This document shows, one piece after another, positions 1 through 64,000 of a stretch of DNA of 64,000 nucleotides (position 1 is the first letter of the stretch; each line of letters starts with the position of its first letter). The DNA comes from an uncultured Bacteroidia bacterium (GTDB lineage: Bacteria; Bacteroidota; Bacteroidia; Bacteroidales; Prolixibacteraceae). The translations under genes were made by a program, and so were the position numbers. Where the stretch lies: assembly GCA_903918045.1 (NCBI GenBank), contig CAIXCY010000230.1, forward strand, positions 62,001 through 126,000, written 5' to 3'. The notes below the pieces were generated by a model. The model had not been told where the DNA came from and ran no database searches. It worked only from the letters and a program-made list of their open reading frames with translations.

Positions 1-655
1 GTTGGGTCGCGATTTTTCGGAACAGCTCTTTTTCACTTTGAAAAAATCCAAATTTGGGTTTTCCTCCGGCGAGGGATGACTCGAAGGGGTATTTTACAAT
101 GCTCGCCAATGTACTGTAAGTCAGTGCAAATCCACCGTTCCGTTTCCCTGAAAACTGATGGCTTAGCACTCTGAAAGCGTTTGCATTTCCTTCAAAACAG
201 GTAAAATCGGTCCATTGTTCTTTCGTAACCTCGAATTGATATTTTGCACCTCCTCCTCTTTTGAAAAAATCGGCAATTGCATATTCCCCCGAATGTCCGA
301 ACGGGGGGTTGCCCAGATCATGGGCGAGACAGGCGGCCGAAACAATCGAACCAATTTCACTGGTCATATTTTGCAACAGCGGGTCTGCGCTTTTTTTTAT
401 GGCTGAGGCTACCAGATTGCCCAACGAACGGCCAACACTGGCCACCTCAAGAGAATGAGTTAACCTGTTATGGACAAAAATACTTCCAGGAAGGGGGAAG
501 ACCTGTGTCTTATCCTGCAGCCGTCTGAACGGGGAGGAGAAGATGATCCGGTCATAATCTCTTTGAAAGATCGAACGAATATCGTCCTCATTTTGAAAAA
601 TCCGATCTTCGAGTCCAAGCCGGCAGTCGGCAATCAGGGTATCCCATTTTATCAT
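1..655 (-). CDS. dgt: Deoxyguanosine triphosphate triphosphohydrolase (dGTPase), C-terminus beyond the window
   Basis: Reading the minus strand from an ATG at 655 gives 218 open codons that run off the left edge, so the C-terminus is missing. The protein is an HD-domain dNTP triphosphohydrolase, which cleaves dGTP to deoxyguanosine and triphosphate in the cytoplasm. Visible motifs are FSSPFRRLQDKTQVFPLP near residues 38-55, the metal ligand run HNRLTHSLEVA that follows, and AHDLGNPPFGHSGE around residues 113-126. These are the H...HD hallmarks of the dGTPase family. The start was chosen at the MIKWDTLIADCRLG peptide because no earlier in-frame start fits. The gene diverges from the permease at 889. 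The call is firm even though the gene is partial. Confidence 0.93.
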   Translation of the reverse strand, partial: MIKWDTLIADCRLGLEDRIFQNEDDIRSIFQRDYDRIIFSSPFRRLQDKTQVFPLPGSIFVHNRLTHSLEVASVGRSLGNLVASAIKKSADPLLQNMTSEIGSIVSAACLAHDLGNPPFGHSGEYAIADFFKRGGGAKYQFEVTKEQWTDFTCFEGNANAFRVLSHQFSGKRNGGFALTYSTLASIVKYPFESSLAGGKPKFGFFQSEKELFRKIATQ

Positions 656-837
656 TTCGATTGTTTCTATTTCAGTGTTCAATTGTATTTTAAGAGATTT
701 ACCCGGGTACTTTGCGAATGACTTCCTGCTTGCAACTACTTACCCAAATGAGGCGCCTCTTCTCCCTCCTCTACTCCAATTCTGCCCTAATATTTCTACG
801 CCCAAAGTTCATCATTTTTTGAGGATTTAAAAATATG

Positions 838-868
838 TTTGTTCATTACCCAATATTGGATACCTTCG
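838..868 (+). promoter_or_regulatory. Bacteroidetes-type promoter for the CysP-like permease
   Basis: TTTG at 838-841 is followed after 19 bases by TACCTTCG at 861-868, which matches the TAnnTTTG -7 box at 7 of 8 positions. The permease ATG lies 21 bases downstream. The assignment is by consensus only. Confidence 0.5.
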
Positions 869-888
869 CAGGATTTTTTTTATAAAGT

Positions 889-1938
889 ATGATTTCTCCA
901 ATGCTTAATGGATTGCTTCTTCCATTTTTGGTCGCTATGTTCCTGGCAATTAATATGGGTGGTAGCGGAACCTCACCATCATTTGCAACAGCTTATGGGT
1001 CAGGAATGTTGCGGAGAGATCTGATTCCTGGACTGTTTGGGTTGTGTGTCCTTGTGGGAGCGTTGCTTGCGGGAAAGAATACCGCAATCACTTTGGGAAA
1101 GGGGATTATTCCTGCAGATAGCCTCAATTATGTATTGACTACGATAATTCTTTTTTCAGTGGCACTCTCGCTTCTTTTTGCCAATCTATTGGGAGTTCCT
1201 CAATCAACTTCCCAATCAACGGTGCTTGCACTGGCAGCCCCTGCCCATTATATGGGACAATTAAATTCAACCAAGCTTTTTACAGAGATCATTCCTACAT
1301 GGATTATTTTGCCGATAATCTCATTTGGAATCATGTATTTAATATCAATGGTATCTATCAGACGATTCGATATCAAACATCCGGGCTATTTTTTAACACT
1401 AAAAAGACAGTCGCTTTTTCGGTGGGTTGTGATAATCACAAGTTGCTATGTTGCCTTTTCAATCGGATCGAATAATGTTGCAAATGCTTCAGGGCCTATC
1501 ACTTCCATGATTACCAATGAATTGCATATAAATCCTACAGGTGGAAATTTCGTATTGATCATGATTCTAGGGACTCTAATCATCGCCCCTTCATTTGCGA
1601 TCGGGAGTTCGGTTTTTGGCCGGAAACTGATTGTTAAGACAGGCACGGAGATAACTGATATTGGCAAAGTTGAGGCTTCAATTATTTCTGTAATCACAGC
1701 AACCTTATTACTTTCTGCTTCAATCAGCAGGGGAATTCCCACCTCACTTGTTCAACTCAATACGTTTGCAATTCTTGCCCTAAGTGTGTCCAAAAAAGGA
1801 TGGAAGGAAACTTTTGCCAATAAAGTTGTTAAACGGCTTTGGCTGATCTGGTTTATTGCCCCGATAGTCTCGTTTTCACTCTCGTACTTTCTGACTATTT
1901 TAGCCGATCAGGCCGGAATGTTACATCTTCGATATTGA
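889..1938 (+). CDS. PiT-family anion permease, CysP-like
   Basis: This is a 349-residue polytopic membrane protein of the inorganic phosphate transporter (PiT) family. Two inverted-repeat signatures are visible: NMGGSGTSPSFATAYGSG near residues 22-39 and IGSNNVANASGP near residues 192-203. The first differs from the classical GANDxANA phosphate motif and resembles the NIGASGAAASMGVAYGSG type of Bacillus CysP, a sulfate permease, so the substrate may be sulfate rather than phosphate. About ten hydrophobic segments are apparent. The gene stands alone behind its own promoter. Its last 18 bases overlap the convergent gene at 1921. The family is sure and the substrate is inferred. Confidence 0.8.
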   Translation: MISPMLNGLLLPFLVAMFLAINMGGSGTSPSFATAYGSGMLRRDLIPGLFGLCVLVGALLAGKNTAITLGKGIIPADSLNYVLTTIILFSVALSLLFANLLGVPQSTSQSTVLALAAPAHYMGQLNSTKLFTEIIPTWIILPIISFGIMYLISMVSIRRFDIKHPGYFLTLKRQSLFRWVVIITSCYVAFSIGSNNVANASGPITSMITNELHINPTGGNFVLIMILGTLIIAPSFAIGSSVFGRKLIVKTGTEITDIGKVEASIISVITATLLLSASISRGIPTSLVQLNTFAILALSVSKKGWKETFANKVVKRLWLIWFIAPIVSFSLSYFLTILADQAGMLHLRY

Positions 1939-2661
1939 GCCAAATCCAGTTGATGTTTTCTTTAATTCTTTATCCAGTTCTCCCATATCCTGAAAATGGT
2001 TGAGCATGGTAGCCTTAAAATGGGGACCATGATTGGGAATTATAGTGTGAACAAGCTCGTGCACAATGATATAGTCGATAAGCCTGTCGTTTAGCCTCAT
2101 CAGATGTAAATTCAGATTGATATTTTTGAGAGAGGAACAACTTCCCCAGTTTGTTTTGTTATTCTTAATGGTAACCTTTTGAAAAGTGTAGCCCAGATCT
2201 TTTGCTAATTCGGTGATTCTTCCCGGGAGATAAATCTTTGCATCGAAACGGAGTACATGTTCAATCATCAGGGTGAGTCTTTCCTGTATCTCTTTAGCTT
2301 CAATATTTATATTTTGGGGATATTCAAAGTGCACCTGATTATCCTTTCGAGCGTACCTTATGTGAAGGTTTGTAACCGCTGCGGGAGAGATATGATACTG
2401 ATAATTCCGGGTAGTGAATAAAAGACCGGGTTGAATCAACTTAGTTGTAACTGGTCGTTGGGCAAGTTTTTCTTTTGTTTCGGTGATCCATTTATGGTGT
2501 TGTTTAAGAAATTCCTCGCCGCTTCGGAATGAGGCGAGCCAGGGTATTGTAACCCTGATCCGTCCGTCAGGACGAATCATAATTTTAAACCGCGTTGCCT
2601 GGCGATTCCGGGTGATCGTAACCACCCCAATATGTTCAACAAATAGCTCCTTGTTCGGCAT
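1921..2661 (-). CDS. YgjP/DUF45-type zinc metalloprotein
   Basis: This 246-residue cytoplasmic protein belongs to the YgjP/WLM-related metallohydrolase family (DUF45). The gluzincin-type motif HELVH lies at residues 201-205. Histidines at 211 and 214 in NHGPHF are candidates for the third ligand. The family signature WGSCSS, followed by INLNLHLMRL, precedes it at residues 172-190. The length is normal for the family. Members are annotated as putative metal-dependent hydrolases or proteases and the physiological substrate is not established. The 3' end overlaps the permease gene by 18 bases in a convergent arrangement. The start at MPNKELFVEHIG is the only good one. Confidence 0.85.
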   Translation of the reverse strand: MPNKELFVEHIGVVTITRNRQATRFKIMIRPDGRIRVTIPWLASFRSGEEFLKQHHKWITETKEKLAQRPVTTKLIQPGLLFTTRNYQYHISPAAVTNLHIRYARKDNQVHFEYPQNINIEAKEIQERLTLMIEHVLRFDAKIYLPGRITELAKDLGYTFQKVTIKNNKTNWGSCSSLKNINLNLHLMRLNDRLIDYIIVHELVHTIIPNHGPHFKATMLNHFQDMGELDKELKKTSTGFGSISKM

Positions 2662-2685
2662 GAAAACTCCCTCTGATTTGTCTGA

Positions 2686-3576
2686 TTAACCCTTTTTTGA
2701 ATGCGCAACCAGTTGATTGAATAAAATTAACTGTTCTTTCAGAGCCGCTATTTTATCCGCAGGATCGGTTCTGGCTTCCATCAGGATCCATCCGGTGTAA
2801 TTTGTCGCTGTAAAAAGATCGAATAGTTGTTGGTAGGGATAATCACCAACATTAAATTCGCGAACATGTACAGTATCCCCAAACCATTTTCTTACACTGT
2901 TGAAATTACTTTCGAGTCCCGGAGGGAGGAGGTCCTGTTCGTTGCAATTCCAGCACATTTTAACGTTTTTCTCAGTCACCTGATCAAAAATCGCTTTCAT
3001 ATTCGGCAGCTCCTGAGTCTTGTTCCCATGTACTTCAACCCTTACCAGCAGACCATAGTCGTGGGCAAATTTTCCAATTTCATTGAAAGAGGCGGCAATC
3101 TGTGCAATGGTTTTCTCCTTCTCTATCCCTTCCGGTAAACCATTTGGCTTCACCTTGATACCTGAAGCTCCGATATCTTTACAAAGTTTTATGTATTCTT
3201 TAGACTGGTCGATATTCCAACGCAGCTTTACCGGATCGGGACTATGAAATTCAAAATTTGACCCGTAACCCAGGCACGTTACCGGACTGTCATTAAACAT
3301 CTGTTTCACCTCCCTGCGCTGTTTCGCATTTAATTTACGCTCAACTCCGTGGGCGTGTTCTGTCCGTAATTCAACCCCCAGAATTCCTGTTTTTTCGCAG
3401 TTTGAAATCAACGTCGGCAAATCCCAGTCTTTGGCCCACTGATAGGTTACAAGACCAAGCTTCATCTCCTGTTTCTTGTGTGCTGCCCAGGCAGGGAAGG
3501 ACGGAATAGTGGCAAGTCCGACACCCGAAATAACACTTTTTTGTATAAAATCGCGACGTGAAAGATTTTTCTCCAT
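2686..3576 (-). CDS. Exported sugar phosphate isomerase/epimerase-like TIM barrel with Tat-type leader
   Basis: The reading frame is open well upstream, but the product most likely begins at the ATG at 3576 (296 residues). That start gives MEKNLSRRDFIQKS followed by a hydrophobic stretch ending at AWA, a twin-arginine-like signal. The mature part is a xylose-isomerase-like TIM barrel: GLVTYQWAKDW, then GVELRTEHAHG and GIKVKPNG, with probable metal-binding residues in VEVHGNKTQEL and CWNCNEQD. Such exported epimerase-fold proteins are known in Bacteroidetes, often beside Gfo/Idh/MocA oxidoreductases that act on sugars. Here the neighbours are unrelated. The gene diverges from purD. The fold is secure and the reaction unknown. 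Confidence 0.82.
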   Translation of the reverse strand: MEKNLSRRDFIQKSVISGVGLATIPSFPAWAAHKKQEMKLGLVTYQWAKDWDLPTLISNCEKTGILGVELRTEHAHGVERKLNAKQRREVKQMFNDSPVTCLGYGSNFEFHSPDPVKLRWNIDQSKEYIKLCKDIGASGIKVKPNGLPEGIEKEKTIAQIAASFNEIGKFAHDYGLLVRVEVHGNKTQELPNMKAIFDQVTEKNVKMCWNCNEQDLLPPGLESNFNSVRKWFGDTVHVREFNVGDYPYQQLFDLFTATNYTGWILMEARTDPADKIAALKEQLILFNQLVAHSKKG

Positions 3577-3690
3577 AGTTTTATGGTTAATTGCGGAATC
3601 TGATTGGGTGAAGATAGACATTCCCGTTTTTAAAACGAAATTTAGCCTGAAAATTTGTTTATTTTGTACCTTGATTACAAAATAATAAAA

Positions 3691-4965
3691 ATGAATATAC
3701 TTATCGTTGGCTCCGGAGGACGTGAACATGCTTTTGCCTGGAAAATCAGCCAAAGTCCGAAACTTAGTCAGCTCTTTATAGCCCCGGGGAATGCCGGAAC
3801 CTCCGAATTCGGGACCAATGTTGAGATAGGGGTTACTGATTTTGCAGCAATCCGAACGTTGGTCATTGAGAAGAATATCGGGATGGTGGTTGTCGGACCT
3901 GAAGTTCCTCTGGTTGAGGGAATTCATGATTTTTTTCTTGCTGATGAAATGCTTAAGAAAATTCCGGTTATCGGACCGGTAAGTCGGGGGGCGCGGCTGG
4001 AAGGGAGTAAAGATTTTGCGAAACAGTTTATGCTCCGCCATGCCATACCTACCGCAGCATACTGTTCAGTTACCAAAGAGAATCTCGAAAGCGGAATTAG
4101 TTTCCTGCGAAGTCTACCGGGGCCATACGTCTTAAAAGCTGATGGTCTCGCTGCAGGGAAAGGGGTTCTGATTATTGAAAACCTTGATGAAGCTGAACAG
4201 TCAGTAAGGGAGATGCTTGGTGGAATGTTTGGACAGGCCAGCGAAACTGTCGTAATCGAAGAATTCCTTTCGGGCATTGAGTGCTCCGTCTTTGCCATCA
4301 CCGATGGAACAGATTATAAAATTTTACCTGTCGCAAAGGATTATAAAAGGATAGGTGAGGGGGATACCGGATTAAATACTGGCGGAATGGGGGCCATATC
4401 ACCTGTCCCATTTGCCGATGAAATTTTCATGAAAAAGGTGGAGGAAAGGATTATTGTACCTACTGTGCGTGGGCTTCAACGTGATGGTATCGATTATAAA
4501 GGATTTATCTTTTTCGGTCTTATCAGTGTCAATTCTGAACCCTTTGTGATTGAATATAATGTGCGTATGGGTGATCCGGAAACTGAAGCCGTTATGTTGC
4601 GCATAAATTCTGACCTTGTTGAGCTGTTCGAAGGGGTAGCTCAGGGAAACCTTGCCGGTCGCCAGCTTGATATTGATCCATCGTGTGCTGTTACCGTTAT
4701 GCTGGTAGCGGGTGGATATCCCGGAGATTACACTAAAGGGGATCTGATTTCTGATCTGGATCTGATTTCTGGAAGTATTCTTTTTCATTCCGGGACGCGA
4801 TTTTCCGGGACAGAGGTAGTAACCAACGGTGGCCGCGTAATTGCCATTAGCTCAAAAGGGAAGAATATTCCGGAAGCTTTGGATTTGTCTTATCGGAATG
4901 CTGCAAAGATTCAGTTTAAGAATAAGTTTTTTCGCCGGGATTTGGGATTTGATTTGTTAAAATAA
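3691..4965 (+). CDS. purD: Phosphoribosylamine-glycine ligase (GAR synthetase)
   Basis: This is the second step of de novo purine synthesis: ATP, glycine and 5-phosphoribosylamine give glycinamide ribonucleotide in the cytoplasm. The start was set at the ATG at 3691, giving MNILIVGSGGREHAFAW, which matches the family N-terminus; the frame is open further upstream without a sensible start. The product is 424 residues, the usual size. Visible motifs are GPEVPLVEG, the ATP-grasp segments YVLKADGLAAGKGV and VVIEEFLSGIECSV, LNTGGMGAISP, and EYNVRMGDPETEAV. A membrane-protein gene follows after 6 bases and is probably co-transcribed. The intergenic region toward 3576 holds no convincing full promoter. 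Confidence 0.97.
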   Translation: MNILIVGSGGREHAFAWKISQSPKLSQLFIAPGNAGTSEFGTNVEIGVTDFAAIRTLVIEKNIGMVVVGPEVPLVEGIHDFFLADEMLKKIPVIGPVSRGARLEGSKDFAKQFMLRHAIPTAAYCSVTKENLESGISFLRSLPGPYVLKADGLAAGKGVLIIENLDEAEQSVREMLGGMFGQASETVVIEEFLSGIECSVFAITDGTDYKILPVAKDYKRIGEGDTGLNTGGMGAISPVPFADEIFMKKVEERIIVPTVRGLQRDGIDYKGFIFFGLISVNSEPFVIEYNVRMGDPETEAVMLRINSDLVELFEGVAQGNLAGRQLDIDPSCAVTVMLVAGGYPGDYTKGDLISDLDLISGSILFHSGTRFSGTEVVTNGGRVIAISSKGKNIPEALDLSYRNAAKIQFKNKFFRRDLGFDLLK

Positions 4966-4971
4966 ACTGAT

Positions 4972-5961
4972 ATGTTGTTACGCATCTTAAAAAGTAATAC
5001 GCTGTTAAGTGCGTTACTGATACCTGTGATCGGGTTCTTCTTCTGGATGCACAGCTTTCGTTCACCCAATATCATCGATCTTTCGCTAGCCAATGGGGCG
5101 ATGCCACTTTATTACCTGGCTTATCAAACCTTTAAAGACCAAAATTTCTGGCAGGTTTTTATGGCTTTTTGTCTTGTGATTTTTAATTCCTATTTTATTG
5201 CCCAATTGGGCTCATCGTTTTTGTTTCTGCGAAAACGATCCTATCTCCCAGGGATTATCTATTTGATCACCATATCTGCTTTTAAGGTGTTGCATGCCTT
5301 GCTACCCGTTCATCTGGCAACACTTTTTGTGCTGATTTCGATTTATTTTATCTTCGATACTTTTCATAAGAGGGTAGAGATAACCTATACTTTTAATGCC
5401 TCATTTTTTCTGGCCATCGCCTCCTTATTCTATTTCCCGGTTGTGGTCCTCTTCCCTTTAGTATGGATCTCCATTTTTGTCCTTCAAAAAGACGACAACT
5501 GGAGATTGCTCGCAGTTCCAATTCTGGGATTTGGTGTTCCCTGGCTCTTTATGTGGGTCTACACTTTTTTGACCGATACCTATAATTCGCTTTGGAGCGA
5601 ACTGATTACGATGCTTTGGACAAGGCACAATCAATACCTGTTGGAGCCTTATTTCCTTGTATTTACTGCTATTGTGGCTATTCTGGCAACTTTAGGAAGC
5701 ATTTCTGTACTCTCTGTTTATCGAAGGATCAAAGTCAGTGCCAGAAAATACTTCGTTATTTGTTACTGGATTATGGGATTGGTGATTGTTTCAGCTTTAG
5801 GGTTAATTACAATCAGCATCGAGATCGTCGCCTTGTCGACGATTCCTGTGGCTTACTTTATTTCCCATTATTTTTTATCCGAACAGCGGACGATTTTGAA
5901 GGAGGTGCTCACCTGGATCTTTCTTTTAACGGCTGTTGTTGTACTAGTCTATTATGTTTAA
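4972..5961 (+). CDS. Conserved Bacteroidetes membrane protein (DUF6427-like)
   Basis: This 329-residue integral membrane protein has about nine hydrophobic segments and no catalytic motif that I recognise. The N-terminus MLLRILKSNTLLSALLIPV and its place right behind purD resemble a family of Bacteroidetes proteins annotated DUF6427. That assignment is from memory and not checked. The 6-base gap after purD suggests co-transcription. A strong inverted repeat follows the stop. No function is proposed. Confidence 0.7.
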   Translation: MLLRILKSNTLLSALLIPVIGFFFWMHSFRSPNIIDLSLANGAMPLYYLAYQTFKDQNFWQVFMAFCLVIFNSYFIAQLGSSFLFLRKRSYLPGIIYLITISAFKVLHALLPVHLATLFVLISIYFIFDTFHKRVEITYTFNASFFLAIASLFYFPVVVLFPLVWISIFVLQKDDNWRLLAVPILGFGVPWLFMWVYTFLTDTYNSLWSELITMLWTRHNQYLLEPYFLVFTAIVAILATLGSISVLSVYRRIKVSARKYFVICYWIMGLVIVSALGLITISIEIVALSTIPVAYFISHYFLSEQRTILKEVLTWIFLLTAVVVLVYYV

Positions 5962-5984
5962 TGAATGATTGGCAGATATTTTGG

Positions 5985-6032
5985 ATAGCACAAGCCCCCA
6001 AAGTTTTCAAAAACTCTGAGGGCTTGTGCTAT
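5985..6032. terminator. Bidirectional hairpin between the DUF6427-like gene and lpxA
   Basis: Bases 5985-5997 (ATAGCACAAGCCC) pair with 6020-6032 (GGGCTTGTGCTAT). Inner pairing of AAAGTTTT with AAAACT extends the stem on both sides of two mismatches. The hairpin lies between two convergent genes, where a shared terminator is expected. There is no long T-run on either side, so it may be only partly intrinsic. Confidence 0.65.
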
Positions 6033-6047
6033 ATGCTCAGGAATATG

Positions 6048-6830
6048 TCAATCCGGAAAATACCCTTTGATAATACCTCTTTTTGAATCTTTAAGGAAGA
6101 GGAGAATTTCGTCCCGCTCGCGTGAGGCCTGCATTTCTGCTTCAATCACTTCGAGTGCCTGAGTATTGTTATACCCTTTTTGGTAGATAATCCGATATAT
6201 ATCCTGGATCTGACAGATGACCTCATTGGAGAAACCCCTACGTCTCAGACCTATTGAATTTACACCAGCATAGGACAAAGGTTCGCGACCCGCTTTGATG
6301 TAAGGAGGGACATCTTTCCGAACCAGCGATCCGCCGGAGAGCATTACATGCTTTCCAATATGGCAAAACTGATGAATTCCGGTATGTCCGCCAATAATCG
6401 CAAAGTCATCGACAATCACTTCACCTGCAAGAGCGACGGAATTTACCAGAATAACACTATCTCCAACAACACAGTCATGGGCGACATGCACATAGGCCAT
6501 AATCAGGCAATTACTGCCGATCACCGTTTTCCCGTGAGCCGAAGTGCCCCTGTTTACGGTAACACACTCTCTGATTGTTGTATTATCCCCGATTTCAACG
6601 GTAGTGTATTCCCCTTTAAATTTTAAGTCTTGCGGTTCTCCACCAATCACAGCTCCCGAATGGATTTTGCAGTTTTTGCCTATCCGGCAACCGGGTAAGA
6701 TTACTGCGGTAGGACCAATATATGTTCCGTCACCAATAATAACATCACTCGAAACAGTCGCAAAAGGTTCGATAATTACGCCGACGCCAATCTGCGCACT
6801 TGGATGAATATTTGCTAATGGTTGATTCAT
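6048..6830 (-). CDS. lpxA: UDP-N-acetylglucosamine acyltransferase
   Basis: This enzyme starts lipid A synthesis by moving a 3-hydroxyacyl chain from acyl carrier protein to the 3-hydroxyl of UDP-GlcNAc in the cytoplasm. The 260-residue product has the left-handed beta-helix hexapeptide pattern through its first two thirds (IHPSAQIGVGVIIEPF onward) and a C-terminal helical part. The catalytic histidine is visible in VHVAHDC at about residue 118, equivalent to E. coli His125. SGAVIGGEPQDLKFKGE and HQFCHIGKHVMLSGGS match family signatures. It follows lpxC-fabZ by 46 bases and forms a lipid A operon with the next two genes. Confidence 0.97.
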   Translation of the reverse strand: MNQPLANIHPSAQIGVGVIIEPFATVSSDVIIGDGTYIGPTAVILPGCRIGKNCKIHSGAVIGGEPQDLKFKGEYTTVEIGDNTTIRECVTVNRGTSAHGKTVIGSNCLIMAYVHVAHDCVVGDSVILVNSVALAGEVIVDDFAIIGGHTGIHQFCHIGKHVMLSGGSLVRKDVPPYIKAGREPLSYAGVNSIGLRRRGFSNEVICQIQDIYRIIYQKGYNNTQALEVIEAEMQASRERDEILLFLKDSKRGIIKGYFPD

Positions 6831-6876
6831 TGTTGAAATTTTTAAAAACTTTTATCCCGAACTGACAGGATCTTAA

Positions 6877-8274
6877 TTATTTTGTTTTTGCAATAATTGC
6901 CATAAATTCCCCTTCGCAAACGACTGTATCCCCAACAAAAGCGATAGCTCTCATGTTGGCTATGCCGCGCCTGATAGGACTTAGTAATTTCAAACGGAAC
7001 ACTAATGTATCGCCAGGGACAACTTTCTTTCGGAATTTAATGCTGTCCATCGTCATGAAATAGGTTGAATAATCGCCGTCTGTAGGCTGAGAGCTAATCA
7101 CAAAAACCCCTCCGCACTGCGCCATTGCCTCAATAATAAGCACCCCGGGCATAACCGGTTCTTCGGGGAAATGGCCGACGAAGAAAGGCTCATTCATCGT
7201 GACATTCTTCACCCCGATAATATAATCAACACCTTTCTCGATCACCTTATCTACCAGGAGGAAAGGATTTCGGTGAGGTAACATTTTCTTAATCTGATTA
7301 ACATCGTACAAGGGGACCTTGTTTGGATCGTATTCCGGAGCCGTATTTTCCGAGATCCCCTTGAGGTACTCTTTCTGAAGTAACTTGGCAAATTCGGTAT
7401 TTGGTCCGTGTCCAGGCCTTTTGGCAACAATACGTCCTTTAATTCTTTTTCCGATTAGGGCAAGATCTCCGATAACATCAAGCAACTTGTGACGGGCACA
7501 TTCATTATCAAAATGAAGGGTGAGATTGTTCAGGATCCCGATCTTATTGACTTCGATATGTTTCTGGTTGAAGAGGTCTGCGATTCTGTTTAACTCCTCG
7601 AGTGTCATTGGCTGGTCCATGATTACAATCGCGTTGTCAACATCACCCCCTTTAACGAGGTTGTTTTTTAACAAGGTTTCCAGTTCACGGACAAAAACAA
7701 AGGTTCGGCATGGAGCAATCTCCTCCGCAAATTTTGTTTTACTGTCGAAGGTGGCATATTGATTATGCAAAACCGAAGAGTTGTACGATATCATCACATC
7801 AATGCTGAAATCATCATCCGGATAGGCGATAATTTCAGTGCCGGTTTCTGCATTCTTGTATACAATTTTGCGTTTGATTTCAAAATATTCACGGTCGGCA
7901 TCCTGGACTTTTAGACCTGCTTCGGAAAGTGTTTTGACATATCCGGCTGCACTACCGTCAAGAATTGGGGCTTCCGGGCCGTTTATCTCCATAAGGACAT
8001 TATCAATTCCAGTTGCAATCAGCGCTGCCATAACATGTTCGATCGTACTGATTGCCACGTCACCGTCTTTTAACACAGTTCCGCGTGATGTTCCCTTTAC
8101 TTTTGAGACATTGGCTTCAATAACCGGCTGACCTTCAAGGTCAACGCGTTTAAATTTAAAACCGTGGTTTTCAGGAGCCGGCTTGAAAGTTAAAGTAACT
8201 TCTACTCCGGTATGAAGCCCCTTACCCGAAATAGTTGCTTCCCTTTCAATTGTATTTTGCTTAATACTATTCAT
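6877..8274 (-). CDS. lpxC-fabZ: Bifunctional LpxC deacetylase / FabZ 3-hydroxyacyl-ACP dehydratase fusion
   Basis: This 465-residue fusion is typical of Bacteroidetes. Residues 1-305 are LpxC, the zinc-dependent UDP-3-O-acyl-GlcNAc deacetylase and committed step of lipid A synthesis. Metal ligands are visible as His80 in TIEHVMAAL and as His262 and Asp266 in RHKLLDVIGD; the general acid is probably His289 in KRPGHGP. Residues 320-465 are FabZ, with LPHRNPFLLVD, the catalytic His368 in VGHFP and Glu382 in LIIEAMAQ. The fusion couples the two uses of 3-hydroxyacyl chains, lipid A and fatty acid elongation. It is flanked by lpxD (1-base gap) and lpxA. Confidence 0.97.
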   Translation of the reverse strand: MNSIKQNTIEREATISGKGLHTGVEVTLTFKPAPENHGFKFKRVDLEGQPVIEANVSKVKGTSRGTVLKDGDVAISTIEHVMAALIATGIDNVLMEINGPEAPILDGSAAGYVKTLSEAGLKVQDADREYFEIKRKIVYKNAETGTEIIAYPDDDFSIDVMISYNSSVLHNQYATFDSKTKFAEEIAPCRTFVFVRELETLLKNNLVKGGDVDNAIVIMDQPMTLEELNRIADLFNQKHIEVNKIGILNNLTLHFDNECARHKLLDVIGDLALIGKRIKGRIVAKRPGHGPNTEFAKLLQKEYLKGISENTAPEYDPNKVPLYDVNQIKKMLPHRNPFLLVDKVIEKGVDYIIGVKNVTMNEPFFVGHFPEEPVMPGVLIIEAMAQCGGVFVISSQPTDGDYSTYFMTMDSIKFRKKVVPGDTLVFRLKLLSPIRRGIANMRAIAFVGDTVVCEGEFMAIIAKTK

Positions 8275-8275
8275 T

Positions 8276-9331
8276 TCACAAAATTTTCTTAGTTATTTCG
8301 TTAGTTTCGATTGTTTTTATTCTCTTTTGAAGTGCAATCACATCATCGCGCAACTGAGGCAGGTTCTTAATTATTGAAAACGATTTCATGGCCGCTTTAA
8401 AATCCATCGCAGGAGAACCCAGCAAAACCGAATTTGGCTTTACGGAAGACATGATTCCCGATTTTGGCCCTATTTTAGATCCTTCACCAACGGTAAGGTG
8501 ACCTGAAATTGCAGCTTGTCCACCAATGACACAGTTTTTTCCGATTATTACAGTACCGGCAACTGCAACCATCGCAGCCATAACAGTGTTTTGGCCAATA
8601 TCATCATTATGGGCAATCTGTATTAAATTATCTAATTTGACTCCATCGCGAACAAATGTTGACCCCATTGTGGCCCGGTCTATTGTCGTATTCGCCCCTA
8701 TCTCAACATTATTGCCGATTATCACATTCCCAATCTGTTCGATTTTGGTATAGGCCTCCCCTGCATTTGGAGCAAAACCAAAGCCGTCGGCTCCAATAAC
8801 AGCACCGGAGTGAATGATACACGATTTACCAACTAGGCAATCGGAATAAATTTTGGCTCCGGAGTAGAGGATAGTATCATCTCCTATCGTAACATTATCA
8901 CCAATATAAACGTGAGGATATATTTTCACGTTCCTTCCAATTACCGCTTTTTCTCCGATATAGGCAAATGCACCCAGATAGATTTGCTCCCCCACCGTTG
9001 CAGAACTACTTACAAAGGAAGGTTGCTCAATTCCTACTTTCGAAGGTTTAAGTTTTACATAGAAATCGAGCAGCGTGGCCAGGGCCTTATAAGGATCATC
9101 AACGCGAATCAGGGTACATGGGAGGATTGAATCCGCCTTGAAATTCTTGTTTACAATTACAACGGAGGCACTGGTTTTATAGATATATTTTGTATAAGCG
9201 GGGTTGGACAGAAAAGTTAATGTATCGGGTAGGCTCTGATCTATCTTGGAGATAGAATTCACTTTAACATTGCCATTGCCTTCAATCTCACCATTTAGTA
9301 AGGTTGCGATATCATTTGCCGAAAACTCCAT
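8276..9331 (-). CDS. lpxD: UDP-3-O-(3-hydroxyacyl)glucosamine N-acyltransferase
   Basis: This third lipid A enzyme adds the N-linked hydroxyacyl chain after LpxC. The 351-residue product has the uridine-binding N-terminal domain ([18 protein letters not shown], later [13 protein letters not shown]), then the hexapeptide beta-helix, and a short C-terminal helix. The catalytic histidine is seen in DNLIQIAHN, equivalent to E. coli His239, and the [10 protein letters not shown] signature precedes it. It is first in the lpxD-lpxC/fabZ-lpxA run, and its stop is one base from the lpxC start. An HD phosphohydrolase gene lies 42 bases upstream and may share the transcript. Confidence 0.97.
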
Positions 9332-9373
9332 TCCTATCTCTTTAAAATTTACGCTGCAAAAATAATAAAATTA

Positions 9374-10624
9374 TTACCTTGTTAAGATTTCTTCCGGATA
9401 ACACACAAAATGTTTGCGAACAGTCTTTGTAAGTCCCTCTAAATTAATGTCTGAAGCCTCTTTAATGTCTTTTAATTTTCCGTTCTTGTAAAGAATTTGT
9501 ATGCTTTCAGCCGCTGCATCATAGGCGCTGTTGGTTATTTCTCCTTCTATTACAAAGAAATCTGCTTCTTGTTCAGTTATATGAAATCTTTCAACACACA
9601 ATTGTTTGAAATTTTTCAGTTTATGTTCTGCAATGGGGTTATTGGAGAGCTTTATTTTAAATAATTTGCGGTTAATTATGGAAAATGAGAGATTCGACAG
9701 GATCGGATCCGGATGTTCCATCCAGCCTTTTAAGGTACACAGTACATCGGAATCGTCAAGATAAGAAAAATGGATAATCGCATTTTTTCTCACTGCCAGA
9801 TCGGCAGACTGAAAATCTTCTGCCACGATGGTTCTGTTAAGAAATAGTTTTAGCGTACCAGTAGCTGAAATATCATATCCTTTGGATGCAAGCTCAGAAG
9901 CGCGTTGCAAAAGTTTGATCATCATGAATTCTGCCGAAATTACGGTCTTATGAAGGTAAACCTGCCAATACATCAGCCGCCGGGCAATCAGAAATTTCTC
10001 TACAGAATAGATCCCTTTTACCTCCACAACCAGCTGATCCTCTTTGACGTTTAGCATTTTAATAATCCGCTCAGACGATACAACCCCTTCTGAAACCCCG
10101 GAATAGAAGCTGTCCCTTTTTAAAAAATCGAGCCGGTCCATATCAAGCTGGCTGCTTACAAGCTGGTGAAGAAATTTTTTGGGATACTGATTCAGGAAAA
10201 TTCCGATTGCTAATGTGAGCCTTCCATTCATTTCGCGGTTCAGTTCATTCATGTAAACAAGTGATAACGCTTCGTGCGAGACCCCTTGAACAATGCTCTG
10301 CTCAAGTGCATGCGAAAACGGACCGTGACCAATATCATGCAATAAAAGGGCTGCGGTTACCGCTTCTTCCTCTTCCCTTGTAATTTTATTCCCTTTCTTT
10401 TTTAGCACATCAAGGGCTGAACGGACCAGGTGCATTGTGCCGATTGCATGTTCAAAACGGGTGTGGTTTGCTCCGGGATACACCAATGACGACAAACCTA
10501 ATTGCTTGATACGTCGAAGCCTTTGAAAATAAGGATGTTCAATAAGTTCAACATGGAGATCTGAGTCCAGTTCGATGAACCCCCAAACCGGATCATTTAC
10601 GATCTTATTATTGGAACTTTTCAA
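9374..10624 (-). CDS. HD-domain phosphohydrolase (YdhJ/SAMHD-like), TTG start
   Basis: This 416-residue cytoplasmic HD-superfamily protein has the metal-binding series HPYFQRLRRIKQLG, HTRFEHAIGTMHL, LLHDIGHGPFSHALE and the later Asp in SQLDMDRLDFLKRDS. It resembles dNTP- or nucleotide-phosphohydrolases of the SAMHD/YdhJ group, but no substrate is proven. The start must be the TTG at 10624: an in-frame TGA lies a few codons upstream and no ATG occurs before the HD core. A -7 box lies 28 bases upstream of it. It precedes lpxD by 42 bases, an arrangement common in Bacteroidetes, and may lead the lipid A operon. Confidence 0.88.
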   Translation of the reverse strand: MKSSNNKIVNDPVWGFIELDSDLHVELIEHPYFQRLRRIKQLGLSSLVYPGANHTRFEHAIGTMHLVRSALDVLKKKGNKITREEEEAVTAALLLHDIGHGPFSHALEQSIVQGVSHEALSLVYMNELNREMNGRLTLAIGIFLNQYPKKFLHQLVSSQLDMDRLDFLKRDSFYSGVSEGVVSSERIIKMLNVKEDQLVVEVKGIYSVEKFLIARRLMYWQVYLHKTVISAEFMMIKLLQRASELASKGYDISATGTLKLFLNRTIVAEDFQSADLAVRKNAIIHFSYLDDSDVLCTLKGWMEHPDPILSNLSFSIINRKLFKIKLSNNPIAEHKLKNFKQLCVERFHITEQEADFFVIEGEITNSAYDAAAESIQILYKNGKLKDIKEASDINLEGLTKTVRKHFVCYPEEILTR

Positions 10625-10652
10625 ATTCGGTTTCTTTAAGGTATAAATTGTT

Positions 10653-10660
10653 CAAAACTA
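10653..10660 (-). promoter_or_regulatory. -7 box for the HD / lpx operon
   Basis: On the minus strand these bases read TAGTTTTG, an exact TAnnTTTG. The predicted transcript would start about 20-25 bases before the TTG start at 10624. I see no TTTG -33 element at the proper distance, so support is partial. Confidence 0.4.
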
Positions 10661-10741
10661 AGAAATGTTCTCCTTTTTTTAAGCTTATCTTTTACAACTT
10701 GCTCATTTAAAAAATCATATTCACATTACGGAACAATTTTA

Positions 10742-10773
10742 TTTGTTTTTTTAACACAAAATGTTTACTTTTG
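10742..10773 (+). promoter_or_regulatory. Bacteroidetes promoter of the rimP-nusA-infB operon
   Basis: TTTG at 10742-10745 and TACTTTTG at 10766-10773 are separated by 20 bases. Both elements match the consensus exactly. Transcription should begin near 10778-10781, just before the leader hairpin. Confidence 0.75.
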
Positions 10774-10796
10774 TTGCGGAGAATAATCGAAGGATT

Positions 10797-10820
10797 AGGG
10801 GACGGAAAGTCCCCTATTTT
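10797..10820 (+). promoter_or_regulatory. Leader hairpin upstream of rimP, possible attenuator
   Basis: AGGGGAC (10797-10803), a GGAAA loop and GTCCCCT (10809-10815) form a perfect 7-bp stem followed by ATTTTATT. It sits between the predicted transcription start and the rimP ATG at 10834. GC-rich stem plus T-rich tail is terminator-like, and autoregulation of nusA operons through leader termination is known in other bacteria. The role here is inferred. Confidence 0.55.
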
Positions 10821-10833
10821 ATTGATAATAAAA

Positions 10834-11289
10834 ATGATAACGAAAGAAAAAGTTCAGGCCCTTGTGGAGGAAGTGCTGTATGGAGATCAGTTTCTTGTTG
10901 ATATTACTGTCGGTTTGGGGAATGCAATCTTAGTTTTCGTCGACAGTGATGCAGGAATCAGTGTGGGTGAATGTGTTGAAATCAGTCGTCATATTGAAAA
11001 TAGTTTCGATCGGGAGACCGAAGATTTTTCGCTCGAAGTCTCCTCTCCCGGACTCTCCTCTCCCTTGAGGGTGGTTCGTCAATACCTCAAAAATATTGGC
11101 CGTGAAGTAGAAGTTATCACAGCAGGTGGTGAAAAACAAAAAGGGATCTTAAAATCTGCCCATGGGACCGGTTTTGAGATAGAAACCGAGGTGAAGGAAA
11201 AAGTTGATGGTAAAAAAGTGGTTACAACCCAGCCGTTAGCTTATGATTTTGATCAAATTAAGACAGTTAAAATAGTAATTTCTTTTTAA
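10834..11289 (+). CDS. rimP: Ribosome maturation factor RimP
   Basis: RimP helps the 30S subunit mature. The start is placed at the ATG at 10834, giving MITKEKVQALVEEVL and 151 residues; upstream in-frame codons fall inside the leader hairpin and promoter. The protein shows the RimP pattern: an N-terminal alpha/beta domain with VECVEISRHIEN-like sequence and DFSLEVSSPGLSSPLR, then the C-terminal SH3-like part, where REVEVITAGGEKQKGILKS replaces the usual sequence. It is first in the conserved rimP-nusA-infB operon, with nusA following after 17 bases. The translation and position both support the call. Confidence 0.93.
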   Translation: MITKEKVQALVEEVLYGDQFLVDITVGLGNAILVFVDSDAGISVGECVEISRHIENSFDRETEDFSLEVSSPGLSSPLRVVRQYLKNIGREVEVITAGGEKQKGILKSAHGTGFEIETEVKEKVDGKKVVTTQPLAYDFDQIKTVKIVISF

Positions 11290-11306
11290 AATAAAATCCT
11301 GAAGAT

Positions 11307-12545
11307 ATGGACAACCTGAACTTGATTGACACGTTTTCGGAATTTAAAGATCTGAAGAGCATCGACCGGGCAACCATGATGAGTGTTCTTGAAGATTCTT
11401 TCCGAAGTGTTCTTCAAAAACAGTTTGGTACTGATGAGAATTTCGATGTTATCATTAACCCTGATAAAGGAGACTTTGAAATCTGGCGTAACCGAACAGT
11501 CGTTGCTGATAATGAATTTACAGATCCCAACCAGCAGATCACCCTTTCACAGGCTCGTAAGATCGGAGAAGATTATGATATTGGCGAAGAGGTAACTGAT
11601 GAGGTTAAATTTTCAGATTTTGGACGGCGGGCAATTCTAAACCTTCGACAAAACCTGGCAACCCGTATCCTGGAGCTTGAAAAAGATAATGTTTACACCA
11701 AGTATAAGAATAAAATCGGCGAAATTGTAACCGGGGAGGTTTACCAGATCTGGAAACGTGAATTACTTCTGCTCGATGACGAAGGTAATGAGCTGTTACT
11801 TCCTAAAGTGGAGCAGATTCCAACCGATTTCTTCCGCAAGGGGGATAGCGTGCGTGCTGTAATTATCCGTGTGGAGATGCGAAATAACTCACCTTACATT
11901 ATTCTTTCACGAACCTCCTCAATATTCCTTGAGCGACTCTTTGAACTGGAAGTTCCGGAAATATTTGACGGTTTGATAACCATTAAAAAAATTGTCCGTA
12001 TCCCTGGAGAGAGGGCCAAAGTTGCAGTCGAATCTTATGACGAAAGGGTTGATCCGGTAGGTGCCTGTGTAGGAATGAAAGGTTCCCGAATTCATGGTAT
12101 TGTTCGCGAACTCCGGAATGAAAATATCGATATCATCAATTTTACCAATAACTTACAACTATATATACAGCGCGCACTTAATCCTGCCAAGATCTCATCA
12201 ATAAAATTATATGCCAATGAGAACCGCGCTGAAGTTTTTTTAAAACCTGAAGAGGTCTCCCTTGCTATTGGAAAGGGAGGTTTGAATATTAAACTGGCTA
12301 GCCAGCTTACCGGCTATGACATCGATGTTTATCGCGACCGTGAGGCCGTAGACGAGGAAGATGTAAGCCTGGATGAATTCTCGGATGAAATCGATGGTTG
12401 GATCATCGATGAACTAAAAGCAATAGGTTGTGATACGGCGAAAAACGTGTTGAGCCTTTCGCGCGAAGACCTTATTAAACGCACCGATCTCGAAGAAGAA
12501 ACAATCGACGACGTATTGCGAATATTTAGAGCTGAGTTTGAATAA
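11307..12545 (+). CDS. nusA: Transcription elongation/termination factor NusA
   Basis: NusA binds RNA polymerase and RNA and modulates pausing, termination and antitermination. The 412-residue product has the N-terminal RNA polymerase-binding domain (residues 1-125), an S1 domain (GEIVTGEVYQIWKRELLLL onward) and two KH domains. KH1 is marked by DPVGACVGMKGSRIHGIVRELRN-type sequence and KH2 by SLAIGKGGLNIKLASQLTG. A C-terminal helix-hairpin-helix-like tail follows (KAIGCDTAKNVLSLSREDL). It has no second acidic repeat, unlike the longer E. coli protein. It lies between rimP and infB, as in most bacteria. Confidence 0.97.
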   Translation: MDNLNLIDTFSEFKDLKSIDRATMMSVLEDSFRSVLQKQFGTDENFDVIINPDKGDFEIWRNRTVVADNEFTDPNQQITLSQARKIGEDYDIGEEVTDEVKFSDFGRRAILNLRQNLATRILELEKDNVYTKYKNKIGEIVTGEVYQIWKRELLLLDDEGNELLLPKVEQIPTDFFRKGDSVRAVIIRVEMRNNSPYIILSRTSSIFLERLFELEVPEIFDGLITIKKIVRIPGERAKVAVESYDERVDPVGACVGMKGSRIHGIVRELRNENIDIINFTNNLQLYIQRALNPAKISSIKLYANENRAEVFLKPEEVSLAIGKGGLNIKLASQLTGYDIDVYRDREAVDEEDVSLDEFSDEIDGWIIDELKAIGCDTAKNVLSLSREDLIKRTDLEEETIDDVLRIFRAEFE

Positions 12546-12611
12546 TTATTTTTGTGAAAAAATGAGTTAAACTCGGTTGGAATAATAGCATAATTAACTG
12601 TTTGGGAACAT

Positions 12612-15600
12612 ATGATTACAGGGGAAAAAGGATCAAGATTAAGTAAAATTGCACGCGAGCTTAACGTGGGAATCACTACATTGGTAGATTTCCTTCAAAA
12701 GCAGGGTTTTAAAATCTCGACTGATCCAAACACGAAAATTGAAGCTGACATGCATGAGCTTCTTGAGAAGCAATTCCGCAAGGATCATGAAGCCAGAATG
12801 GAAGCCGACAAGCTCAATCTTCGCCATCACCATGCCAAAAACGAAGCAGTATCCATTTCGGATGTGCAAACAGTTAAAAAAGAGATTGAAGATTCGGAGA
12901 GCGATGACGATTCTATCCTGATAAAGGATCACAGCCTTCATCATTATAAGGAGGAAAAAAGGGCAGAGCAGAGTTTTACTCCGCGACCTGCGGAAGTTGC
13001 CCCTGCACCAAAACCGGTTGCAGAAATTCCTAAACCGGTATCAACACCCTATACTGAACCGGAAGAAAGACCGCAAATCACGGTTGTCGGAAAAGTTGAT
13101 CTGGATAGCCTTAATCGCAGACCCAAAGCCAAAGAAGAAGAACCTGAAATTTCTGTTAAAAAAGAGATTACTGCGGCAGAAGTGATTGTTGAAAAGAGTG
13201 CAGCAGAACCCATATCTTCAGTCGCTGAGATCATACCGATTATAGAACCTGTAGAAGCCCCAAAACAAATTGCAGCAACGGTACAACCTTTAGTGGAGGC
13301 TGACAAAGAGGAGATTAAACCGGAAATGGTTTCAAACCGGTCCCAGATTGAAAATAATATTAAGGTAATCGGTAAAATAGATCTAAATCCCGTCCGAACT
13401 CCGGAAAAGCCTGTAAAAGAGATTATTAAAAAGAAAATAATTACACGGAAGGCTTCAGAAGAGAATAACAGACCACAAAATGAACGCGAAAGACCAGCAA
13501 GAGTAGAGATCATCCGTCCCAGGGAGGTTGTCTCAAACGATCTGGAAATCCCGGATGAAATTTTTAAGCTCGATCGTAAATTACTTACCGGACCTACTGT
13601 TATTGGCAGGATCGACCTTCCTGTCGAAGAAAAGAAAAAACCTACCCGCCTTGACGAAAGTCTTCTGAGGAATAAGAAAAAACGGAAGCGTGTTCCCAAA
13701 GACAGCAAAGAACGGATTGATTTACCGGAAAAGAAACCTGCCGAGCTTAATAAGGATACCGTTAAACCTGAGAAATCAGATAAACTAAAAAAGAAGATAT
13801 CCCTTGTAGTTAAGAAAAAAGCTCCTGCTAAACAGGAGGTTAAAGATGAGGATGTTCAAAAACAAATCAAGGAAACTTTAGCCCGTCTGACCACCAAAGG
13901 TCAGAAAACCAAAGGATCGAAATATCGTCGTGATAAACGGTTAGCTTTCAGTGAGAAACTGGCTGAACAGAGTGCCCGCGACGAAATGGACAAAAGCATT
14001 ATTAAGGTAACTGAGTTCGTGTCGGTAAATGAACTAGCCTCAATGATGGATGTTCCACCTACAAAGATTATTGCAACCTGTATGTCTCTTGGGCTATTTG
14101 TCTCTATTAACCAGCGGCTTGATGCTGAAACTATGGCTGTTGTAGCCGATGAATTTGGGTTCAAAGTTGAATTTATCTCCGTCGAGGTTCAGGAAGCAAT
14201 TATCGAAGAACAGGATCTTGAATCTGATCTGGTTACAAGACCTCCGATTGTTACTGTAATGGGTCACGTCGATCACGGTAAAACATCTTTACTCGATTAT
14301 ATACGTAAAGCCAATGTAATCGCTGGTGAGGCAGGGGGTATTACCCAGCACATTGGCGCATATAATGTAACACTTGAGGGTGGAAGGAAGATAACCTTCC
14401 TGGATACTCCTGGTCATGAGGCGTTTACGGCCATGCGTGCCCGTGGTGCCCAGGTTACAGATATCGTTATTATTATTGTCGCTGCTGACGACGACGTGAT
14501 GCCTCAGACCATTGAGGCAATCAACCACGCCACAGCAGCCGGGGTTCCAATTATTTTCGCCATTAATAAGGTTGATAAGCATGCGGCTGACCCTGAAAAA
14601 ATAAAACAACAACTTGCACAAATGAACTTCCTGGTTGAAGACTGGGGTGGTAAATACCAGTCGCAGGATATTTCTGCCAAGGGTGGGCAAGGTGTTATGG
14701 AGCTTCTTGAAAAAGTGCTCCTCGAAGCCGATATGCTCGAGCTTAGGGCAAATCCAAACAAACGAGCAGTTGGTTCTGTAATTGAATCTTCTCTTGACAA
14801 GGGACGTGGTTATGTTGCAACAATCCTGGTTCAGAACGGTACTTTACGGGTTGGTGATGTTATTCTTGCCGGACCACATTTTGGTCACGTCAAGGCGATG
14901 TTTAATGAACGAAATCAGCGTGTTGATTTGGTTGGCCCTGCTGAACCGGTACTTATTCTTGGGTTGAATGGTGCTCCTCAGGCAGGCGACAAGTTTAACG
15001 TCATGGAGAATGAACGTGAGGCTCGAATGATAGCCAATAAACGCGAACAATTGCAACGTGAACAGGGTCTTCGTACTCAAAAACATATTACACTGGATGA
15101 AATTGGCCGTCGTATTGCGATCGGAAACTTCCAGGAACTCAATATTATCGTCAAGGGTGACGTTGATGGATCTATCGAAGCTTTGGCAGATGCATTAATC
15201 AAACTCTCTGTTGGGGAGATCCAGGTGAATGTGATTCACAAGGCAGTTGGACAGATTACCGAATCGGACGTTATGCTTGCCTCTGCATCGAACGCCATTA
15301 TCGTCGGCTTCCAGGTCCGTCCTTCCCTCAGTGCAAGGAAGCTTGCTGAGAAGGAAGAGATTGACATTCGCCTCTATTCAATCATCTATGATGCGATCAA
15401 CGAGGTTAAATCGGCAATGGAGGGGATGCTTGCCCCCGAAATCAAGGAGGAGATCAAGGGTACTGCAGAAATTCTTAATGTCTTCAATATTACCAAGGTG
15501 GGTACCATTGCCGGATGTATTGTCAGGGACGGTAAGATTACAAGGAACTCCAAGGTTCGCCTTATCCGCGACGGTATTGTAGTGTTTACAGGCGATCTTG

Positions 15601-15746
15601 AATCATTGAAACGGTTCAAGGACGATGTTAAGGATGTTGCCAAGGGTTACGAATGTGGTCTGAATATCCGTGGGTACAACGACCTCAAGGAGGGTGACTT
15701 TATCGAAGCCTTCGAACAGGTATCTGTTGCCAAAACATTGGATTAA
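12612..15746 (+). CDS. infB: Translation initiation factor IF-2
   Basis: IF-2 is the GTPase that brings initiator tRNA to the 30S subunit. The 1044-residue product starts with an IF2N domain ([21 protein letters not shown]), followed by a long Lys/Glu/Pro-rich linker to about residue 455 with a recurring [24 protein letters not shown] pattern, usual for Bacteroidetes IF-2. A second IF2N module ([17 protein letters not shown]) comes next. The G domain has GHVDHGKTS (about residues 551-559), DTPGHEAF and [10 protein letters not shown]. Domains II to IV follow. It ends the operon and is followed by a terminator. Confidence 0.98.
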
Positions 15747-15768
15747 ATTTACCCAAAATATAGTTTTC

Positions 15769-15799
15769 AAGCCTCATTCGTTGAATGGGGCTTTTTTTA
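15769..15799 (+). terminator. Intrinsic terminator after infB
   Basis: AAGCCTCATTC, a short GTT(G) loop and GAATGGGGC form a stem that runs straight into seven T residues. It lies 23 bases after the infB stop. Confidence 0.85.
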
Positions 15800-15831
15800 T
15801 ACATTCATCAAAAAACTTAACCGATTCATAA

Positions 15832-15978
15832 TCAAACATAGTACCAAAATCCGACTTGGGAATTGTGAATTTTAATGGATTTACGTAGCGCCACCAGATC
15901 GCTTCCTAAACCAGTAACTCTTAATATAAGGATCCCTGACAGTACACCTTTCTTCAGGAATTCTCTGCGGTTATTTAT
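15832..15978 (-). pseudogene. Remnant of a Tat-signal protein gene lacking its start codon
   Basis: On the minus strand the bases encode 48 residues beginning INNRREFLKKGVLSGI, a clear twin-arginine leader, then TGLGSDLVALRKS and a stop at 15832-15834. The first codon is ATA where ATG would be expected, and a TAA lies four codons upstream, so no usable start exists. The frame stops soon after the signal region. It looks like the 5' end of a decayed exported protein gene, left between the infB terminator and a small membrane protein gene. The rest of the spacer between 15747 and 15998 is only the terminator. Confidence 0.6.
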
Positions 15979-15998
15979 GGTGGTTTTTTAGTTTCTGT

Positions 15999-16238
15999 TT
16001 ACTTCAAGTTCCCTTTTCCAAAAAATTGTTCAATCGAAGAGTCAAGACCTATAAAAATATTAGTTACTCCACTTAATGCAAAAAAACCGGAATAAATCCA
16101 ATCGAAAGGCTTTATCAAATCATTTTCTGCAAATCTTGCGAAGATCCAGAAAATGGAAAGCAAGCACATGGAAATTCCAAGTATTAAAAGGAAAATCGAT
16201 TTATTTTTATTCTTTGGTAATTCATTTTTGTCTTCCAT
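15999..16238 (-). CDS. Small membrane protein of unknown function
   Basis: The start is set at the ATG at 16238 (79 residues: MEDKNELPKNKNKSIF...), because the frame's 17 upstream codons have no family-like sequence. The product has a lysine-rich cytoplasmic-like head and two hydrophobic segments (IFLLILGISMCLLSIFWIF and WIYSGFFALSGVTNIFIGL). I do not recognise a family. It stands alone between a decayed gene and a toxin-antitoxin pair. It may be a real small gene or an open frame; the alternation of charged head and two membrane spans favours a real one. Confidence 0.5.
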   Translation of the reverse strand: MEDKNELPKNKNKSIFLLILGISMCLLSIFWIFARFAENDLIKPFDWIYSGFFALSGVTNIFIGLDSSIEQFFGKGNLK

Positions 16239-16435
16239 AGGTTCTCTCTGTTTTAGGTTGGATTGGTTAAATAATAAATTCAAAATCAAATATGCTATCC
16301 TGTCTCAGATACCTAGTTCATGACCATAACTATTTAATACCTATTGAAAAATCATTAATTACACCTTCTTAGTGTTTCTTGTTCAACTCGTCATTAATCC
16401 CGAAATTAAATACTTTGAACAATTTTACCATATCA

Positions 16436-16467
16436 TTTCTTAAAACGTGTTAAAACTACTAAATTTG
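16436..16467 (+). promoter_or_regulatory. Promoter of the toxin-antitoxin pair
   Basis: TTTC at 16436-16439 and an exact TAnnTTTG box (TAAATTTG, 16460-16467) are separated by 20 bases. The antitoxin ATG is 23 bases downstream. Confidence 0.5.
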
Positions 16468-16490
16468 TTGGAGATTAATAGGTTGAAATT

Positions 16491-16706
16491 ATGAATACAA
16501 TTGAAAAAAGAGATTTTATCCATAGACATTTGGACCAATTAGATGAGAGCTTAATTAATCAGTTTTATGAAACCCTTCGTAAAGAGGAAGTTTTAAAGAT
16601 AAAGCTGATAGCAAGAGCCGAAAAATCAGAAAATGATATATTGGAGGGAAAAGTATTTTCAAGAGATGAGATTGAGCAGGTAATAAACGACAAAATTTGG
16701 AAATGA
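16491..16706 (+). CDS. Antitoxin of a type II toxin-antitoxin pair
   Basis: This 71-residue, charged, mostly helical protein (MNTIEKRDFIHRHLDQLDESLINQFYETL...) ends in a segment SRDEIEQVINDKIWK that could wrap the toxin. It has the size and position of an antitoxin. The stop codon overlaps the toxin start in an ATGA arrangement at 16703-16706, a sign of translational coupling. Its family is not one I can name with certainty. Antitoxins of this sort usually repress their own promoter, which here would be the box at 16460-16467. Confidence 0.75.
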   Translation: MNTIEKRDFIHRHLDQLDESLINQFYETLRKEEVLKIKLIARAEKSENDILEGKVFSRDEIEQVINDKIWK

Positions 16707-17002
16707 AGCTTGTATTTACCGAGCAAGCACTTGATAGCCTTCAGGAATTATTGGATTTTATCGGCCCGGAAATCTCCCAAGATAAATTGATAGCAATCCG
16801 TGATCGGATCTTAGATAAGGCGGATACTTTGTGCTTAAATCCACTCAAAGGCCAGAAAGAACCATTCTTGGAGCATTTAGGATTAGGTCATCGGCGTATT
16901 ATTGAAAGCCATTTTAAGATAATTTATAGAGTCGTTGGTGATTGCATTTATATCACTGATATTTTTGATTCCAGACAAGATGTTGATAAGATGAAGGGAT
17001 AG
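16703..17002 (+). CDS. ParE/RelE-superfamily toxin
   Basis: The start is the ATG at 16703 inside the antitoxin stop (ATGA); a TTG two codons earlier is less likely. The product is 99 residues with the ParE/RelE fold pattern: MKLVFTEQALDSLQELLDFIG, two helices, then strand-rich HRRIIESHFKIIYRVVGDCIYITDIFDSRQDVDKM. The final IYRV...DIFDSRQDP-like string is typical of ParE-type plasmid stabilisation toxins. Members either poison gyrase or cleave ribosome-bound mRNA; which applies here cannot be told. The pair could be mobile, since it adjoins a decayed gene. Confidence 0.85.
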   Translation: MKLVFTEQALDSLQELLDFIGPEISQDKLIAIRDRILDKADTLCLNPLKGQKEPFLEHLGLGHRRIIESHFKIIYRVVGDCIYITDIFDSRQDVDKMKG

Positions 17003-17032
17003 TATTCTACCTTTAATATTCCTTCCCAAAAA

Positions 17033-17068
17033 CACAAAGTCAAATCAATTAATCGATTTGACTTTGTG
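17033..17068. terminator. Hairpin between the toxin and the GH92 gene
   Basis: CACAAAGTCAAATC (17033-17046) pairs perfectly with GATTTGACTTTGTG (17055-17068) around an 8-base loop. It lies between convergent genes and probably ends both transcripts, although no T-run follows. Confidence 0.6.
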
Positions 17069-17149
17069 GTGATTACAGAGACAAAGCTTGTCTTATCTCT
17101 AAGCATGCCTTGTCTTTGCGTCGTTGCCAATATATTTATTTCTAATCAT

Positions 17150-19405
17150 CTATTCAATTGCAGAAGGTGGTGCATCTTCAGGAGCGGCTCCCCATTTCTT
17201 GTTCGGATAGGCGCCCATCTCCAGTTCGATGGTTGCCCCGTTTATCAGGTCTGTATGTGTAAACCATGGCCGGTTTAGTGGTTGACCATTTAACTTCGCC
17301 GACTGGATATACTTATTCCCCTTTGCATAATTATGCGCAATAATTGTGAAAGTCTTGCCATTGTTTTGTTTTATTTTGACCTCCTCAAAGACAGGACTTC
17401 CGAGGTTATAAATTGGCAGACCGGGGGTGACGGGATAGAAACCCATTGACGCAAAGACGACAAAGGCAGTCATCCCTCCTCCATCTTCATCTCCGGGGAT
17501 TCCAAAGATATTATCCTGGAACCAGACATCGAGTAAAAACCGGACTCTTTTTTGAGTTTTCCACGGTTCGCCTGAATAATTATACAACCATGGAATGTGG
17601 AAACTGGGCTCATTGCCCATCGAGAATTGCCCGACCATGCCGGTAGCATCGGCAAATTTGGCCCAGAACTGGAATTTGGAACGGCCTAAGTCTTCACGAA
17701 ACAACTGGTCGAGCGTGGCGGTGAATTTCTCACGACCACCCATGAGTTTGATTAGACCGTGGATATCTTCCTGAACCTGCCACTGATAGGTATAGCCGTT
17801 GTTCTCATCGTAATAATCGCGTCCACCAGGACCACCGTCAAATTTAGGGTCAATGTCAATCCAATCCCCTTTCGCATTTTTGGGCCACATAAGTTTCTTA
17901 TCTGGCCGGTATAAATTGCGGTAATTGGTGGATTGTTTATGGAAATAGTCCTCGTCTTTTTTATGTCCAAGCTCTTTGGCCATTTCAGAGAGTGCCCAGT
18001 CATCATAACTGGCGCCAAGGGTTACTGCCACACTCTGCCGTTTTTCGAAACTGTCTACCTCTTTCACGGTCTCCACCTCTCCCGGCATGAGGGCAGGATA
18101 ATATCCCTTTTCGCGGTAGAAGGTATCCAGAGAGCATGTAGGTCCGTTTCTCCAGGGAAGTAAAGTGGCTTTATATCCATTTTTAGCGATCCCCTCATAG
18201 GCCTTCTCTGCATTGTATCCCCGAATCCCTTTTCTCCAGGCATCCAGAAATACGATGGTGGAGTGGAACCCATTCATGGCCGGGTTATCGATATAGAGGA
18301 GGGGGAATTGCGGCATCCATCCGCCCTGTTCATACATTAAGGTATACGAATTAAGCATGTCGGCCTCCTTTTGTGGTTGGAGGATCATTCTAAGGGGATG
18401 GTTAGCGAGATAAGTATCCCACACCCAATCATCAATATAAAAATCGCGGTCGGTTTTGTGAACCCTATGGTCGTAGGCACTGTAATAACTTCCATACTCA
18501 TTGATGTTTACCATCCTTTCATAGGTTCGGTACAGCGAGGTGAAAAACGTGCGGCGCTGTGCTTCGGTTGCCCCTTTAATACTAATCTGGTCCACCGTAT
18601 TTGCCCAAACCTGTTCACCTTTATTTTTGAGCGCTTCAAAATCCCAGTCTGAGATCTCATTTTTAAGATTGAGTTTGGCTTGTTCAGGGCTGATATAGGA
18701 GATGGCATATTTGAATTCAACAGGTTTGGCCACGTCTTTCGAAAATTCAACCCAGGCGGTGGGCTCCTGCCTTGTTTTATTCGATTTTTTGATAAGCCGG
18801 GTCTCCCTTTTAATGACGACCTTACAGTCCTGATTAAACTCCCCGTAAACGTATCCCTTCATCCCGAAGAATTGTTCTTCGCCAGCGATACTGTTTTTGG
18901 AGATTACATCCCAATGTCCCTCCTGATTGATCTGAAACCTTAATGTCTTATCACTTTTGGCAGGAAAGCTAAAGCGGAAGAAACCTATTTTATTTCCGGG
19001 GGTAAATTCAACTTTTATATCCTCATCGATCAGATAAGTTGAAAAATAGTAAGGCCGGACTATCTCGAGATCGTGGTCGTAAGTCTGGCGCTCCTTCCAT
19101 GTGCCGGCCTCGGACTTTCCGCTTCCCGGAAGGACGCCGAATAGCTCTCCATTGCGGTGTGAAATTATAGATAGAGGGAAGAAGCTGATCTGATCATCAA
19201 GGAAATCGGCACGCAGTGGGTGCATGCGGATCATCTGATTTGGAAGTTGCACATTGGGGCGTGTGGGATGGAGAAGATGCCCCATTCCACCAATGTAAGG
19301 GTCCACATAATCCAGATTTGACTTTTTAGTGTCAACCGGTGTGAAGCTGCATACAACTAGCCAGATAGCCAATGCAGAAAAAGAGTTCTTAAGGTTAATA
19401 TTCAT
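17150..19405 (-). CDS. GH92 alpha-mannosidase, secreted
   Basis: This 751-residue exported glycoside hydrolase belongs to family 92, calcium-dependent inverting exo-alpha-mannosidases that trim high-mannose glycans. An N-terminal hydrophobic signal (FSALAIWLVVCS) is followed by VDPYIGGMGHLLHP, a variant of the DPFIGTGG family start. The catalytic acid is expected in GNEP (residues 597-600, Glu599). The base region is GDEDGGG at 638-644, with MTAFVVFASMGFYPV after it. GLPIYNLGSPVFEEV and the C-terminal beta domain are typical. The HPTRPNVQLPNQMIRM segment differs from the second GH92 at 28350, so substrates may differ. It is last in an eight-gene minus-strand run. Confidence 0.93.
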   Translation of the reverse strand: MNINLKNSFSALAIWLVVCSFTPVDTKKSNLDYVDPYIGGMGHLLHPTRPNVQLPNQMIRMHPLRADFLDDQISFFPLSIISHRNGELFGVLPGSGKSEAGTWKERQTYDHDLEIVRPYYFSTYLIDEDIKVEFTPGNKIGFFRFSFPAKSDKTLRFQINQEGHWDVISKNSIAGEEQFFGMKGYVYGEFNQDCKVVIKRETRLIKKSNKTRQEPTAWVEFSKDVAKPVEFKYAISYISPEQAKLNLKNEISDWDFEALKNKGEQVWANTVDQISIKGATEAQRRTFFTSLYRTYERMVNINEYGSYYSAYDHRVHKTDRDFYIDDWVWDTYLANHPLRMILQPQKEADMLNSYTLMYEQGGWMPQFPLLYIDNPAMNGFHSTIVFLDAWRKGIRGYNAEKAYEGIAKNGYKATLLPWRNGPTCSLDTFYREKGYYPALMPGEVETVKEVDSFEKRQSVAVTLGASYDDWALSEMAKELGHKKDEDYFHKQSTNYRNLYRPDKKLMWPKNAKGDWIDIDPKFDGGPGGRDYYDENNGYTYQWQVQEDIHGLIKLMGGREKFTATLDQLFREDLGRSKFQFWAKFADATGMVGQFSMGNEPSFHIPWLYNYSGEPWKTQKRVRFLLDVWFQDNIFGIPGDEDGGGMTAFVVFASMGFYPVTPGLPIYNLGSPVFEEVKIKQNNGKTFTIIAHNYAKGNKYIQSAKLNGQPLNRPWFTHTDLINGATIELEMGAYPNKKWGAAPEDAPPSAIE

Positions 19406-19442
19406 ATTCAGTTTAGTTGTTTTCTCTTTTAGAAATTTGATT

Positions 19443-20168
19443 TTAAATCAATGAGGAGGACTGGAGGTCAAGGTATAAGAATGCATCGGGATGATTTCGC
19501 ATTATTGAAGCAGGACAGTCAGGTGTGATTTCACCGTTGAGTGTATCATAAACTGCTTTTGCTTTCCGCTCATCTGGAACACTACAGATAATTGACTTTG
19601 ATTTCATAATCTGTCTGATAGACATGCTGATAGCCTTTTGGGGGACATCCTCAAATGTTGGAAACCAACCTTCACCTAATTGCTGATGACGGCACGCATC
19701 ATTCAGGTTAACGACCAGGTAAGGCTCCTCGGTTTCAAAATCTGCCGGCGGGTCATTGAACGCTAAATGGCCGTTTTCGCCAATACCCACAAATGCCACA
19801 TCGATCGGATGGTTACGGATTATTTCCCCTAACCGGGCACATTCTGCGTTAGGGTCAGTTTCCCCGTTTACATAATAGAATTCCCTGATAGGGATAAGAT
19901 CCACAAATCTCTCCTTCAGGTATTTACGAAATGAGGCAGGGTGTTGTTCAGATATTCCAATATATTCGTCCAAATGAAAGGCAGTCACAACTGACCAGTT
20001 AATATCCTCCTTAACGAGTTCACCGAGCATTTCGAACTGGGATGCACCTGTTGCCACAATAATATTGGCTTCCCCGCGTTCAAGGATTGCCTTTCGGATA
20101 TGATCTGCGCCTGCTTTTGCAGCTATTGATCCAAGTTGCTGTTTAGTTTCTGAAATGATGATATTCAT
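19443..20168 (-). CDS. nagB: Glucosamine-6-phosphate deaminase (NagB)
   Basis: This enzyme converts glucosamine-6-phosphate to fructose-6-phosphate and ammonia in the cytoplasm. The ATG at 20168 gives 241 residues ([14 protein letters not shown]); an in-frame TTG three codons earlier is disfavoured. Key motifs are [10 protein letters not shown], with the Asp equivalent to E. coli Asp72, and [14 protein letters not shown]. In the second, Asn and Asp stand where E. coli has Asp141 and Glu148; the Asn is common in other NagB proteins. [15 protein letters not shown] matches the family end. It sits between an ExuT-like transporter and a GH92 enzyme, so it probably feeds glycan-derived amino sugar into glycolysis. 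Confidence 0.88.
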
Positions 20169-20230
20169 ATTTTTCAAATTGAATTATTGGGTATTAAATG
20201 ATCTCTAAATCGTGAATTAATCCCATCAGG

Positions 20231-20345
20231 TATATTATATGGGTAGAATGTCTACGATCATAATGGCAATTCCGTCCTGTCCGTGACGGGATAATCTTTT
20301 TAAAACCTTATTTTCTAACCATATTAGGTGCCTGACGGTACCTCC
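20231..20345. repeat. Two inverted copies of a short interspersed repeat
   Basis: ATATGGGTAGAA (20237-20248) is the exact reverse complement of TTCTACCCATAT at 28281-28292. TTTCTAACCATAT (20312-20324), followed by a GGTGCCTGACGG segment, resembles the same unit in plus orientation. Both flank a TCCGTC...GACGGGA hairpin near 20272-20290. The spacer lies between nagB and the MFS gene. Confidence 0.45.
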
Positions 20346-20368
20346 TTTTAAAATTTTAATTTCATAAT

Positions 20369-21673
20369 TTATTGGGATATATAGTTCAGGTTATCATCCA
20401 GTGGAGTCATTTTTGGCATTAAAAGGTGAACGAATCCCAAAATGGTAAGGTACGACAATCCGGCAATCACAAAGGCCCAGAAATAGCCCGAATTGCCTGC
20501 GGTGTCCAGTACGGCACCCAAAGCAATGTCTGCAACAATGGCAACGGCTACCCCTACCATTTTCCCAATCCCGATCACAGAAGCGACTGCCTTCCTGGGA
20601 AAGACATCAGGAACCAGGGTATAGCTGTTGATTGACCACGACTGGTGCCCTGCGGCGCCAAGACCAATCAGAAAGACTGCAACCCATTTGCCCGCGATAA
20701 CTGGAACAAAGGAGACGGGCAGGATGATAATGGCACAAATAAGCATTGTAATTTTCCGCGCCTTATTGATAGACCACCCTCTTTTTATGAGCACTCCCGA
20801 GAAATATCCGCCTAAAAGACTCCCTGCGTCGGCCATAAGAAAAATAATTAAGAATGGTGGACCGATATTTTCAATATCTACGCCGAACTGGACCGCCAGG
20901 AATTTGGCGCCCCAGAAAAGGTAAAACCACCAAACTCCGTCTGTTATTGTGGTTAATGCAAAAGCCCAGGTTTCGCGTTTAGGCAGGAGTTTAAGCCATG
21001 GGATATTCTCCTGGTTCTCCCCGGCCGAATCACTGTTGATATAGGCTAATTCGGATTTTGAAAGCTTAGGATGTACTTCGGGTTTTTGATAAGTTCTGAT
21101 CCATAAAAATACCCATAATGCGCTTAAGACCCCGGTAAAAAGGAAGGGGAGCTGCCAGTTCTTTCCCTCTGCCGAAACGATCGCTCCCACAATAAATGGT
21201 GCTAATATTGCACCGACGCTCGTTGATGCATCGAAAATCCCTGTTGCAAATGCACGATCTTTTTTAGGAAACCACTCCGCCACAGTTTTAATCGCGGCCG
21301 GAAAATTTCCGGATTCTCCAATCCCAAGCCCGAAGCGGGCGGTGATAAACCCGATTAAGCTAAATGCAGGCCTGATTACAGCATGCAACATTCCGAAGAT
21401 GCTCCAGATAACAATCGAGAGGGTATATCCTATTTTAGTCCCTAATTTATCGATCACACCACCCATGAACAAAAGCCCTATGCCATAGGCAATTTTGAAG
21501 GAGACCATGATTGCCGCATAATCCTTGTTTGACCAGTCGAATAATTTTTGCAGGGTTGGCGCCATTACCCCGACAATACTGCGGTCGAAGTAGTTGATTG
21601 TAGTTGCCATAAAGACAAGCGCAAGAATTCGGTAGCGATAGGAGCCAGGATTATCCGAAAGTTTAGTCATCAT
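20369..21673 (-). CDS. MFS transporter, ExuT/ACS-like sugar acid porter
   Basis: This 434-residue protein has twelve predicted membrane segments and belongs to the major facilitator superfamily. The N-terminal segment YRILALVFMATTINYFDRSIVGVMAPTL and the motif GGVIDKLGTKIGYTLS are typical of the anion:cation symporter (ACS) branch, which includes hexuronate transporter ExuT. RFGLGIGESGNFPAAIKTVAEWFPKKDRAFATG is the ACS signature. Transport of a hexuronate or related sugar acid is likely, but the substrate is not shown. It lies inside the glycosidase operon between nagB and the PA14-tailed rhamnosidase. No SusC or SusD is present in the window, so this is a candidate inner-membrane step for the released sugars. 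Confidence 0.85.
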   Translation of the reverse strand: MMTKLSDNPGSYRYRILALVFMATTINYFDRSIVGVMAPTLQKLFDWSNKDYAAIMVSFKIAYGIGLLFMGGVIDKLGTKIGYTLSIVIWSIFGMLHAVIRPAFSLIGFITARFGLGIGESGNFPAAIKTVAEWFPKKDRAFATGIFDASTSVGAILAPFIVGAIVSAEGKNWQLPFLFTGVLSALWVFLWIRTYQKPEVHPKLSKSELAYINSDSAGENQENIPWLKLLPKRETWAFALTTITDGVWWFYLFWGAKFLAVQFGVDIENIGPPFLIIFLMADAGSLLGGYFSGVLIKRGWSINKARKITMLICAIIILPVSFVPVIAGKWVAVFLIGLGAAGHQSWSINSYTLVPDVFPRKAVASVIGIGKMVGVAVAIVADIALGAVLDTAGNSGYFWAFVIAGLSYLTILGFVHLLMPKMTPLDDNLNYISQ

Positions 21674-21723
21674 GTTTGGTTATGAGGATGCAATTTAGTC
21701 TACACTGAATTAGAAAATCGGAT

Positions 21724-24700
21724 TTATTTTTGAAACAGCACCATCGCCGGAACCTCCTGTTTTTCAATTCCCGGTCCTGAATATTTTAGCAGGAGGTACA
21801 TTCCGCCGCCGGCCTGAAAATAATCAAGTTTTATCGGAAAAACCCCTTGCTGTAAAACTATTTTTCCGGATTTCTCAATGTCTGCACCGTGAGGGCCGTC
21901 ATGATCAATAACCAGCTGATTGTTTATAAATAATTTACTTCCATCATTTGACTGAATATAGAATGTATAGTTTCCAGCCTTGTTGATCTTTATTTTCCCG
22001 TTGAATGAGAGTGCAAATTCATCCCTGGTGGAGATAATATCGTCAAGGGTGAACCTATAGGTGGTTCCGGATTTTAGGGGTGTGAGTTTTGCAAATTCGG
22101 GAATCTTCATCCATGCTCCGTCGTAATACTGATAGGTTAACCCATTTGTTTTGGGATCAATGAAATCGAAATAATTCGATTTTACAAAACTTGATTCATA
22201 ACCATTCAGCATTGCTCTCGCCCGGATTTTTGTTGGTTTTGAGATATAGAATGGTTTACGAAACAGGGAGGATGTGCTGTCAGGCTCAGACCCATCAGTT
22301 GTATAATGAATTGCGGCCTCAGCAACATCTGATGTTATATGCACTAAAATAGAATCGCGTACCTGTGCAAGGGTATCTCCGGGATGAATGATCGGATTCG
22401 AAAGGATGATATGTTTCAGTAGACGCTTCGGCCCTTTCGAAAGAAATTCATAGTCTCCCGATTCAATTTCATAAACCGCATACTTACCCTCCTGCCCGAG
22501 CTGTTTAATATGAAGGTTTTTCTTTACAGGATTTCCACCTTCGTTAACACAATCCTCACGAAGGGCTAAGACATATACAGTTGCAGTGGTATTGGCCGGA
22601 ATGGTAACCTTCAGCAGGTAATCATCACCTGCAAATTTCCATTCAGATTTTATGGTTCCATATAATGATTCGTAGGAAGATTTTGCGAATGTGAGGCTGC
22701 TCACCGGGGTCGGTTTAATGATTGTGTGTTTAAAACCAGGCTTTGCAGGATCGGGGGAAATCCCGCCGAGGTTCTGATAAAACCAGGCACAAACGCTGCC
22801 GAACATCGGATGACTGTGGGAAACATCCCCCTGGAAAGTTTCCCAGATGGTGGTGGCCCCCTTTTCGATCATCCATCCAAAACCGGGGAAATCACGCTGG
22901 TTCATAAGTGTAAATGCCAGATCAGCGCGGTCAAGTTTCGTTAACACTTCAAGCAGCAACGGTGTCCCCAGGATCCCTGTATCAAAATGGACCTTATTAT
23001 CGCTAACCACATTTTTGACAAGATTATCGAAGACTGCACTGACATTTTTAGCCTCAGCAATTCCGAAGCCGATGGGGTAAATATTAGCCCCTTGCCGGCC
23101 AATCGAATAACTCGATTTATCAGCATTGTAATAAACTGTATTAATTGCATTTCGGGCGTTTTCTGCCAGTTGGACAAAATGTCCCTTGTCCTCAGTTTTA
23201 GACAGAATACCTGAAATCTGAACCATCATATCAATGCAATAATAATAGTAACAGCTGTTTACGAAGTCAGCAGGGATATCTACAATTTCGGGAGGGACCC
23301 ACTCGCCAAGTCCCTGACCTGAAAGAATTCCATCCTTGTTCAGCGAATTTTTCATGTATTCGATCCAATGCTTCATCCCGTCGTAATGTTTTTGCAGGAT
23401 CCGCATATCGCCATAATACTGATACATATACCAGGGAATAATCACATAGGCAGATCCCCAGGGTGTTCCACCACCACCGTCCTGATAAGGGGTTGTGTTG
23501 GGGACATATCCTGTTTTATGGTTTTGGGCATCCGCAATATCGTTGAGCCATTTGGTGTAAAACTGCGACATGTCGAAGTTGTAAATTGCAGCCCTGGCCG
23601 AAATCTGACCATCGCCGGTATATCCGCGTCGCTCACGGTGGGGACAATCACTCGGAACTCCTCCATGAACATTCCCAAGCTGTGTCCACTGATAGTTATC
23701 GAGTATCTTATTTAGCAAGGTGTTGGAACACTCGAAAGTCCCGGTTTTAGTGATGTCTGTATTTACTACACGGCCATCTACATTTTCAAGGGTCAGTTTT
23801 GTCGGAGAACCGAAAACATCAACATATCGGAACGCATGCCAGGTAAAACGGGGTTCCCAGATTTCAGTCCCTTCACCCTTCATAATGTAAGTGTCTGTTT
23901 GATTATACGTTGGGCCAAACTCCTCAATAAATCGGAGTTTGATTTTCGTCCCTTTAGGACCTGTGAGTTTAAGTCTTGCCCAACCGGAGAACAACCTTCC
24001 CATATCAAAACGGTATACCCCTTTATCCGGTTCAATTACAGAAATCGGTTGAATAGTTTTCGTAATGCGGTCAGGGGCAGAGATCTGCCCTCTAAGTATT
24101 CCTGTAGGTGCGCGGACAACCTCTGCTTTTACCCATTTTGAATCATCAAATCCTGCCTCATTCCACCCTTTCTGTTCGAGTCTGGCGTCATAGATTTCAC
24201 CGGAGTGTAACCCGTTGTAAAGAATCGGACTTAAGGATGACTTCCAATTTTCATCGCTTGTAATTAGCTCACTGCTTCCATCTTCATACTCAATTTTGAA
24301 CTGAGCCATCAAACGGGAGGTATCGTACCACAACATCGTATCATTCGGGCGGTCTGCCTGAAGGTACCATCCATTTCCAAGGATAACTCCTAAGGCATTT
24401 CCCCCCTCTTTTAAAGATGAAGTTATATCAAAAGTCTCATATAGAACCGTTGAGGTCATATTCCCTATCCGGGATTCTTCCCATTTCTCAACTTTCTGCC
24501 GATCGTAATTAGTCTGATTGGGTGACAGTACATGATCTCCGATTTTTGTGCCGTTGATGTACAACTCATAATATCCCAGGCCACTGATGTATACGCTCGC
24601 TTTTTTGACTTTTTTGAGGAGGTTAAGTTCTTTCCGGAAGAGCGGAGCAGCATGTTTCAAATCGCCGGTTGTGAGTGATGCGGGTGCCCCGATCCACCTG

Positions 24701-25131
24701 GCCTGCCAATCAGTGGCACTGAGCAGCCCCATCTCCCATTCTGAAACGGTACTCCATAGCGATTCACTTTTCGCTTCATCCCATATCTGAACTTTCCAGA
24801 ATACCTTCATTCCGGATGTCAGAGGTTTGCCGGCATAAATCACCTGTGCGGATTGATCGGACTCTATTTTACCGGTATCCCACAGATCACCACTGTTTTT
24901 GGACAATTCTTCGGCGCTTGTTGCGACCAGTATCCGATAGGCTGTTTGGCTGGCACCCGGGAGATCTTTTTTCATCTGCCACGAAAGTCGCGGATTCACA
25001 ACATCCATCCCGACAGGGTTCGGAAGGTATTCGCATCGGAGGGTTGTCACTTTAGTGGGAGAAATCCTCTTTTGCGAAGTACACGCTGCTGCAAGTGCAA
25101 GGAGGAATAAAGCTATTAATTTTATTTTCAT
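21724..25131 (-). CDS. GH78 alpha-L-rhamnosidase lipoprotein with PA14-like tail
   Basis: This 1135-residue exported lipoprotein has its lipobox cysteine at residue 17 (ALAAAC). Residues 30-870 form a family 78 alpha-L-rhamnosidase: beta-domains with LRCEYLPNPVGMDVVNPRLSW, then the (alpha/alpha)6 barrel. The acid-motif region DCPHRERRGYTGDGQ lies at residues 495-509 and TGYVPNTTPYQ follows. Residues 905-970 look like a chitobiase C-terminal beta-sandwich (IHYTTDGSEPDST), and residues 1000-1130 like PA14 (YQYYDG...SNDGSKLFINNQLVID), a carbohydrate-binding or anchoring fold. The two extra tail domains are unusual next to the plain GH78 at 30660. It likely acts at the outer surface or in the periplasm on rhamnose-capped glycans. 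Confidence 0.92.
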   Translation of the reverse strand: MKIKLIALFLLALAAACTSQKRISPTKVTTLRCEYLPNPVGMDVVNPRLSWQMKKDLPGASQTAYRILVATSAEELSKNSGDLWDTGKIESDQSAQVIYAGKPLTSGMKVFWKVQIWDEAKSESLWSTVSEWEMGLLSATDWQARWIGAPASLTTGDLKHAAPLFRKELNLLKKVKKASVYISGLGYYELYINGTKIGDHVLSPNQTNYDRQKVEKWEESRIGNMTSTVLYETFDITSSLKEGGNALGVILGNGWYLQADRPNDTMLWYDTSRLMAQFKIEYEDGSSELITSDENWKSSLSPILYNGLHSGEIYDARLEQKGWNEAGFDDSKWVKAEVVRAPTGILRGQISAPDRITKTIQPISVIEPDKGVYRFDMGRLFSGWARLKLTGPKGTKIKLRFIEEFGPTYNQTDTYIMKGEGTEIWEPRFTWHAFRYVDVFGSPTKLTLENVDGRVVNTDITKTGTFECSNTLLNKILDNYQWTQLGNVHGGVPSDCPHRERRGYTGDGQISARAAIYNFDMSQFYTKWLNDIADAQNHKTGYVPNTTPYQDGGGGTPWGSAYVIIPWYMYQYYGDMRILQKHYDGMKHWIEYMKNSLNKDGILSGQGLGEWVPPEIVDIPADFVNSCYYYYCIDMMVQISGILSKTEDKGHFVQLAENARNAINTVYYNADKSSYSIGRQGANIYPIGFGIAEAKNVSAVFDNLVKNVVSDNKVHFDTGILGTPLLLEVLTKLDRADLAFTLMNQRDFPGFGWMIEKGATTIWETFQGDVSHSHPMFGSVCAWFYQNLGGISPDPAKPGFKHTIIKPTPVSSLTFAKSSYESLYGTIKSEWKFAGDDYLLKVTIPANTTATVYVLALREDCVNEGGNPVKKNLHIKQLGQEGKYAVYEIESGDYEFLSKGPKRLLKHIILSNPIIHPGDTLAQVRDSILVHITSDVAEAAIHYTTDGSEPDSTSSLFRKPFYISKPTKIRARAMLNGYESSFVKSNYFDFIDPKTNGLTYQYYDGAWMKIPEFAKLTPLKSGTTYRFTLDDIISTRDEFALSFNGKIKINKAGNYTFYIQSNDGSKLFINNQLVIDHDGPHGADIEKSGKIVLQQGVFPIKLDYFQAGGGMYLLLKYSGPGIEKQEVPAMVLFQK

Positions 25132-25197
25132 TGGGTTTAGTTATAATTTGAGCGTATTAAATTGGTCGATTTGGTTTTCGGTTAGAATAAGATCTCT

Positions 25198-27465
25198 TTA
25201 CTTAATAATTCCCTGATATCTGGCCATCCAGTAAGGCCAGAGCCAGAAGACCGGTTCCCTGACCATACGAAGATTTCCTTGTTTTGCGGCCCAGGGATTT
25301 TTATCCCATCGTACAGTAGCCCGGATACTGGCAGGTGGAAGCTCCGACACCTGAACCTCTTCGAGGATCGGGCTTCTAACGATCTGAACATCTTCACGAA
25401 GCGTGTGATCAACAGGCCAGTCCATCAGGTCGAGGGGAGTATCACGAAGGAATTCAATTGTCTGAGGCACATTCACATTTTTACCCGTTGCATAGGCATA
25501 CATCAGATTATTGATGAGGTTTTCACCCGCAGGCTGATTGGCCATCCAAGCTTCAAGTAATTGTTCGTAAAAAGCTTTCAGTTTAGGATCTGTCTCACAT
25601 TTCACAAGGATAGGGAAAAGATACCCTTCGAGTGTGCGGTCGAAATAGATTTGCCATGCCGGATTCTTCTGATTCAGATGAGACACATTTTCGAGGTAGC
25701 CCTCGGTGTCGATCAGGCGGCGATACTCCTTTTCGTATTTTTCATCTCCGGTAAGATGTTTTGCCAATTTAAGATAGGCCAATAGTTCAAACGAGTTTAT
25801 ACTTCGCTCGGAGGCCCAGTCGGGATCGTGGTTGATTTGTTCAGGTGACCAGATCGCCCAGTGGGTTGGCAATCCATCCACATCAACCAGATTGTATTTG
25901 GTTTCAATCAGGTGGTCGATGATCTTTTTTACATGATCACGGACAAGCGACTTCTCCTCTTGGTTTGCAGCAAGTTCATAATAAAAGAAATAGCTCATCA
26001 TATGACCGTCCATCTCATCAGTACTGGTATCGCCTTTCCATAGCCATTTTCCGTCTTTCGATTTTCTCCATCTGATTTCAACTGGTTTAAACCGGGGGTC
26101 CTTAACCAGCTCGTCGGCTACCTGCTGCGGGGTATAGGTTTGATTTGGGTCATTCACACTTGGCCAATCAAGAGGAACTATTGAGCGGGCAAAGAAGCCT
26201 TCCGAACCCGTTACAGTCTGTAAATATTTAAGGAAATCAAAAGCTTTACGTGCCTTGATTCTGGCATCTTCGTCTTTCGTAACGGCATATCTGAAGCTCT
26301 CCATCGCGAGGTATCCACCGGTGTACTCGCCATCATTATCATCATCGGAGTTGTGCCACGAAGCGGTATCCCCGGGAGTATCCAGTTTCAGAAAACCGCA
26401 GGTCCACGGGTCACGAATATGCCTGTTCATCAACTGGCCATAAAAATTGTTTTTTTTATCCTCCAGGGTCATCATCGTCCGTTTGATTTCACTCACCCCA
26501 TGTGCTGTACCAAGCCAGGCATTCCCTTGAATATCGAAGGCAATATCCAGGACTTTATTGTCAGTCAGCCAACGCTGGCTAAAGCGCAATGAGTGAGTGC
26601 CATTCGCAGCAAACCGCACGACACCCATATTCGTTCCTACCCACATCAACCCATCGGGAGAGAGCCGTATACAATTTACATGAGTTGAGGGAATCCCCTC
26701 ATTTGGAGTGAGGCTTTTAATCAGGTGATCGCCGCTCCGGATCGAAACACCCCCCATTCCTCCTGCCCATAAATCACCCCTGGAATCAAAGGCGATTGCC
26801 TTTAGGTAACAACTAATCAGCTCGTCAGTATTTTGAAATAAGGTAGACCTTCCACCCTGACAACGGTATAGTCCAACATCGGTTCCTACCCACAAGAATC
26901 CTTTACTATCGATCGCGGCATCACGAACTGTACGGGCAATCGGATAATTTAAAAACTCCCAGCCATCTGCTTTTGAATGCCAGATACCGTTCGGACCCAG
27001 TGCATAATTTCCTCCGCCATCATTACAAATAATTGAAATTGGAGGTTTTACCCCCTCTTCCTTATGTAGTTGATTTTGGGAATACCGGTAGATTCCATTC
27101 CAGGTTCCCATCACAACGGCTCCGTCAGGATTTACAACTACCGAATAGGCCGGTCCGCGCCCTGGTCCGGTAATAATTGGTTCCCAGCTCCTGCTTTCAG
27201 CCCCCTTTCTGAAAATTCCCGAGGCCGTGGCAATCCAAACATTAGAAGCTTTATCCAGGACAATACTCCTTACTTCATTATCCCCCTTATTGCCACTTAT
27301 TTGAAAGCCATCGTGAATTTCCTGAACGAAGGCGGTATCTGGATAGGACGCAATCTCTTGCTTTGAGATTGCCTTCCGGGGTTGTTCCTTGCATGAATAA
27401 AAATTCACTGCCAACAGACAACTAAAAATCAGAGAAAACTGTCGGATTAAATTATAACTCCTCAT
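25198..27465 (-). CDS. Propeller/toroid lipoprotein of unknown function, copy 1
   Basis: This 755-residue lipoprotein (lipobox near Cys25, YSC) has two parts. Residues 60-325 contain about seven repeats resembling two-component-regulator propeller blades (GNxWLGTxxGV). Residues 335-755 look like an (alpha/alpha) toroid. No kinase or DNA-binding domain follows the propeller. A shared core with the copy at 54826 is RSKDGKWLWKGDTSTDEMDGH (residues 468-488) plus ARSIVPLDWP and DNDGEYTGGY. The conserved Asp/Glu/His could be catalytic. I cannot assign a known family or reaction. It stands between two GH78 genes, which suggests glycan binding or hydrolysis. The C-terminal half is where a search would be most informative. 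Confidence 0.75.
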   Translation of the reverse strand: MRSYNLIRQFSLIFSCLLAVNFYSCKEQPRKAISKQEIASYPDTAFVQEIHDGFQISGNKGDNEVRSIVLDKASNVWIATASGIFRKGAESRSWEPIITGPGRGPAYSVVVNPDGAVVMGTWNGIYRYSQNQLHKEEGVKPPISIICNDGGGNYALGPNGIWHSKADGWEFLNYPIARTVRDAAIDSKGFLWVGTDVGLYRCQGGRSTLFQNTDELISCYLKAIAFDSRGDLWAGGMGGVSIRSGDHLIKSLTPNEGIPSTHVNCIRLSPDGLMWVGTNMGVVRFAANGTHSLRFSQRWLTDNKVLDIAFDIQGNAWLGTAHGVSEIKRTMMTLEDKKNNFYGQLMNRHIRDPWTCGFLKLDTPGDTASWHNSDDDNDGEYTGGYLAMESFRYAVTKDEDARIKARKAFDFLKYLQTVTGSEGFFARSIVPLDWPSVNDPNQTYTPQQVADELVKDPRFKPVEIRWRKSKDGKWLWKGDTSTDEMDGHMMSYFFYYELAANQEEKSLVRDHVKKIIDHLIETKYNLVDVDGLPTHWAIWSPEQINHDPDWASERSINSFELLAYLKLAKHLTGDEKYEKEYRRLIDTEGYLENVSHLNQKNPAWQIYFDRTLEGYLFPILVKCETDPKLKAFYEQLLEAWMANQPAGENLINNLMYAYATGKNVNVPQTIEFLRDTPLDLMDWPVDHTLREDVQIVRSPILEEVQVSELPPASIRATVRWDKNPWAAKQGNLRMVREPVFWLWPYWMARYQGIIK

Positions 27466-27605
27466 AAATTATGGATTTAGCAAATGTGAATAATGGAAAC
27501 AATAAGCTCACTGATCAGATTCTCACTTAATGATTGATTTGCAAATTCTGTTTGTTGTCTAGTTGCTCTGATAAATCGTTCACGTAAGTTAATAGAAATG
27601 CAGTC

Positions 27606-28214
27606 TTAAATTGAATGGTGATCGCTCCATTTGCAAGGTCCCAGATCAAAATCTGAAAACACAGCCTCAAAGCTTGATATTAATGGGCTGCAGGCATAAA
27701 CGCCGACTATTGCTTCAGAAATTGGATTGTGCATATGGAAAATACGCATCTGATGCCAGACTTTGCCTTGCCAAGAGTTTTCCAAACAAAAATCGTGACC
27801 TCTACGGCTTAGTCGATACCACATCGTATGAATCACTGACGAAATATCTGTTGTTGCCCAATCTGAATATCCCAGATTAGTTACCACTGATCCCAAACGC
27901 GAATATTCACTATTTTCATACTCAACAGATCCTTTTACCCAGTTTTCACTATCCTGAAAGAGTATGACTCCACATTGATCATACTGATTTACAGCTTTAA
28001 AGAATGCCTTTACGGTAAAGGTAAAATCACCCTCCATTGAGTTAACAAAAGCATGCCCATTGTCATTCTGAAAACCGTAATAGGTGCGCTGCCAGAAATC
28101 GGTTTCCGGATCGGTAATGATTGTCAGGCTGTCATTTTGCAAAGTAAATTCCGCCGGAGGATTAATCCAGTAAAATTTGGATAAATCAATTTTATCACTC
28201 TTCGTGTGATCCAT
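27606..28214 (-). CDS. DUF1349 concanavalin-like protein
   Basis: This 202-residue protein has the DUF1349 pattern: WINPPAEFTLQNDSLTIITDPETDFWQRTYYGF, then GDFTFTVKAFFKAVNQYDQCGVILFQDSENWVKGSVEYEN and a late AVGVYACSP. The family has a concanavalin A-like lectin/glucanase fold and is annotated as a 'regulation of enolase' protein, with no proven enzymatic role. No signal peptide is seen, so it is probably cytoplasmic, unlike its operon neighbours. It lies between the propeller/toroid gene and a GH92 gene. Confidence 0.85.
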   Translation of the reverse strand: MDHTKSDKIDLSKFYWINPPAEFTLQNDSLTIITDPETDFWQRTYYGFQNDNGHAFVNSMEGDFTFTVKAFFKAVNQYDQCGVILFQDSENWVKGSVEYENSEYSRLGSVVTNLGYSDWATTDISSVIHTMWYRLSRRGHDFCLENSWQGKVWHQMRIFHMHNPISEAIVGVYACSPLISSFEAVFSDFDLGPCKWSDHHSI

Positions 28215-28236
28215 TTTTTCTTATTTGAACTTAAAT

Positions 28237-28310
28237 TACATATCGTACCTACGGCACTTTTAGGCCTTCAATCAACCGGTTTCTACCCATATCTGGCCCC
28301 TACGAGGCCT
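28237..28310. repeat. Interspersed palindromic-type repeat in the DUF1349-GH92 spacer
   Basis: The spacer carries CGTACCTACGGCAC and TTTCTACCCATAT (28280-28292), followed by GGCCCCTACGAGGCC. The 13-base core recurs, inverted or diverged, at 20237-20248 and 20312-20324. Nothing else is seen in the gap 28215-28349. Confidence 0.45.
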
Positions 28311-28349
28311 GTTCTAATCAGCAAAAATTGATTTTCTTTTTAGTTAATT

Positions 28350-30656
28350 CTAATTAGCGGCACAACCCATTTCAAATTCAAGGCTTCCCCCATTCTGAAT
28401 CTCATCATACGTAATAAATAACCTGTCAATCAGTTGTCCGTTCAGTTTTATCGATCGGATATAAATTTTATCCTTTGAAACGTTCTTTGCCACAACGGTG
28501 AATGTTTTACCGTTCGGAAGATTAAAAATAACTTTCTCAAATTGAGGACTCCCAAAATAGTACCTTCCGTCCACCGGATTCACCGGATACATTCCAATTG
28601 CACTAAAAACATACCAGGCGGACATTTGCCCACAGTCTTCATTTCCGCAAAGTCCTGCCGGTGAATTCTTATATAACGCATTTACAATCTTATTTGTATA
28701 CAACTGTGTTTTACCCGGCTTATTCACAAAGTTGAATAAGTAAGCTGAATAATGATCCGGTTCATTTCCCTGAGAATACTGACCGATCATTCCGGTCACA
28801 TCCGCAACATCCTCACCGAGCAATTCGGAGGTCTGGGTGAATAAACTATCGAGCATCATTTCGAAACTTCGCTTTCCTCCCATTAAATTGATTAATCCGG
28901 GCACATCGTGCGGGGCAAAAAAAGAGTATTGCCAGGTATTCCCCTCCACGCAATGGGGATTTCCGTATTCTGCAAACCGGGGTTGAAAAGGTGCATACCA
29001 ACTTCCATCGCTGTTTCTCCCACGCATTAAATGATATGCAGGATCATATAGATTTTTGTAATAAAGTGAACGATCCATGTATTTCCGATAATCCTTATCC
29101 TTTCCGAGCTGTTTGGCGATCTGTGCGATACACCAGTCATCGTAGGCATATTCGAGTGTTTTTGAAACCGTGCCGGTTTTCTCCTTGTCAGTTGGGACAA
29201 AATGAAATTGTCTGTAATAACCCAGGCCCTTACGATCGGTTTCCGAAGCATCAACAAGCGCCTTGAAGATCTCTTCCCTGTTGAAATTTCCAACGTTCTT
29301 AATCAAAGCATCTGCCATCAGCACAGCAGCATGATATCCGATCATTGATCCCCCTTCATTTCCTGAGATTTCCCAATACGGGATTTCGCCCGTCTGACGG
29401 TATTTTGCAATCATTGAATGGATTATGTCAACTTCAACTTTAGGTTGCATCAGTAATAACAACGGGTTTTCGGCCCGGAAAGTATCCCAGAGTGACAATA
29501 AAGTGTATTGCGTATAGCCCTGAGCTTTATCGGGGGCCTGATTGAAATTTTTATAGAAGCCATCGACGTCCGAAAACCGGTAAGGGGCAAGAAAACTGTG
29601 ATATAACGCCGTATAAAAAATGGTTCTTTTTGTTGAATCAGTGGTCGTTACCTTTATTTTAGACAACTCCCGGTTCCATTTTTCGCGGTTTGCCTGATGA
29701 AACTGATCGAAATCCCAGCCAAAGCGATCGGCTGTCTTCAGATTGGCTAATGCTCCCTCTTCACTGACAGAGGAGATGGCGACTTTCATCAGAATTTCGC
29801 TCTTTTCTTTCCCCTCAAATGAAAAAACTGCAGCTATATTTTCCCCCGTGGCAACCTGCTTTCCGTCGGTTGAATCTGTTCTATAATAGCTGTATTCTGT
29901 AATCTTACGTGAAAATTGCATGGCAAAATAAACCCGTTGAACACTGGCTTTACCCGATGAAAACCGGTATCCCGTAACCATTTCGGGCGAGCGGTACCGA
30001 ACAAGTGCTTTGGTGGTTCGGTCACTGTTTATAAAACCAAGGTTTAAAACAATATTTTGCAGGTCAGAGGGTCTCTTAAACCGGTATCGGTGCATCGCCG
30101 CAAGTTCTCCGGTACTCAGTTCCACATCGATGTCATCATCCTTCAGATTGACGGAATAATATCCCGGAGATCCCTTTTCTGTTTTATGCGAGAATTTAGA
30201 GCTGTATTTGAGTAGAAAATGTTTATCGAATGGCCCAGGATGGCCGTCACGATTTGGGAAACCCGTCGGATTGAGACCGTTTTGGGATATAATTTCGGTT
30301 ATTGTTGAATCACTTTGAACAAAATATTTTGTGTCAATTGGTTTGGTTGTTGGCATTACTGAGATGTCACAATAATCGGCAACACCTGTACCGCTAAGAT
30401 GAGTATGGGAAAATCCGACGATAATACTGTCGGGATAATGGTATCCGGCAGCATATTGCCATCCTTGTCCCCCGTTGTCGGGGCTAAGTTGAATCATCCC
30501 AAAAGGGTAGGCAGCTCCAGGAAACATATTCCCAAATCCGTTTTTCATATCACCCCCTGTACCAATAAACGGATTCACATAACCGGCATAATCCTCTTTT
30601 GGGACTCCGGTCCGGCATGCAGACATCAGAAGTATAAATATAGCTGCAGCTCGCAT
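28350..30656 (-). CDS. GH92 alpha-mannosidase lipoprotein
   Basis: This 768-residue exported family 92 exo-alpha-mannosidase is a lipoprotein: FILLMSAC gives a lipobox cysteine near residue 14. It starts with the canonical VNPFIGTGGDMKNGFGNMFPGAAYPFGM. The catalytic acid is expected in GNEP (630-633, Glu632) and the base in CGNEDCGQMSAW (residues 670-681). GFSHTHLSGTG near residue 87 is also conserved. Compared with the GH92 at 17150, this copy keeps the GTGG start and the classical MSAW run, so it is closer to characterised mannosidases. Its start lies three bases after the stop of the upstream GH78, so the two are surely co-transcribed. Confidence 0.95.
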   Translation of the reverse strand: MRAAAIFILLMSACRTGVPKEDYAGYVNPFIGTGGDMKNGFGNMFPGAAYPFGMIQLSPDNGGQGWQYAAGYHYPDSIIVGFSHTHLSGTGVADYCDISVMPTTKPIDTKYFVQSDSTITEIISQNGLNPTGFPNRDGHPGPFDKHFLLKYSSKFSHKTEKGSPGYYSVNLKDDDIDVELSTGELAAMHRYRFKRPSDLQNIVLNLGFINSDRTTKALVRYRSPEMVTGYRFSSGKASVQRVYFAMQFSRKITEYSYYRTDSTDGKQVATGENIAAVFSFEGKEKSEILMKVAISSVSEEGALANLKTADRFGWDFDQFHQANREKWNRELSKIKVTTTDSTKRTIFYTALYHSFLAPYRFSDVDGFYKNFNQAPDKAQGYTQYTLLSLWDTFRAENPLLLLMQPKVEVDIIHSMIAKYRQTGEIPYWEISGNEGGSMIGYHAAVLMADALIKNVGNFNREEIFKALVDASETDRKGLGYYRQFHFVPTDKEKTGTVSKTLEYAYDDWCIAQIAKQLGKDKDYRKYMDRSLYYKNLYDPAYHLMRGRNSDGSWYAPFQPRFAEYGNPHCVEGNTWQYSFFAPHDVPGLINLMGGKRSFEMMLDSLFTQTSELLGEDVADVTGMIGQYSQGNEPDHYSAYLFNFVNKPGKTQLYTNKIVNALYKNSPAGLCGNEDCGQMSAWYVFSAIGMYPVNPVDGRYYFGSPQFEKVIFNLPNGKTFTVVAKNVSKDKIYIRSIKLNGQLIDRLFITYDEIQNGGSLEFEMGCAAN

Positions 30657-30659
30657 ATC

Positions 30660-33398
30660 TTAATTCTTTCTTGTTATAAATGAATAATTTCCGGAATGCA
30701 CCTTTAAAACATGGGCTCCATCTTTAAAGCCTAAATCCTCAACGCCTATTGCCTTTCCCAATGGAAGTCCACCCTCGCTGATCAGATCTTTTTCTCCCAC
30801 CGGAAGGTAGACAAAGGCGGAGGTATTATACGGAACCTCCACGTTCAGGTGATATTGCCCATTTACCCTTTGCCATGACGACAAAATCGTTCCACGTATT
30901 GTTTCGATCCTTCCTTGCGCCGATCCGAGACTGTCGAGTTGCAAAGGTTTCACGATGAAGGAGGCGAATGCAGGAATCTTTTCATCCTGCTGAATACCGG
31001 CTACATATTTATAAAACCAGGCATCGATACTTCCCATCATTACATGGTTTTTCGATTGCTTCAATGTCCAAAACTCACACACAGTGGTATATTTTCGCAT
31101 CATATCGTTCCAGCTTGGAGCGCTTTTCTGATTGATAATATTCCATGCCACATCGCCACGTCCCATCCGGGCCAGTGCCTCGGGCATATATTTGGTGCCT
31201 AGAACACCTGTCGTGAGATGGGTATTATTCTTCACCGCAATATCATTCACAAGGTTATCCAGCACCCTGTTTTCCAGATTCTTAGGAACAATTCCGAGAA
31301 ACAGCGGAAATGAATTTGCCATCTGGCTTCCATCATTATAATCGGACGTTTCCGTATTCAGATACGTTTTATTGTATTTCTCCTTTATTCGATTTTGCAG
31401 CTCTGTATAGTATTGCTGATCTATCTTATTGCCCAATATTCGTGATACATCTGACATGATCCCGGCATTCAGAAAATAAAAGGCCGTCGGAACTGATGAG
31501 GGCTCACCCTCCTTCCACCCTTTGACCATACTTCCCCAGTCACCGATCCATCCTTTGGGGAGGATCAGATCGTTAGACTGCTTGTCCAGAAAATCCATAT
31601 ACCGTTTCATCGCCGGATAATGGTGCTGAAGAATCCGCACATCACCATAGGCAGTATAAAACTGCCAGAGCATTGTCAGATAGGTACTGCTCCATTCAAT
31701 TCCCTCATCAAAAATGTAAGGTCGTGGTGAAATAATGGGAATATCACCGGTTTTAAAATCCTGGTTATCTTTAATCCCTTCGAACCAGTTTTCGTAAAAC
31801 AGCGCCATATCGAAATTAAACATCGCCTCTTCGGCAGTGACCTGAGCATCACCAAACCAACCCAACCGTTCATCGCGTTGCGGGCAATCCATCGGATACC
31901 CGATCATATTGCTTTTCTGCGACCAGACTGTTGCCTTGTGAATCTTATTAACCAGTGAATTGTCACATTCAAAATCACCGGTTTGAGTATTGTCAGAATA
32001 AACAGCACGCCCTTCAACTGTAATAATCTTCGCAGTACCATCCAGAGCCGTAACTTCGGCATATTTAAATCCAAACCAGGTAAAATGTGGTTCATAAATC
32101 TCGATTCCCTCTCCCTTTAAGATATATTCGGCAGTAGCTTTGGCAAATTCGTTACTCGTAATATTAATTGATCCATCCTCATTGATATCTTCCGAAAACC
32201 GAATTTTCAGGTGTGTATTTTTTGTCCCTTTAACAGATATCCGAATCCATCCGGCAAAATTCTGACCGAAATCATACACTTTTGCTCCCTTTTGATTAGT
32301 TTTAACATCCTGCGGTTTAAATCGTTCATGGACCTTAATGGGCGGCATACGATGGGAGCGTAATCGTCCATCCGGTTTGTTAAAAACCGTAGCCGGTTTC
32401 CAGGCAGTCGCGTCATAACCGGCAGTTGTCCATCCCTGATGATCCAGATTTGCATCATAAATCTCACCATCATAAACGCAGTTATAGGTTATCGGCCCCG
32501 GAGACCATAGCCAATTATTATCTGTTACAATTAGTTGTGATGTGCCGTCTGTATATCTTATCTCGATTTGAGCAATTGCCTTTTTTGAACCAAACCACTG
32601 CATCCGGTAGTCATTCCACCATTTCTTATAGGGATTATACCATCCGTTTCCCAGATGGATTCCGAAAGAATTAACACCAGTTGTTAAAAGGGAGGTCACA
32701 TCGTAGGTATCGTATAGAATTTGTTTATGATAGGGGGTCTTTGCCGGGGCAAGAACCCGATCGCCAACACGGCTTCCGTTGATATAGAATTCATAGAATC
32801 CAACACCGGTGATAAATGCCTTAGCGGATCTGATTTTTTTTGCCAGCTGGACTTCACGTCTCAGCAATAATGAATTTCCATCATGAACAATGGAATCACC
32901 CCCTAAATATTGTTCCTTTGTATCCTTATAAAAACCCTGCGGTGGTAAAGGTTCGGATGGAGATCCTTTCCCTATCCATTTTGCTTTCCAGTCATCCGTT
33001 GATAAGATTGCAGTTTCGAATTTTGCAGCCTGACTTTCATGATATTTTGAATTATTATCCCAAATGATCACCTTCCAATAGTAGGTCGCATTTGATTTTA
33101 AGTTATCTCCAGCATATTCGTGCTGAATGGTTTCTCCCGACATAATTTTCCCCGAATCCCATAAATCACCCTGTTTAAGATTCATTTTTTTTGGAGTTGA
33201 AGCTACGAGGATTCGGTAGGCGATTTGGGTCTGATTTCGTTCCTGGGAGGCTATAATCCATGAAAACCGGGGGTGCATATCATCAATACTGATCGCATTC
33301 TCAGCATAATCTACAACCATTTTCTTGAACGAAAAATGGGGATTTGATCCGGTTGTGAAATTAATGGAAAGAATGAATTGTAAGAGATAAAATAACAT
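30660..33398 (-). CDS. GH78 alpha-L-rhamnosidase, secreted
   Basis: The start was set at the ATG at 33398 (912 residues), because it gives a signal peptide (MLFYLLQFILSINFTTGSNP); the frame is open 50 codons further upstream without leader character. The mature enzyme is a family 78 inverting alpha-L-rhamnosidase: N-terminal beta domains (MHPRFSWIIASQERNQTQIAYRI), a jelly-roll part with FITGVGFYEFYINGSRVGD, then the (alpha/alpha)6 barrel with DCPQRDERLGWFGDAQ at residues 504-519, the canonical form of the acid-motif region. It lacks the tail domains of the copy at 21724. It is first in the minus-strand operon. No clear promoter was found upstream. Confidence 0.94.
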   Translation of the reverse strand: MLFYLLQFILSINFTTGSNPHFSFKKMVVDYAENAISIDDMHPRFSWIIASQERNQTQIAYRILVASTPKKMNLKQGDLWDSGKIMSGETIQHEYAGDNLKSNATYYWKVIIWDNNSKYHESQAAKFETAILSTDDWKAKWIGKGSPSEPLPPQGFYKDTKEQYLGGDSIVHDGNSLLLRREVQLAKKIRSAKAFITGVGFYEFYINGSRVGDRVLAPAKTPYHKQILYDTYDVTSLLTTGVNSFGIHLGNGWYNPYKKWWNDYRMQWFGSKKAIAQIEIRYTDGTSQLIVTDNNWLWSPGPITYNCVYDGEIYDANLDHQGWTTAGYDATAWKPATVFNKPDGRLRSHRMPPIKVHERFKPQDVKTNQKGAKVYDFGQNFAGWIRISVKGTKNTHLKIRFSEDINEDGSINITSNEFAKATAEYILKGEGIEIYEPHFTWFGFKYAEVTALDGTAKIITVEGRAVYSDNTQTGDFECDNSLVNKIHKATVWSQKSNMIGYPMDCPQRDERLGWFGDAQVTAEEAMFNFDMALFYENWFEGIKDNQDFKTGDIPIISPRPYIFDEGIEWSSTYLTMLWQFYTAYGDVRILQHHYPAMKRYMDFLDKQSNDLILPKGWIGDWGSMVKGWKEGEPSSVPTAFYFLNAGIMSDVSRILGNKIDQQYYTELQNRIKEKYNKTYLNTETSDYNDGSQMANSFPLFLGIVPKNLENRVLDNLVNDIAVKNNTHLTTGVLGTKYMPEALARMGRGDVAWNIINQKSAPSWNDMMRKYTTVCEFWTLKQSKNHVMMGSIDAWFYKYVAGIQQDEKIPAFASFIVKPLQLDSLGSAQGRIETIRGTILSSWQRVNGQYHLNVEVPYNTSAFVYLPVGEKDLISEGGLPLGKAIGVEDLGFKDGAHVLKVHSGNYSFITRKN

Positions 33399-33644
33399 TA
33401 CTCTTCCTTTTCTGCCCGGAATAAAGCCAGATATGAATTTATCCAAAAAACAGGAATAAAAAGACGAAAAAATTGGACGAAACAGGGGGTACCTACACAA
33501 AGGAAGGTGTTTTTTATCGAATAAGGTGCTCCATTGATTATCTGCCATTCAGAGTGTTTTTTCCAGCTAATCAAAGAAACACCAGAAAATCGTGTTTTAT
33601 GTGTCAATTTTTGCCCGATTCCTATACTATATTAACTGCCGGGG

Positions 33645-33724
33645 GATGGGAAGAAGGGGTGAAGAGGAGATGGGGCGAAGAGGAGATGGGGCGAGGGGGA
33701 GATGGGGCGAAGAGGAGAGGGGGA
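33645..33724. repeat. G-rich 16-bp tandem repeat
   Basis: Four units of 16 bases start at 33661, 33677, 33693 and 33709. The first two are identical, GAAGAGGAGATGGGGC; the others are 2-4 mismatches away. A weaker unit precedes them at 33645. Nearly all bases on this strand are purines and several runs of four or five G occur. Between the GH78 start and this repeat (33399-33644) I see nothing definite. Confidence 0.85.
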
Positions 33725-33802
33725 GAAGACGTGTCTAGTCCTGAAATAGGTTTACAGAAAAAGTATATTAAAATCAGGAGGAGTCAAGATTCGCCTGTGA
33801 CT

Positions 33803-33870
33803 CGTCGTAGTGTCGTGTAGTCGTATTGTCGTGTAGACGTGCAGTCGTATTGTCGTGTAGTCGAGCAGTC
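33803..33870. repeat. 24-bp-spaced direct repeat next to the AraC gene
   Basis: AGTCGTATTGTCGTGTAG occurs at 33819-33836 and exactly again at 33843-33860. Partial GTCGTGTAGTCG units occur before and after. The repeats end within 11 bases of the AraC-family stop codon at 33871. Confidence 0.8.
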
Positions 33871-34722
33871 CTATTTAAACTCCTTCCGGTATTCAGATGG
33901 TGTTTTCTTCATGATAACCCTGAAATAATGGTTGAAATTAGCAAGGTTATTATACCCGCATTCGTAGCAGATCTGGGTAATTTGTTTGTCTGTTTCTGCT
34001 AATAATTTTGCGGCCATTCCAATCCGGACATTTTTTACATAATCCATGAAGGTTTGATTGGTTTTTTTCTTGAAATAGCGGCAAAATGAACCGGGTTCTT
34101 TAAATACGAGTGCAGATGCCTCCTTTAGTTTTATCCCGGTCTGAATATTATTGAAAACGTACTCATAAATTTTATTGATCTGATCCTGATCTGTTTCAAA
34201 AGAGTTCGTTAATGCCGATGGAAGTGCCAGATTTTCGCGGTCTTCGATCTCGAGTAGGAGTTGAAAAACCTTAAGTAATTCGATATACCGTTCAAGCCCT
34301 TTAAGCGTCACCATCTTTTTAAGGGTCTGCCCAACCTTCTCCGTTTTTTTTCCTTTAAACCAAATTCCGTTACTCGCATTTTTCAGTAAATTCACGACCT
34401 GTTCGAGTTCCGGGATGTTAAAAAAATCGGAGCTAATGATATTTTCATTAAAATGGGTCACGATGCACTCTGCAATCGAATCCTGCTCCGTTTCCAAATT
34501 ATCCCAGCAATGGGGAATATGAGGCCCCAGGAGAACCAGGTCACCCTTTGCATAACCCGAAATGCTGTTTCCGACAATTCTTTTCCCGGAACCTGAGGCG
34601 ATATAATTCAACTCAAAGTTTCGGTGCGAATGAATCTTGGTCGTATTTGAGGCCAATTGTAATTTCCTTGTAATAAATGAATAATTATGAGAGACAAATA
34701 TCTTTTCATAAATTATTTCCAT
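33871..34722 (-). CDS. AraC-family transcriptional regulator
   Basis: This 283-residue regulator starts at the ATG at 34722 (MEIIYEKIFVSHNYSFITRKL). The N-terminal half is a cupin-like sensing domain (KIHSHRNFELNYIASGSGKRIVG...PHCWDN). The C-terminal 100 residues form the double helix-turn-helix (LKEASALVFKEPGSFCRYFKKK and ITQICYECGYNNLANFNHYFRVIMKKTPSEYRKEF). The second helix-turn-helix is the typical AraC recognition element. It diverges from the aldolase-led cluster at 34939 and faces back toward the GH78 operon, so it may control either or both. The sensed molecule is unknown but should be a sugar or related small compound. Confidence 0.92.
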   Translation of the reverse strand: MEIIYEKIFVSHNYSFITRKLQLASNTTKIHSHRNFELNYIASGSGKRIVGNSISGYAKGDLVLLGPHIPHCWDNLETEQDSIAECIVTHFNENIISSDFFNIPELEQVVNLLKNASNGIWFKGKKTEKVGQTLKKMVTLKGLERYIELLKVFQLLLEIEDRENLALPSALTNSFETDQDQINKIYEYVFNNIQTGIKLKEASALVFKEPGSFCRYFKKKTNQTFMDYVKNVRIGMAAKLLAETDKQITQICYECGYNNLANFNHYFRVIMKKTPSEYRKEFK

Positions 34723-34756
34723 CTCGTTCCGTTTTAATTTTTTTAACTTGAAAAGA

Positions 34757-34764
34757 CAAATATA
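34757..34764 (-). promoter_or_regulatory. -7 box for the AraC-family gene
   Basis: On the minus strand these bases read TATATTTG, an exact TAnnTTTG, about 35 bases before the regulator's ATG. No TTTG was found at the -33 distance. Confidence 0.4.
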
Positions 34765-34938
34765 AAAGAATAATATCAGATAACAGTTAAAATACAATGC
34801 AAATAGAACAAGATTATAGAAGTAAAAAAGAAGTTGATTCCATTAATTTGTACTAAGGATCAGGATAATTTAAGAACTTTCTTTTACGACTTTTAAAATA
34901 GCCGCTACTTCTTTAAAATATTTATATACAATACTACT

Positions 34939-35847
34939 ATGAAACTACCATTGAGGGGGATTATTCCTCCTGTGATTACACCACTTCTGGATAATAATAC
35001 GCTTGATGTTAAAGGACTTGAAAAACTCGTTGAACATCTTATTTCAGGTGGCGTTCATGGACTTTTTATTTTGGGAACCACCGGAGAGGCGCCTAGCCTT
35101 AGTTATGAATTGCGCAAGGAATTTATCAAACGAACCTGCGAATTGACCAATAAACGGATTCCTGTCATGGTAGGAATTACTGATACCTCGTTCGAAGGTT
35201 CTCTTGAAATTGCACACTATTCAAAAGAAGTTGGAGCAGACGCAGTTGTGGTAGCCCCACCATTTTACATGCCTATTTCTCAGGACGAATTAGTTGTTTA
35301 TCTTGAAAACCTGATCCCTAAATCACCATTACCACTGTTATTATACAATATGCCGAGCCATACTAAGCTCCATATGGATATTGAAACAGTTAAGATCGGA
35401 CAAAAACTTGGGGCTATCGGAATTAAAGATAGTTCCGGAGATATGTTTTACCAGACTAATTTAATTGAAGAGTTTAAAAATATTCCTGAATTTGCAATTA
35501 TAACAGGAACAGAACTATTTATACCTGAAACAATATTGCAGGGTGGTCATGGCGCGATTGCAGGAGGAGCAAATATCTATCCAAAGTTATTTGTCGAAAT
35601 GTACGACGCCTCTATCGCCCGTGATTTTGAAAAAATTGCGATTCTTCGGGAGTTAAACATTCAACTTTACAATACAATTTATGCCGTATCCAGTAACAGT
35701 TCCAAATATATCAGGGGACTTAAATGCGTATTGGCTACAATGGGAATTTGCAACGATTATACTGCGTTACCACTTTCGAAGTATGAAGGTGATGATAAGA
35801 AGAAAATTGAAGAATATGTCGCCCATTTTAAAGGAATCATCGCCTAG
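34939..35847 (+). CDS. DapA/NanA-family pyruvate aldolase
   Basis: This 302-residue class I aldolase belongs to the dihydrodipicolinate synthase / N-acetylneuraminate lyase family. GTTGE lies at residues 46-50. YNMPSHT has the conserved Tyr136, and Lys163 in AIGIKDSSGD is the Schiff-base lysine. The family cleaves or forms 2-keto acids with pyruvate. The substrate may be neuraminate, a 2-keto-3-deoxy sugar acid or dihydrodipicolinate, and the sequence does not decide. Next to two sialidase-like propellers and an AraC regulator, a sugar-acid lyase is more likely than lysine synthesis. It opens a fifteen-gene plus-strand cluster. Confidence 0.9.
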   Translation: MKLPLRGIIPPVITPLLDNNTLDVKGLEKLVEHLISGGVHGLFILGTTGEAPSLSYELRKEFIKRTCELTNKRIPVMVGITDTSFEGSLEIAHYSKEVGADAVVVAPPFYMPISQDELVVYLENLIPKSPLPLLLYNMPSHTKLHMDIETVKIGQKLGAIGIKDSSGDMFYQTNLIEEFKNIPEFAIITGTELFIPETILQGGHGAIAGGANIYPKLFVEMYDASIARDFEKIAILRELNIQLYNTIYAVSSNSSKYIRGLKCVLATMGICNDYTALPLSKYEGDDKKKIEEYVAHFKGIIA

Positions 35848-36029
35848 TACAACCAAGGGTTTTTGAGCTTATGAAACAAGCAATGAGTGACAATCCGTGC
35901 ATAAGATTGTTTCATGGCGAGTTCCATGTAGCCGTTAAAAATAAATTGTAATCACATGAAATAACCCTTTGGAAATGCAAATCCGGGATTAAATGTCATT
36001 AAACTGGCAGCTTTGTCCCGGGAATACAG

Positions 36030-36082
36030 ATGCTTCAATATGCCTGGGCAGGTTATGTCTTTGCATATCGAAGCATTTTTTT
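36030..36082 (+). terminator. Hairpin with T-run between the aldolase and the first propeller gene
   Basis: ATGCTTC...ATATGC (36030-36043) pairs with GCATAT...GAAGCAT (36063-36076), with one internal mismatch, and is followed by a run of seven T. It lies 30 bases before the next gene, so it ends the aldolase transcript or attenuates the downstream genes. Confidence 0.7.
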
Positions 36083-36112
36083 GCAAATAAAACTGATTTT
36101 TAAGATCAAAAG

Positions 36113-37207
36113 ATGCGAACAAACACCCTTGTTATCCTAATTGTAGCTTTACGCTTTTCAACAGCCTGCTTTGCGGATAATCCCTTTAAAGGGAGTAATG
36201 CAATAATCGCTTCCGAGTTTATTTACAAAAAAGAGGATGTCTCATTTCCAAGCTGTCATGCCTCAACAATTGCAGAGACTTCCGATGGTTTGATTGCTGC
36301 ATGGTTCGGCGGGAAAGAGGAGCGCGATCCGGGAGTTGGGATATGGTTAAGTCGCTATCAGCTTGGCAAATGGACCACTCCTGTTGAAGTTGCCAATGGC
36401 GTTCAAACTCAAGGGAATCGGTTTCCAACCTGGAATCCGGTCCTCTATAATACTGGAAAAGAGATCAAATTATTTTATAAGGTCGGCCCCAATTGCTCCG
36501 ATTGGTGGGGTGAATATATAACGTCTTCAAACAACGGACAGAATTGGACGAAACCGGTGAGGTTACCAGAGGGGATATGGGGTCCGATAAAAAACAAACC
36601 GGTTTTGCTAAGTAACGGTGAATTGCTGTGTCCCTCAAGTACAGAATATAATGGCTGGCAAGCCCATATCGAAACATCACCGGATATGGGAGCCACCTGG
36701 AAACGGACCGGTGACCTGAACGATGGCAAAGAGATTGCTGTCATTCAGCCAACTGTTCTTGTACATCCGGATGGTAAGATTCAAATACTCTGCCGCAGTA
36801 AAAGTAAGGTAATTGTAACGTCATGGTCCTCCGACCAGGGAAAGAGCTGGAGCAAGTTCGAATTAACATCCTTGCCGAATCCAAATTCAGGAATAGATGC
36901 CGTAACTTTGAAAAACGGATTAAACATTCTGATTTATAACCACTTTAATGCCAAATTCGACTGGAGATCCCGAAGTACTTTGAATATTGCATTATCTCCC
37001 GACGGGATTACCTGGAATGGTGCAGTGCTACTCGAAAACGACCCCGATCTAAAAGCGGAATATTCATACCCAGCTGTCATTCAAACCAAAGATGGATTGG
37101 TTCACATTACCTATACCTGGAACCGAAAATTAATCAAACATGTGGTTGTAGACCCGTCAAAACTTAAAACCAAACCTATTTTAAATGGCCTCTGGCCTGA
37201 GGAATAA
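36113..37207 (+). CDS. Secreted sialidase-like beta-propeller (BNR), copy 1
   Basis: This 364-residue exported protein starts with a signal peptide ending near ACFA. Four Asp-box-like segments (SSNNGQNW, SPDMGATW, SSDQGKSW and SPDGITW) mark a six-bladed BNR propeller. The N-terminal SCHASTIAETSDGLIAAWFGG matches widespread BNR proteins annotated as sialidase-like. The RIP motif and other hallmarks of GH33 sialidases are not visible, so a true sialidase is unlikely. The substrate is unknown; related propellers act on varied sugars, including rhamnose-glucuronate units. The second propeller follows at 37233. Confidence 0.85.
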   Translation: MRTNTLVILIVALRFSTACFADNPFKGSNAIIASEFIYKKEDVSFPSCHASTIAETSDGLIAAWFGGKEERDPGVGIWLSRYQLGKWTTPVEVANGVQTQGNRFPTWNPVLYNTGKEIKLFYKVGPNCSDWWGEYITSSNNGQNWTKPVRLPEGIWGPIKNKPVLLSNGELLCPSSTEYNGWQAHIETSPDMGATWKRTGDLNDGKEIAVIQPTVLVHPDGKIQILCRSKSKVIVTSWSSDQGKSWSKFELTSLPNPNSGIDAVTLKNGLNILIYNHFNAKFDWRSRSTLNIALSPDGITWNGAVLLENDPDLKAEYSYPAVIQTKDGLVHITYTWNRKLIKHVVVDPSKLKTKPILNGLWPEE

Positions 37208-37232
37208 AACAAATCAACTAATAGATAAACAA

Positions 37233-38429
37233 ATGGTTAAGACATTAATTTTTTTTATTGGTTTGGGGTTTATAGTTGCCCTGAATGGCAGTTCACAGAC
37301 CCGAAATTCCAAACATGCGATTGTGAGTGAAGAGCTTATTTTTCCAGCGCAGCAGGAACACACCCATGGCAGCAGTATCGTAATGCTTCCCGATGGAGAC
37401 CTGTTGGCTGCCTGGTTTCAGGGGAGCGGTGAGCGAAATGCAGATGATGTCAGGATTATGGGGGCACGACTAAAAAAGGGGGCAAAAAGCTGGACAACAC
37501 CCTTCTTGATGGCTGACACCAAAGGGATTCCCGATTGTAACCCCGTCCTGTTTCTGAACAGAAATGGGAAATTGTTCCTGTTCTGGGTTGCAGTCCAGGC
37601 CAATAAATGGGAAGATGCCATTTTAAGGTTCCGTACCTCAACGAATTATCAAGGCGATGAGGCCCCGGTTTGGGAATGGCAGGATAATATTCTGCTGAAG
37701 CCGAACGATAATTTTGTCATTGAAGTTGAGAAACGATTTAAGGAATTGCCAAAGAATGAGGCAGGCTGGGCTTCTTTTGCCCCCTCCTATGAAACGATGA
37801 TTAAGGAGGCAAGCAAAGATCTTCTTAAACGGAGTATTGGCTGGATGACAAGGATCCATCCAATCACACTCGAAAGTGGAAGAATTCTCCTTCCACTCTA
37901 TTCTGACGGTTTAAATTTCTCTATGGTTGCTATCTCTGATGATAATGGTGAAACCTGGAGGCCAAGCCTTCCGATTGTAGGACGCGGACCAATACAACCC
38001 GCACTTGCAGTGAAGAAAAACGGAGATATCGTTGCCTATATGCGCGACAGTGGTGACGCTCCGACCCGGGTTCAGAATAGTATATCAAAAGATAATGGTG
38101 AGTCGTGGAGTACTGCCTTTAAAACAGAAATCCTCAATGAGGCAAGTGTCGAAATCTGTGTCTTAAAAGACGGGAAGTGGGCCTTTGTCGGAAATGACAG
38201 TAATGACGGACGATACCGGTTTTCAATTTACCTTTCTGATGACGAAGGAGCAACCTGGAAATGGAAAGAACTCATCGAATTTGACCCGACCAAAAAAGGG
38301 AGCTTCTCATATCCGTGCCTGATTCAAACAAAAGATGGGCTGTTGAATATCTCCTATTCTTACTCTTTAGGTTCACACCAGGAATCGATTAAACATGTTG
38401 TGATCGATCCGGCTAATATCACAAGATAA
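37233..38429 (+). CDS. Secreted sialidase-like beta-propeller (BNR), copy 2
   Basis: The start at 37233 gives 398 residues with a signal-like stretch (KTLIFFIGLGFIVALNGSSQ). The upstream 16 in-frame codons overlap the end of the previous gene and were not used. Asp-box segments SDDNGETW, SKDNGESW and SDDEGATW indicate the same propeller fold as copy 1, with EHTHGSSIVMLPDGDLLAAWFQG as the matching N-terminal strand. RPSLPIVGRGPIQPALAV and YMRDSGDAPTRVQNS are extra segments relative to copy 1, so the pair has diverged. It is separated by 25 bases from copy 1 and is surely co-transcribed. No catalytic residue can be assigned. Confidence 0.85.
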   Translation: MVKTLIFFIGLGFIVALNGSSQTRNSKHAIVSEELIFPAQQEHTHGSSIVMLPDGDLLAAWFQGSGERNADDVRIMGARLKKGAKSWTTPFLMADTKGIPDCNPVLFLNRNGKLFLFWVAVQANKWEDAILRFRTSTNYQGDEAPVWEWQDNILLKPNDNFVIEVEKRFKELPKNEAGWASFAPSYETMIKEASKDLLKRSIGWMTRIHPITLESGRILLPLYSDGLNFSMVAISDDNGETWRPSLPIVGRGPIQPALAVKKNGDIVAYMRDSGDAPTRVQNSISKDNGESWSTAFKTEILNEASVEICVLKDGKWAFVGNDSNDGRYRFSIYLSDDEGATWKWKELIEFDPTKKGSFSYPCLIQTKDGLLNISYSYSLGSHQESIKHVVIDPANITR

Positions 38430-38492
38430 ACAGCAACATTAAATTTATTCATCAACCGCAATAGAATAACAGAAACAAAAAAAACTTTGAAA

Positions 38493-39584
38493 ATGAAAAA
38501 TCTCAGACCTCAATTCACTGGAAAAACTTCGCCTGTCAATTTCTTTAGCAATAAGCTAAATTCGATGATTATCATATTTATAGCAATTGGAATAAGCCTT
38601 TCCCCTGCGAATGTATCTGCAAAAAAACCGAATCTAAAGGAAGATCAAAAACCTGCAGTTTCGGCTGACGGTGTACAGACAATTCAGGAAAACAAAACGT
38701 CTGCCGTTAAACTCGGGTTTCCAAAGGGGAAGGTAGTACTGCTTCTTCATATTGATGATGCGGGGATGTGCCCTGAGGCAAATACAGCAACCCAGAATTA
38801 TCTCGGAAAGGGTTACCTTCATTCTGCAGCGGTGATGATGCCTTGTCCTAATGCAGTGGAAATGATCGAATGGGCGAAGAGTCACCGTTCAGAGGACATC
38901 GGGCTGCATCTTACCCTGACCAGTGAATGGTCGAAATATCGCTGGGGCTCGGTTACAGATCCGTCAAAGGTGCCCGGCTTGATTGATCCTGATGGAAAAT
39001 TATGGCATGAAGTTCCCGATGTTGCCATGCATGCCTCCAATGCAGAAGTAGAAACAGAGATTCGTGCCCAGATCGAAAAATCGATTGCCCTTGGTTACCG
39101 TCCAAGCCATATCGATACCCACATGGGAACTCTCTATGGGACTCCTGGATATGTGAAGGCATTTCTCAAAGTTGCCGAAGATTACCATATCCCTGCAAAT
39201 GTCATAGATCTCACCTATCCTGAAGTTGCTGAAAAGTTCAAGCAGATGGGTTATCCTGTTAATGATGAAGTGATCAAGCTTGTCGCAAATTACAAGATGC
39301 CACGACTGGATAATTTCACAAGTGTCGGAGAAGGGAAAACCTACGATGAGAAACGTGCAAACTTTTTCAAGCTGGTTGAATCCTTAAAAGAGGGTTTGAC
39401 TGAAATCATTTTTCACCCTTCCGTACCAACTGAAAATATGAAAACAATTACCGGAACCTGGCAGCAACGCGGCTGGGAGGCAGAACTGTTTTCAGATCCC
39501 GAAGTCATACACTTCTTTAAGGACAAGGGAATTATTATTACGAACTGGAAAGAGATTATGAACAGGTTTGAAAATAAAAAATAA
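38493..39584 (+). CDS. Exported ChbG/YdjC-family carbohydrate deacetylase, copy 1
   Basis: The ATG at 38493 gives 363 residues. A hydrophobic segment near residues 25-42 is a signal or anchor. The catalytic core starts at about residue 80 with LLLHIDDAGMC (metal Asp). IGLHLTLTSEW and the metal-binding HIDTHMG follow, the hallmark of the ChbG/YdjC/HpnK family that removes N- or O-acetyl groups from sugars such as chitooligosaccharides. The family is usually cytoplasmic; this copy has a leader, so it may act in the periplasm. The next gene is a close paralog (alignable over the whole core). The upstream segment (residues 45-75) is not recognised. Confidence 0.85.
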   Translation: MKNLRPQFTGKTSPVNFFSNKLNSMIIIFIAIGISLSPANVSAKKPNLKEDQKPAVSADGVQTIQENKTSAVKLGFPKGKVVLLLHIDDAGMCPEANTATQNYLGKGYLHSAAVMMPCPNAVEMIEWAKSHRSEDIGLHLTLTSEWSKYRWGSVTDPSKVPGLIDPDGKLWHEVPDVAMHASNAEVETEIRAQIEKSIALGYRPSHIDTHMGTLYGTPGYVKAFLKVAEDYHIPANVIDLTYPEVAEKFKQMGYPVNDEVIKLVANYKMPRLDNFTSVGEGKTYDEKRANFFKLVESLKEGLTEIIFHPSVPTENMKTITGTWQQRGWEAELFSDPEVIHFFKDKGIIITNWKEIMNRFENKK

Positions 39585-39604
39585 AGTTTAGGATTTAGTA
39601 AAAA

Positions 39605-40762
39605 ATGGGACACATTTCCTTAAAATCCGCTGCAAAATTAGTTGCAGACCGATCATTTTTCCAGGGATTAAAAAATAATGGATTTATATTCCTGGCTACG
39701 GCACTGTGCTTCTTTAGTCTGACACTTTCGGCTCAGAAAATAGAACTGCAACAAAAATGGGCGACTAATCAAAAAGCGTTTATCGAGAGTGCTGCCACTG
39801 TTGCAGATATCGACAATAACGGTCTCGATGAAGCGGTGAATGCTTCAAAAAGTGCTGGGCTAAGAAATAAAACTTCAGCTGAGAAACTTGGATTTCCGTC
39901 CGGAAAAAAAGTTTTATTGCTTCATATCGACGATGCAGGGATGTGCCCCGAGGCGAATACAGCGACCCAAAATTACATCGGGAAGGGCTACCTTCATTCG
40001 GCTGCGGTGATGATGCCGTGTCCGAATGCAGCGGCTATGATTGCGTGGGCCCGAAATCATCCGGATGAGGATATCGGCCTTCACCTTACGTTAACCAGTG
40101 AGTGGTCCAAATATCGCTGGGGACCACTTTCCAATCCTGCAAAAGTTCCGGGACTTATTGATCCGGAAGGGAAGTTATGGGCAGAGGTACCCGATGTAAT
40201 CTCCCATGCCTCGGCCTCAGAGGTGGAAACAGAAATTCGTGCTCAGCTCGATAAGTCAATTGCAATGGGTTACCGCCCGGGTCATATCGACAGCCATATG
40301 GGAACGTTATTTGAATCAGTGGATTATATTAAAGTTTTCATGAAAGTTGCCGAAGAATATCACATTCCTGCCAATATTATTGATTTTTCAAATCCAGAGA
40401 CTGCCGAGAATTTCGCGAAAGCTTCCGGTTATCCGCTTCCTGTGGAGGTGATCAGTCAGGCAGGGGAATACAAATTACCTAAACTGGATAATTTCACAAG
40501 TGTTCCTGAAGGAAAAACCTATGCGGAAAAACGGGATAATTTTTTCAAAATGGTGGAATCTTTGAGAGAGGGGCTGACAGAAATAATTTTCCACCCTTCG
40601 GTACCCACCGAAAATATGAAATCGATTACGGCAACCTGGCAGCAGCGCGCCTGGGAGGCTGAATTATTTGCAGATCCTCTTGTTATTCAATTTTTTAAAG
40701 ATAAAGGAGTTATCTTCACTAACTGGAAAGAGATTATGAAACGATTCGACAAACAAAATTAA
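39605..40762 (+). CDS. Exported ChbG/YdjC-family carbohydrate deacetylase, copy 2
   Basis: This 385-residue paralog of the preceding gene shares the core LLLHIDDAGMC, IGLHLTLTSEW and HIDSHMG, and the cores look largely alike. The N-terminus is longer: a hydrophobic signal (FIFLATALCFFSLTLSAQ) follows 25 charged residues. Then QQKWATNQKAFIESAATVADIDNNGLDEAV resembles the start of an FG-GAP/VCBS-type repeat that was cut short. The two copies must come from a tandem duplication followed by divergence. The stop abuts the next gene's start with no gap, so they are translationally coupled or nearly so. Deacetylation of an N-acetylated sugar in the periplasm is inferred. Confidence 0.83.
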   Translation: MGHISLKSAAKLVADRSFFQGLKNNGFIFLATALCFFSLTLSAQKIELQQKWATNQKAFIESAATVADIDNNGLDEAVNASKSAGLRNKTSAEKLGFPSGKKVLLLHIDDAGMCPEANTATQNYIGKGYLHSAAVMMPCPNAAAMIAWARNHPDEDIGLHLTLTSEWSKYRWGPLSNPAKVPGLIDPEGKLWAEVPDVISHASASEVETEIRAQLDKSIAMGYRPGHIDSHMGTLFESVDYIKVFMKVAEEYHIPANIIDFSNPETAENFAKASGYPLPVEVISQAGEYKLPKLDNFTSVPEGKTYAEKRDNFFKMVESLREGLTEIIFHPSVPTENMKSITATWQQRAWEAELFADPLVIQFFKDKGVIFTNWKEIMKRFDKQN

Positions 40763-41851
40763 ATGGATAACCCAAACAGAATATTAGCCGTTGACATCTT
40801 TAGGGGTTTAACGATCGCGATGATGATCCTGGTGAATTATCCCGGTTCATGGGGTTTTATGTATCCTCCACTCGTTCATTCGGCCTGGAATGGAACAAGT
40901 CCCACTGATTTTATTTTTCCGTTCTTTATTTTCATCGTTGGCGTTTCTGTTGCACTCTCCTATACAAGGCAAAAAGAGTCGGGAAAATCCCGAAAGGAGA
41001 TGGTGAAAAAGATTCTGATCCGCGGGCTTAAAATCTATCTCATTGGACTCTTTTTACATTACCTGCCTGAATTGGATTTTACCAGGATTAATTTGTTTGG
41101 TGTGCTTCAACGAATCGCCGCGGTATTTGTAGCATGCGCTTTGCTGTTTATTTATACGAACTGGAAAACCCAGATTTACATCTTTGGTACAATACTTTTG
41201 GGGTATTGGATAACAATGTCCTTTATTTCTACTGATACCTTATTAGCGGGAACCATTGAACCTGGAGCTAATTTGGCCTTCTGGATTGACAGGCTGATTT
41301 TTCCTGTTGAAATGATCGGGAAGCACGGCTGGAGCGCAGAAGGTTTTTACTCAACTTTCCCGGCAATAGCCACAGGAATTACAGGAATGTTAGCCGGGCG
41401 ACTGATTCTAACAAAAAAGATTTCTGAGCATACAATAATCTTGCTTTTTATTGCAGGTATTCTATCTTTACTTGCAGGTTCTGTATGGGATTGGCAGTTC
41501 CCGATCAATAAAAAAGTGTGGACAAGCTCATACGTGCTTTACACCTCCGGCTGGGCTGCTGTTGTACTTGCCATGTCTATTTGGTTTGTTGATTTTCAGG
41601 GCTATAAAAATAATTTACTGGCCCGTTTCGGGATTATCTTTGGAAGCAATGCGATCGCCGTTTATGTGATGGCCGATCTTTTTGAAACGATCTATAAATA
41701 TACTCATATTCATGATGTTGTATATGATGGTTTGATAAATATAAGGATGACAGAGGTCAATGCTTCGCTCATTTGGTCGATGATTTCTGTTGGCTCATGC
41801 TTTCTGGTGGCCTTAATACTCTACCGGAAGAAACTTTTTTTCAAACTCTAA
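40763..41851 (+). CDS. HGSNAT-like (NagX-type) membrane acetyltransferase
   Basis: This 362-residue protein has about ten membrane spans. Its N-terminal motif DIFRGLTIAMMILVNYPGSW and the histidine in LVHSAWNGTSPTDFIFPFFIF correspond to the acetyl-accepting His region of heparan-alpha-glucosaminide N-acetyltransferase (His269 in the human lysosomal enzyme). That enzyme takes acetyl-CoA on one face and acetylates glucosamine on the other. A periplasmic acetyltransferase is a fair inference, but the substrate is unproven. It starts right at the stop of the deacetylase gene, so acetyl removal and addition are genetically coupled. It overlaps no other gene. Confidence 0.8.
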   Translation: MDNPNRILAVDIFRGLTIAMMILVNYPGSWGFMYPPLVHSAWNGTSPTDFIFPFFIFIVGVSVALSYTRQKESGKSRKEMVKKILIRGLKIYLIGLFLHYLPELDFTRINLFGVLQRIAAVFVACALLFIYTNWKTQIYIFGTILLGYWITMSFISTDTLLAGTIEPGANLAFWIDRLIFPVEMIGKHGWSAEGFYSTFPAIATGITGMLAGRLILTKKISEHTIILLFIAGILSLLAGSVWDWQFPINKKVWTSSYVLYTSGWAAVVLAMSIWFVDFQGYKNNLLARFGIIFGSNAIAVYVMADLFETIYKYTHIHDVVYDGLINIRMTEVNASLIWSMISVGSCFLVALILYRKKLFFKL

Positions 41852-41868
41852 CAATAAAGAATTGTAAG

Positions 41869-43227
41869 ATGGCTGCAAAAATTCTATTTCTTTCGATTGT
41901 CTTGTTTTCGTTTTTCGCTTGCAGTAATAAATGCGGAATTATAGGGAAAGCCGGAGAAATACATCTGATCCAGCTTGATCCCACTCATAGTCATGCAGCC
42001 GCGGCTCAGTCGGATCAGTTAAGCGCTCTTGATACAACTGTTTATGTTTATGCTCCGGATATCGGCGCAGTGTCCTCCTACTTTGAGCAGATAAACAACT
42101 TAAATTCCAGAAAAGAGAATCCAACCAAATGGAATGAAGTTTCCTATTTTGGGAATGATTATCTCGAAAAGATGGTCTCTGACCGAAAAGGGAATGTTGT
42201 TGTACTGGCAGGCAACAACAGACTTAAAATTAATTACATCGAAGAATCTATTGGTGCAGGAATGAATGTTTTTTCAGATAAACCAATGGTGATTAACGCT
42301 GCAGGTTTTCAACGTCTGAAGAATGCCTATCATAAAGCCGGCGAAAAAGGGGTGCTGATGTTTGATATGATGACCGAGCGATATAGCCTGATCAATAAGG
42401 TTCAGAAATCTTTGATGCAGGACACCCTGTTGTTCGGAAAACTAGTGTCCGGATCTCAGGAACATCCTGCTGTTATGGAGTCAAGTGTGCACCATTTCTA
42501 TCGTGGAGGCAAAGGTACCCGTCCGGCCTGGTATTTTGATGTGCTTCAACAGGGGGAGGGGATTGTCGATGTAACGACACACCTTATAGATCTTACATTC
42601 TGGAAATCATTCCCCGATCAGGTTATTGATTTTTCAACGGATATAAAGGTACTTTCTGCCCGACACGGACCGGTCAGGCTCACAACGCATGAATTTTCGG
42701 CGGCTACCTCCCTACCTTCAATACCTTCGTCGCTTGAAAAATATGTAAAAGATTCGATCCTCACTGTTTATGCGAATGGTTCGATCACATACCTTGTGAA
42801 AGGAATTTATAGCGCGGTTAATGTTGAATGGCGACCTGCAACCCCCCCCGATGGAAATGACCTTCGCAACGCCTATGCCGAAGGGACACGAAGCATAATT
42901 TTAATTCGACAGGAATATGGTCAGAAACGACCATTACTTTGCATTCAGAAGGGGGAAGCAATACCTGAAGCGGAATTCAAAACCCAATTAAATCTCTCAA
43001 TTGGCCGATTGCAAAAAAATTACCCCGGAGTTTCTTATTCCGAGGAGGGTGATTTTGTCCAAATTATTTTACCTTCAGATTTGGAAAGTTCACACGACCA
43101 AACATTTAAAATATTCACTGAGTATTTGATTAACAGGGATATGCCCTTGTGGGAAGTTTCAAATACTCTGGCAAAATACTATATTACAACCACAGCCCTG
43201 GAGATGGCACAGGGCAAAGCGTACTAA
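41869..43227 (+). CDS. Gfo/Idh/MocA-like oxidoreductase lipoprotein
   Basis: The ATG at 41869 gives 452 residues with a lipobox cysteine at residue 18 (FFAC). It belongs to the Gfo/Idh/MocA superfamily, with an N-terminal Rossmann-like part and the SDKPMVI segment in place of the usual EKP. The classical GxGxxG dinucleotide motif is absent: the position reads IHLIQLDPTHSHA, so nucleotide binding may differ or be lost. The C-terminal half (HFYRGGKGTRPAWYFDVLQQGEGIVDVTTHLIDL) is the putative oxidoreductase C-domain. It is probably periplasmic. It lies 17 bases from the HGSNAT-like gene and 17 from the next Gfo/Idh/MocA. Confidence 0.82.
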   Translation: MAAKILFLSIVLFSFFACSNKCGIIGKAGEIHLIQLDPTHSHAAAAQSDQLSALDTTVYVYAPDIGAVSSYFEQINNLNSRKENPTKWNEVSYFGNDYLEKMVSDRKGNVVVLAGNNRLKINYIEESIGAGMNVFSDKPMVINAAGFQRLKNAYHKAGEKGVLMFDMMTERYSLINKVQKSLMQDTLLFGKLVSGSQEHPAVMESSVHHFYRGGKGTRPAWYFDVLQQGEGIVDVTTHLIDLTFWKSFPDQVIDFSTDIKVLSARHGPVRLTTHEFSAATSLPSIPSSLEKYVKDSILTVYANGSITYLVKGIYSAVNVEWRPATPPDGNDLRNAYAEGTRSIILIRQEYGQKRPLLCIQKGEAIPEAEFKTQLNLSIGRLQKNYPGVSYSEEGDFVQIILPSDLESSHDQTFKIFTEYLINRDMPLWEVSNTLAKYYITTTALEMAQGKAY

Positions 43228-43244
43228 CTTAATTTGCAGGAAAC

Positions 43245-44585
43245 ATGACAACAAGGCGTGAATTAATCAAGATGACAGCAGCAGGATCTGCTGCACTTAC
43301 ATTCGGAGGAGTTCTTCCGGGATTTAGTGCCCGGAGCTACAGCAGGATTGCCGGATCAAACGAACGGGTCCGGTTGTCATTTATCGGAGTGAACTCAAGA
43401 GGCAATTCACTGGCGCAGAATTTTGCAAAACTCAACACCTGTGAAGTGGTTCACATCTGCGATGTTGACTCAAGAGCCATTGAAAAATGCAGTTCGAATG
43501 TCGAAAAGATAACAGGTCATAAGCCAGTAGGGTTTAGGGATTTTAGGGAATCGCTCAAAAGTTCTGAAATTGATGCAGTGGTTATTGCTACTCCCGACAA
43601 CTGGCATGCCCCGGCAGCAATGCTTGCAATGAAGGCGGGTAAACATGTCTATCTGGAGAAACCTTGCAGCTACGCCCCCGCCGAAGGGGAGATGCTCGTT
43701 CAGGGCGCTGCTAAATACAAGCGGGTGATGCAGATGGGAAACCAGCGCAGGTCGTGGCCCAATATAATCCAGGGAATTCAGGAACTAAAAGATGGAGCTA
43801 TTGGCCGGGTTTATTTTGCAAAGGGTTGGTATGCCAATAACCGAAAATCTATTGGTGTTGGTAAAGAAGTACCTGTCCCATCGTGGCTCGACTGGGATTT
43901 ATGGCAGGGGCCTGCAACACGTATGCCTTACAAAGATAACCTTGTCCATTATAACTGGCATTGGTTTTGGCATTGGGGAACCGGCGAAGCGCTGAACAAT
44001 GGGACTCACATGGTTGATCTTATGCGTTGGGGATTAGGGGTAACCTTTCCTGCAAAGGTGAACTCCGCAGGTGGACGATTCCGTTTTCAGGATGACTGGC
44101 AAACCCCCGATACACAGGTGATCAGCATGGAATTTGCCAACAATACTGCCCTTACCTGGGAGGGTCGCAGCTGTAATCCCCATCAGATAGAGGGGGCCAC
44201 AGTTGGAGTTACTTTTTACGGTGAAAACGGGACTATGGTTACTCAGGGTGGAAATGATTATACAATCTACGGACCGGACGATAAGGTGATCAAAAGCGTA
44301 ACCAGCGATATTAAGGTTGACTCTTCAAATCTGATGAACCCTGGCGAGAAGCTTGATGCCTTCCACCTACAGAACTTCCTCGATGGAATTACAAAAGGGA
44401 CACCTCTGAATTCCGATATCGTTGGAGGACACAACAGCACACTGCTGGTCCAGCTTGGAAATATTTCCCAACGCACAGGACGAACGCTGAATATTAATCC
44501 CCAAAATGGCCATATCCTAAATGATGCTGATGCAATGAAATTGTGGTCGCGTAAATATGAAAAAGGATGGGAGATGACGCTATAA
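43245..44585 (+). CDS. Gfo/Idh/MocA oxidoreductase with Tat-type leader
   Basis: This 446-residue protein starts with MTTRRELIKM and a hydrophobic segment ending near GFSA, a twin-arginine signal, so a folded NAD(P)-bearing enzyme would be exported. The Rossmann part has LSFIGVNSRGNSL, VIATPDNWHAPAA and YLEKPCS (the EKP lysine). The substrate domain has HWFWHWGTGEALNNGTHMVDLMRWGLG. Proteins of this type either oxidise sugars or, in GH109, hydrolyse glycosides with NAD. The two cannot be distinguished here. It follows the lipoprotein oxidoreductase by 17 bases. Confidence 0.87.
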   Translation: MTTRRELIKMTAAGSAALTFGGVLPGFSARSYSRIAGSNERVRLSFIGVNSRGNSLAQNFAKLNTCEVVHICDVDSRAIEKCSSNVEKITGHKPVGFRDFRESLKSSEIDAVVIATPDNWHAPAAMLAMKAGKHVYLEKPCSYAPAEGEMLVQGAAKYKRVMQMGNQRRSWPNIIQGIQELKDGAIGRVYFAKGWYANNRKSIGVGKEVPVPSWLDWDLWQGPATRMPYKDNLVHYNWHWFWHWGTGEALNNGTHMVDLMRWGLGVTFPAKVNSAGGRFRFQDDWQTPDTQVISMEFANNTALTWEGRSCNPHQIEGATVGVTFYGENGTMVTQGGNDYTIYGPDDKVIKSVTSDIKVDSSNLMNPGEKLDAFHLQNFLDGITKGTPLNSDIVGGHNSTLLVQLGNISQRTGRTLNINPQNGHILNDADAMKLWSRKYEKGWEMTL

Positions 44586-44667
44586 CAGACCTTATTTAGT
44601 TGTTTTAAACCTTAGTAGGGCTGGAACATGACCTTTAACAACCTTATTTAATACTTCACACCAAAAT

Positions 44668-45633
44668 ATGAAAATAGTCGTACTTGACGGATATACCTTA
44701 AACCCGGGAGACCTGAGCTGGGATAGCTTAAAAGAATTGGGAGATTTATCAGTCAATGACAGGTCTGAAAAAGTTGACTCTGAAATTATAAAGGCAATCG
44801 GCTCAGCCGAAATAGTATTCACCAATAAAACACCTTTATCAGAAGAGGTACTTAAACAGGTGCCTTTTGTGAAATATATCGGAGTATTAGCAACCGGATA
44901 CAATATTGTAGATACCACTGCCGCAAAAGAACTGGGAATAATCGTAACAAATATTCCTACTTATGGTACTGCAGCCGTTGCCCAGCTTACCTTTGCCCTG
45001 ATTTTGGAATTATGCCACCATGCCGGAGATCATAATGCAGCGGTTAAAAATGGCGACTGGAGCCGATCTGTAGATTTTTGCTTCTGGAATACCCCCCTCA
45101 TCGAACTTGAGGGGAAGACTTTGGGAATCATCGGATTTGGAAAGATCGGGCAGGCAACGGCCAAAATAGCCCAGGCATTTGGAATGTCCGTATTGTTTAA
45201 CAACACAGGGAAGACCACCCGTTTGGAAACCGAAGCCTGTAAATACGCAACACGCGATGAGCTCTTTGCAGAATCTGATTTTATAAGTCTGCATTGTCCG
45301 CTGCTCGAATCAACACAGGGGATCATCAATAAAGAGAACATCTCCAAAATGAAGGACGGGGCGATGATAATCAATACATCCCGTGGCCCGTTGGTTGTAG
45401 AACAGGATCTGGCAGATGCGCTGAATAGCGGAAAAATCGCGGCGGCGGCAGTCGACGTTGTTTCTGTTGAGCCAATTTTAACTGAAAATCCTTTGCTCAC
45501 CGCTAAAAACTGCATTATCACACCTCATATTGCCTGGGCACCCAAAGAATCCAGAATTCGGTTAATGGGAACTGCCATTGAAAATCTAAGTGCATTTTTA
45601 AACGGAAGGCCCCAAAATATCGTGAACAAATAA
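44668..45633 (+). CDS. D-2-hydroxyacid dehydrogenase
   Basis: This 321-residue cytoplasmic enzyme reduces 2-keto acids, or oxidises D-2-hydroxyacids, with NAD(P)H. It shows GFGKIG at residues 156-161 in the Rossmann fold, the catalytic Arg in INTSRGPLVVEQDLADAL, the Glu in VVSVEPI and the His in TPHIAWAP. The pattern suits the hydroxypyruvate reductase / glycerate dehydrogenase branch. It stands between the second Gfo/Idh/MocA gene and two aldolase genes, which suggests disposal of a 2-keto acid from sugar breakdown. The exact substrate is not shown. Confidence 0.93.
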   Translation: MKIVVLDGYTLNPGDLSWDSLKELGDLSVNDRSEKVDSEIIKAIGSAEIVFTNKTPLSEEVLKQVPFVKYIGVLATGYNIVDTTAAKELGIIVTNIPTYGTAAVAQLTFALILELCHHAGDHNAAVKNGDWSRSVDFCFWNTPLIELEGKTLGIIGFGKIGQATAKIAQAFGMSVLFNNTGKTTRLETEACKYATRDELFAESDFISLHCPLLESTQGIINKENISKMKDGAMIINTSRGPLVVEQDLADALNSGKIAAAAVDVVSVEPILTENPLLTAKNCIITPHIAWAPKESRIRLMGTAIENLSAFLNGRPQNIVNK

Positions 45634-45722
45634 ATTGTCGATCAGCCAGCAGCCAGCTGCCAGAAATAAATATATTGCAAATTATTATACCTAAAAAAAC
45701 TCGTTACTAAAAGATCTATAAA

Positions 45723-46460
45723 ATGTTATCGCTAAGTGACCTGCTAAAATTAAAACGGTGGAATACCCCAACTATTTACAATGGGTGGGAGCAAATAACC
45801 ACAAGAGAGCGGACTTCAGGATTCAATCTTGAAGAGACCAGGGATTTTATGCCCGAATTTGGCCCCATGATCGGGTATGCCGTGACTGTAACAATACAAC
45901 CTTCGACCCCCGGATCAAATCCCAATGCATGGGCTGAATACCGCAATTACATTGCCTCAATTCCCGGCCCTAAAATTATCGTGATGCAGGATCTGGACAA
46001 GCCCAATGTGATCGGTTCGTTTTGGGGCGAGGTGAGTGCAAATACCCATAAGACGCTTGGTTGTGTCGGCGTTATTGTAGATGGGGCGATCCGTGATCTT
46101 GACGAGATGAAAAGCGCCGGCTTTAAGGCTTTGGCGCGTCGGTTATGTGTTGGTCATGCCTATGCAACACCGATAAGCTGGGGTGAGCCGGTAGAGGTTT
46201 TTGGGACCAGGGTCAATCCCGGCGACCTGATTCATGCGGACAAACACGGGTTCTTAATCATCCCGGAGGAGGACCAGCCCCGAATACTGGAGGCTTCGCT
46301 TTTTATGGACAATAACGAATGTGACACGGTCATTAAGGCAGCCTTGAACTTTGAGGCAAATGATGAGAAATCACAAAAAGCCGTTTCAATGAATAACGCA
46401 GCAAAAGAGTTTGGCCAGGCAGCAGTTTCTGCACTGGGCAGGGAAGGAGAATGGAAGTAA
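45723..46460 (+). CDS. RraA-family aldolase/decarboxylase-like protein
   Basis: This 245-residue protein has the RraA fold. Diagnostic are FGPMIGYAVTV and the metal-binding GVIVDGAIRDLDEM. The family includes 4-hydroxy-4-methyl-2-oxoglutarate aldolase and oxaloacetate decarboxylase; RraA itself regulates RNase E in E. coli but lacks the metal residues seen here. A pyruvate-type aldolase or keto-acid decarboxylase is therefore the better guess. Its last 10 bases overlap the HpaI-like gene, so the two are coupled. The substrate is unknown. Confidence 0.85.
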   Translation: MLSLSDLLKLKRWNTPTIYNGWEQITTRERTSGFNLEETRDFMPEFGPMIGYAVTVTIQPSTPGSNPNAWAEYRNYIASIPGPKIIVMQDLDKPNVIGSFWGEVSANTHKTLGCVGVIVDGAIRDLDEMKSAGFKALARRLCVGHAYATPISWGEPVEVFGTRVNPGDLIHADKHGFLIIPEEDQPRILEASLFMDNNECDTVIKAALNFEANDEKSQKAVSMNNAAKEFGQAAVSALGREGEWK

Positions 46461-47293
46461 TGACAGGACAGGAATTCAGAGACGCACTGCGCTCAGGAAA
46501 AAATGTTTATGGGACAATGATCACCTCAACATCTCCGAAGATGTTTGATGTGACCCTCAGCCTTAATCCCGACTATGTCTTCTTTTGCGACGAGCATGTT
46601 GCATACAATCCGGAGACCCTAAGCTGGATGTGCCGGGCTTTCAAGGCGGCGGGAATAAATCCGATCGTCCGGATTCTTGAACCCGATCCTTTTCTGGCAA
46701 CCAAAGCCCTTGATGCGGGCGCCGGAGCCATCCTTGTCCCTTATGTCGAGAAAATTGAAGATGTTTACGACCTCATTGGAGCGGTAAAATACCGCCCGCT
46801 TAAGGGTGAAAAACTCAAACGGCTACTTTATGGAAAAGAAAAACCTACCGCTGAACTTGAGGCATATTTAAAAAATCACAATAAGAATCATACACTCCTG
46901 CTTAATATTGAAAGTCCGGCAGGTGTTGCCAATATGGAGGAGTTCTTCGCTATTCGATCGGTTGATGGACCGGGTGTGGATGGGATTGTCCTCGGACCAC
47001 ATGATCTTTCAACTTCATACGATATGCCTGAACGGTATATGAGTAAGGAATTTCTTGAACTGAGCTGCGGAATTATCAAAAAAGCGAGATCATTGGGAGT
47101 TGCAGCTGGTGGCCATAACGGCTCCCGGGGAACCCTCGATCTTCAGCTGGAATGGGCAAAAGCCGGCGCAACAATACTGATGCACAGTTCCGATATGTTT
47201 CATTTTGCCGACAGGATGCAGGATGATATGAACCGGATCAAAGAGGCAAAAGGTGAACAAACAAATAATTCAAGATCGACTGATAGTATTTAA
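46451..47293 (+). CDS. HpcH/HpaI-family aldolase
   Basis: This 280-residue metal-dependent class II pyruvate aldolase shows the fold of 2-keto-3-deoxy-L-rhamnonate and 4-hydroxy-2-oxovalerate type aldolases. PIVRILEPDP carries the substrate arginine, NIESPAGVANMEE the metal Glu, and GVDGIVLGPHDLS the metal Asp/Pro turn. Ten bases overlap the RraA gene. Both ATG 46451 and ATG 46460 are possible starts, and the first is used. Cleavage of a 2-keto-3-deoxy sugar acid to pyruvate and an aldehyde is the usual reaction in this family. In a cluster beside rhamnosidases this would suit rhamnonate, but that is inference. Confidence 0.88.
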   Translation: MEVMTGQEFRDALRSGKNVYGTMITSTSPKMFDVTLSLNPDYVFFCDEHVAYNPETLSWMCRAFKAAGINPIVRILEPDPFLATKALDAGAGAILVPYVEKIEDVYDLIGAVKYRPLKGEKLKRLLYGKEKPTAELEAYLKNHNKNHTLLLNIESPAGVANMEEFFAIRSVDGPGVDGIVLGPHDLSTSYDMPERYMSKEFLELSCGIIKKARSLGVAAGGHNGSRGTLDLQLEWAKAGATILMHSSDMFHFADRMQDDMNRIKEAKGEQTNNSRSTDSI

Positions 47294-47351
47294 ATGAAAT
47301 TTGGAACGCTGTGCCATACTCTGTGAAACTCTGTGGTAAAAAAATAACTAT

Positions 47352-49589
47352 ATGAAGAATTTGCTCCTTTTGACCGGACTTATTTTCGTTCTGTTCGGAT
47401 GTAACAAACTACATTTAATCACTCTGGTCAACGAGGGGACAAGTCAATATTCCATTATAATTCCTGCCAAAGCATCTGATCAGGAAAACCGTGCTGCAAC
47501 ATTAATTCAAAAATACGTTAAACAAATATCAGGCTGTGAACTTCCAATTAAACAGGCCACTACACTATATGAAAAGGGGATTTTTATTCACGAAACAGAG
47601 GGCTTGCAATACGACGGGTATCGCCTGAAAAGTTACCAGGACGGCAACATAACCATCGATGGCGGAAAACGCAAAGGGTGTGTCTATGGCGCAATAACGT
47701 TGCTCGAAACGTACCTGGGATGTCATCTCTACAGTCCGACCTACAAAGTTATCCCGTCAACTAAAAACCTCAACATTCCACTTATCAACCTTGCCGATTC
47801 TTCTGTAAATAATTACCGCATTGTAAACTATTTCTCACCTGCATACCAGAATGATGAGGATCTGATGGATTGGAACCGACTGTTCAGCAACTACATCTTT
47901 GCCTCACACTCGTTTGACTGGCTGGTTCCATGGGAGACCTGGTACAAAACGCATCCTGAATACTACGCTTTAAGGGAAGGGAAACGCCTTCCTACGCAAC
48001 TTTGTCTGACAAACAAAGAAGTTTTGCAAATTGCAATTGATAAGTTAAGAAAGGAGATGGCTGCCAATCCAACAAAAATTTACTGGACGGTAGCTCAGAA
48101 TGACTATGGAAACCCCTGTCAATGTGATAATTGTCTTAAAATTGAAATGGAGGATAAGAGTCAATCGGGACCAATTATTAATTTTGCGAATCAGATTGCC
48201 CGCGAATTTCCGGATAAGATGATCTGCACCTACGCCTATAATTACAGCCAGTCGGCACCAGCGGTTACAAAGCCACGCGATAATGTTCATGTTACCCTCT
48301 GTTCCATAGAGACCGACCGCAGCAGGCCAATCGCCACGGATAGCTCCAAAGCTGCCAAACAATTTGTAAAGGATATCGCCGACTGGGGAAAAATCTGCAA
48401 ACATATTGCCACTTACGATTATACCATTAATTATCATCATTTTATCTCGCCCCATCCGAACCTTTTTGTACTTCAGCCCAATATTCAGCTTTTTGTAAAG
48501 AATAATGTTTTTGATCATTATCAGCAATCCGATATTGCTGAGGGACACGAGTTTGTTGAACTCAGGTTGCATCTGATCTCCAAATTGTTATGGAACCCCA
48601 ACATCAATGTTTCGGCAACGATGGATGAATTCCTTAAAGGGTTTTATGGTGGTGCAGCTCCCTGGATCAGAAAATATATCGATGAACTTCAAAAAGATTT
48701 GGTAAAGTCTGGTGACCGGCTTAATATCTTCGGACCCCCTTCTATTCATCAGAAAACATATCTTACGGCTGAAAATCTCACAAAATACAGTGGTTATTTC
48801 GATCAGGCAGAAGCCGTTGCAGAATATGATTCAGTTTATTTGCACCATGTTGAAGTGGCAAGACTGCCTCTATGTTATGCAATCCTTGAAATTGCTAAAA
48901 CCAATATTGTCGGACCACGCGGGTGGTGGGATGAAACAGGAACGGTAAAATCACAAAAGATGGACGCCATCCTGGATAAATTTTATGCCGTGATGACCCG
49001 CGAAAAGATCGGCGTAATGAGCGAACACAACCTTACTCCAAAGGAATATTACGATATGAGCAGACAAACCGCAGGTAAGGTTTATGTCCAAAACAACCTG
49101 GCATTTCACAAAAAGGTGGTGACCACCCCAATGCCAAACTCACTGAATAAATATAACCATGCCGATTTATCACTTTTAACCGATGGCGGTATCGGAGATC
49201 TCAATAAATCAAAACCCACCTGGATTGGATGGGAGGAGGAGCATGTTGAACTCCTGGTTGACCTGGAAAGCACAGGGAAAGCCTCTTCCGTTGTGATGAC
49301 AACCCTGCTCGATACAAAAACGCGGAAGATTTTGCATCCCTCATTGGTTGAATGCCTTATCTCGGATAATAAAGAGTCCGGGTATGTTTCAGTCGGCAAA
49401 ACTGAAGTGAAAGGAAATCAAGTCGATGAAAAAAATATCCGGACCTACTCGTTCTCAATTCCTGAATCGGCAAAACCATTCAGATATGTTAAACTTGCTG
49501 TGACAGGAAATAAAGTGATGCCGGAACCCTATCCTACAGTTGGCCAGAAAGCGCAATTTTTTATAGGTGAAATCGTTGTGAATAAATAA
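47352..49589 (+). CDS. DUF4838 lipoprotein
   Basis: This 745-residue lipoprotein has Cys17 in LFGC as lipobox. The N-terminal 130 residues resemble the alpha-glucuronidase N-domain (YSIIIPAKASDQENRAATLIQKYVKQISG). DUF4838 follows, with WTVAQNDYGNPCQCDNCLKIE and TCTYAYNYSQSAPAV as likely active-site segments. The last 150 residues look like a galactose-binding beta-sandwich. The family is annotated as unknown but is regularly found in glycan-degrading loci. Function here is not established. It follows the HpaI gene by 58 bases. The interval includes an ACTCTGTGAAACTCTGTGG direct repeat. Confidence 0.85.
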   Translation: MKNLLLLTGLIFVLFGCNKLHLITLVNEGTSQYSIIIPAKASDQENRAATLIQKYVKQISGCELPIKQATTLYEKGIFIHETEGLQYDGYRLKSYQDGNITIDGGKRKGCVYGAITLLETYLGCHLYSPTYKVIPSTKNLNIPLINLADSSVNNYRIVNYFSPAYQNDEDLMDWNRLFSNYIFASHSFDWLVPWETWYKTHPEYYALREGKRLPTQLCLTNKEVLQIAIDKLRKEMAANPTKIYWTVAQNDYGNPCQCDNCLKIEMEDKSQSGPIINFANQIAREFPDKMICTYAYNYSQSAPAVTKPRDNVHVTLCSIETDRSRPIATDSSKAAKQFVKDIADWGKICKHIATYDYTINYHHFISPHPNLFVLQPNIQLFVKNNVFDHYQQSDIAEGHEFVELRLHLISKLLWNPNINVSATMDEFLKGFYGGAAPWIRKYIDELQKDLVKSGDRLNIFGPPSIHQKTYLTAENLTKYSGYFDQAEAVAEYDSVYLHHVEVARLPLCYAILEIAKTNIVGPRGWWDETGTVKSQKMDAILDKFYAVMTREKIGVMSEHNLTPKEYYDMSRQTAGKVYVQNNLAFHKKVVTTPMPNSLNKYNHADLSLLTDGGIGDLNKSKPTWIGWEEEHVELLVDLESTGKASSVVMTTLLDTKTRKILHPSLVECLISDNKESGYVSVGKTEVKGNQVDEKNIRTYSFSIPESAKPFRYVKLAVTGNKVMPEPYPTVGQKAQFFIGEIVVNK

Positions 49590-49600
49590 AACCGAAAAAG

Positions 49601-50839
49601 ATGCCTGCAATTGCTTCCCGTATTTTAAAGCTTATAACAGTAATTTTTTTAATGACATTCGCGAATACCTTAATTGCCCGGACCAAAGTGGAAGGGCTGC
49701 TCTATCTGACAAAGAAACCGGTATCCGTTGAGATAGAGGATGGGATGATTGTTCGGATAAGGGAGGTTAAAAGGTTATCCGATCCCCACCCGGTTTTCAT
49801 AGCTCCGGGATTAATCGATAACCAGGTCAATGGTTTCGCAGGGGTCTCCTTTTGTTTTGCCGGTGGAGAGTTAACCAGGGAAGGAATTTTTAAAGCAACT
49901 CAGGAATTGTGGAAAAAAGGGGTAACCACCTATCTTCCAACATTAACTACCAATACAAAAGAGGTCTTAAAACATAATTTGGCTTTGTTATCGGACTCTA
50001 AGAATGACAGTGCATTACTTGGTTCAATCGCAGGTTTTCACCTCGAAGGGCCATATATCTCGCCGATAGACGGTTATCGGGGTGCACACCCTTTGAAATA
50101 TGTACGCAAACCCGACTGGAATGAATTCATGGAATTGTATGAAGCCTCGGGCAAAAACATAAAGACGATTACAATCGCTCCTGAACTTGATGGCGCCATG
50201 GAATTTATCCGCAAATGCACAGCGATGGGGATCGTAGTTGCGATTGGCCATCACAATGCAACAAGGGAGATCATAGAGGAGGCCGTTTTGAACGGCGCCA
50301 GGATTTCGACACACCTGGGAAATGGTTGTGCAAATACTATAAACCGGCATGTGAACCCCTTGTGGCCTCAACTTGCGAACGACAAACTTATGGCAAGCAT
50401 TATTTGTGACGGGTTCCACCTACGTGATGAAGAAATTACCGTATTCTACAAAATAAAGGGACCCGATAAAACGATTATAACTTCCGACGTTACAAGTTTC
50501 GCAGCACTTCCACCCGGGGAATATAAAAACGAGGAGGGTGAAACAATTATACTTACAAAGGAGGGGATGCTCCGATTACCGGCCCAAAACGTACTTTACG
50601 GATCTGCCTCTCCGATTTCAAGAGGAGTAGCCCGGATCCTGAAAATCACCGGATGCTCATTGGGAGAAGCAATCCGGATGTCAAGCACAAATCCTTCCAA
50701 ATTATACGGATTGAGTGACAGGGGAGTTATTGAGACGGGTAAGCGGGCGGATCTAATTCTGTTTGAAATCGGAGATTCTGAATTAGTGATCAAAAAGACC
50801 TATGTGAAGGGTAAGCTGGTTTATGAGGCTCAACAATAG
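49601..50839 (+). CDS. N-acetylglucosamine-6-phosphate deacetylase-like protein with N-terminal signal
   Basis: This 412-residue amidohydrolase has the NagA series: PGLIDNQVNG (residues 69-78, the E. coli-type variant with no HxH), HLEGPYIS (147-154, metal Glu149), GHHNAT (216-221), STHLGNG (236-242), CDGFHL and the catalytic Asp296 in TSDVT. Residues 8-26 (ILKLITVIFLMTFANTLIA) form a hydrophobic segment like a signal or anchor, which is not typical of cytoplasmic NagA. An export role, or a non-phosphorylated substrate, is therefore possible. It is 11 bases from the DUF4838 gene. NagB at 19443 would be the logical partner if the product enters the cytoplasm. Confidence 0.85.
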   Translation: MPAIASRILKLITVIFLMTFANTLIARTKVEGLLYLTKKPVSVEIEDGMIVRIREVKRLSDPHPVFIAPGLIDNQVNGFAGVSFCFAGGELTREGIFKATQELWKKGVTTYLPTLTTNTKEVLKHNLALLSDSKNDSALLGSIAGFHLEGPYISPIDGYRGAHPLKYVRKPDWNEFMELYEASGKNIKTITIAPELDGAMEFIRKCTAMGIVVAIGHHNATREIIEEAVLNGARISTHLGNGCANTINRHVNPLWPQLANDKLMASIICDGFHLRDEEITVFYKIKGPDKTIITSDVTSFAALPPGEYKNEEGETIILTKEGMLRLPAQNVLYGSASPISRGVARILKITGCSLGEAIRMSSTNPSKLYGLSDRGVIETGKRADLILFEIGDSELVIKKTYVKGKLVYEAQQ

Positions 50840-50900
50840 CGGGTTTCGACCAACAGTTCTCTAAAACTATGTTCATTAATGCAAACGATAATTAAACAAT

Positions 50901-52226
50901 ATGGTTAGCTGTAGATTTCTCTTTTTTATAGTTCTGTTTTTTCAATCCTACAATGGTTCTTCCCAAACTTTTTGGAAAGTTGAGAACGAGCATGGCGACG
51001 AAATATTGCTTACAATTGAGTTAAATAAATCAAAAAATACGTTTGAGGCATTTTCGCGGAAAGATGCCTTGAAAGATCTTGCCGGGACTTTTACTTACTC
51101 ACTGGCTAAAGCCGCAGGAAAGCTGAAATATCCCGAGATTGTTTTTATTGATGGAAAAACCAGCACAAAAAATGACACCCTGTTTTTAAGCGGGAACTTC
51201 AATTACTTCGATAAACAGTTTCTGTTCTCAGCATCACTTACCGACAATCGTTTCGATGGTGAATATGTGGAGCGGGGCAGAGTTCACCCGCTAACCGGAA
51301 TAAAAGTGCCTGATCAAAAGCCGATTAAAGACTACTCCTCGATGGTTTCATCCGCTTTTTCAATTGCAGAAAGGAGCCTTATCAACGTGGTCTGGCTTAG
51401 GTCGGATGAATGGCTTGAATTTAAGAAGAAGTTAAATGAATTAAAAGTAAAGATCTCGGATGATTACGAACTTGCGGCAACCTACTTCTGGCTGGGCAAA
51501 AAACTTCCGTTTTCACCATTTGAAATAAGTAAGTCAAGACCATTCAATAAACCGGCACGGAGAAAAAATAGGGTGGGATTCAGAGAGATAAAACCAAATA
51601 CGGCATTGCTGGAAGGTAATTCACTGCCACAAAATCAAAAAGAGATGGATAGCATTGCCGGAATTGTCGATAAAATGGGTTGTCGGAATCTGATCATCGA
51701 CCTGCGCGGGAATAGCAGGGTAAACCCCATTGCAGCAAATATTTTGGTGAATTACCTGTCGGATCGCCCTTTTGATGCCGGAGTTTATCTGACCCGCAAG
51801 TGGTACGAAGGTAATGCAGACATTTCAAAAGTGACCGATTATCCTAAATTATTTAAACGAATCATTGAGCCGGATAATTCCTCGGGGGAGGTTTATAAGG
51901 AATGTGGGCGTTATATGACGATTGTTCCAGCTGCAAAGAGATTTCAGGGAAAGGTTTTCGTGCTCATAAATTCAAAGACATCCAGGGTTTCAGAAATCTT
52001 AGCCTTTGTGATGAAAAACAGGAAAATCGGAAATCTTGTTGGCCAGAAGAGTGCAGGGCAAACCTATCAAACAGAAAACATCAGGATTAACACCGAATAT
52101 GACCTAATCCTGCCCGATTGTGATTTTTACACGGTCGAGGGTAAATCATTGAATGGTATTGGTATTGAACCTGATATTGAAAAGTCAGGTGATGAGATCA
52201 TGAAATACATTTTAAGTGTAATCTGA
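50901..52226 (+). CDS. S41-peptidase-like protein lacking the catalytic Ser/Lys
   Basis: This 441-residue exported protein has a signal peptide (FLFFIVLFFQSYNGSSQ) and, after an unrecognised N-terminal half, the S41 core: LIIDLRGNSRVNPIAANI, then KVFVLINSKTSRVSEILAFV and IGNLVGQKSAGQTYQTE. Aligned without gaps to E. coli Prc, the serine (Prc Ser430) falls on Arg362 and the lysine (Prc Lys455) on Gln387; the spacing of 25 is kept. Both residues are needed for catalysis in the family. The protein is therefore a likely pseudoenzyme, or a hydrolase with a different mechanism. It sits 61 bases after NagA and 18 before the third Gfo/Idh/MocA. Confidence 0.75.
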   Translation: MVSCRFLFFIVLFFQSYNGSSQTFWKVENEHGDEILLTIELNKSKNTFEAFSRKDALKDLAGTFTYSLAKAAGKLKYPEIVFIDGKTSTKNDTLFLSGNFNYFDKQFLFSASLTDNRFDGEYVERGRVHPLTGIKVPDQKPIKDYSSMVSSAFSIAERSLINVVWLRSDEWLEFKKKLNELKVKISDDYELAATYFWLGKKLPFSPFEISKSRPFNKPARRKNRVGFREIKPNTALLEGNSLPQNQKEMDSIAGIVDKMGCRNLIIDLRGNSRVNPIAANILVNYLSDRPFDAGVYLTRKWYEGNADISKVTDYPKLFKRIIEPDNSSGEVYKECGRYMTIVPAAKRFQGKVFVLINSKTSRVSEILAFVMKNRKIGNLVGQKSAGQTYQTENIRINTEYDLILPDCDFYTVEGKSLNGIGIEPDIEKSGDEIMKYILSVI

Positions 52227-52244
52227 ATATTAAACAAGACGACC

Positions 52245-53618
52245 ATGGCTAAGGAACAAATTTCAAGACGGAATTTTCTCGGGAAATCGGCTGCCGGAGT
52301 TGCAGCCACTACAATTACGTTGAACGGCTCGTCAATGAGTGCTGCCTCGTATAACCGGATAATCGGGGCAAACGACCGGCTAAATATTGCCTTTTTAGGA
52401 TGCGGCTCACGCAGTAAGGGGCATCAGAATATGGTCAAAATGTCGTTGAAGGAGAAAAATCTTGGTGTGGTTGCGGTGTGCGATTTATGGACGAGGAACA
52501 AGGAAACTACTGCCGCCAGGTGCAGGGAGCTGTTTGGTGTCGATGTTCAGCAGTTTAAATATTTCGATCAGATGCTTGAGATGCCCGATCTGGATGCCGT
52601 AATGATTGGGACTCCCGATTTTCAGCATGCAAAGATTCTTGCGGCAGTGGTAAATGCAGGGAAGGATTGTTATTGCGAGAAGCCTATGGCTGAGACACTC
52701 GAGGATGCAAAACTGGCCAGAGCAGCAGTCGTTGGTTCGAAACAGGTGGTGCAAATGGGTTCACAATGGGTAAGTGAACCGGTTCAGCGCAAGATACGCG
52801 AGATTGTCCGATCGGGGAAACTTGGACAAATCACAAAAATTGAACAGGTATGGAACGATAATGGCCCACGCTGGCATAATCCCTCGAATCCGAATGTTGC
52901 AGCTATCCGGGAAGAGGATGTAGACTGGAAACGGTGGCTAATGGGTAAACCTGAAGTGCCGTTTGATCCCTGGAAATATTGCGAATTCAGGGTTTTTCGC
53001 GATTATTCCGGAGGAATTACCTCGCAGTGGATGTCTCATGCTATTGGACTGGTCCATTTTTACACCGACACTGCAATCCCCGATACGATGGTTTCGAACG
53101 GGGGCATCTTCGGATGGCCCGATATTCGTGAGAATCCCGATACTTTTCAGGCGCTGGCAACCTATAACGACTCTAAATTATTGTATTCCTATTCATCAAG
53201 TTATGCGAATAAATTTGGAGATTACAGCCTGATCAGGGGGAAGGAAGGATCTCTGTTTGCCCATGGTGGTGAAGGTTCTCCCCGCTGGTTTTACATTCCT
53301 GAACATCAGCAGCTTACCGGTGGATTTGACTTTTATGAAGGGCTTAAAGAGTTGCTAAGGAAGGGGAAGGCCGAAATGATAACGACTGAGGAGTACGGTA
53401 TGAAGCTGCCACCGGCAAACCTGAGTGATGACAGCAAATTCCATATGGATAATTGGGTCGAATGTATGCGCAGCAGGAACAAAGAGCCTAACGGCCACAT
53501 CAATACCGGATTCTGGCATTCTGTTGGATCCATTATGGCAACCCGTAGTTACAGGGAAGGAAAAAAAATGTACTGGGACCGGACTCATGAAGAGATTGTT
53601 GATCACCCGTTGTTTTGA
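52245..53618 (+). CDS. Gfo/Idh/MocA oxidoreductase with Tat-type leader, third copy
   Basis: This 457-residue protein starts MAKEQISRRNFLGKS, a clear twin-arginine leader with a following hydrophobic run. The Rossmann part has LNIAFLGCGSRSKGHQN, IGTPDFQHAKI and the EKP sequence CYCEKPMAETL. The substrate half has WKRWLMGKPEVPFDPWKYCEFRVFRDYSGGITSQWMSHAIGL. It is more like the classical form than the copies at 41869 and 43245. Its stop is 122 bases before the LacI-type gene. The gap 53619-53740 has no gene and no clear terminator. Likely role: oxidation of a sugar in the periplasm, by analogy. Confidence 0.88.
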   Translation: MAKEQISRRNFLGKSAAGVAATTITLNGSSMSAASYNRIIGANDRLNIAFLGCGSRSKGHQNMVKMSLKEKNLGVVAVCDLWTRNKETTAARCRELFGVDVQQFKYFDQMLEMPDLDAVMIGTPDFQHAKILAAVVNAGKDCYCEKPMAETLEDAKLARAAVVGSKQVVQMGSQWVSEPVQRKIREIVRSGKLGQITKIEQVWNDNGPRWHNPSNPNVAAIREEDVDWKRWLMGKPEVPFDPWKYCEFRVFRDYSGGITSQWMSHAIGLVHFYTDTAIPDTMVSNGGIFGWPDIRENPDTFQALATYNDSKLLYSYSSSYANKFGDYSLIRGKEGSLFAHGGEGSPRWFYIPEHQQLTGGFDFYEGLKELLRKGKAEMITTEEYGMKLPPANLSDDSKFHMDNWVECMRSRNKEPNGHINTGFWHSVGSIMATRSYREGKKMYWDRTHEEIVDHPLF

Positions 53619-53740
53619 AGCTTGTTTTGTCTAATTTTGCCAACTCTTAAATTAACCAGGATGAATCTGGTGATTCTGTCCGTGGGATAAGTTATTATAG
53701 TACAAATAGTAAGAAATGCCATCTGAAAACCGAAACCAAA

Positions 53741-54769
53741 ATGAAAAAAACTTCTCTCAGTGATATTGCTAAACACCTGGGTGTCTCCAAGACCCTGGTC
53801 TCTTTTGTTTTAAACGGAAAAGGGAAGGAATTTCGAATCAGCGAGGATATTTGCAAAAAGGTTTTGGAAGTTGCCAAAGAGTTAAATTACCAACCCAACC
53901 GAATCGCCCAGGGTCTGCGAACCGGGAGAACAAATACAATAGGATTAATCATTGCAGACATTGCAAACCCCTTCTTCGGTATCCTTGGACGTGAAATCGA
54001 GCAGGAGGCTGCCCGGTTTGGATACCGGGTCATCTTCTGCAGCTCGGATGAAAACCCCGAAAAATCGGGGCAACAGATTGCAATGTTGCAGCAAAGCCAG
54101 GTAGATGGCTATATCATCTCTCCTCCCAAAAACAGCGAAGATCAAATAAAGGCACTGGCAAAGGGGCAAGTCCCTCTAGTGTTGATTGACCGGTATTTTC
54201 CTGAGATAGAATGTAACCATATCGCAGTTGATAATTTTGATGCAGCTTATCGTGCGACAAATCATCTGATTGCAAAAGGGCGAAAAAAGATTGCTAATAT
54301 TACAGTTAATCTCGATCTGGTAAATATGCGGGACCGAACCGAAGGATATAAGCAGGCACTTCGCGATGCGGGAATGAATGTTGACGAAAACCTTATCAAA
54401 GTGCTTCCATTTTCACATGAAAATAAGGATGTCGCCAGGGCCATAAAAGAGCTTGTGGGTAAGACCTCGCAAAACAGAGCAGATGCAATCCTTTTTTCAA
54501 CCAGTAAGTTAGGGATTAACGGAATTGAATCGATCGCTGCTTTAGGCTTAAAGATACCTGATGATGTTGCCATCGTTAGCTTTGATAACCCTGATGCCTA
54601 TAAAATTTGCGTGAGCCCGGTAACTGTTGTTAACCAACCGTTGAAGGAGATCGGAAAAACAGCGGTGCAGATCCTGCTCAATGAAATCAAACACCCTGAT
54701 GCCCCAGCTAAAATTCAGAAGATAACCCTGAAAACAGATTTGATTATCCGCAAATCGTGCGGATCATAA
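53741..54769 (+). CDS. LacI-family transcriptional regulator
   Basis: This 342-residue repressor-type regulator has an N-terminal helix-turn-helix (SLSDIAKHLGVSKTLVSFVLNGKGK), hinge helix region (ELNYQPNRIAQGLRTGRTNTIGLIIADI) and periplasmic-binding-protein-like sugar domain (NPFFGILGREIEQEAARFG...LIDRYFPEIECNHIAVDN...IVSFDNPDAYKICVSPVTVVNQP). The ligand is likely a sugar or sugar phosphate. The palindrome at 57215-57228, upstream of the ROK operon, is a candidate operator. It may control that operon, the gene at 54826, or both. Confidence 0.93.
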   Translation: MKKTSLSDIAKHLGVSKTLVSFVLNGKGKEFRISEDICKKVLEVAKELNYQPNRIAQGLRTGRTNTIGLIIADIANPFFGILGREIEQEAARFGYRVIFCSSDENPEKSGQQIAMLQQSQVDGYIISPPKNSEDQIKALAKGQVPLVLIDRYFPEIECNHIAVDNFDAAYRATNHLIAKGRKKIANITVNLDLVNMRDRTEGYKQALRDAGMNVDENLIKVLPFSHENKDVARAIKELVGKTSQNRADAILFSTSKLGINGIESIAALGLKIPDDVAIVSFDNPDAYKICVSPVTVVNQPLKEIGKTAVQILLNEIKHPDAPAKIQKITLKTDLIIRKSCGS

Positions 54770-54825
54770 AAGTGATCTTTTCTGAGATTGGAGTTTATAA
54801 ACTTTATAACACATTACCTGAAACT

Positions 54826-56958
54826 TTATTTTATTAGCTTATGATAGAGCGCCATATAATAGGGTAACAGGAAAAAGGTCCCCTCCTGTTCAGAATTTCC
54901 TCCCCCTACTTCCTGGGTTAATAATGCAAAACCATCCCTGTCCTGCCTAACATGCCCACGCTCTTCAACAGGTACGGCATACCCGCCTACACGCCAGCCC
55001 ATTGTCGGTTTTTGTCCCGGCGCAGGATCAAAAATCACATCCAACCGGTGGGTGTTATCCATTTGATAACCGATAAGATCAAGTGGGATTCGACGGAGTG
55101 TCTCAAGAATTCCTTCACCAAGGGATGGCACTTTCTTTAATTCACCGGTGATCTGGGATACAAAACTGCCCGCTTCAGGGAAAATAGCAGGTGAGTTAAA
55201 ATAACCTTCCTCCGCTTTTTTTGCGAAATTAGTTGCCAGGGCGGCATAGATCGCATCCCAGAATGCATTTTGCTGTTTACTGATTTGCAGCCATGAATTC
55301 TGGAGTGAGGTGCGGTACATAATCAGAAGTTCAGGATTCTCCTCGTAATTCATCAATCCATACATACTCATCAGACAAAGATTATTATCCCACGGGACTA
55401 CATTCTCAGGAGGGAAGAACTCCTTGCCATGCATTGCATTGATATGATAATTATACTTGTTGCGAAGCATCGCAGCCACTTGGTCGTATTTTGGATCTCC
55501 GGTAACGTGTTTGGCAACATTGAGAAAGGACAACATCATCATCGAATTAAGTCCTCGCTGATCCCAACCCCAGACCGAATTACAATATTCGGGTGAAAAA
55601 TTACCCCACCGCGTGGGCTTCCCATCATGATCACTTAAATTAAAACCGTGTCGGATCAGGTGATCTGTGATAGCTGCAACAACTTCGCGTACCGGTTTTC
55701 TTTCTTCTTCGGTTTTAGCAACAAGGTCAAAATAGATCCCATAAAAGAAATAGTGACCAGCCAGTTCGTCGGAGCTGGTATCGCACTTCCAAAGATGTTT
55801 CCCGTCCTTGCTCCTCACAAAGCGAGGATTAATATCCTTCCAGAACGGATCATCTTTCTGCATAGCAATGTTCATCCGATGGCTGTATTGTGGATCTTTC
55901 AAAGGTTCCGGCCAGTCAATGGGAACAATAACCCTTGCCGGAAACCCAGGTTCATGGGTTATGTCCACCAACCATTTGCATGCGTTGAAACTTCGTGTAG
56001 CCAGCTTTTTTGCCACTTCATTGCCTGTAACTGCATATCGGAAAGCCTGTGACGCTCCGTACATCGAGGTATACATCCCGTCATTGTCGGAGATTCCAGG
56101 TGTCGACGAACTAATATCGAAAGGCACTTTTAGATTGTTAGGCGCTATAAAGCCCAACCGTTGATTCCGTGCTTCAGTTTGCCGGGTAAAATGAGCCGCC
56201 TTTTCATCGAGTGACATTTGTTTGCGTATGATTTGTCCAACACCCTTATCTGTTGCAAACCAGGCTGTTCCATTGTTGTCGGTGGCGATATCATTGATCC
56301 GGTCATTCGGCAGCCATCTCAGGCTAAAACGATAATAGAAATTACCATTTTCAAACCGTATCGCTCCGGAATCGGTCCCAAACCAGACTATTCCATCGGG
56401 CGCAGCTGCGGCACAGGTAAAATGATTAAATGGCAACCCTTCTTTCCCGGAATAAAGCTTCCACTTTTCTCCGTTTAAACACCCGACTCCCTGCTCAGCG
56501 CCAAACCAAAGTGCTCCATTTGAATCAATTGTTAATGCACCAACTTTGTAAGGGGCCCACTTGTATTTCTCATCCTGTGGAAGGATCTCCTTCCAGCCTC
56601 CCTGTTGAGCTGAATAAAAATATAATCCGTTTTCTGTTCCAACAGCAAATCCATCCATGTATTCCACAGAAGCGAGAACAATTCCTGAATTTTGAGGGAG
56701 CAAAGGAATTATTAAACCTTTTTTAGGGCTCGGTATACCGGTCGGATTCCATCGTTGTCCGTCCCACTTTAAAGCCGAATTTTCACGGATTGCAACAGGG
56801 TCACTGTTTTCAAAAACAATTGAGGTCACCCGCTCGTCGGATAACCCTTGTTTTAAATTATGATGGATGGCCATATCCTGGGTATAGAGTCTGGTTGGTA
56901 CCGGCTGACAGAAAAGAGAGAGTGGGAAAAGGGTGATAAGAAGAAGCAGAAGTTTCAT
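54826..56958 (-). CDS. Propeller/toroid protein of unknown function, copy 2
   Basis: The ATG at 56958 gives 710 residues with a signal peptide (MKLLLLLITLFPLSLFC). The N-terminal 250 residues have propeller-type repeats (GALWFGAEQGV, GIVWFGTDSGA, GTAWFATDKGV), shorter and more diverged than in the copy at 25198. The C-terminal 450 residues match that copy in DNDGMYT, FRYAVTGNE, PARVIVPIDWP and RSKDGKHLWKCDTSSDELAGH (residues 382-402). The shared Asp/Glu/His core is the strongest hint at an active site. No family name can be given. It sits between the LacI regulator and the ROK operon, divergent from the latter. Confidence 0.75.
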   Translation of the reverse strand: MKLLLLLITLFPLSLFCQPVPTRLYTQDMAIHHNLKQGLSDERVTSIVFENSDPVAIRENSALKWDGQRWNPTGIPSPKKGLIIPLLPQNSGIVLASVEYMDGFAVGTENGLYFYSAQQGGWKEILPQDEKYKWAPYKVGALTIDSNGALWFGAEQGVGCLNGEKWKLYSGKEGLPFNHFTCAAAAPDGIVWFGTDSGAIRFENGNFYYRFSLRWLPNDRINDIATDNNGTAWFATDKGVGQIIRKQMSLDEKAAHFTRQTEARNQRLGFIAPNNLKVPFDISSSTPGISDNDGMYTSMYGASQAFRYAVTGNEVAKKLATRSFNACKWLVDITHEPGFPARVIVPIDWPEPLKDPQYSHRMNIAMQKDDPFWKDINPRFVRSKDGKHLWKCDTSSDELAGHYFFYGIYFDLVAKTEEERKPVREVVAAITDHLIRHGFNLSDHDGKPTRWGNFSPEYCNSVWGWDQRGLNSMMMLSFLNVAKHVTGDPKYDQVAAMLRNKYNYHINAMHGKEFFPPENVVPWDNNLCLMSMYGLMNYEENPELLIMYRTSLQNSWLQISKQQNAFWDAIYAALATNFAKKAEEGYFNSPAIFPEAGSFVSQITGELKKVPSLGEGILETLRRIPLDLIGYQMDNTHRLDVIFDPAPGQKPTMGWRVGGYAVPVEERGHVRQDRDGFALLTQEVGGGNSEQEGTFFLLPYYMALYHKLIK

Positions 56959-57185
56959 AGAATTGTTTATTAGGTAACAGGAAAGACATAATAGACTTAA
57001 ATAAGATATACACCCTTCCATACTGTTTGAGATATGCTAAAATACGATAGAAACCGTTCAATATTCAGAGGCACAAGCTCCTTATTTATTTTTATTTATG
57101 CTACAACAATCTTGACCAACATACCATTTATTTTAGCCCTGAAATATTTTTAAGTTTTCAGAATCAGATTAATTACAAGAAAATC

Positions 57186-57214
57186 TTGCAGATCATAAAA
57201 TTTTTATATTTTTG
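57186..57214 (+). promoter_or_regulatory. Promoter of the ROK operon
   Basis: TTG at 57186-57188 and an exact TAnnTTTG box (TATTTTTG, 57207-57214) are separated by 18 bases. The ROK ATG is at 57249. Confidence 0.6.
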
Positions 57215-57228
57215 CTAAAACGATTTAG
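57215..57228 (+). promoter_or_regulatory. Candidate LacI-type operator over the transcription start
   Basis: CTAAAACGATTTAG is palindromic except for one central pair and has the CG centre usual in LacI-family operators. It touches the -7 box, so binding would block transcription. The regulator at 53741 is the natural candidate. Confidence 0.45.
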
Positions 57229-57248
57229 TAATTCATAACAAGACTAAC

Positions 57249-58238
57249 ATGACTGAAATTAATCAAACTCAGGGAGATATCTATCTGGGTCTGGATATTG
57301 GCGGAACTAAATGTGCCATCGTGGTGGGTGATGCCTCCTTTACCATAAAAAAGAAAATATTTTTTGAAACACGTGTAGAGCGGGGTTATGAGGCAATTTT
57401 AACAGATTTTCAAAGCCATATCAGGGAGTTATTGACCGAATTCTCCGGTTTTAATCTTAAACGGATTGGGATCAGTTGCGGTGGGCCGCTTGATTCCAAA
57501 ACTGGAATGATCTATTCCCCACCTAACCTTCCGGGTTGGGATAGTGTTCCGATCACCAAAATATTTAAGGATGCGTTCGGTGTTGATGTGGCGATTCAGA
57601 ATGATGCAAACGCATGTGCACTGGCAGAGTGGCTTATGGGTGCAGGAAGGGGAACTTCAAATATGATTTTTCTGACTTTTGGCACTGGTATGGGTTCCGG
57701 TTTGATATTGAACGGAAGATTATACAGCGGCACGAATGATCTGGGTGGCGAAGTGGGTCATGTGAGACTTGAAAAGAGCGGACCTGTTGGATTTGGGAAG
57801 GCCGGTTCTTTCGAGGGATTCTGCAGCGGGGGGGGAATTGCCCAGCTTGCAAAATCAATGGTATCCGCCAGGCTGGCTAATAATCAGCAGGTGGATTTCT
57901 GCCCCACGGTTGAAATGATTGATGAGATCGACACCAAAATGGTTGCAATTGCAGCCCAGGCCGGCGACCCTGTGGCGTATGAAATTATTAAAATTTCGGC
58001 TGAATATCTTGGCCAGGGATTGTCAATTCTTATTGATATTTTAAATCCGGAATGCATTGTTATTGGGAGTATTTACGCACGCAACGTCGACCTTTTTAAA
58101 CCAATTATCGACAAAGTGCTACAAATGGAAGCTATCCCTTCAGCGGTTGAGGTTTGTCAGATAAAACCGGCAGAACTGGGAGATGCAATCGGCGATTATG
58201 CCGCATTATGTGTGGCTATTTACGAAGATAAATTTTAA
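57249..58238 (+). CDS. ROK-family sugar kinase
   Basis: This 329-residue kinase or kinase-like protein has the ROK ATP-binding start YLGLDIGGTKCAIVVGD, the catalytic region QNDANACALAEW, and a FGTGMGSGLILNG phosphate loop. The zinc motif CxCGxxGCxE of classical ROK kinases is absent: the region reads FGKAGSFEGFCSGGGIA, as in one ROK branch. The substrate is probably a hexose or an amino sugar (glucose, mannose, GlcNAc or ManNAc). It leads an operon with a phosphosugar isomerase, GH38 and an MFS porter, so it probably phosphorylates a sugar released by the mannosidase. Confidence 0.88.
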   Translation: MTEINQTQGDIYLGLDIGGTKCAIVVGDASFTIKKKIFFETRVERGYEAILTDFQSHIRELLTEFSGFNLKRIGISCGGPLDSKTGMIYSPPNLPGWDSVPITKIFKDAFGVDVAIQNDANACALAEWLMGAGRGTSNMIFLTFGTGMGSGLILNGRLYSGTNDLGGEVGHVRLEKSGPVGFGKAGSFEGFCSGGGIAQLAKSMVSARLANNQQVDFCPTVEMIDEIDTKMVAIAAQAGDPVAYEIIKISAEYLGQGLSILIDILNPECIVIGSIYARNVDLFKPIIDKVLQMEAIPSAVEVCQIKPAELGDAIGDYAALCVAIYEDKF

Positions 58239-58249
58239 ATTTAAGCAAA

Positions 58250-58906
58250 GTGGAAAACAGCTTTTTTTTAGAGGAATTAGTTTCCCGTTACCCTCAGCTG
58301 GAAGTGGTAAAGGAGGAAGTTGGTCAGGCCGCAGAGAGCCTGATCAGATGTTATGAAAATGGTGGTAAGGTATTGATTTGCGGAAATGGCGGAAGCTGTT
58401 CCGATTCGGATCATATCGTGGGAGAATTAATGAAAGGCTTTGAAAATAAACGTCGCATCAGCGGAGACCTGAAGAAGAACTTATTGGAATCGGCCGGCGA
58501 AAGGGGAGCTTATCTTGCCGAAAAACTTCAACATGCCTTACCGGCTATTTCTTTGACGGCACATACCGCACTGATTACGGCAGTTGCAAATGATACAGAT
58601 GCAGATCTGATCTTTGCGCAACAGGTTGTCGGATACGGCAATCCGGGTGATGTGATTATTGGAATCAGCAGTTCAGGCAATTCTCAAAATGTGGTCGATG
58701 CACTGATAACAGCCAAAGCGAAAGAGATGGTCGTAATCGGCCTAACGGGTGAAACCGGTGGGAAGATGAAACAGCATTGTGACATCCTGATCAATGTCCC
58801 CGGGCGAAGGACAGCCTTTGTTCAGGAGTTGCACTTGCCGGTCTATCATGTCCTTTGCCTGATGGTGGAGAACCATTTTTTTGGAAAGTCGAAAATAGGT
58901 GATTAG
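58250..58906 (+). CDS. SIS-domain phosphosugar isomerase (GmhA-like), GTG start
   Basis: This 218-residue protein has one SIS domain. The phosphosugar-binding stretch is ICGNGGSCSDSDHIVGEL and the active-site end is TAFVQELHLPVYHVLCLMVE, both as in D-sedoheptulose 7-phosphate isomerase GmhA. GISSSGNSQNVV marks the substrate loop. The start is the GTG at 58250, 11 bases after the ROK stop; no ATG precedes the conserved core. GmhA makes heptose precursor, but here the operon context suggests isomerisation of a phosphorylated sugar from the mannoside pathway. The exact substrate is open. Confidence 0.85.
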   Translation: MENSFFLEELVSRYPQLEVVKEEVGQAAESLIRCYENGGKVLICGNGGSCSDSDHIVGELMKGFENKRRISGDLKKNLLESAGERGAYLAEKLQHALPAISLTAHTALITAVANDTDADLIFAQQVVGYGNPGDVIIGISSSGNSQNVVDALITAKAKEMVVIGLTGETGGKMKQHCDILINVPGRRTAFVQELHLPVYHVLCLMVENHFFGKSKIGD

Positions 58907-58910
58907 GCCT

Positions 58911-58940
58911 TAGGTATTTAGGCTTTAGGTATTTAGGCTT
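58911..58940. repeat. 15-bp perfect tandem repeat
   Basis: TAGGTATTTAGGCTT occurs twice in direct succession, right after the SIS gene. A partial copy precedes it. It is a small low-complexity spacer repeat. Confidence 0.75.
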
Positions 58941-59018
58941 TTAGAAAAAATAAGAAACGAAAGTCTTCCTAACAGCCTACAGCCTATCAAATAAACTAAC
59001 AAAATAACAACCATATTT

Positions 59019-61586
59019 ATGAACACGAATAAAAAATCAATATCACCCAATGGAATCTCACGCAGATCCTTTATTGGTCGCGCAGGTGTGGGAACTGCAG
59101 TACTGGCAGTAGCATCAACAACGAAACTCTTTGCGGATGATGTGAAACAGGTCGTCCCCTGGCCGGCTGATGCAAAAAGATATACAGCCCACATGATCGG
59201 GCATGGACATATTGACCCGGTTTGGTTGTGGCCAATGTCGGAGGGGATCTCCATTGTTTACAGCACATTTAAGTCTAACCTGGCCCGGATGGACGAAAAT
59301 CCGGATTTCAAGTACACTTCGAGCTCGGCCCAGTTCTACCAGTGGGTTGCCGACAATGATCCTCAGATGATGGCTCAGATCCGCAAGCGTGTTGATGAAG
59401 GACGATGGAGCGTAGTTGGTGGTTGGTGGATTGAGCCTGATGTAAATATCCCGGGAGGAGAAGCAATGGTCAGACAAGGTCTCTACGGACAGCTGACACT
59501 TCAAAAGCTTGTCGGACATAAGGCAAAAGTTGGTTTTAATCCCGATTCCTTCGGCCATACCAGCACCTTGCCACAGATCCTCAAATTGCAGGAGATGGAT
59601 AGTTATGTATTTATGCGTCCCGGTCCTCACGAAAAGACGATTCCCGCAGACCTCTTCTGGTGGGAGGGTACGGACGGTACACGTGTTCTTACTTACCGGA
59701 TTCCGTTTAGTTACGGAGATGGTGGATCGGTAAGAAACCGTATGTTGCAAACAATTGAGCGGTTCAAGGATCAGCCTTCAAAAAGTTTCGTTCAATATTT
59801 TGGAGCCGGTGATCATGGCGGTGGTTCGACTAAAGAAAACATTCGTTCCATTTTAGAGATACAGAAGGAGAAAGATGCTCCTAAAGTTATTTTCAGTACC
59901 CATGATGCCTTCTTTAAAGAGGCGCGGGCCGATAAGAAACTGGAGATTCCGGTTGTAAAAGACGATTTACAGCATCATGCAAGGGGTTGTTATACGGCAG
60001 AAGCAGCTATCAAGAAAGGAAACCGTATATCTGAATTCGCATTGGTTTCGGCCGAGAAAATCGCTGCTATCGGAGCTGCAGGTTGGGGTGCGAAATATCC
60101 CAAAGGGGAGTTTTCCACTGCATGGAAAAGAGTTCTATTCCTCCAATTCCATGATAGTCTGGCGGGAAGTTCACTCATGGATCATTCAGCCACCGCCGCA
60201 CAGGGGTATGGTTATGCACTCGATATCGCGAATCAGTCGAATTATATAGCACTTCAAAAACTCGAATCACAGGTACCTACCGAGGACCCTGATTCCCAGT
60301 ATATCATTGCCTTTAATCCCCATGCCTGGGAGGTTAACCAAAACCTCGAATATGATTTAAACTGGGGAACAATGCATAAAACATCGCGTGTTGATGACGA
60401 ACTTGGAAATGCACTCGCCCATCAGTGGACTCTAGGCTCTTCACAGGCAGGCAGCCGCAGAAAACTCATCATTAAGGCAACTATACCTGCAATGGGCTAC
60501 CGGCAGTTCAGACTCTGGGATGGCGGCGATTATAGCCACACGAGCAGTGCAAGTGCCACAGAAAAAACTCTGGAAAATGAGTTGATTACTGTTCGTTTTA
60601 ACACAAACGGGACATTTGGAATGTTTGACAAGGTGAGCGGTAAGGAGATCTTTGCTGGCGGCGAAAGCGGAGGTAAAGCAGTTGTCCTGAATGACACAAG
60701 CGATACCTGGAGCCACGATATCAAGACTTTTGCCGATGAAATCGGTTCTTTTGGAAATGCTTCAATTAAAATACTGGAAAACGGACCGTTAAGAGCAACG
60801 ATCCGGGTAACCACATTCTTTAATATGTCAACGCTTACTATTGACTGGAGCCTTTATGCCGCCTCCCGGAATCTGGAGGCAAAAGTTACCCTTGACTGGC
60901 ATGAACACCAGAAAATGGTTAAGTTCTCATTCCCGGTCAATGTTGAATCACCAACATCTACCTACGAAACAGGGTACGGATTTATTGAAAGAGTTACCAA
61001 CGGTGAAGAAGAGCCGGGACAGCGGTGGGTCGATGTAAGCGGAACACGTGGAGGGGATGCTTTTGGACTCACGGTTTTCAACGATGCAAAATATGGCTAT
61101 AACGTAACCGGGAATGATCTTAGGATCTCGGTGTCCCGTTCTGCAGTTTATGCTCATCATAATCCAAAGGTTCTAAACATGAAGGAGGAATATTACTGGA
61201 TGGATCAGGGAATTCAGACGATGCGTATGTTAATGGTTCCTCATAAAGAGAGCTGGCAGAAAAGTAATATCGTAAGGGTTGCTGAGGAATTCATGGCCCC
61301 ATGCCCAATTACTTATCAGGGAATCCACAGTGGTAAATTGGCTAAATCGGGTTCCTTTCTGGCTGTCGATGCTCCTAATGTGATCGTAGCAGCTGTTAAG
61401 CAGTCCGAAAATGGTGAAGACACGATCGTACGACTAGTTGAAGCTACCGGAAAACAAACTACTGCTGCACTTGATCTGAAGTTTGCCCATCTTAAATGGA
61501 CAGGTAGTTTCAGACCTTCAGAAATAAAGACCCTTCGGATCAGCAAATCCGGAACAATTAAGGAGGTTAATTTGCTCGAGGAGTAA
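59019..61586 (+). CDS. GH38 alpha-mannosidase with Tat-type leader
   Basis: This 855-residue glycoside hydrolase belongs to family 38, retaining zinc-dependent alpha-mannosidases. The zinc motif GHGHIDPVWLW lies at residues 61-71. The nucleophile Asp176 is in NPDSFGH (174-180), followed by FMRPGPHE and the conserved FQYFGAGDHGGG-type region. The C-terminal third is the beta-sandwich with the galactose-mutarotase-like fold. The N-terminus has ISRRSFIGRAGVGTAVLAVASTT, a twin-arginine leader, an unusual choice for GH38. It is third in the ROK-led operon and most likely removes alpha-mannosyl residues from glycans in the periplasm. Confidence 0.93.
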   Translation: MNTNKKSISPNGISRRSFIGRAGVGTAVLAVASTTKLFADDVKQVVPWPADAKRYTAHMIGHGHIDPVWLWPMSEGISIVYSTFKSNLARMDENPDFKYTSSSAQFYQWVADNDPQMMAQIRKRVDEGRWSVVGGWWIEPDVNIPGGEAMVRQGLYGQLTLQKLVGHKAKVGFNPDSFGHTSTLPQILKLQEMDSYVFMRPGPHEKTIPADLFWWEGTDGTRVLTYRIPFSYGDGGSVRNRMLQTIERFKDQPSKSFVQYFGAGDHGGGSTKENIRSILEIQKEKDAPKVIFSTHDAFFKEARADKKLEIPVVKDDLQHHARGCYTAEAAIKKGNRISEFALVSAEKIAAIGAAGWGAKYPKGEFSTAWKRVLFLQFHDSLAGSSLMDHSATAAQGYGYALDIANQSNYIALQKLESQVPTEDPDSQYIIAFNPHAWEVNQNLEYDLNWGTMHKTSRVDDELGNALAHQWTLGSSQAGSRRKLIIKATIPAMGYRQFRLWDGGDYSHTSSASATEKTLENELITVRFNTNGTFGMFDKVSGKEIFAGGESGGKAVVLNDTSDTWSHDIKTFADEIGSFGNASIKILENGPLRATIRVTTFFNMSTLTIDWSLYAASRNLEAKVTLDWHEHQKMVKFSFPVNVESPTSTYETGYGFIERVTNGEEEPGQRWVDVSGTRGGDAFGLTVFNDAKYGYNVTGNDLRISVSRSAVYAHHNPKVLNMKEEYYWMDQGIQTMRMLMVPHKESWQKSNIVRVAEEFMAPCPITYQGIHSGKLAKSGSFLAVDAPNVIVAAVKQSENGEDTIVRLVEATGKQTTAALDLKFAHLKWTGSFRPSEIKTLRISKSGTIKEVNLLEE

Positions 61587-61648
61587 AGGAGCCTGAGGAA
61601 TCGTTAATCGAATTTACAACCAAATTAATATAACTAAAAGATCAGATT

Positions 61649-62809
61649 ATGAGTACATCAAAAGTTCAGTTGAATAAATTAGTCCCTGTAATGTTATCCT
61701 TCGTTATTATGGGTTTTGTCGACATTATCGGGGTTGCGACAGGCTATGTTAAGCAGGATTTTAAACTTACCGATTTTGTGGCGCAATTTTTACCCATGAT
61801 GGTATTGTTGTGGTTCTTTATCCTGGGTGTTCCTGCAGGTGTATTGCAGGATAAGATCGGCAAACGGAATATGTTGAATCTGGGTATGGTTATTCAGGCC
61901 GTTGGTTTGGGACTCCCGTTTATCTATTATTCTTTCCCGATGATGTTTGCTTCCTTCATCATGCTGGGTATCGGAAACACAATTATTCAGGTTTCGGCGA
62001 ATCCACTGCTGCAGGATGTTTCGCCTTCGGATAAACTGGCAAGTTACATGAGTACTTCACAGTTTGTAAAGGCGATCGTCTCTTTTGGCGGACCAATTAT
62101 TGCCTCCTTCCTTGCCAGGTCGTTCGGCGACTGGAAGCTGGTGTTTGCAGTTTATGGGATCACCTCTTTACTCGGCGCACTCTGGCTCTCAATGACTCCG
62201 ATTGTAGAATCAAAACCAGACCGAAAGCCAGCATCATTTGGCTCATGCCTTGGATTGCTTAAGAACCGTTTTGTGGCATTTATGGCATTGTCAATTTTCC
62301 TTATCGTAGGAGCTGAAGTTGCAATCAATACCAATATTGCAAACGTATTGATGTCAAAATACGGGATTAGTTTGGATACGGCTGTTTTGGGAATCAGTTT
62401 CTTCTTTGCAGGTGAGACCATTTCCCGTTTCCTTGGAGCAATCATTCTGAACTGGATCAAACCTCGCCTCTTCCTGTTTTTAATTGCAATCCTCTCCCTT
62501 GTTGGTGTGGTAGGCGTTTTTCTCGCTCCAAGTTATACGGTAGCCTATGCTTCAATCATGATCATTGGTCTGGGAGTTGGAAATATGTTCCCTATTATTT
62601 TCTCTCTTGCACTTGCAAAAATGCCTGAACGTGCCAACGAGATCTCCGGGTTATTGATTATGTCTGTTTCGGGCGGAGCATTCATTCCGCTTGTTATGGG
62701 TTATGTAAGCTCTACTTCAGGACCTCTTGCCAGTATTTTTGTGGTAGGTGGTTGTATGCTTTATATCCTTTGGGTCTCCTTTTTCGTAAGAAAGAGCCAG
62801 GCAGCTTAA
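61649..62809 (+). CDS. FucP-like MFS sugar transporter
   Basis: This 386-residue protein has twelve predicted membrane segments. MLSFVIMGFVDIIGVATGYVKQDFKL and FFILGVPAGVLQDKIGKRNMLNLG match the FHS branch of the major facilitator superfamily, whose best-known member is the fucose:H+ symporter FucP. The central GIGNTIIQVSANPLLQDV and the C-terminal GLGVGNMFPIIFSLALAKMP are also typical. The substrate is likely a hexose from the GH38 step, such as mannose. It follows the GH38 gene by 62 bases and ends the mannosidase operon before the inverted-repeat region. Confidence 0.88.
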   Translation: MSTSKVQLNKLVPVMLSFVIMGFVDIIGVATGYVKQDFKLTDFVAQFLPMMVLLWFFILGVPAGVLQDKIGKRNMLNLGMVIQAVGLGLPFIYYSFPMMFASFIMLGIGNTIIQVSANPLLQDVSPSDKLASYMSTSQFVKAIVSFGGPIIASFLARSFGDWKLVFAVYGITSLLGALWLSMTPIVESKPDRKPASFGSCLGLLKNRFVAFMALSIFLIVGAEVAINTNIANVLMSKYGISLDTAVLGISFFFAGETISRFLGAIILNWIKPRLFLFLIAILSLVGVVGVFLAPSYTVAYASIMIIGLGVGNMFPIIFSLALAKMPERANEISGLLIMSVSGGAFIPLVMGYVSSTSGPLASIFVVGGCMLYILWVSFFVRKSQAA

Positions 62810-62816
62810 TTATTTC

Positions 62817-62867
62817 TTTAGTCACCGGGTGACTGTTCAAGTCCTGAACAGTCACCCGGTGACTAAA
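62817..62867. repeat. Perfect 23-bp inverted repeat with 5-base loop
   Basis: Bases 62817-62839 are the exact reverse complement of 62845-62867. Each arm also contains a smaller palindrome, GTCACCGGGTGAC. No T-run follows on the plus strand, so a simple terminator is not clearly shown, although it lies right after the MFS stop. Confidence 0.9.
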
Positions 62868-62875
62868 AATATGCC

Positions 62876-62986
62876 TGCTGAAATATCCCCTGGGGATAAC
62901 ATGTTTATAGAATCAATTGTTCGCCTCTAAGTTATAAACATATGACCTCGCTGAGGTCATTGAGTTTCTGACTGAATATTTCAGCA
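62876..62986 (+). ncRNA. Possible multi-stem RNA or DNA element before the last gene
   Basis: Four stems nest in 111 bases. P1: TGCTGAAATAT (62876-62886) with ATATTTCAGCA (62976-62986). P2: TATCCCC/GGGGATA (62884-62898). P3: ATGTTTATA (62901-62909) with TATAAACAT (62933-62941). P4: ATGACCTC/GAGGTCAT (62942-62960, GCT loop). The arrangement resembles a junction with three arms enclosed by P1. It lies just upstream of the secreted gene at 63002. No known RNA family is recognised. Confidence 0.45.
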
Positions 62987-63001
62987 AAATCAATAAGAAT
63001 T

Positions 63002-64000
63002 ATGAAAAAATATTTGTACATCAATCTTTTATTCTGTTTGTTGCCAGGATATGCCAATTCTCAGGAGAGGTTACCTTCCAAAGGTGAGATCCCAATTCTT
63101 GCCTGGTATAGCATTCCTTCAACAGAAACAACTGTTGAACGATACCTCGAAATGAAGGAAGCCGGAATAACCTACCAGTTTAACGGCTATTCAAATGCTG
63201 ATGAGGTGCAAAAAGCGCTTGATGTTGCCCAAAAGGCAGGGATTAAGATGGTTATCTCCTGCCCCGAGTTGAGGACTGATCCGGAGAAAACGGTCAAACG
63301 GTTTATTAATCATCCTGCGTTGGTTGGGTATCACCTCCAGGATGAACCATCGTTTAGCCAGCTTAAAGGACTGGGTGAATGGGGGAGACAGATTTTGTCG
63401 ATCGATAAAAAACATTTTTGCTACGTTAACCTCTTTCCCAATCATGCCGATTCCACCCAGTTGGGGGTGAAGGATTACATGCAATATGTCAAAGAGTATA
63501 TCAAACAGATACCAGTAAAGTTTATCTCCTTCGACTATTATCCGATTATGAAGGATCATATTTCCAAAACCTGGTACCAGAACCTCGAACAGGTATCCGG
63601 TGAAGCATCAAAGGCCGGTTTACCATTCTGGGCATTTACCCTCACAACAAACTACGATGATAATCATGTAACTCCACAAACCCTGGCTGCAATGCGTTTG
63701 CAGGTATACAGTGATCTGGCTTACGGAGCGCAGGGGATACAATATTTCACCTACTGGTCAGCTACTTCACCAAATGCCCCATCGGGCGAGGACCAGCGCG
63801 GAGCTCCAATCAGCGCTGCAGGGAAGCGAAGTGTTGTCTATGATCGTGTCAAACTCATGAGTCAGGAGATTAAGACCCTTTCGGGTGTTTTCCTGGGATC
63901 AAAAGTGGTCTCGGTACGCCATACGGGTAAAGGGATGATTCCAGGTGGAACCATTCGCCTCACAACACTTCCAAAGGAAATTAAGGTTCTCGATACAAAC
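63002..64000 (+). CDS. Secreted TIM-barrel-like protein, C-terminus beyond the window
   Basis: The frame runs from ATG 63002 to the window end, giving 333 residues so far. A signal peptide (LYINLLFCLLPGYANSQ) precedes ILAWYSIPSTETTVERYLEMKEAGITYQFNGY. HPALVGYHLQDEPSFSQLKGL carries a possible acid/base Glu, and the later LAYGAQGIQYFTYW resembles the sheet-end region of clan GH-A barrels. It looks like an uncharacterised glycosidase of the DUF4434 or related type, but no family is certain. It follows the multi-stem element and probably belongs to the mannosidase operon. Confidence 0.7.
   Translation, partial: MKKYLYINLLFCLLPGYANSQERLPSKGEIPILAWYSIPSTETTVERYLEMKEAGITYQFNGYSNADEVQKALDVAQKAGIKMVISCPELRTDPEKTVKRFINHPALVGYHLQDEPSFSQLKGLGEWGRQILSIDKKHFCYVNLFPNHADSTQLGVKDYMQYVKEYIKQIPVKFISFDYYPIMKDHISKTWYQNLEQVSGEASKAGLPFWAFTLTTNYDDNHVTPQTLAAMRLQVYSDLAYGAQGIQYFTYWSATSPNAPSGEDQRGAPISAAGKRSVVYDRVKLMSQEIKTLSGVFLGSKVVSVRHTGKGMIPGGTIRLTTLPKEIKVLDTN

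Follow-up and report, generated by a model that had tools for sequence, protein, structure and literature searches.

Propellers built from Reg_prop blades are found in the hybrid two-component sensors BT4663, BT4673 and BT3049, which combine them with kinase, receiver and DNA-binding domains, and a related propeller stretch occurs in PorZ (NF052228). The (alpha/alpha)6 barrel is the generic fold of several groups of sugar-active proteins: the AGE superfamily (3vw5, 7d5g), GH76, GH88/GH105, GH127/GH146 and GH9. AGE-family enzymes use two catalytic His residues, and the GH127/GH146 mechanism depends on a metal-bound Cys nucleophile.

Two genes in the 64,000-nucleotide stretch of DNA analysed here (the window) encode proteins that join a propeller of the first kind to a barrel of the second. 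P0001 (25198..27465, minus strand; an ORF call of 755 aa) has a leader that by eye resembles a signal or lipoprotein sequence (about residues 1-30), a Reg_prop-type propeller (residues 45-329; 26479..27333, minus strand) located by Pfam, AlphaFold2 and Foldseek, and an (alpha/alpha)6 toroid (residues 330-755; 25201..26478, minus strand) located by AlphaFold2 and alignments. P0002 (54826..57021, minus strand; 731 aa) likewise carries a Reg_prop propeller and a toroid (residues 269-731; 54829..56217, minus strand, by alignment), and belongs to a different, deep subfamily. The two proteins are 34% identical over 624 aa (E 2e-89). Both ORFs of the initial annotation are real and lie on the minus strand, but the frame of P0002 extends to 57021, and the end given earlier, 56958, is an internal ATG. 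As this ATG opens a stretch beginning MKLLLLLITLFPLSLFC... that looks plausible by eye as a signal peptide, either 57021 or 56958 could be the start.

The propeller expected at the N-terminus was found in both proteins as a Pfam Reg_prop match (E 3e-18 in P0001 and 1.1e-11 in P0002), which is the sole Pfam match of the pair apart from an extra, sub-threshold SGL match in P0002. For P0001 it was also recovered by structure: AlphaFold2, given 58 aligned full-length sequences, modeled the whole protein with a mean pLDDT of 93.7 and a pTM of 0.90, and Foldseek matched its N-terminal half to the periplasmic sensor propellers of BT4663/BT4673 (E about 3e-14). PDB sequence searches matched the N-terminal part to the propellers of 3v9f, 4a2l and 3ott, and phmmer matched it to BT4663, BT4673 and BT3049 at E 7e-20. 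Unlike these sensors, P0001 consists of one propeller followed by the toroid, with no kinase, receiver or DNA-binding domain. The NCBIfam matches of P0001 and P0002 were all far below threshold, and PorZ was chief among them; its propeller stretch matches at E 9e-10, but the scores, 37.6 and 24.8 bits, fall far below the cut-off of 260, and the toroid lies outside the match. Among 58 full-length members, hand-picked from 80 loci with fragments excluded, 57 contain Reg_prop (E 0.01). Kinase, receiver and HTH domains were found neither in P0001 and P0002 nor among the 16 Pfam families listed for these 58 members. The earlier statement that the pair are not hybrid sensors is therefore upheld, and a role as regulators was rejected.

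The C-terminal domain of P0001, modeled alone by AlphaFold2 from 47 sequences (pLDDT 93.3, pTM 0.93), contains twelve main helices forming six hairpins, that is, an (alpha/alpha)6 barrel, in agreement with the toroid proposed before. Foldseek placed a cellobiose 2-epimerase first (E 6e-4, TM 0.51, 10% identity), with further matches to GH76, GH88, GH146 and GH9 barrels. Sugar-active barrels (these four types and the cellobiose/GlcNAc 2-epimerases) make up most of the 50 listed matches; a complement fragment and a phage tail protein are among those that do not fit. Because only one of 387 matches reached E <=0.001, the fold is recognised but the family is not. A viral structure library gave nothing at E <=0.001. 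At the sequence level, the domain is covered by no Pfam or NCBIfam model and by no solved-structure sequence, and a PDB sequence search with the C-terminal part returned unrelated matches only (E 0.096 or worse), as did a search with a 17-sequence profile.

P0001 and P0002 had been described as two paralogs in one island. They do belong to one family, but the source genome has six members (P0001, P0002, one on contig C75, one on C16 and a tandem two on C219), and the pair separated anciently; the count of six was obtained by merging split matches by eye, with 13 of the 21 rows matching just the propeller, in frames 1,081-1,465 aa long. In a quick tree of 62 domain rows, P0001 falls in a group of 39 rows (support 100) that also holds sequences from Planctomycetota, Nitrospirota and others, and P0002 in a separate group of three (support 99) that includes a Bryobacteraceae sequence; three other copies from the source genome lie outside both. 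A recent local duplication was rejected, as the two tree groups are separate and span other phyla.

Among 101 genomes of kin, 27 contained a match to the P0001 C-terminal domain, and the family profile at E 1e-10 detected members in 7 of 395 genomes across the phylum when at most four candidates were scored per genome (the source genome is counted in both). A contig scan yielded at least 591 pattern stretches, at least 561 of them confirmed, with relatives in Bacteroidota, Planctomycetota, Acidobacteriota, Armatimonadota, Nitrospirota and Paenibacillus. The best 80 of these loci, which were retained, are mostly from Bacteroidota, with others from Planctomycetota, Hydrogenedentota, KSB1, Calditrichota, Nitrospiraceae, Chthonomonas, Bryobacteraceae and Paenibacillus. 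At 70 of the 80 the stop-to-stop frame is 720-835 aa and the match begins at residue 308-408; the remaining 10 are shorter, truncated at the edge of a contig, interrupted or double. Members split over several frames (L101, L121, L124 and L141:1890-4016) might be pseudogenes or sequencing errors.

Residue conservation was read from a domain alignment of 131 copies (17 rows of the first alignment plus 114 from the contig scan), which include identical and near-identical rows and related species; two identical pairs occur even among the 62 tree rows. Ten positions are invariant: R351, D378, W476, S481, D483, G531, W536, R690, D692 and Y745. D376, R427, Y590 and D679 are each kept in 130 of 131 copies, followed by D609 (126), H349 (125), E484 (123), K477 (121), H488 (120) and H570 (96). 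The motifs KxDTSxDE..GH and DNDGxYT, noted earlier, are present in both P0001 and P0002. PLDWP/PIDWP is likewise common to the two, but the wider family does not keep it, position 433 being G, D, S, T, E or N, and it was rejected as a core motif. As for the supposed Asp/Glu/His core, the Asp is kept in all 131 copies, but E484 is Gln in eight and H488 is His in only 120. In the P0001 model D378 starts the second helix and D483 the fourth.

The adjacent acids D483-E484 are thus found in 123 copies and D-Q in eight. These eight Q-type copies carry N377S, G379N, K477R, E484Q and H488Q together, and retain D378 and D483; one of them is the C75 copy of the source genome, which has lost D376 as well. 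The 11 copies in which H488 is replaced are these eight plus three that retain E484. The four Q-type copies present in the quick tree form a single group (support 97). Two ORFs of about 1,500 aa (L085:9336-13877 and L089:9301-13752) fuse a canonical toroid to a Q-type toroid.

Across 58 sequences, conservation is higher in the toroid than in the propeller, both in mean top-residue frequency (0.63 vs 0.52) and in columns conserved at >=95% (58 of 426 vs 14 of 285). Charged residues conserved at >=95% in or near the inter-helix loops number 10 in the 256 odd-to-even positions and none in the 54 even-to-odd positions, a one-sided placement that is not significant (Fisher p 0.22) between two regions of different size. 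In the model, this is suggestive of conserved charges favouring the long-loop end of the barrel.

The domain was compared by hhalign, without a positive control, to rough profiles of known toroid families, using two family alignments; some profile rows were multi-domain, and one row of the GH88 profile came from a wrong ORF of 84 aa. With these rough profiles, probabilities were 60 and 62% for AGE (148 columns, 11% identity), 0.4 and 9% for GH88, 0.9 and 3.6% for GH76, and 3.8 and 67% for GH127, and in the two alignments read, D483 stands opposite a gap in the AGE comparison and opposite a Trp in that with GH127. The AGE entries 3vw5 and 7d5g share the (alpha/alpha)6 barrel, with TM 0.43-0.51 among the first six Foldseek matches, but at 10-12% identity. 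The only His columns above 60% in the 131 copies are 349, 488 and 570, none invariant, and PF07221 is unmatched in P0001/P0002 and in sets of 17 and 58 members; on these grounds AGE membership was rejected. GH127/GH146 was rejected as well, as no Cys column exceeds 60% anywhere in the 131 copies; PF07944 gave weak matches only, in one of 17 members (E 0.025) and three of 58 (best E 0.0035). GH88/GH105 (PF07470) and GH76 (PF03663) were unmatched in P0001/P0002 and in the same 17 and 58 members. The neighboring acids D483-E484, where a helix begins, are reminiscent of D136/D137, a pair named in the title of the GH76 entry 6shm. Given these profile results and the absence of invariant His and conserved Cys residues, we did not file the family under AGE, GH88, GH76 or GH127. 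Neither of the outcomes that the initial annotation had named as refuting its reading occurred: Pfam, NCBIfam, PDB sequences, Foldseek and hhalign gave no match that would assign the proteins to a characterised family, and the Asp part of the core persists in all 131 copies.

As described before, P0001 lies in a GH78/GH92 gene run and P0002 beside a LacI regulator. Directly downstream of P0001, after a 66-bp gap, is a gene of the GH78 alpha-L-rhamnosidase family with PA14 (21724..25131, minus strand); upstream on the same strand, after 140 bp, is a DUF1349 protein gene (27606..28214), followed in the run by GH92 (28350..30656, minus strand) and GH78 (30660..33548, minus strand) genes. The island also contains GH38, NagA-like, NagB-like, DHDPS-type, YdjC, DUF4838 and HGSNAT-like genes, as well as two genes for BNR_2, a sialidase-like propeller (36113..38429, plus strand). 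The LacI-type regulator gene (53741..54769, plus strand) is the convergent neighbor of P0002.

Gene order was compared in nine regions from eight relatives. The order GH78-GH92-DUF1349-P0001-GH78 is complete in four (L140, L145, L146 and L147), some of which have an ORF of 182-186 aa between DUF1349 and P0001. It is partial in four others: L139 and L141, which are cut off by the end of the region or contig; L143, with DUF1349-P0001 but no GH78; and L144, with P0001 and GH78 but no GH92. The order S41, LacI, opposite-strand P0002, ROK recurs in L139, L140 and L141 (in L141 with P0002 in two frames), and L147 has ROK-LacI-S41 without P0002.

At distant loci the neighbors include BNR_2, SusC/SusD, GH78, GH92, GH141, PAP-type phosphatases and GFO/IDH dehydrogenases. 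Among the best 80 loci, BNR_2 is the commonest neighbor cluster (33 ORFs in 21 loci, including one BNR_2-YdjC fusion), followed by ECF sigma (20 loci), SusC (16), SusD (14), DUF3748 (12), PfkB (9), GH78 (8), LGT (8) and GH92 (6); the PfkB and LGT counts reflect a shared Dyadobacter gene order. A background control was run for BNR_2 alone among the neighbor families, on 25 of the 80 loci, hand-picked and mostly from isolates. With 166 BNR_2 matches in about 175 Mb of these 25 genomes (rounded sizes, split matches counted repeatedly), about 0.4 of the 25 locus surroundings would contain BNR_2 by chance, and 13 do. As these 13 come from only four genera (Dyadobacter, Larkinella, Emticicia and Cyclobacterium), they amount to fewer independent cases than their number suggests. 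A module of a family member, one or two BNR_2 genes, a second family member and DUF3748 recurs in Dyadobacter/Emticicia (L064, L067, L069, L071, L074, L077, L078, L081, L082, L083 and L087). The adjacent BNR_2 and YdjC genes at 37185-39584 of the window correspond to the single BNR_2-YdjC fusion at L049:216-2297.

The enzyme proposed in the initial annotation fits the fold, the conservation of the toroid and the glycan context, while its activity, substrate and catalytic residues are matters that we infer. Probably, P0001 and P0002 are exported two-domain carbohydrate-active enzymes, the barrel most likely being a glycoside hydrolase and the propeller a binding module. Export would follow from the leader read by eye. 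The barrel would be the catalytic domain, with its active site at the end bearing the long inter-helix loops. D378 and D483 would form the catalytic pair (acid/base or nucleophile), assisted by D376 and, in most members, by E484, and the arginines would hold the substrate. The near-invariant R351, R427 and R690 suggest a sugar that is anionic or rich in hydroxyl groups, although they could be structural instead. The propeller may hold the glycan or position the enzyme, like the sensor proteins that it resembles. P0001, with the two GH78 and two GH92 enzymes of the genome, would target a glycan that contains rhamnose and mannose; for the family at large a common substrate is not indicated, because no single neighbor is universal.

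It is also conceivable, if unlikely, that these are non-catalytic surface proteins for glycan binding or sensing, in which both domains bind and neither cleaves. The propeller is like sensor ectodomains, the conservation and fold would fit a binding protein too, and the Q-type copies with their substitutions, at two loci fused to a canonical copy, also speak for it. However, it is the toroid, with its invariant positions, that is the more conserved half, signaling domains were not found, and P0001 is encoded in a glycosidase gene run.

A polysaccharide lyase or unsaturated-uronyl hydrolase, cleaving beside a uronic acid whose carboxylate is neutralised by arginines, is quite improbable in our estimate. 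The conservation of R351, R690, R427, Y590 and K477 would suit it; GH88 and a toroid titled as a polysaccharide lyase (4q88, 5noa) are among the Foldseek matches, and DHDPS-type aldolase genes occur near five of the best 80 loci (by clustering) as well as in the island. Against this, PF07470 is unmatched, the hhalign probabilities for GH88 are low, and the partners GH78 and GH92 work on neutral sugars. Within an enzymatic role, a hydrolase is more likely than a lyase. An AGE/cellobiose 2-epimerase-type sugar epimerase or isomerase, favoured by the top Foldseek match and the AGE hhalign probabilities, is very improbable, as the catalytic His pair has no counterpart, PF07221 is unmatched and it would be unusual for an epimerase to be exported and carry a propeller.

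Returning to the hydrolase with a binding propeller, a broader picture can be offered tentatively, as close to an even call: a sensor-type propeller may have been co-opted for glycan recognition as a module of an undescribed catalytic domain of the (alpha/alpha)6 type, spread over six or more phyla and often in tandem paralogs, with the remodelled-site subfamily (the Q-type copies) partnering a canonical copy, as in L085 and L089.

Each half and the fold are of known kinds; the C-terminal family has no Pfam or NCBIfam model and no solved relative by sequence. Set against Pfam, NCBIfam and PDB sequences, we judge the toroids to constitute a new family within a fold class already known, for which a CAZy entry may exist. 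Searches of open-licence papers showed nothing on the family, those naming Reg_prop/PF07494 were by title not about it, and passages of PMC11036162 do not mention it either. The at least 561 confirmed stretches, in glycan-degradation loci, have a more conserved half that is blank in Pfam and NCBIfam. The invariant residues offer targets for mutagenesis, and the conserved GH78-GH92 neighborhood narrows the substrate. If enzymatic, the toroid would represent a new catalytic family and would correct the naming of such genes after a regulator-type propeller despite the absence of a signaling domain.

Two further observations concern nearby genes. A protein of about 540 aa beside a family member (L117:3-1622, with an L059 neighbor in the same cluster) has weak GH47/GH88/GH127 matches. 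Seven relatives (G004, G007, G010, G011, G013, G014 and G016) have a gene for an AGE-type epimerase about 3.5-4 kb away from a distant paralog that shares 28-30% identity with the P0001 toroid, and an AGE-type gene is also present on the window's own contig (G000:C230:136134-137252), about 10 kb beyond the window.
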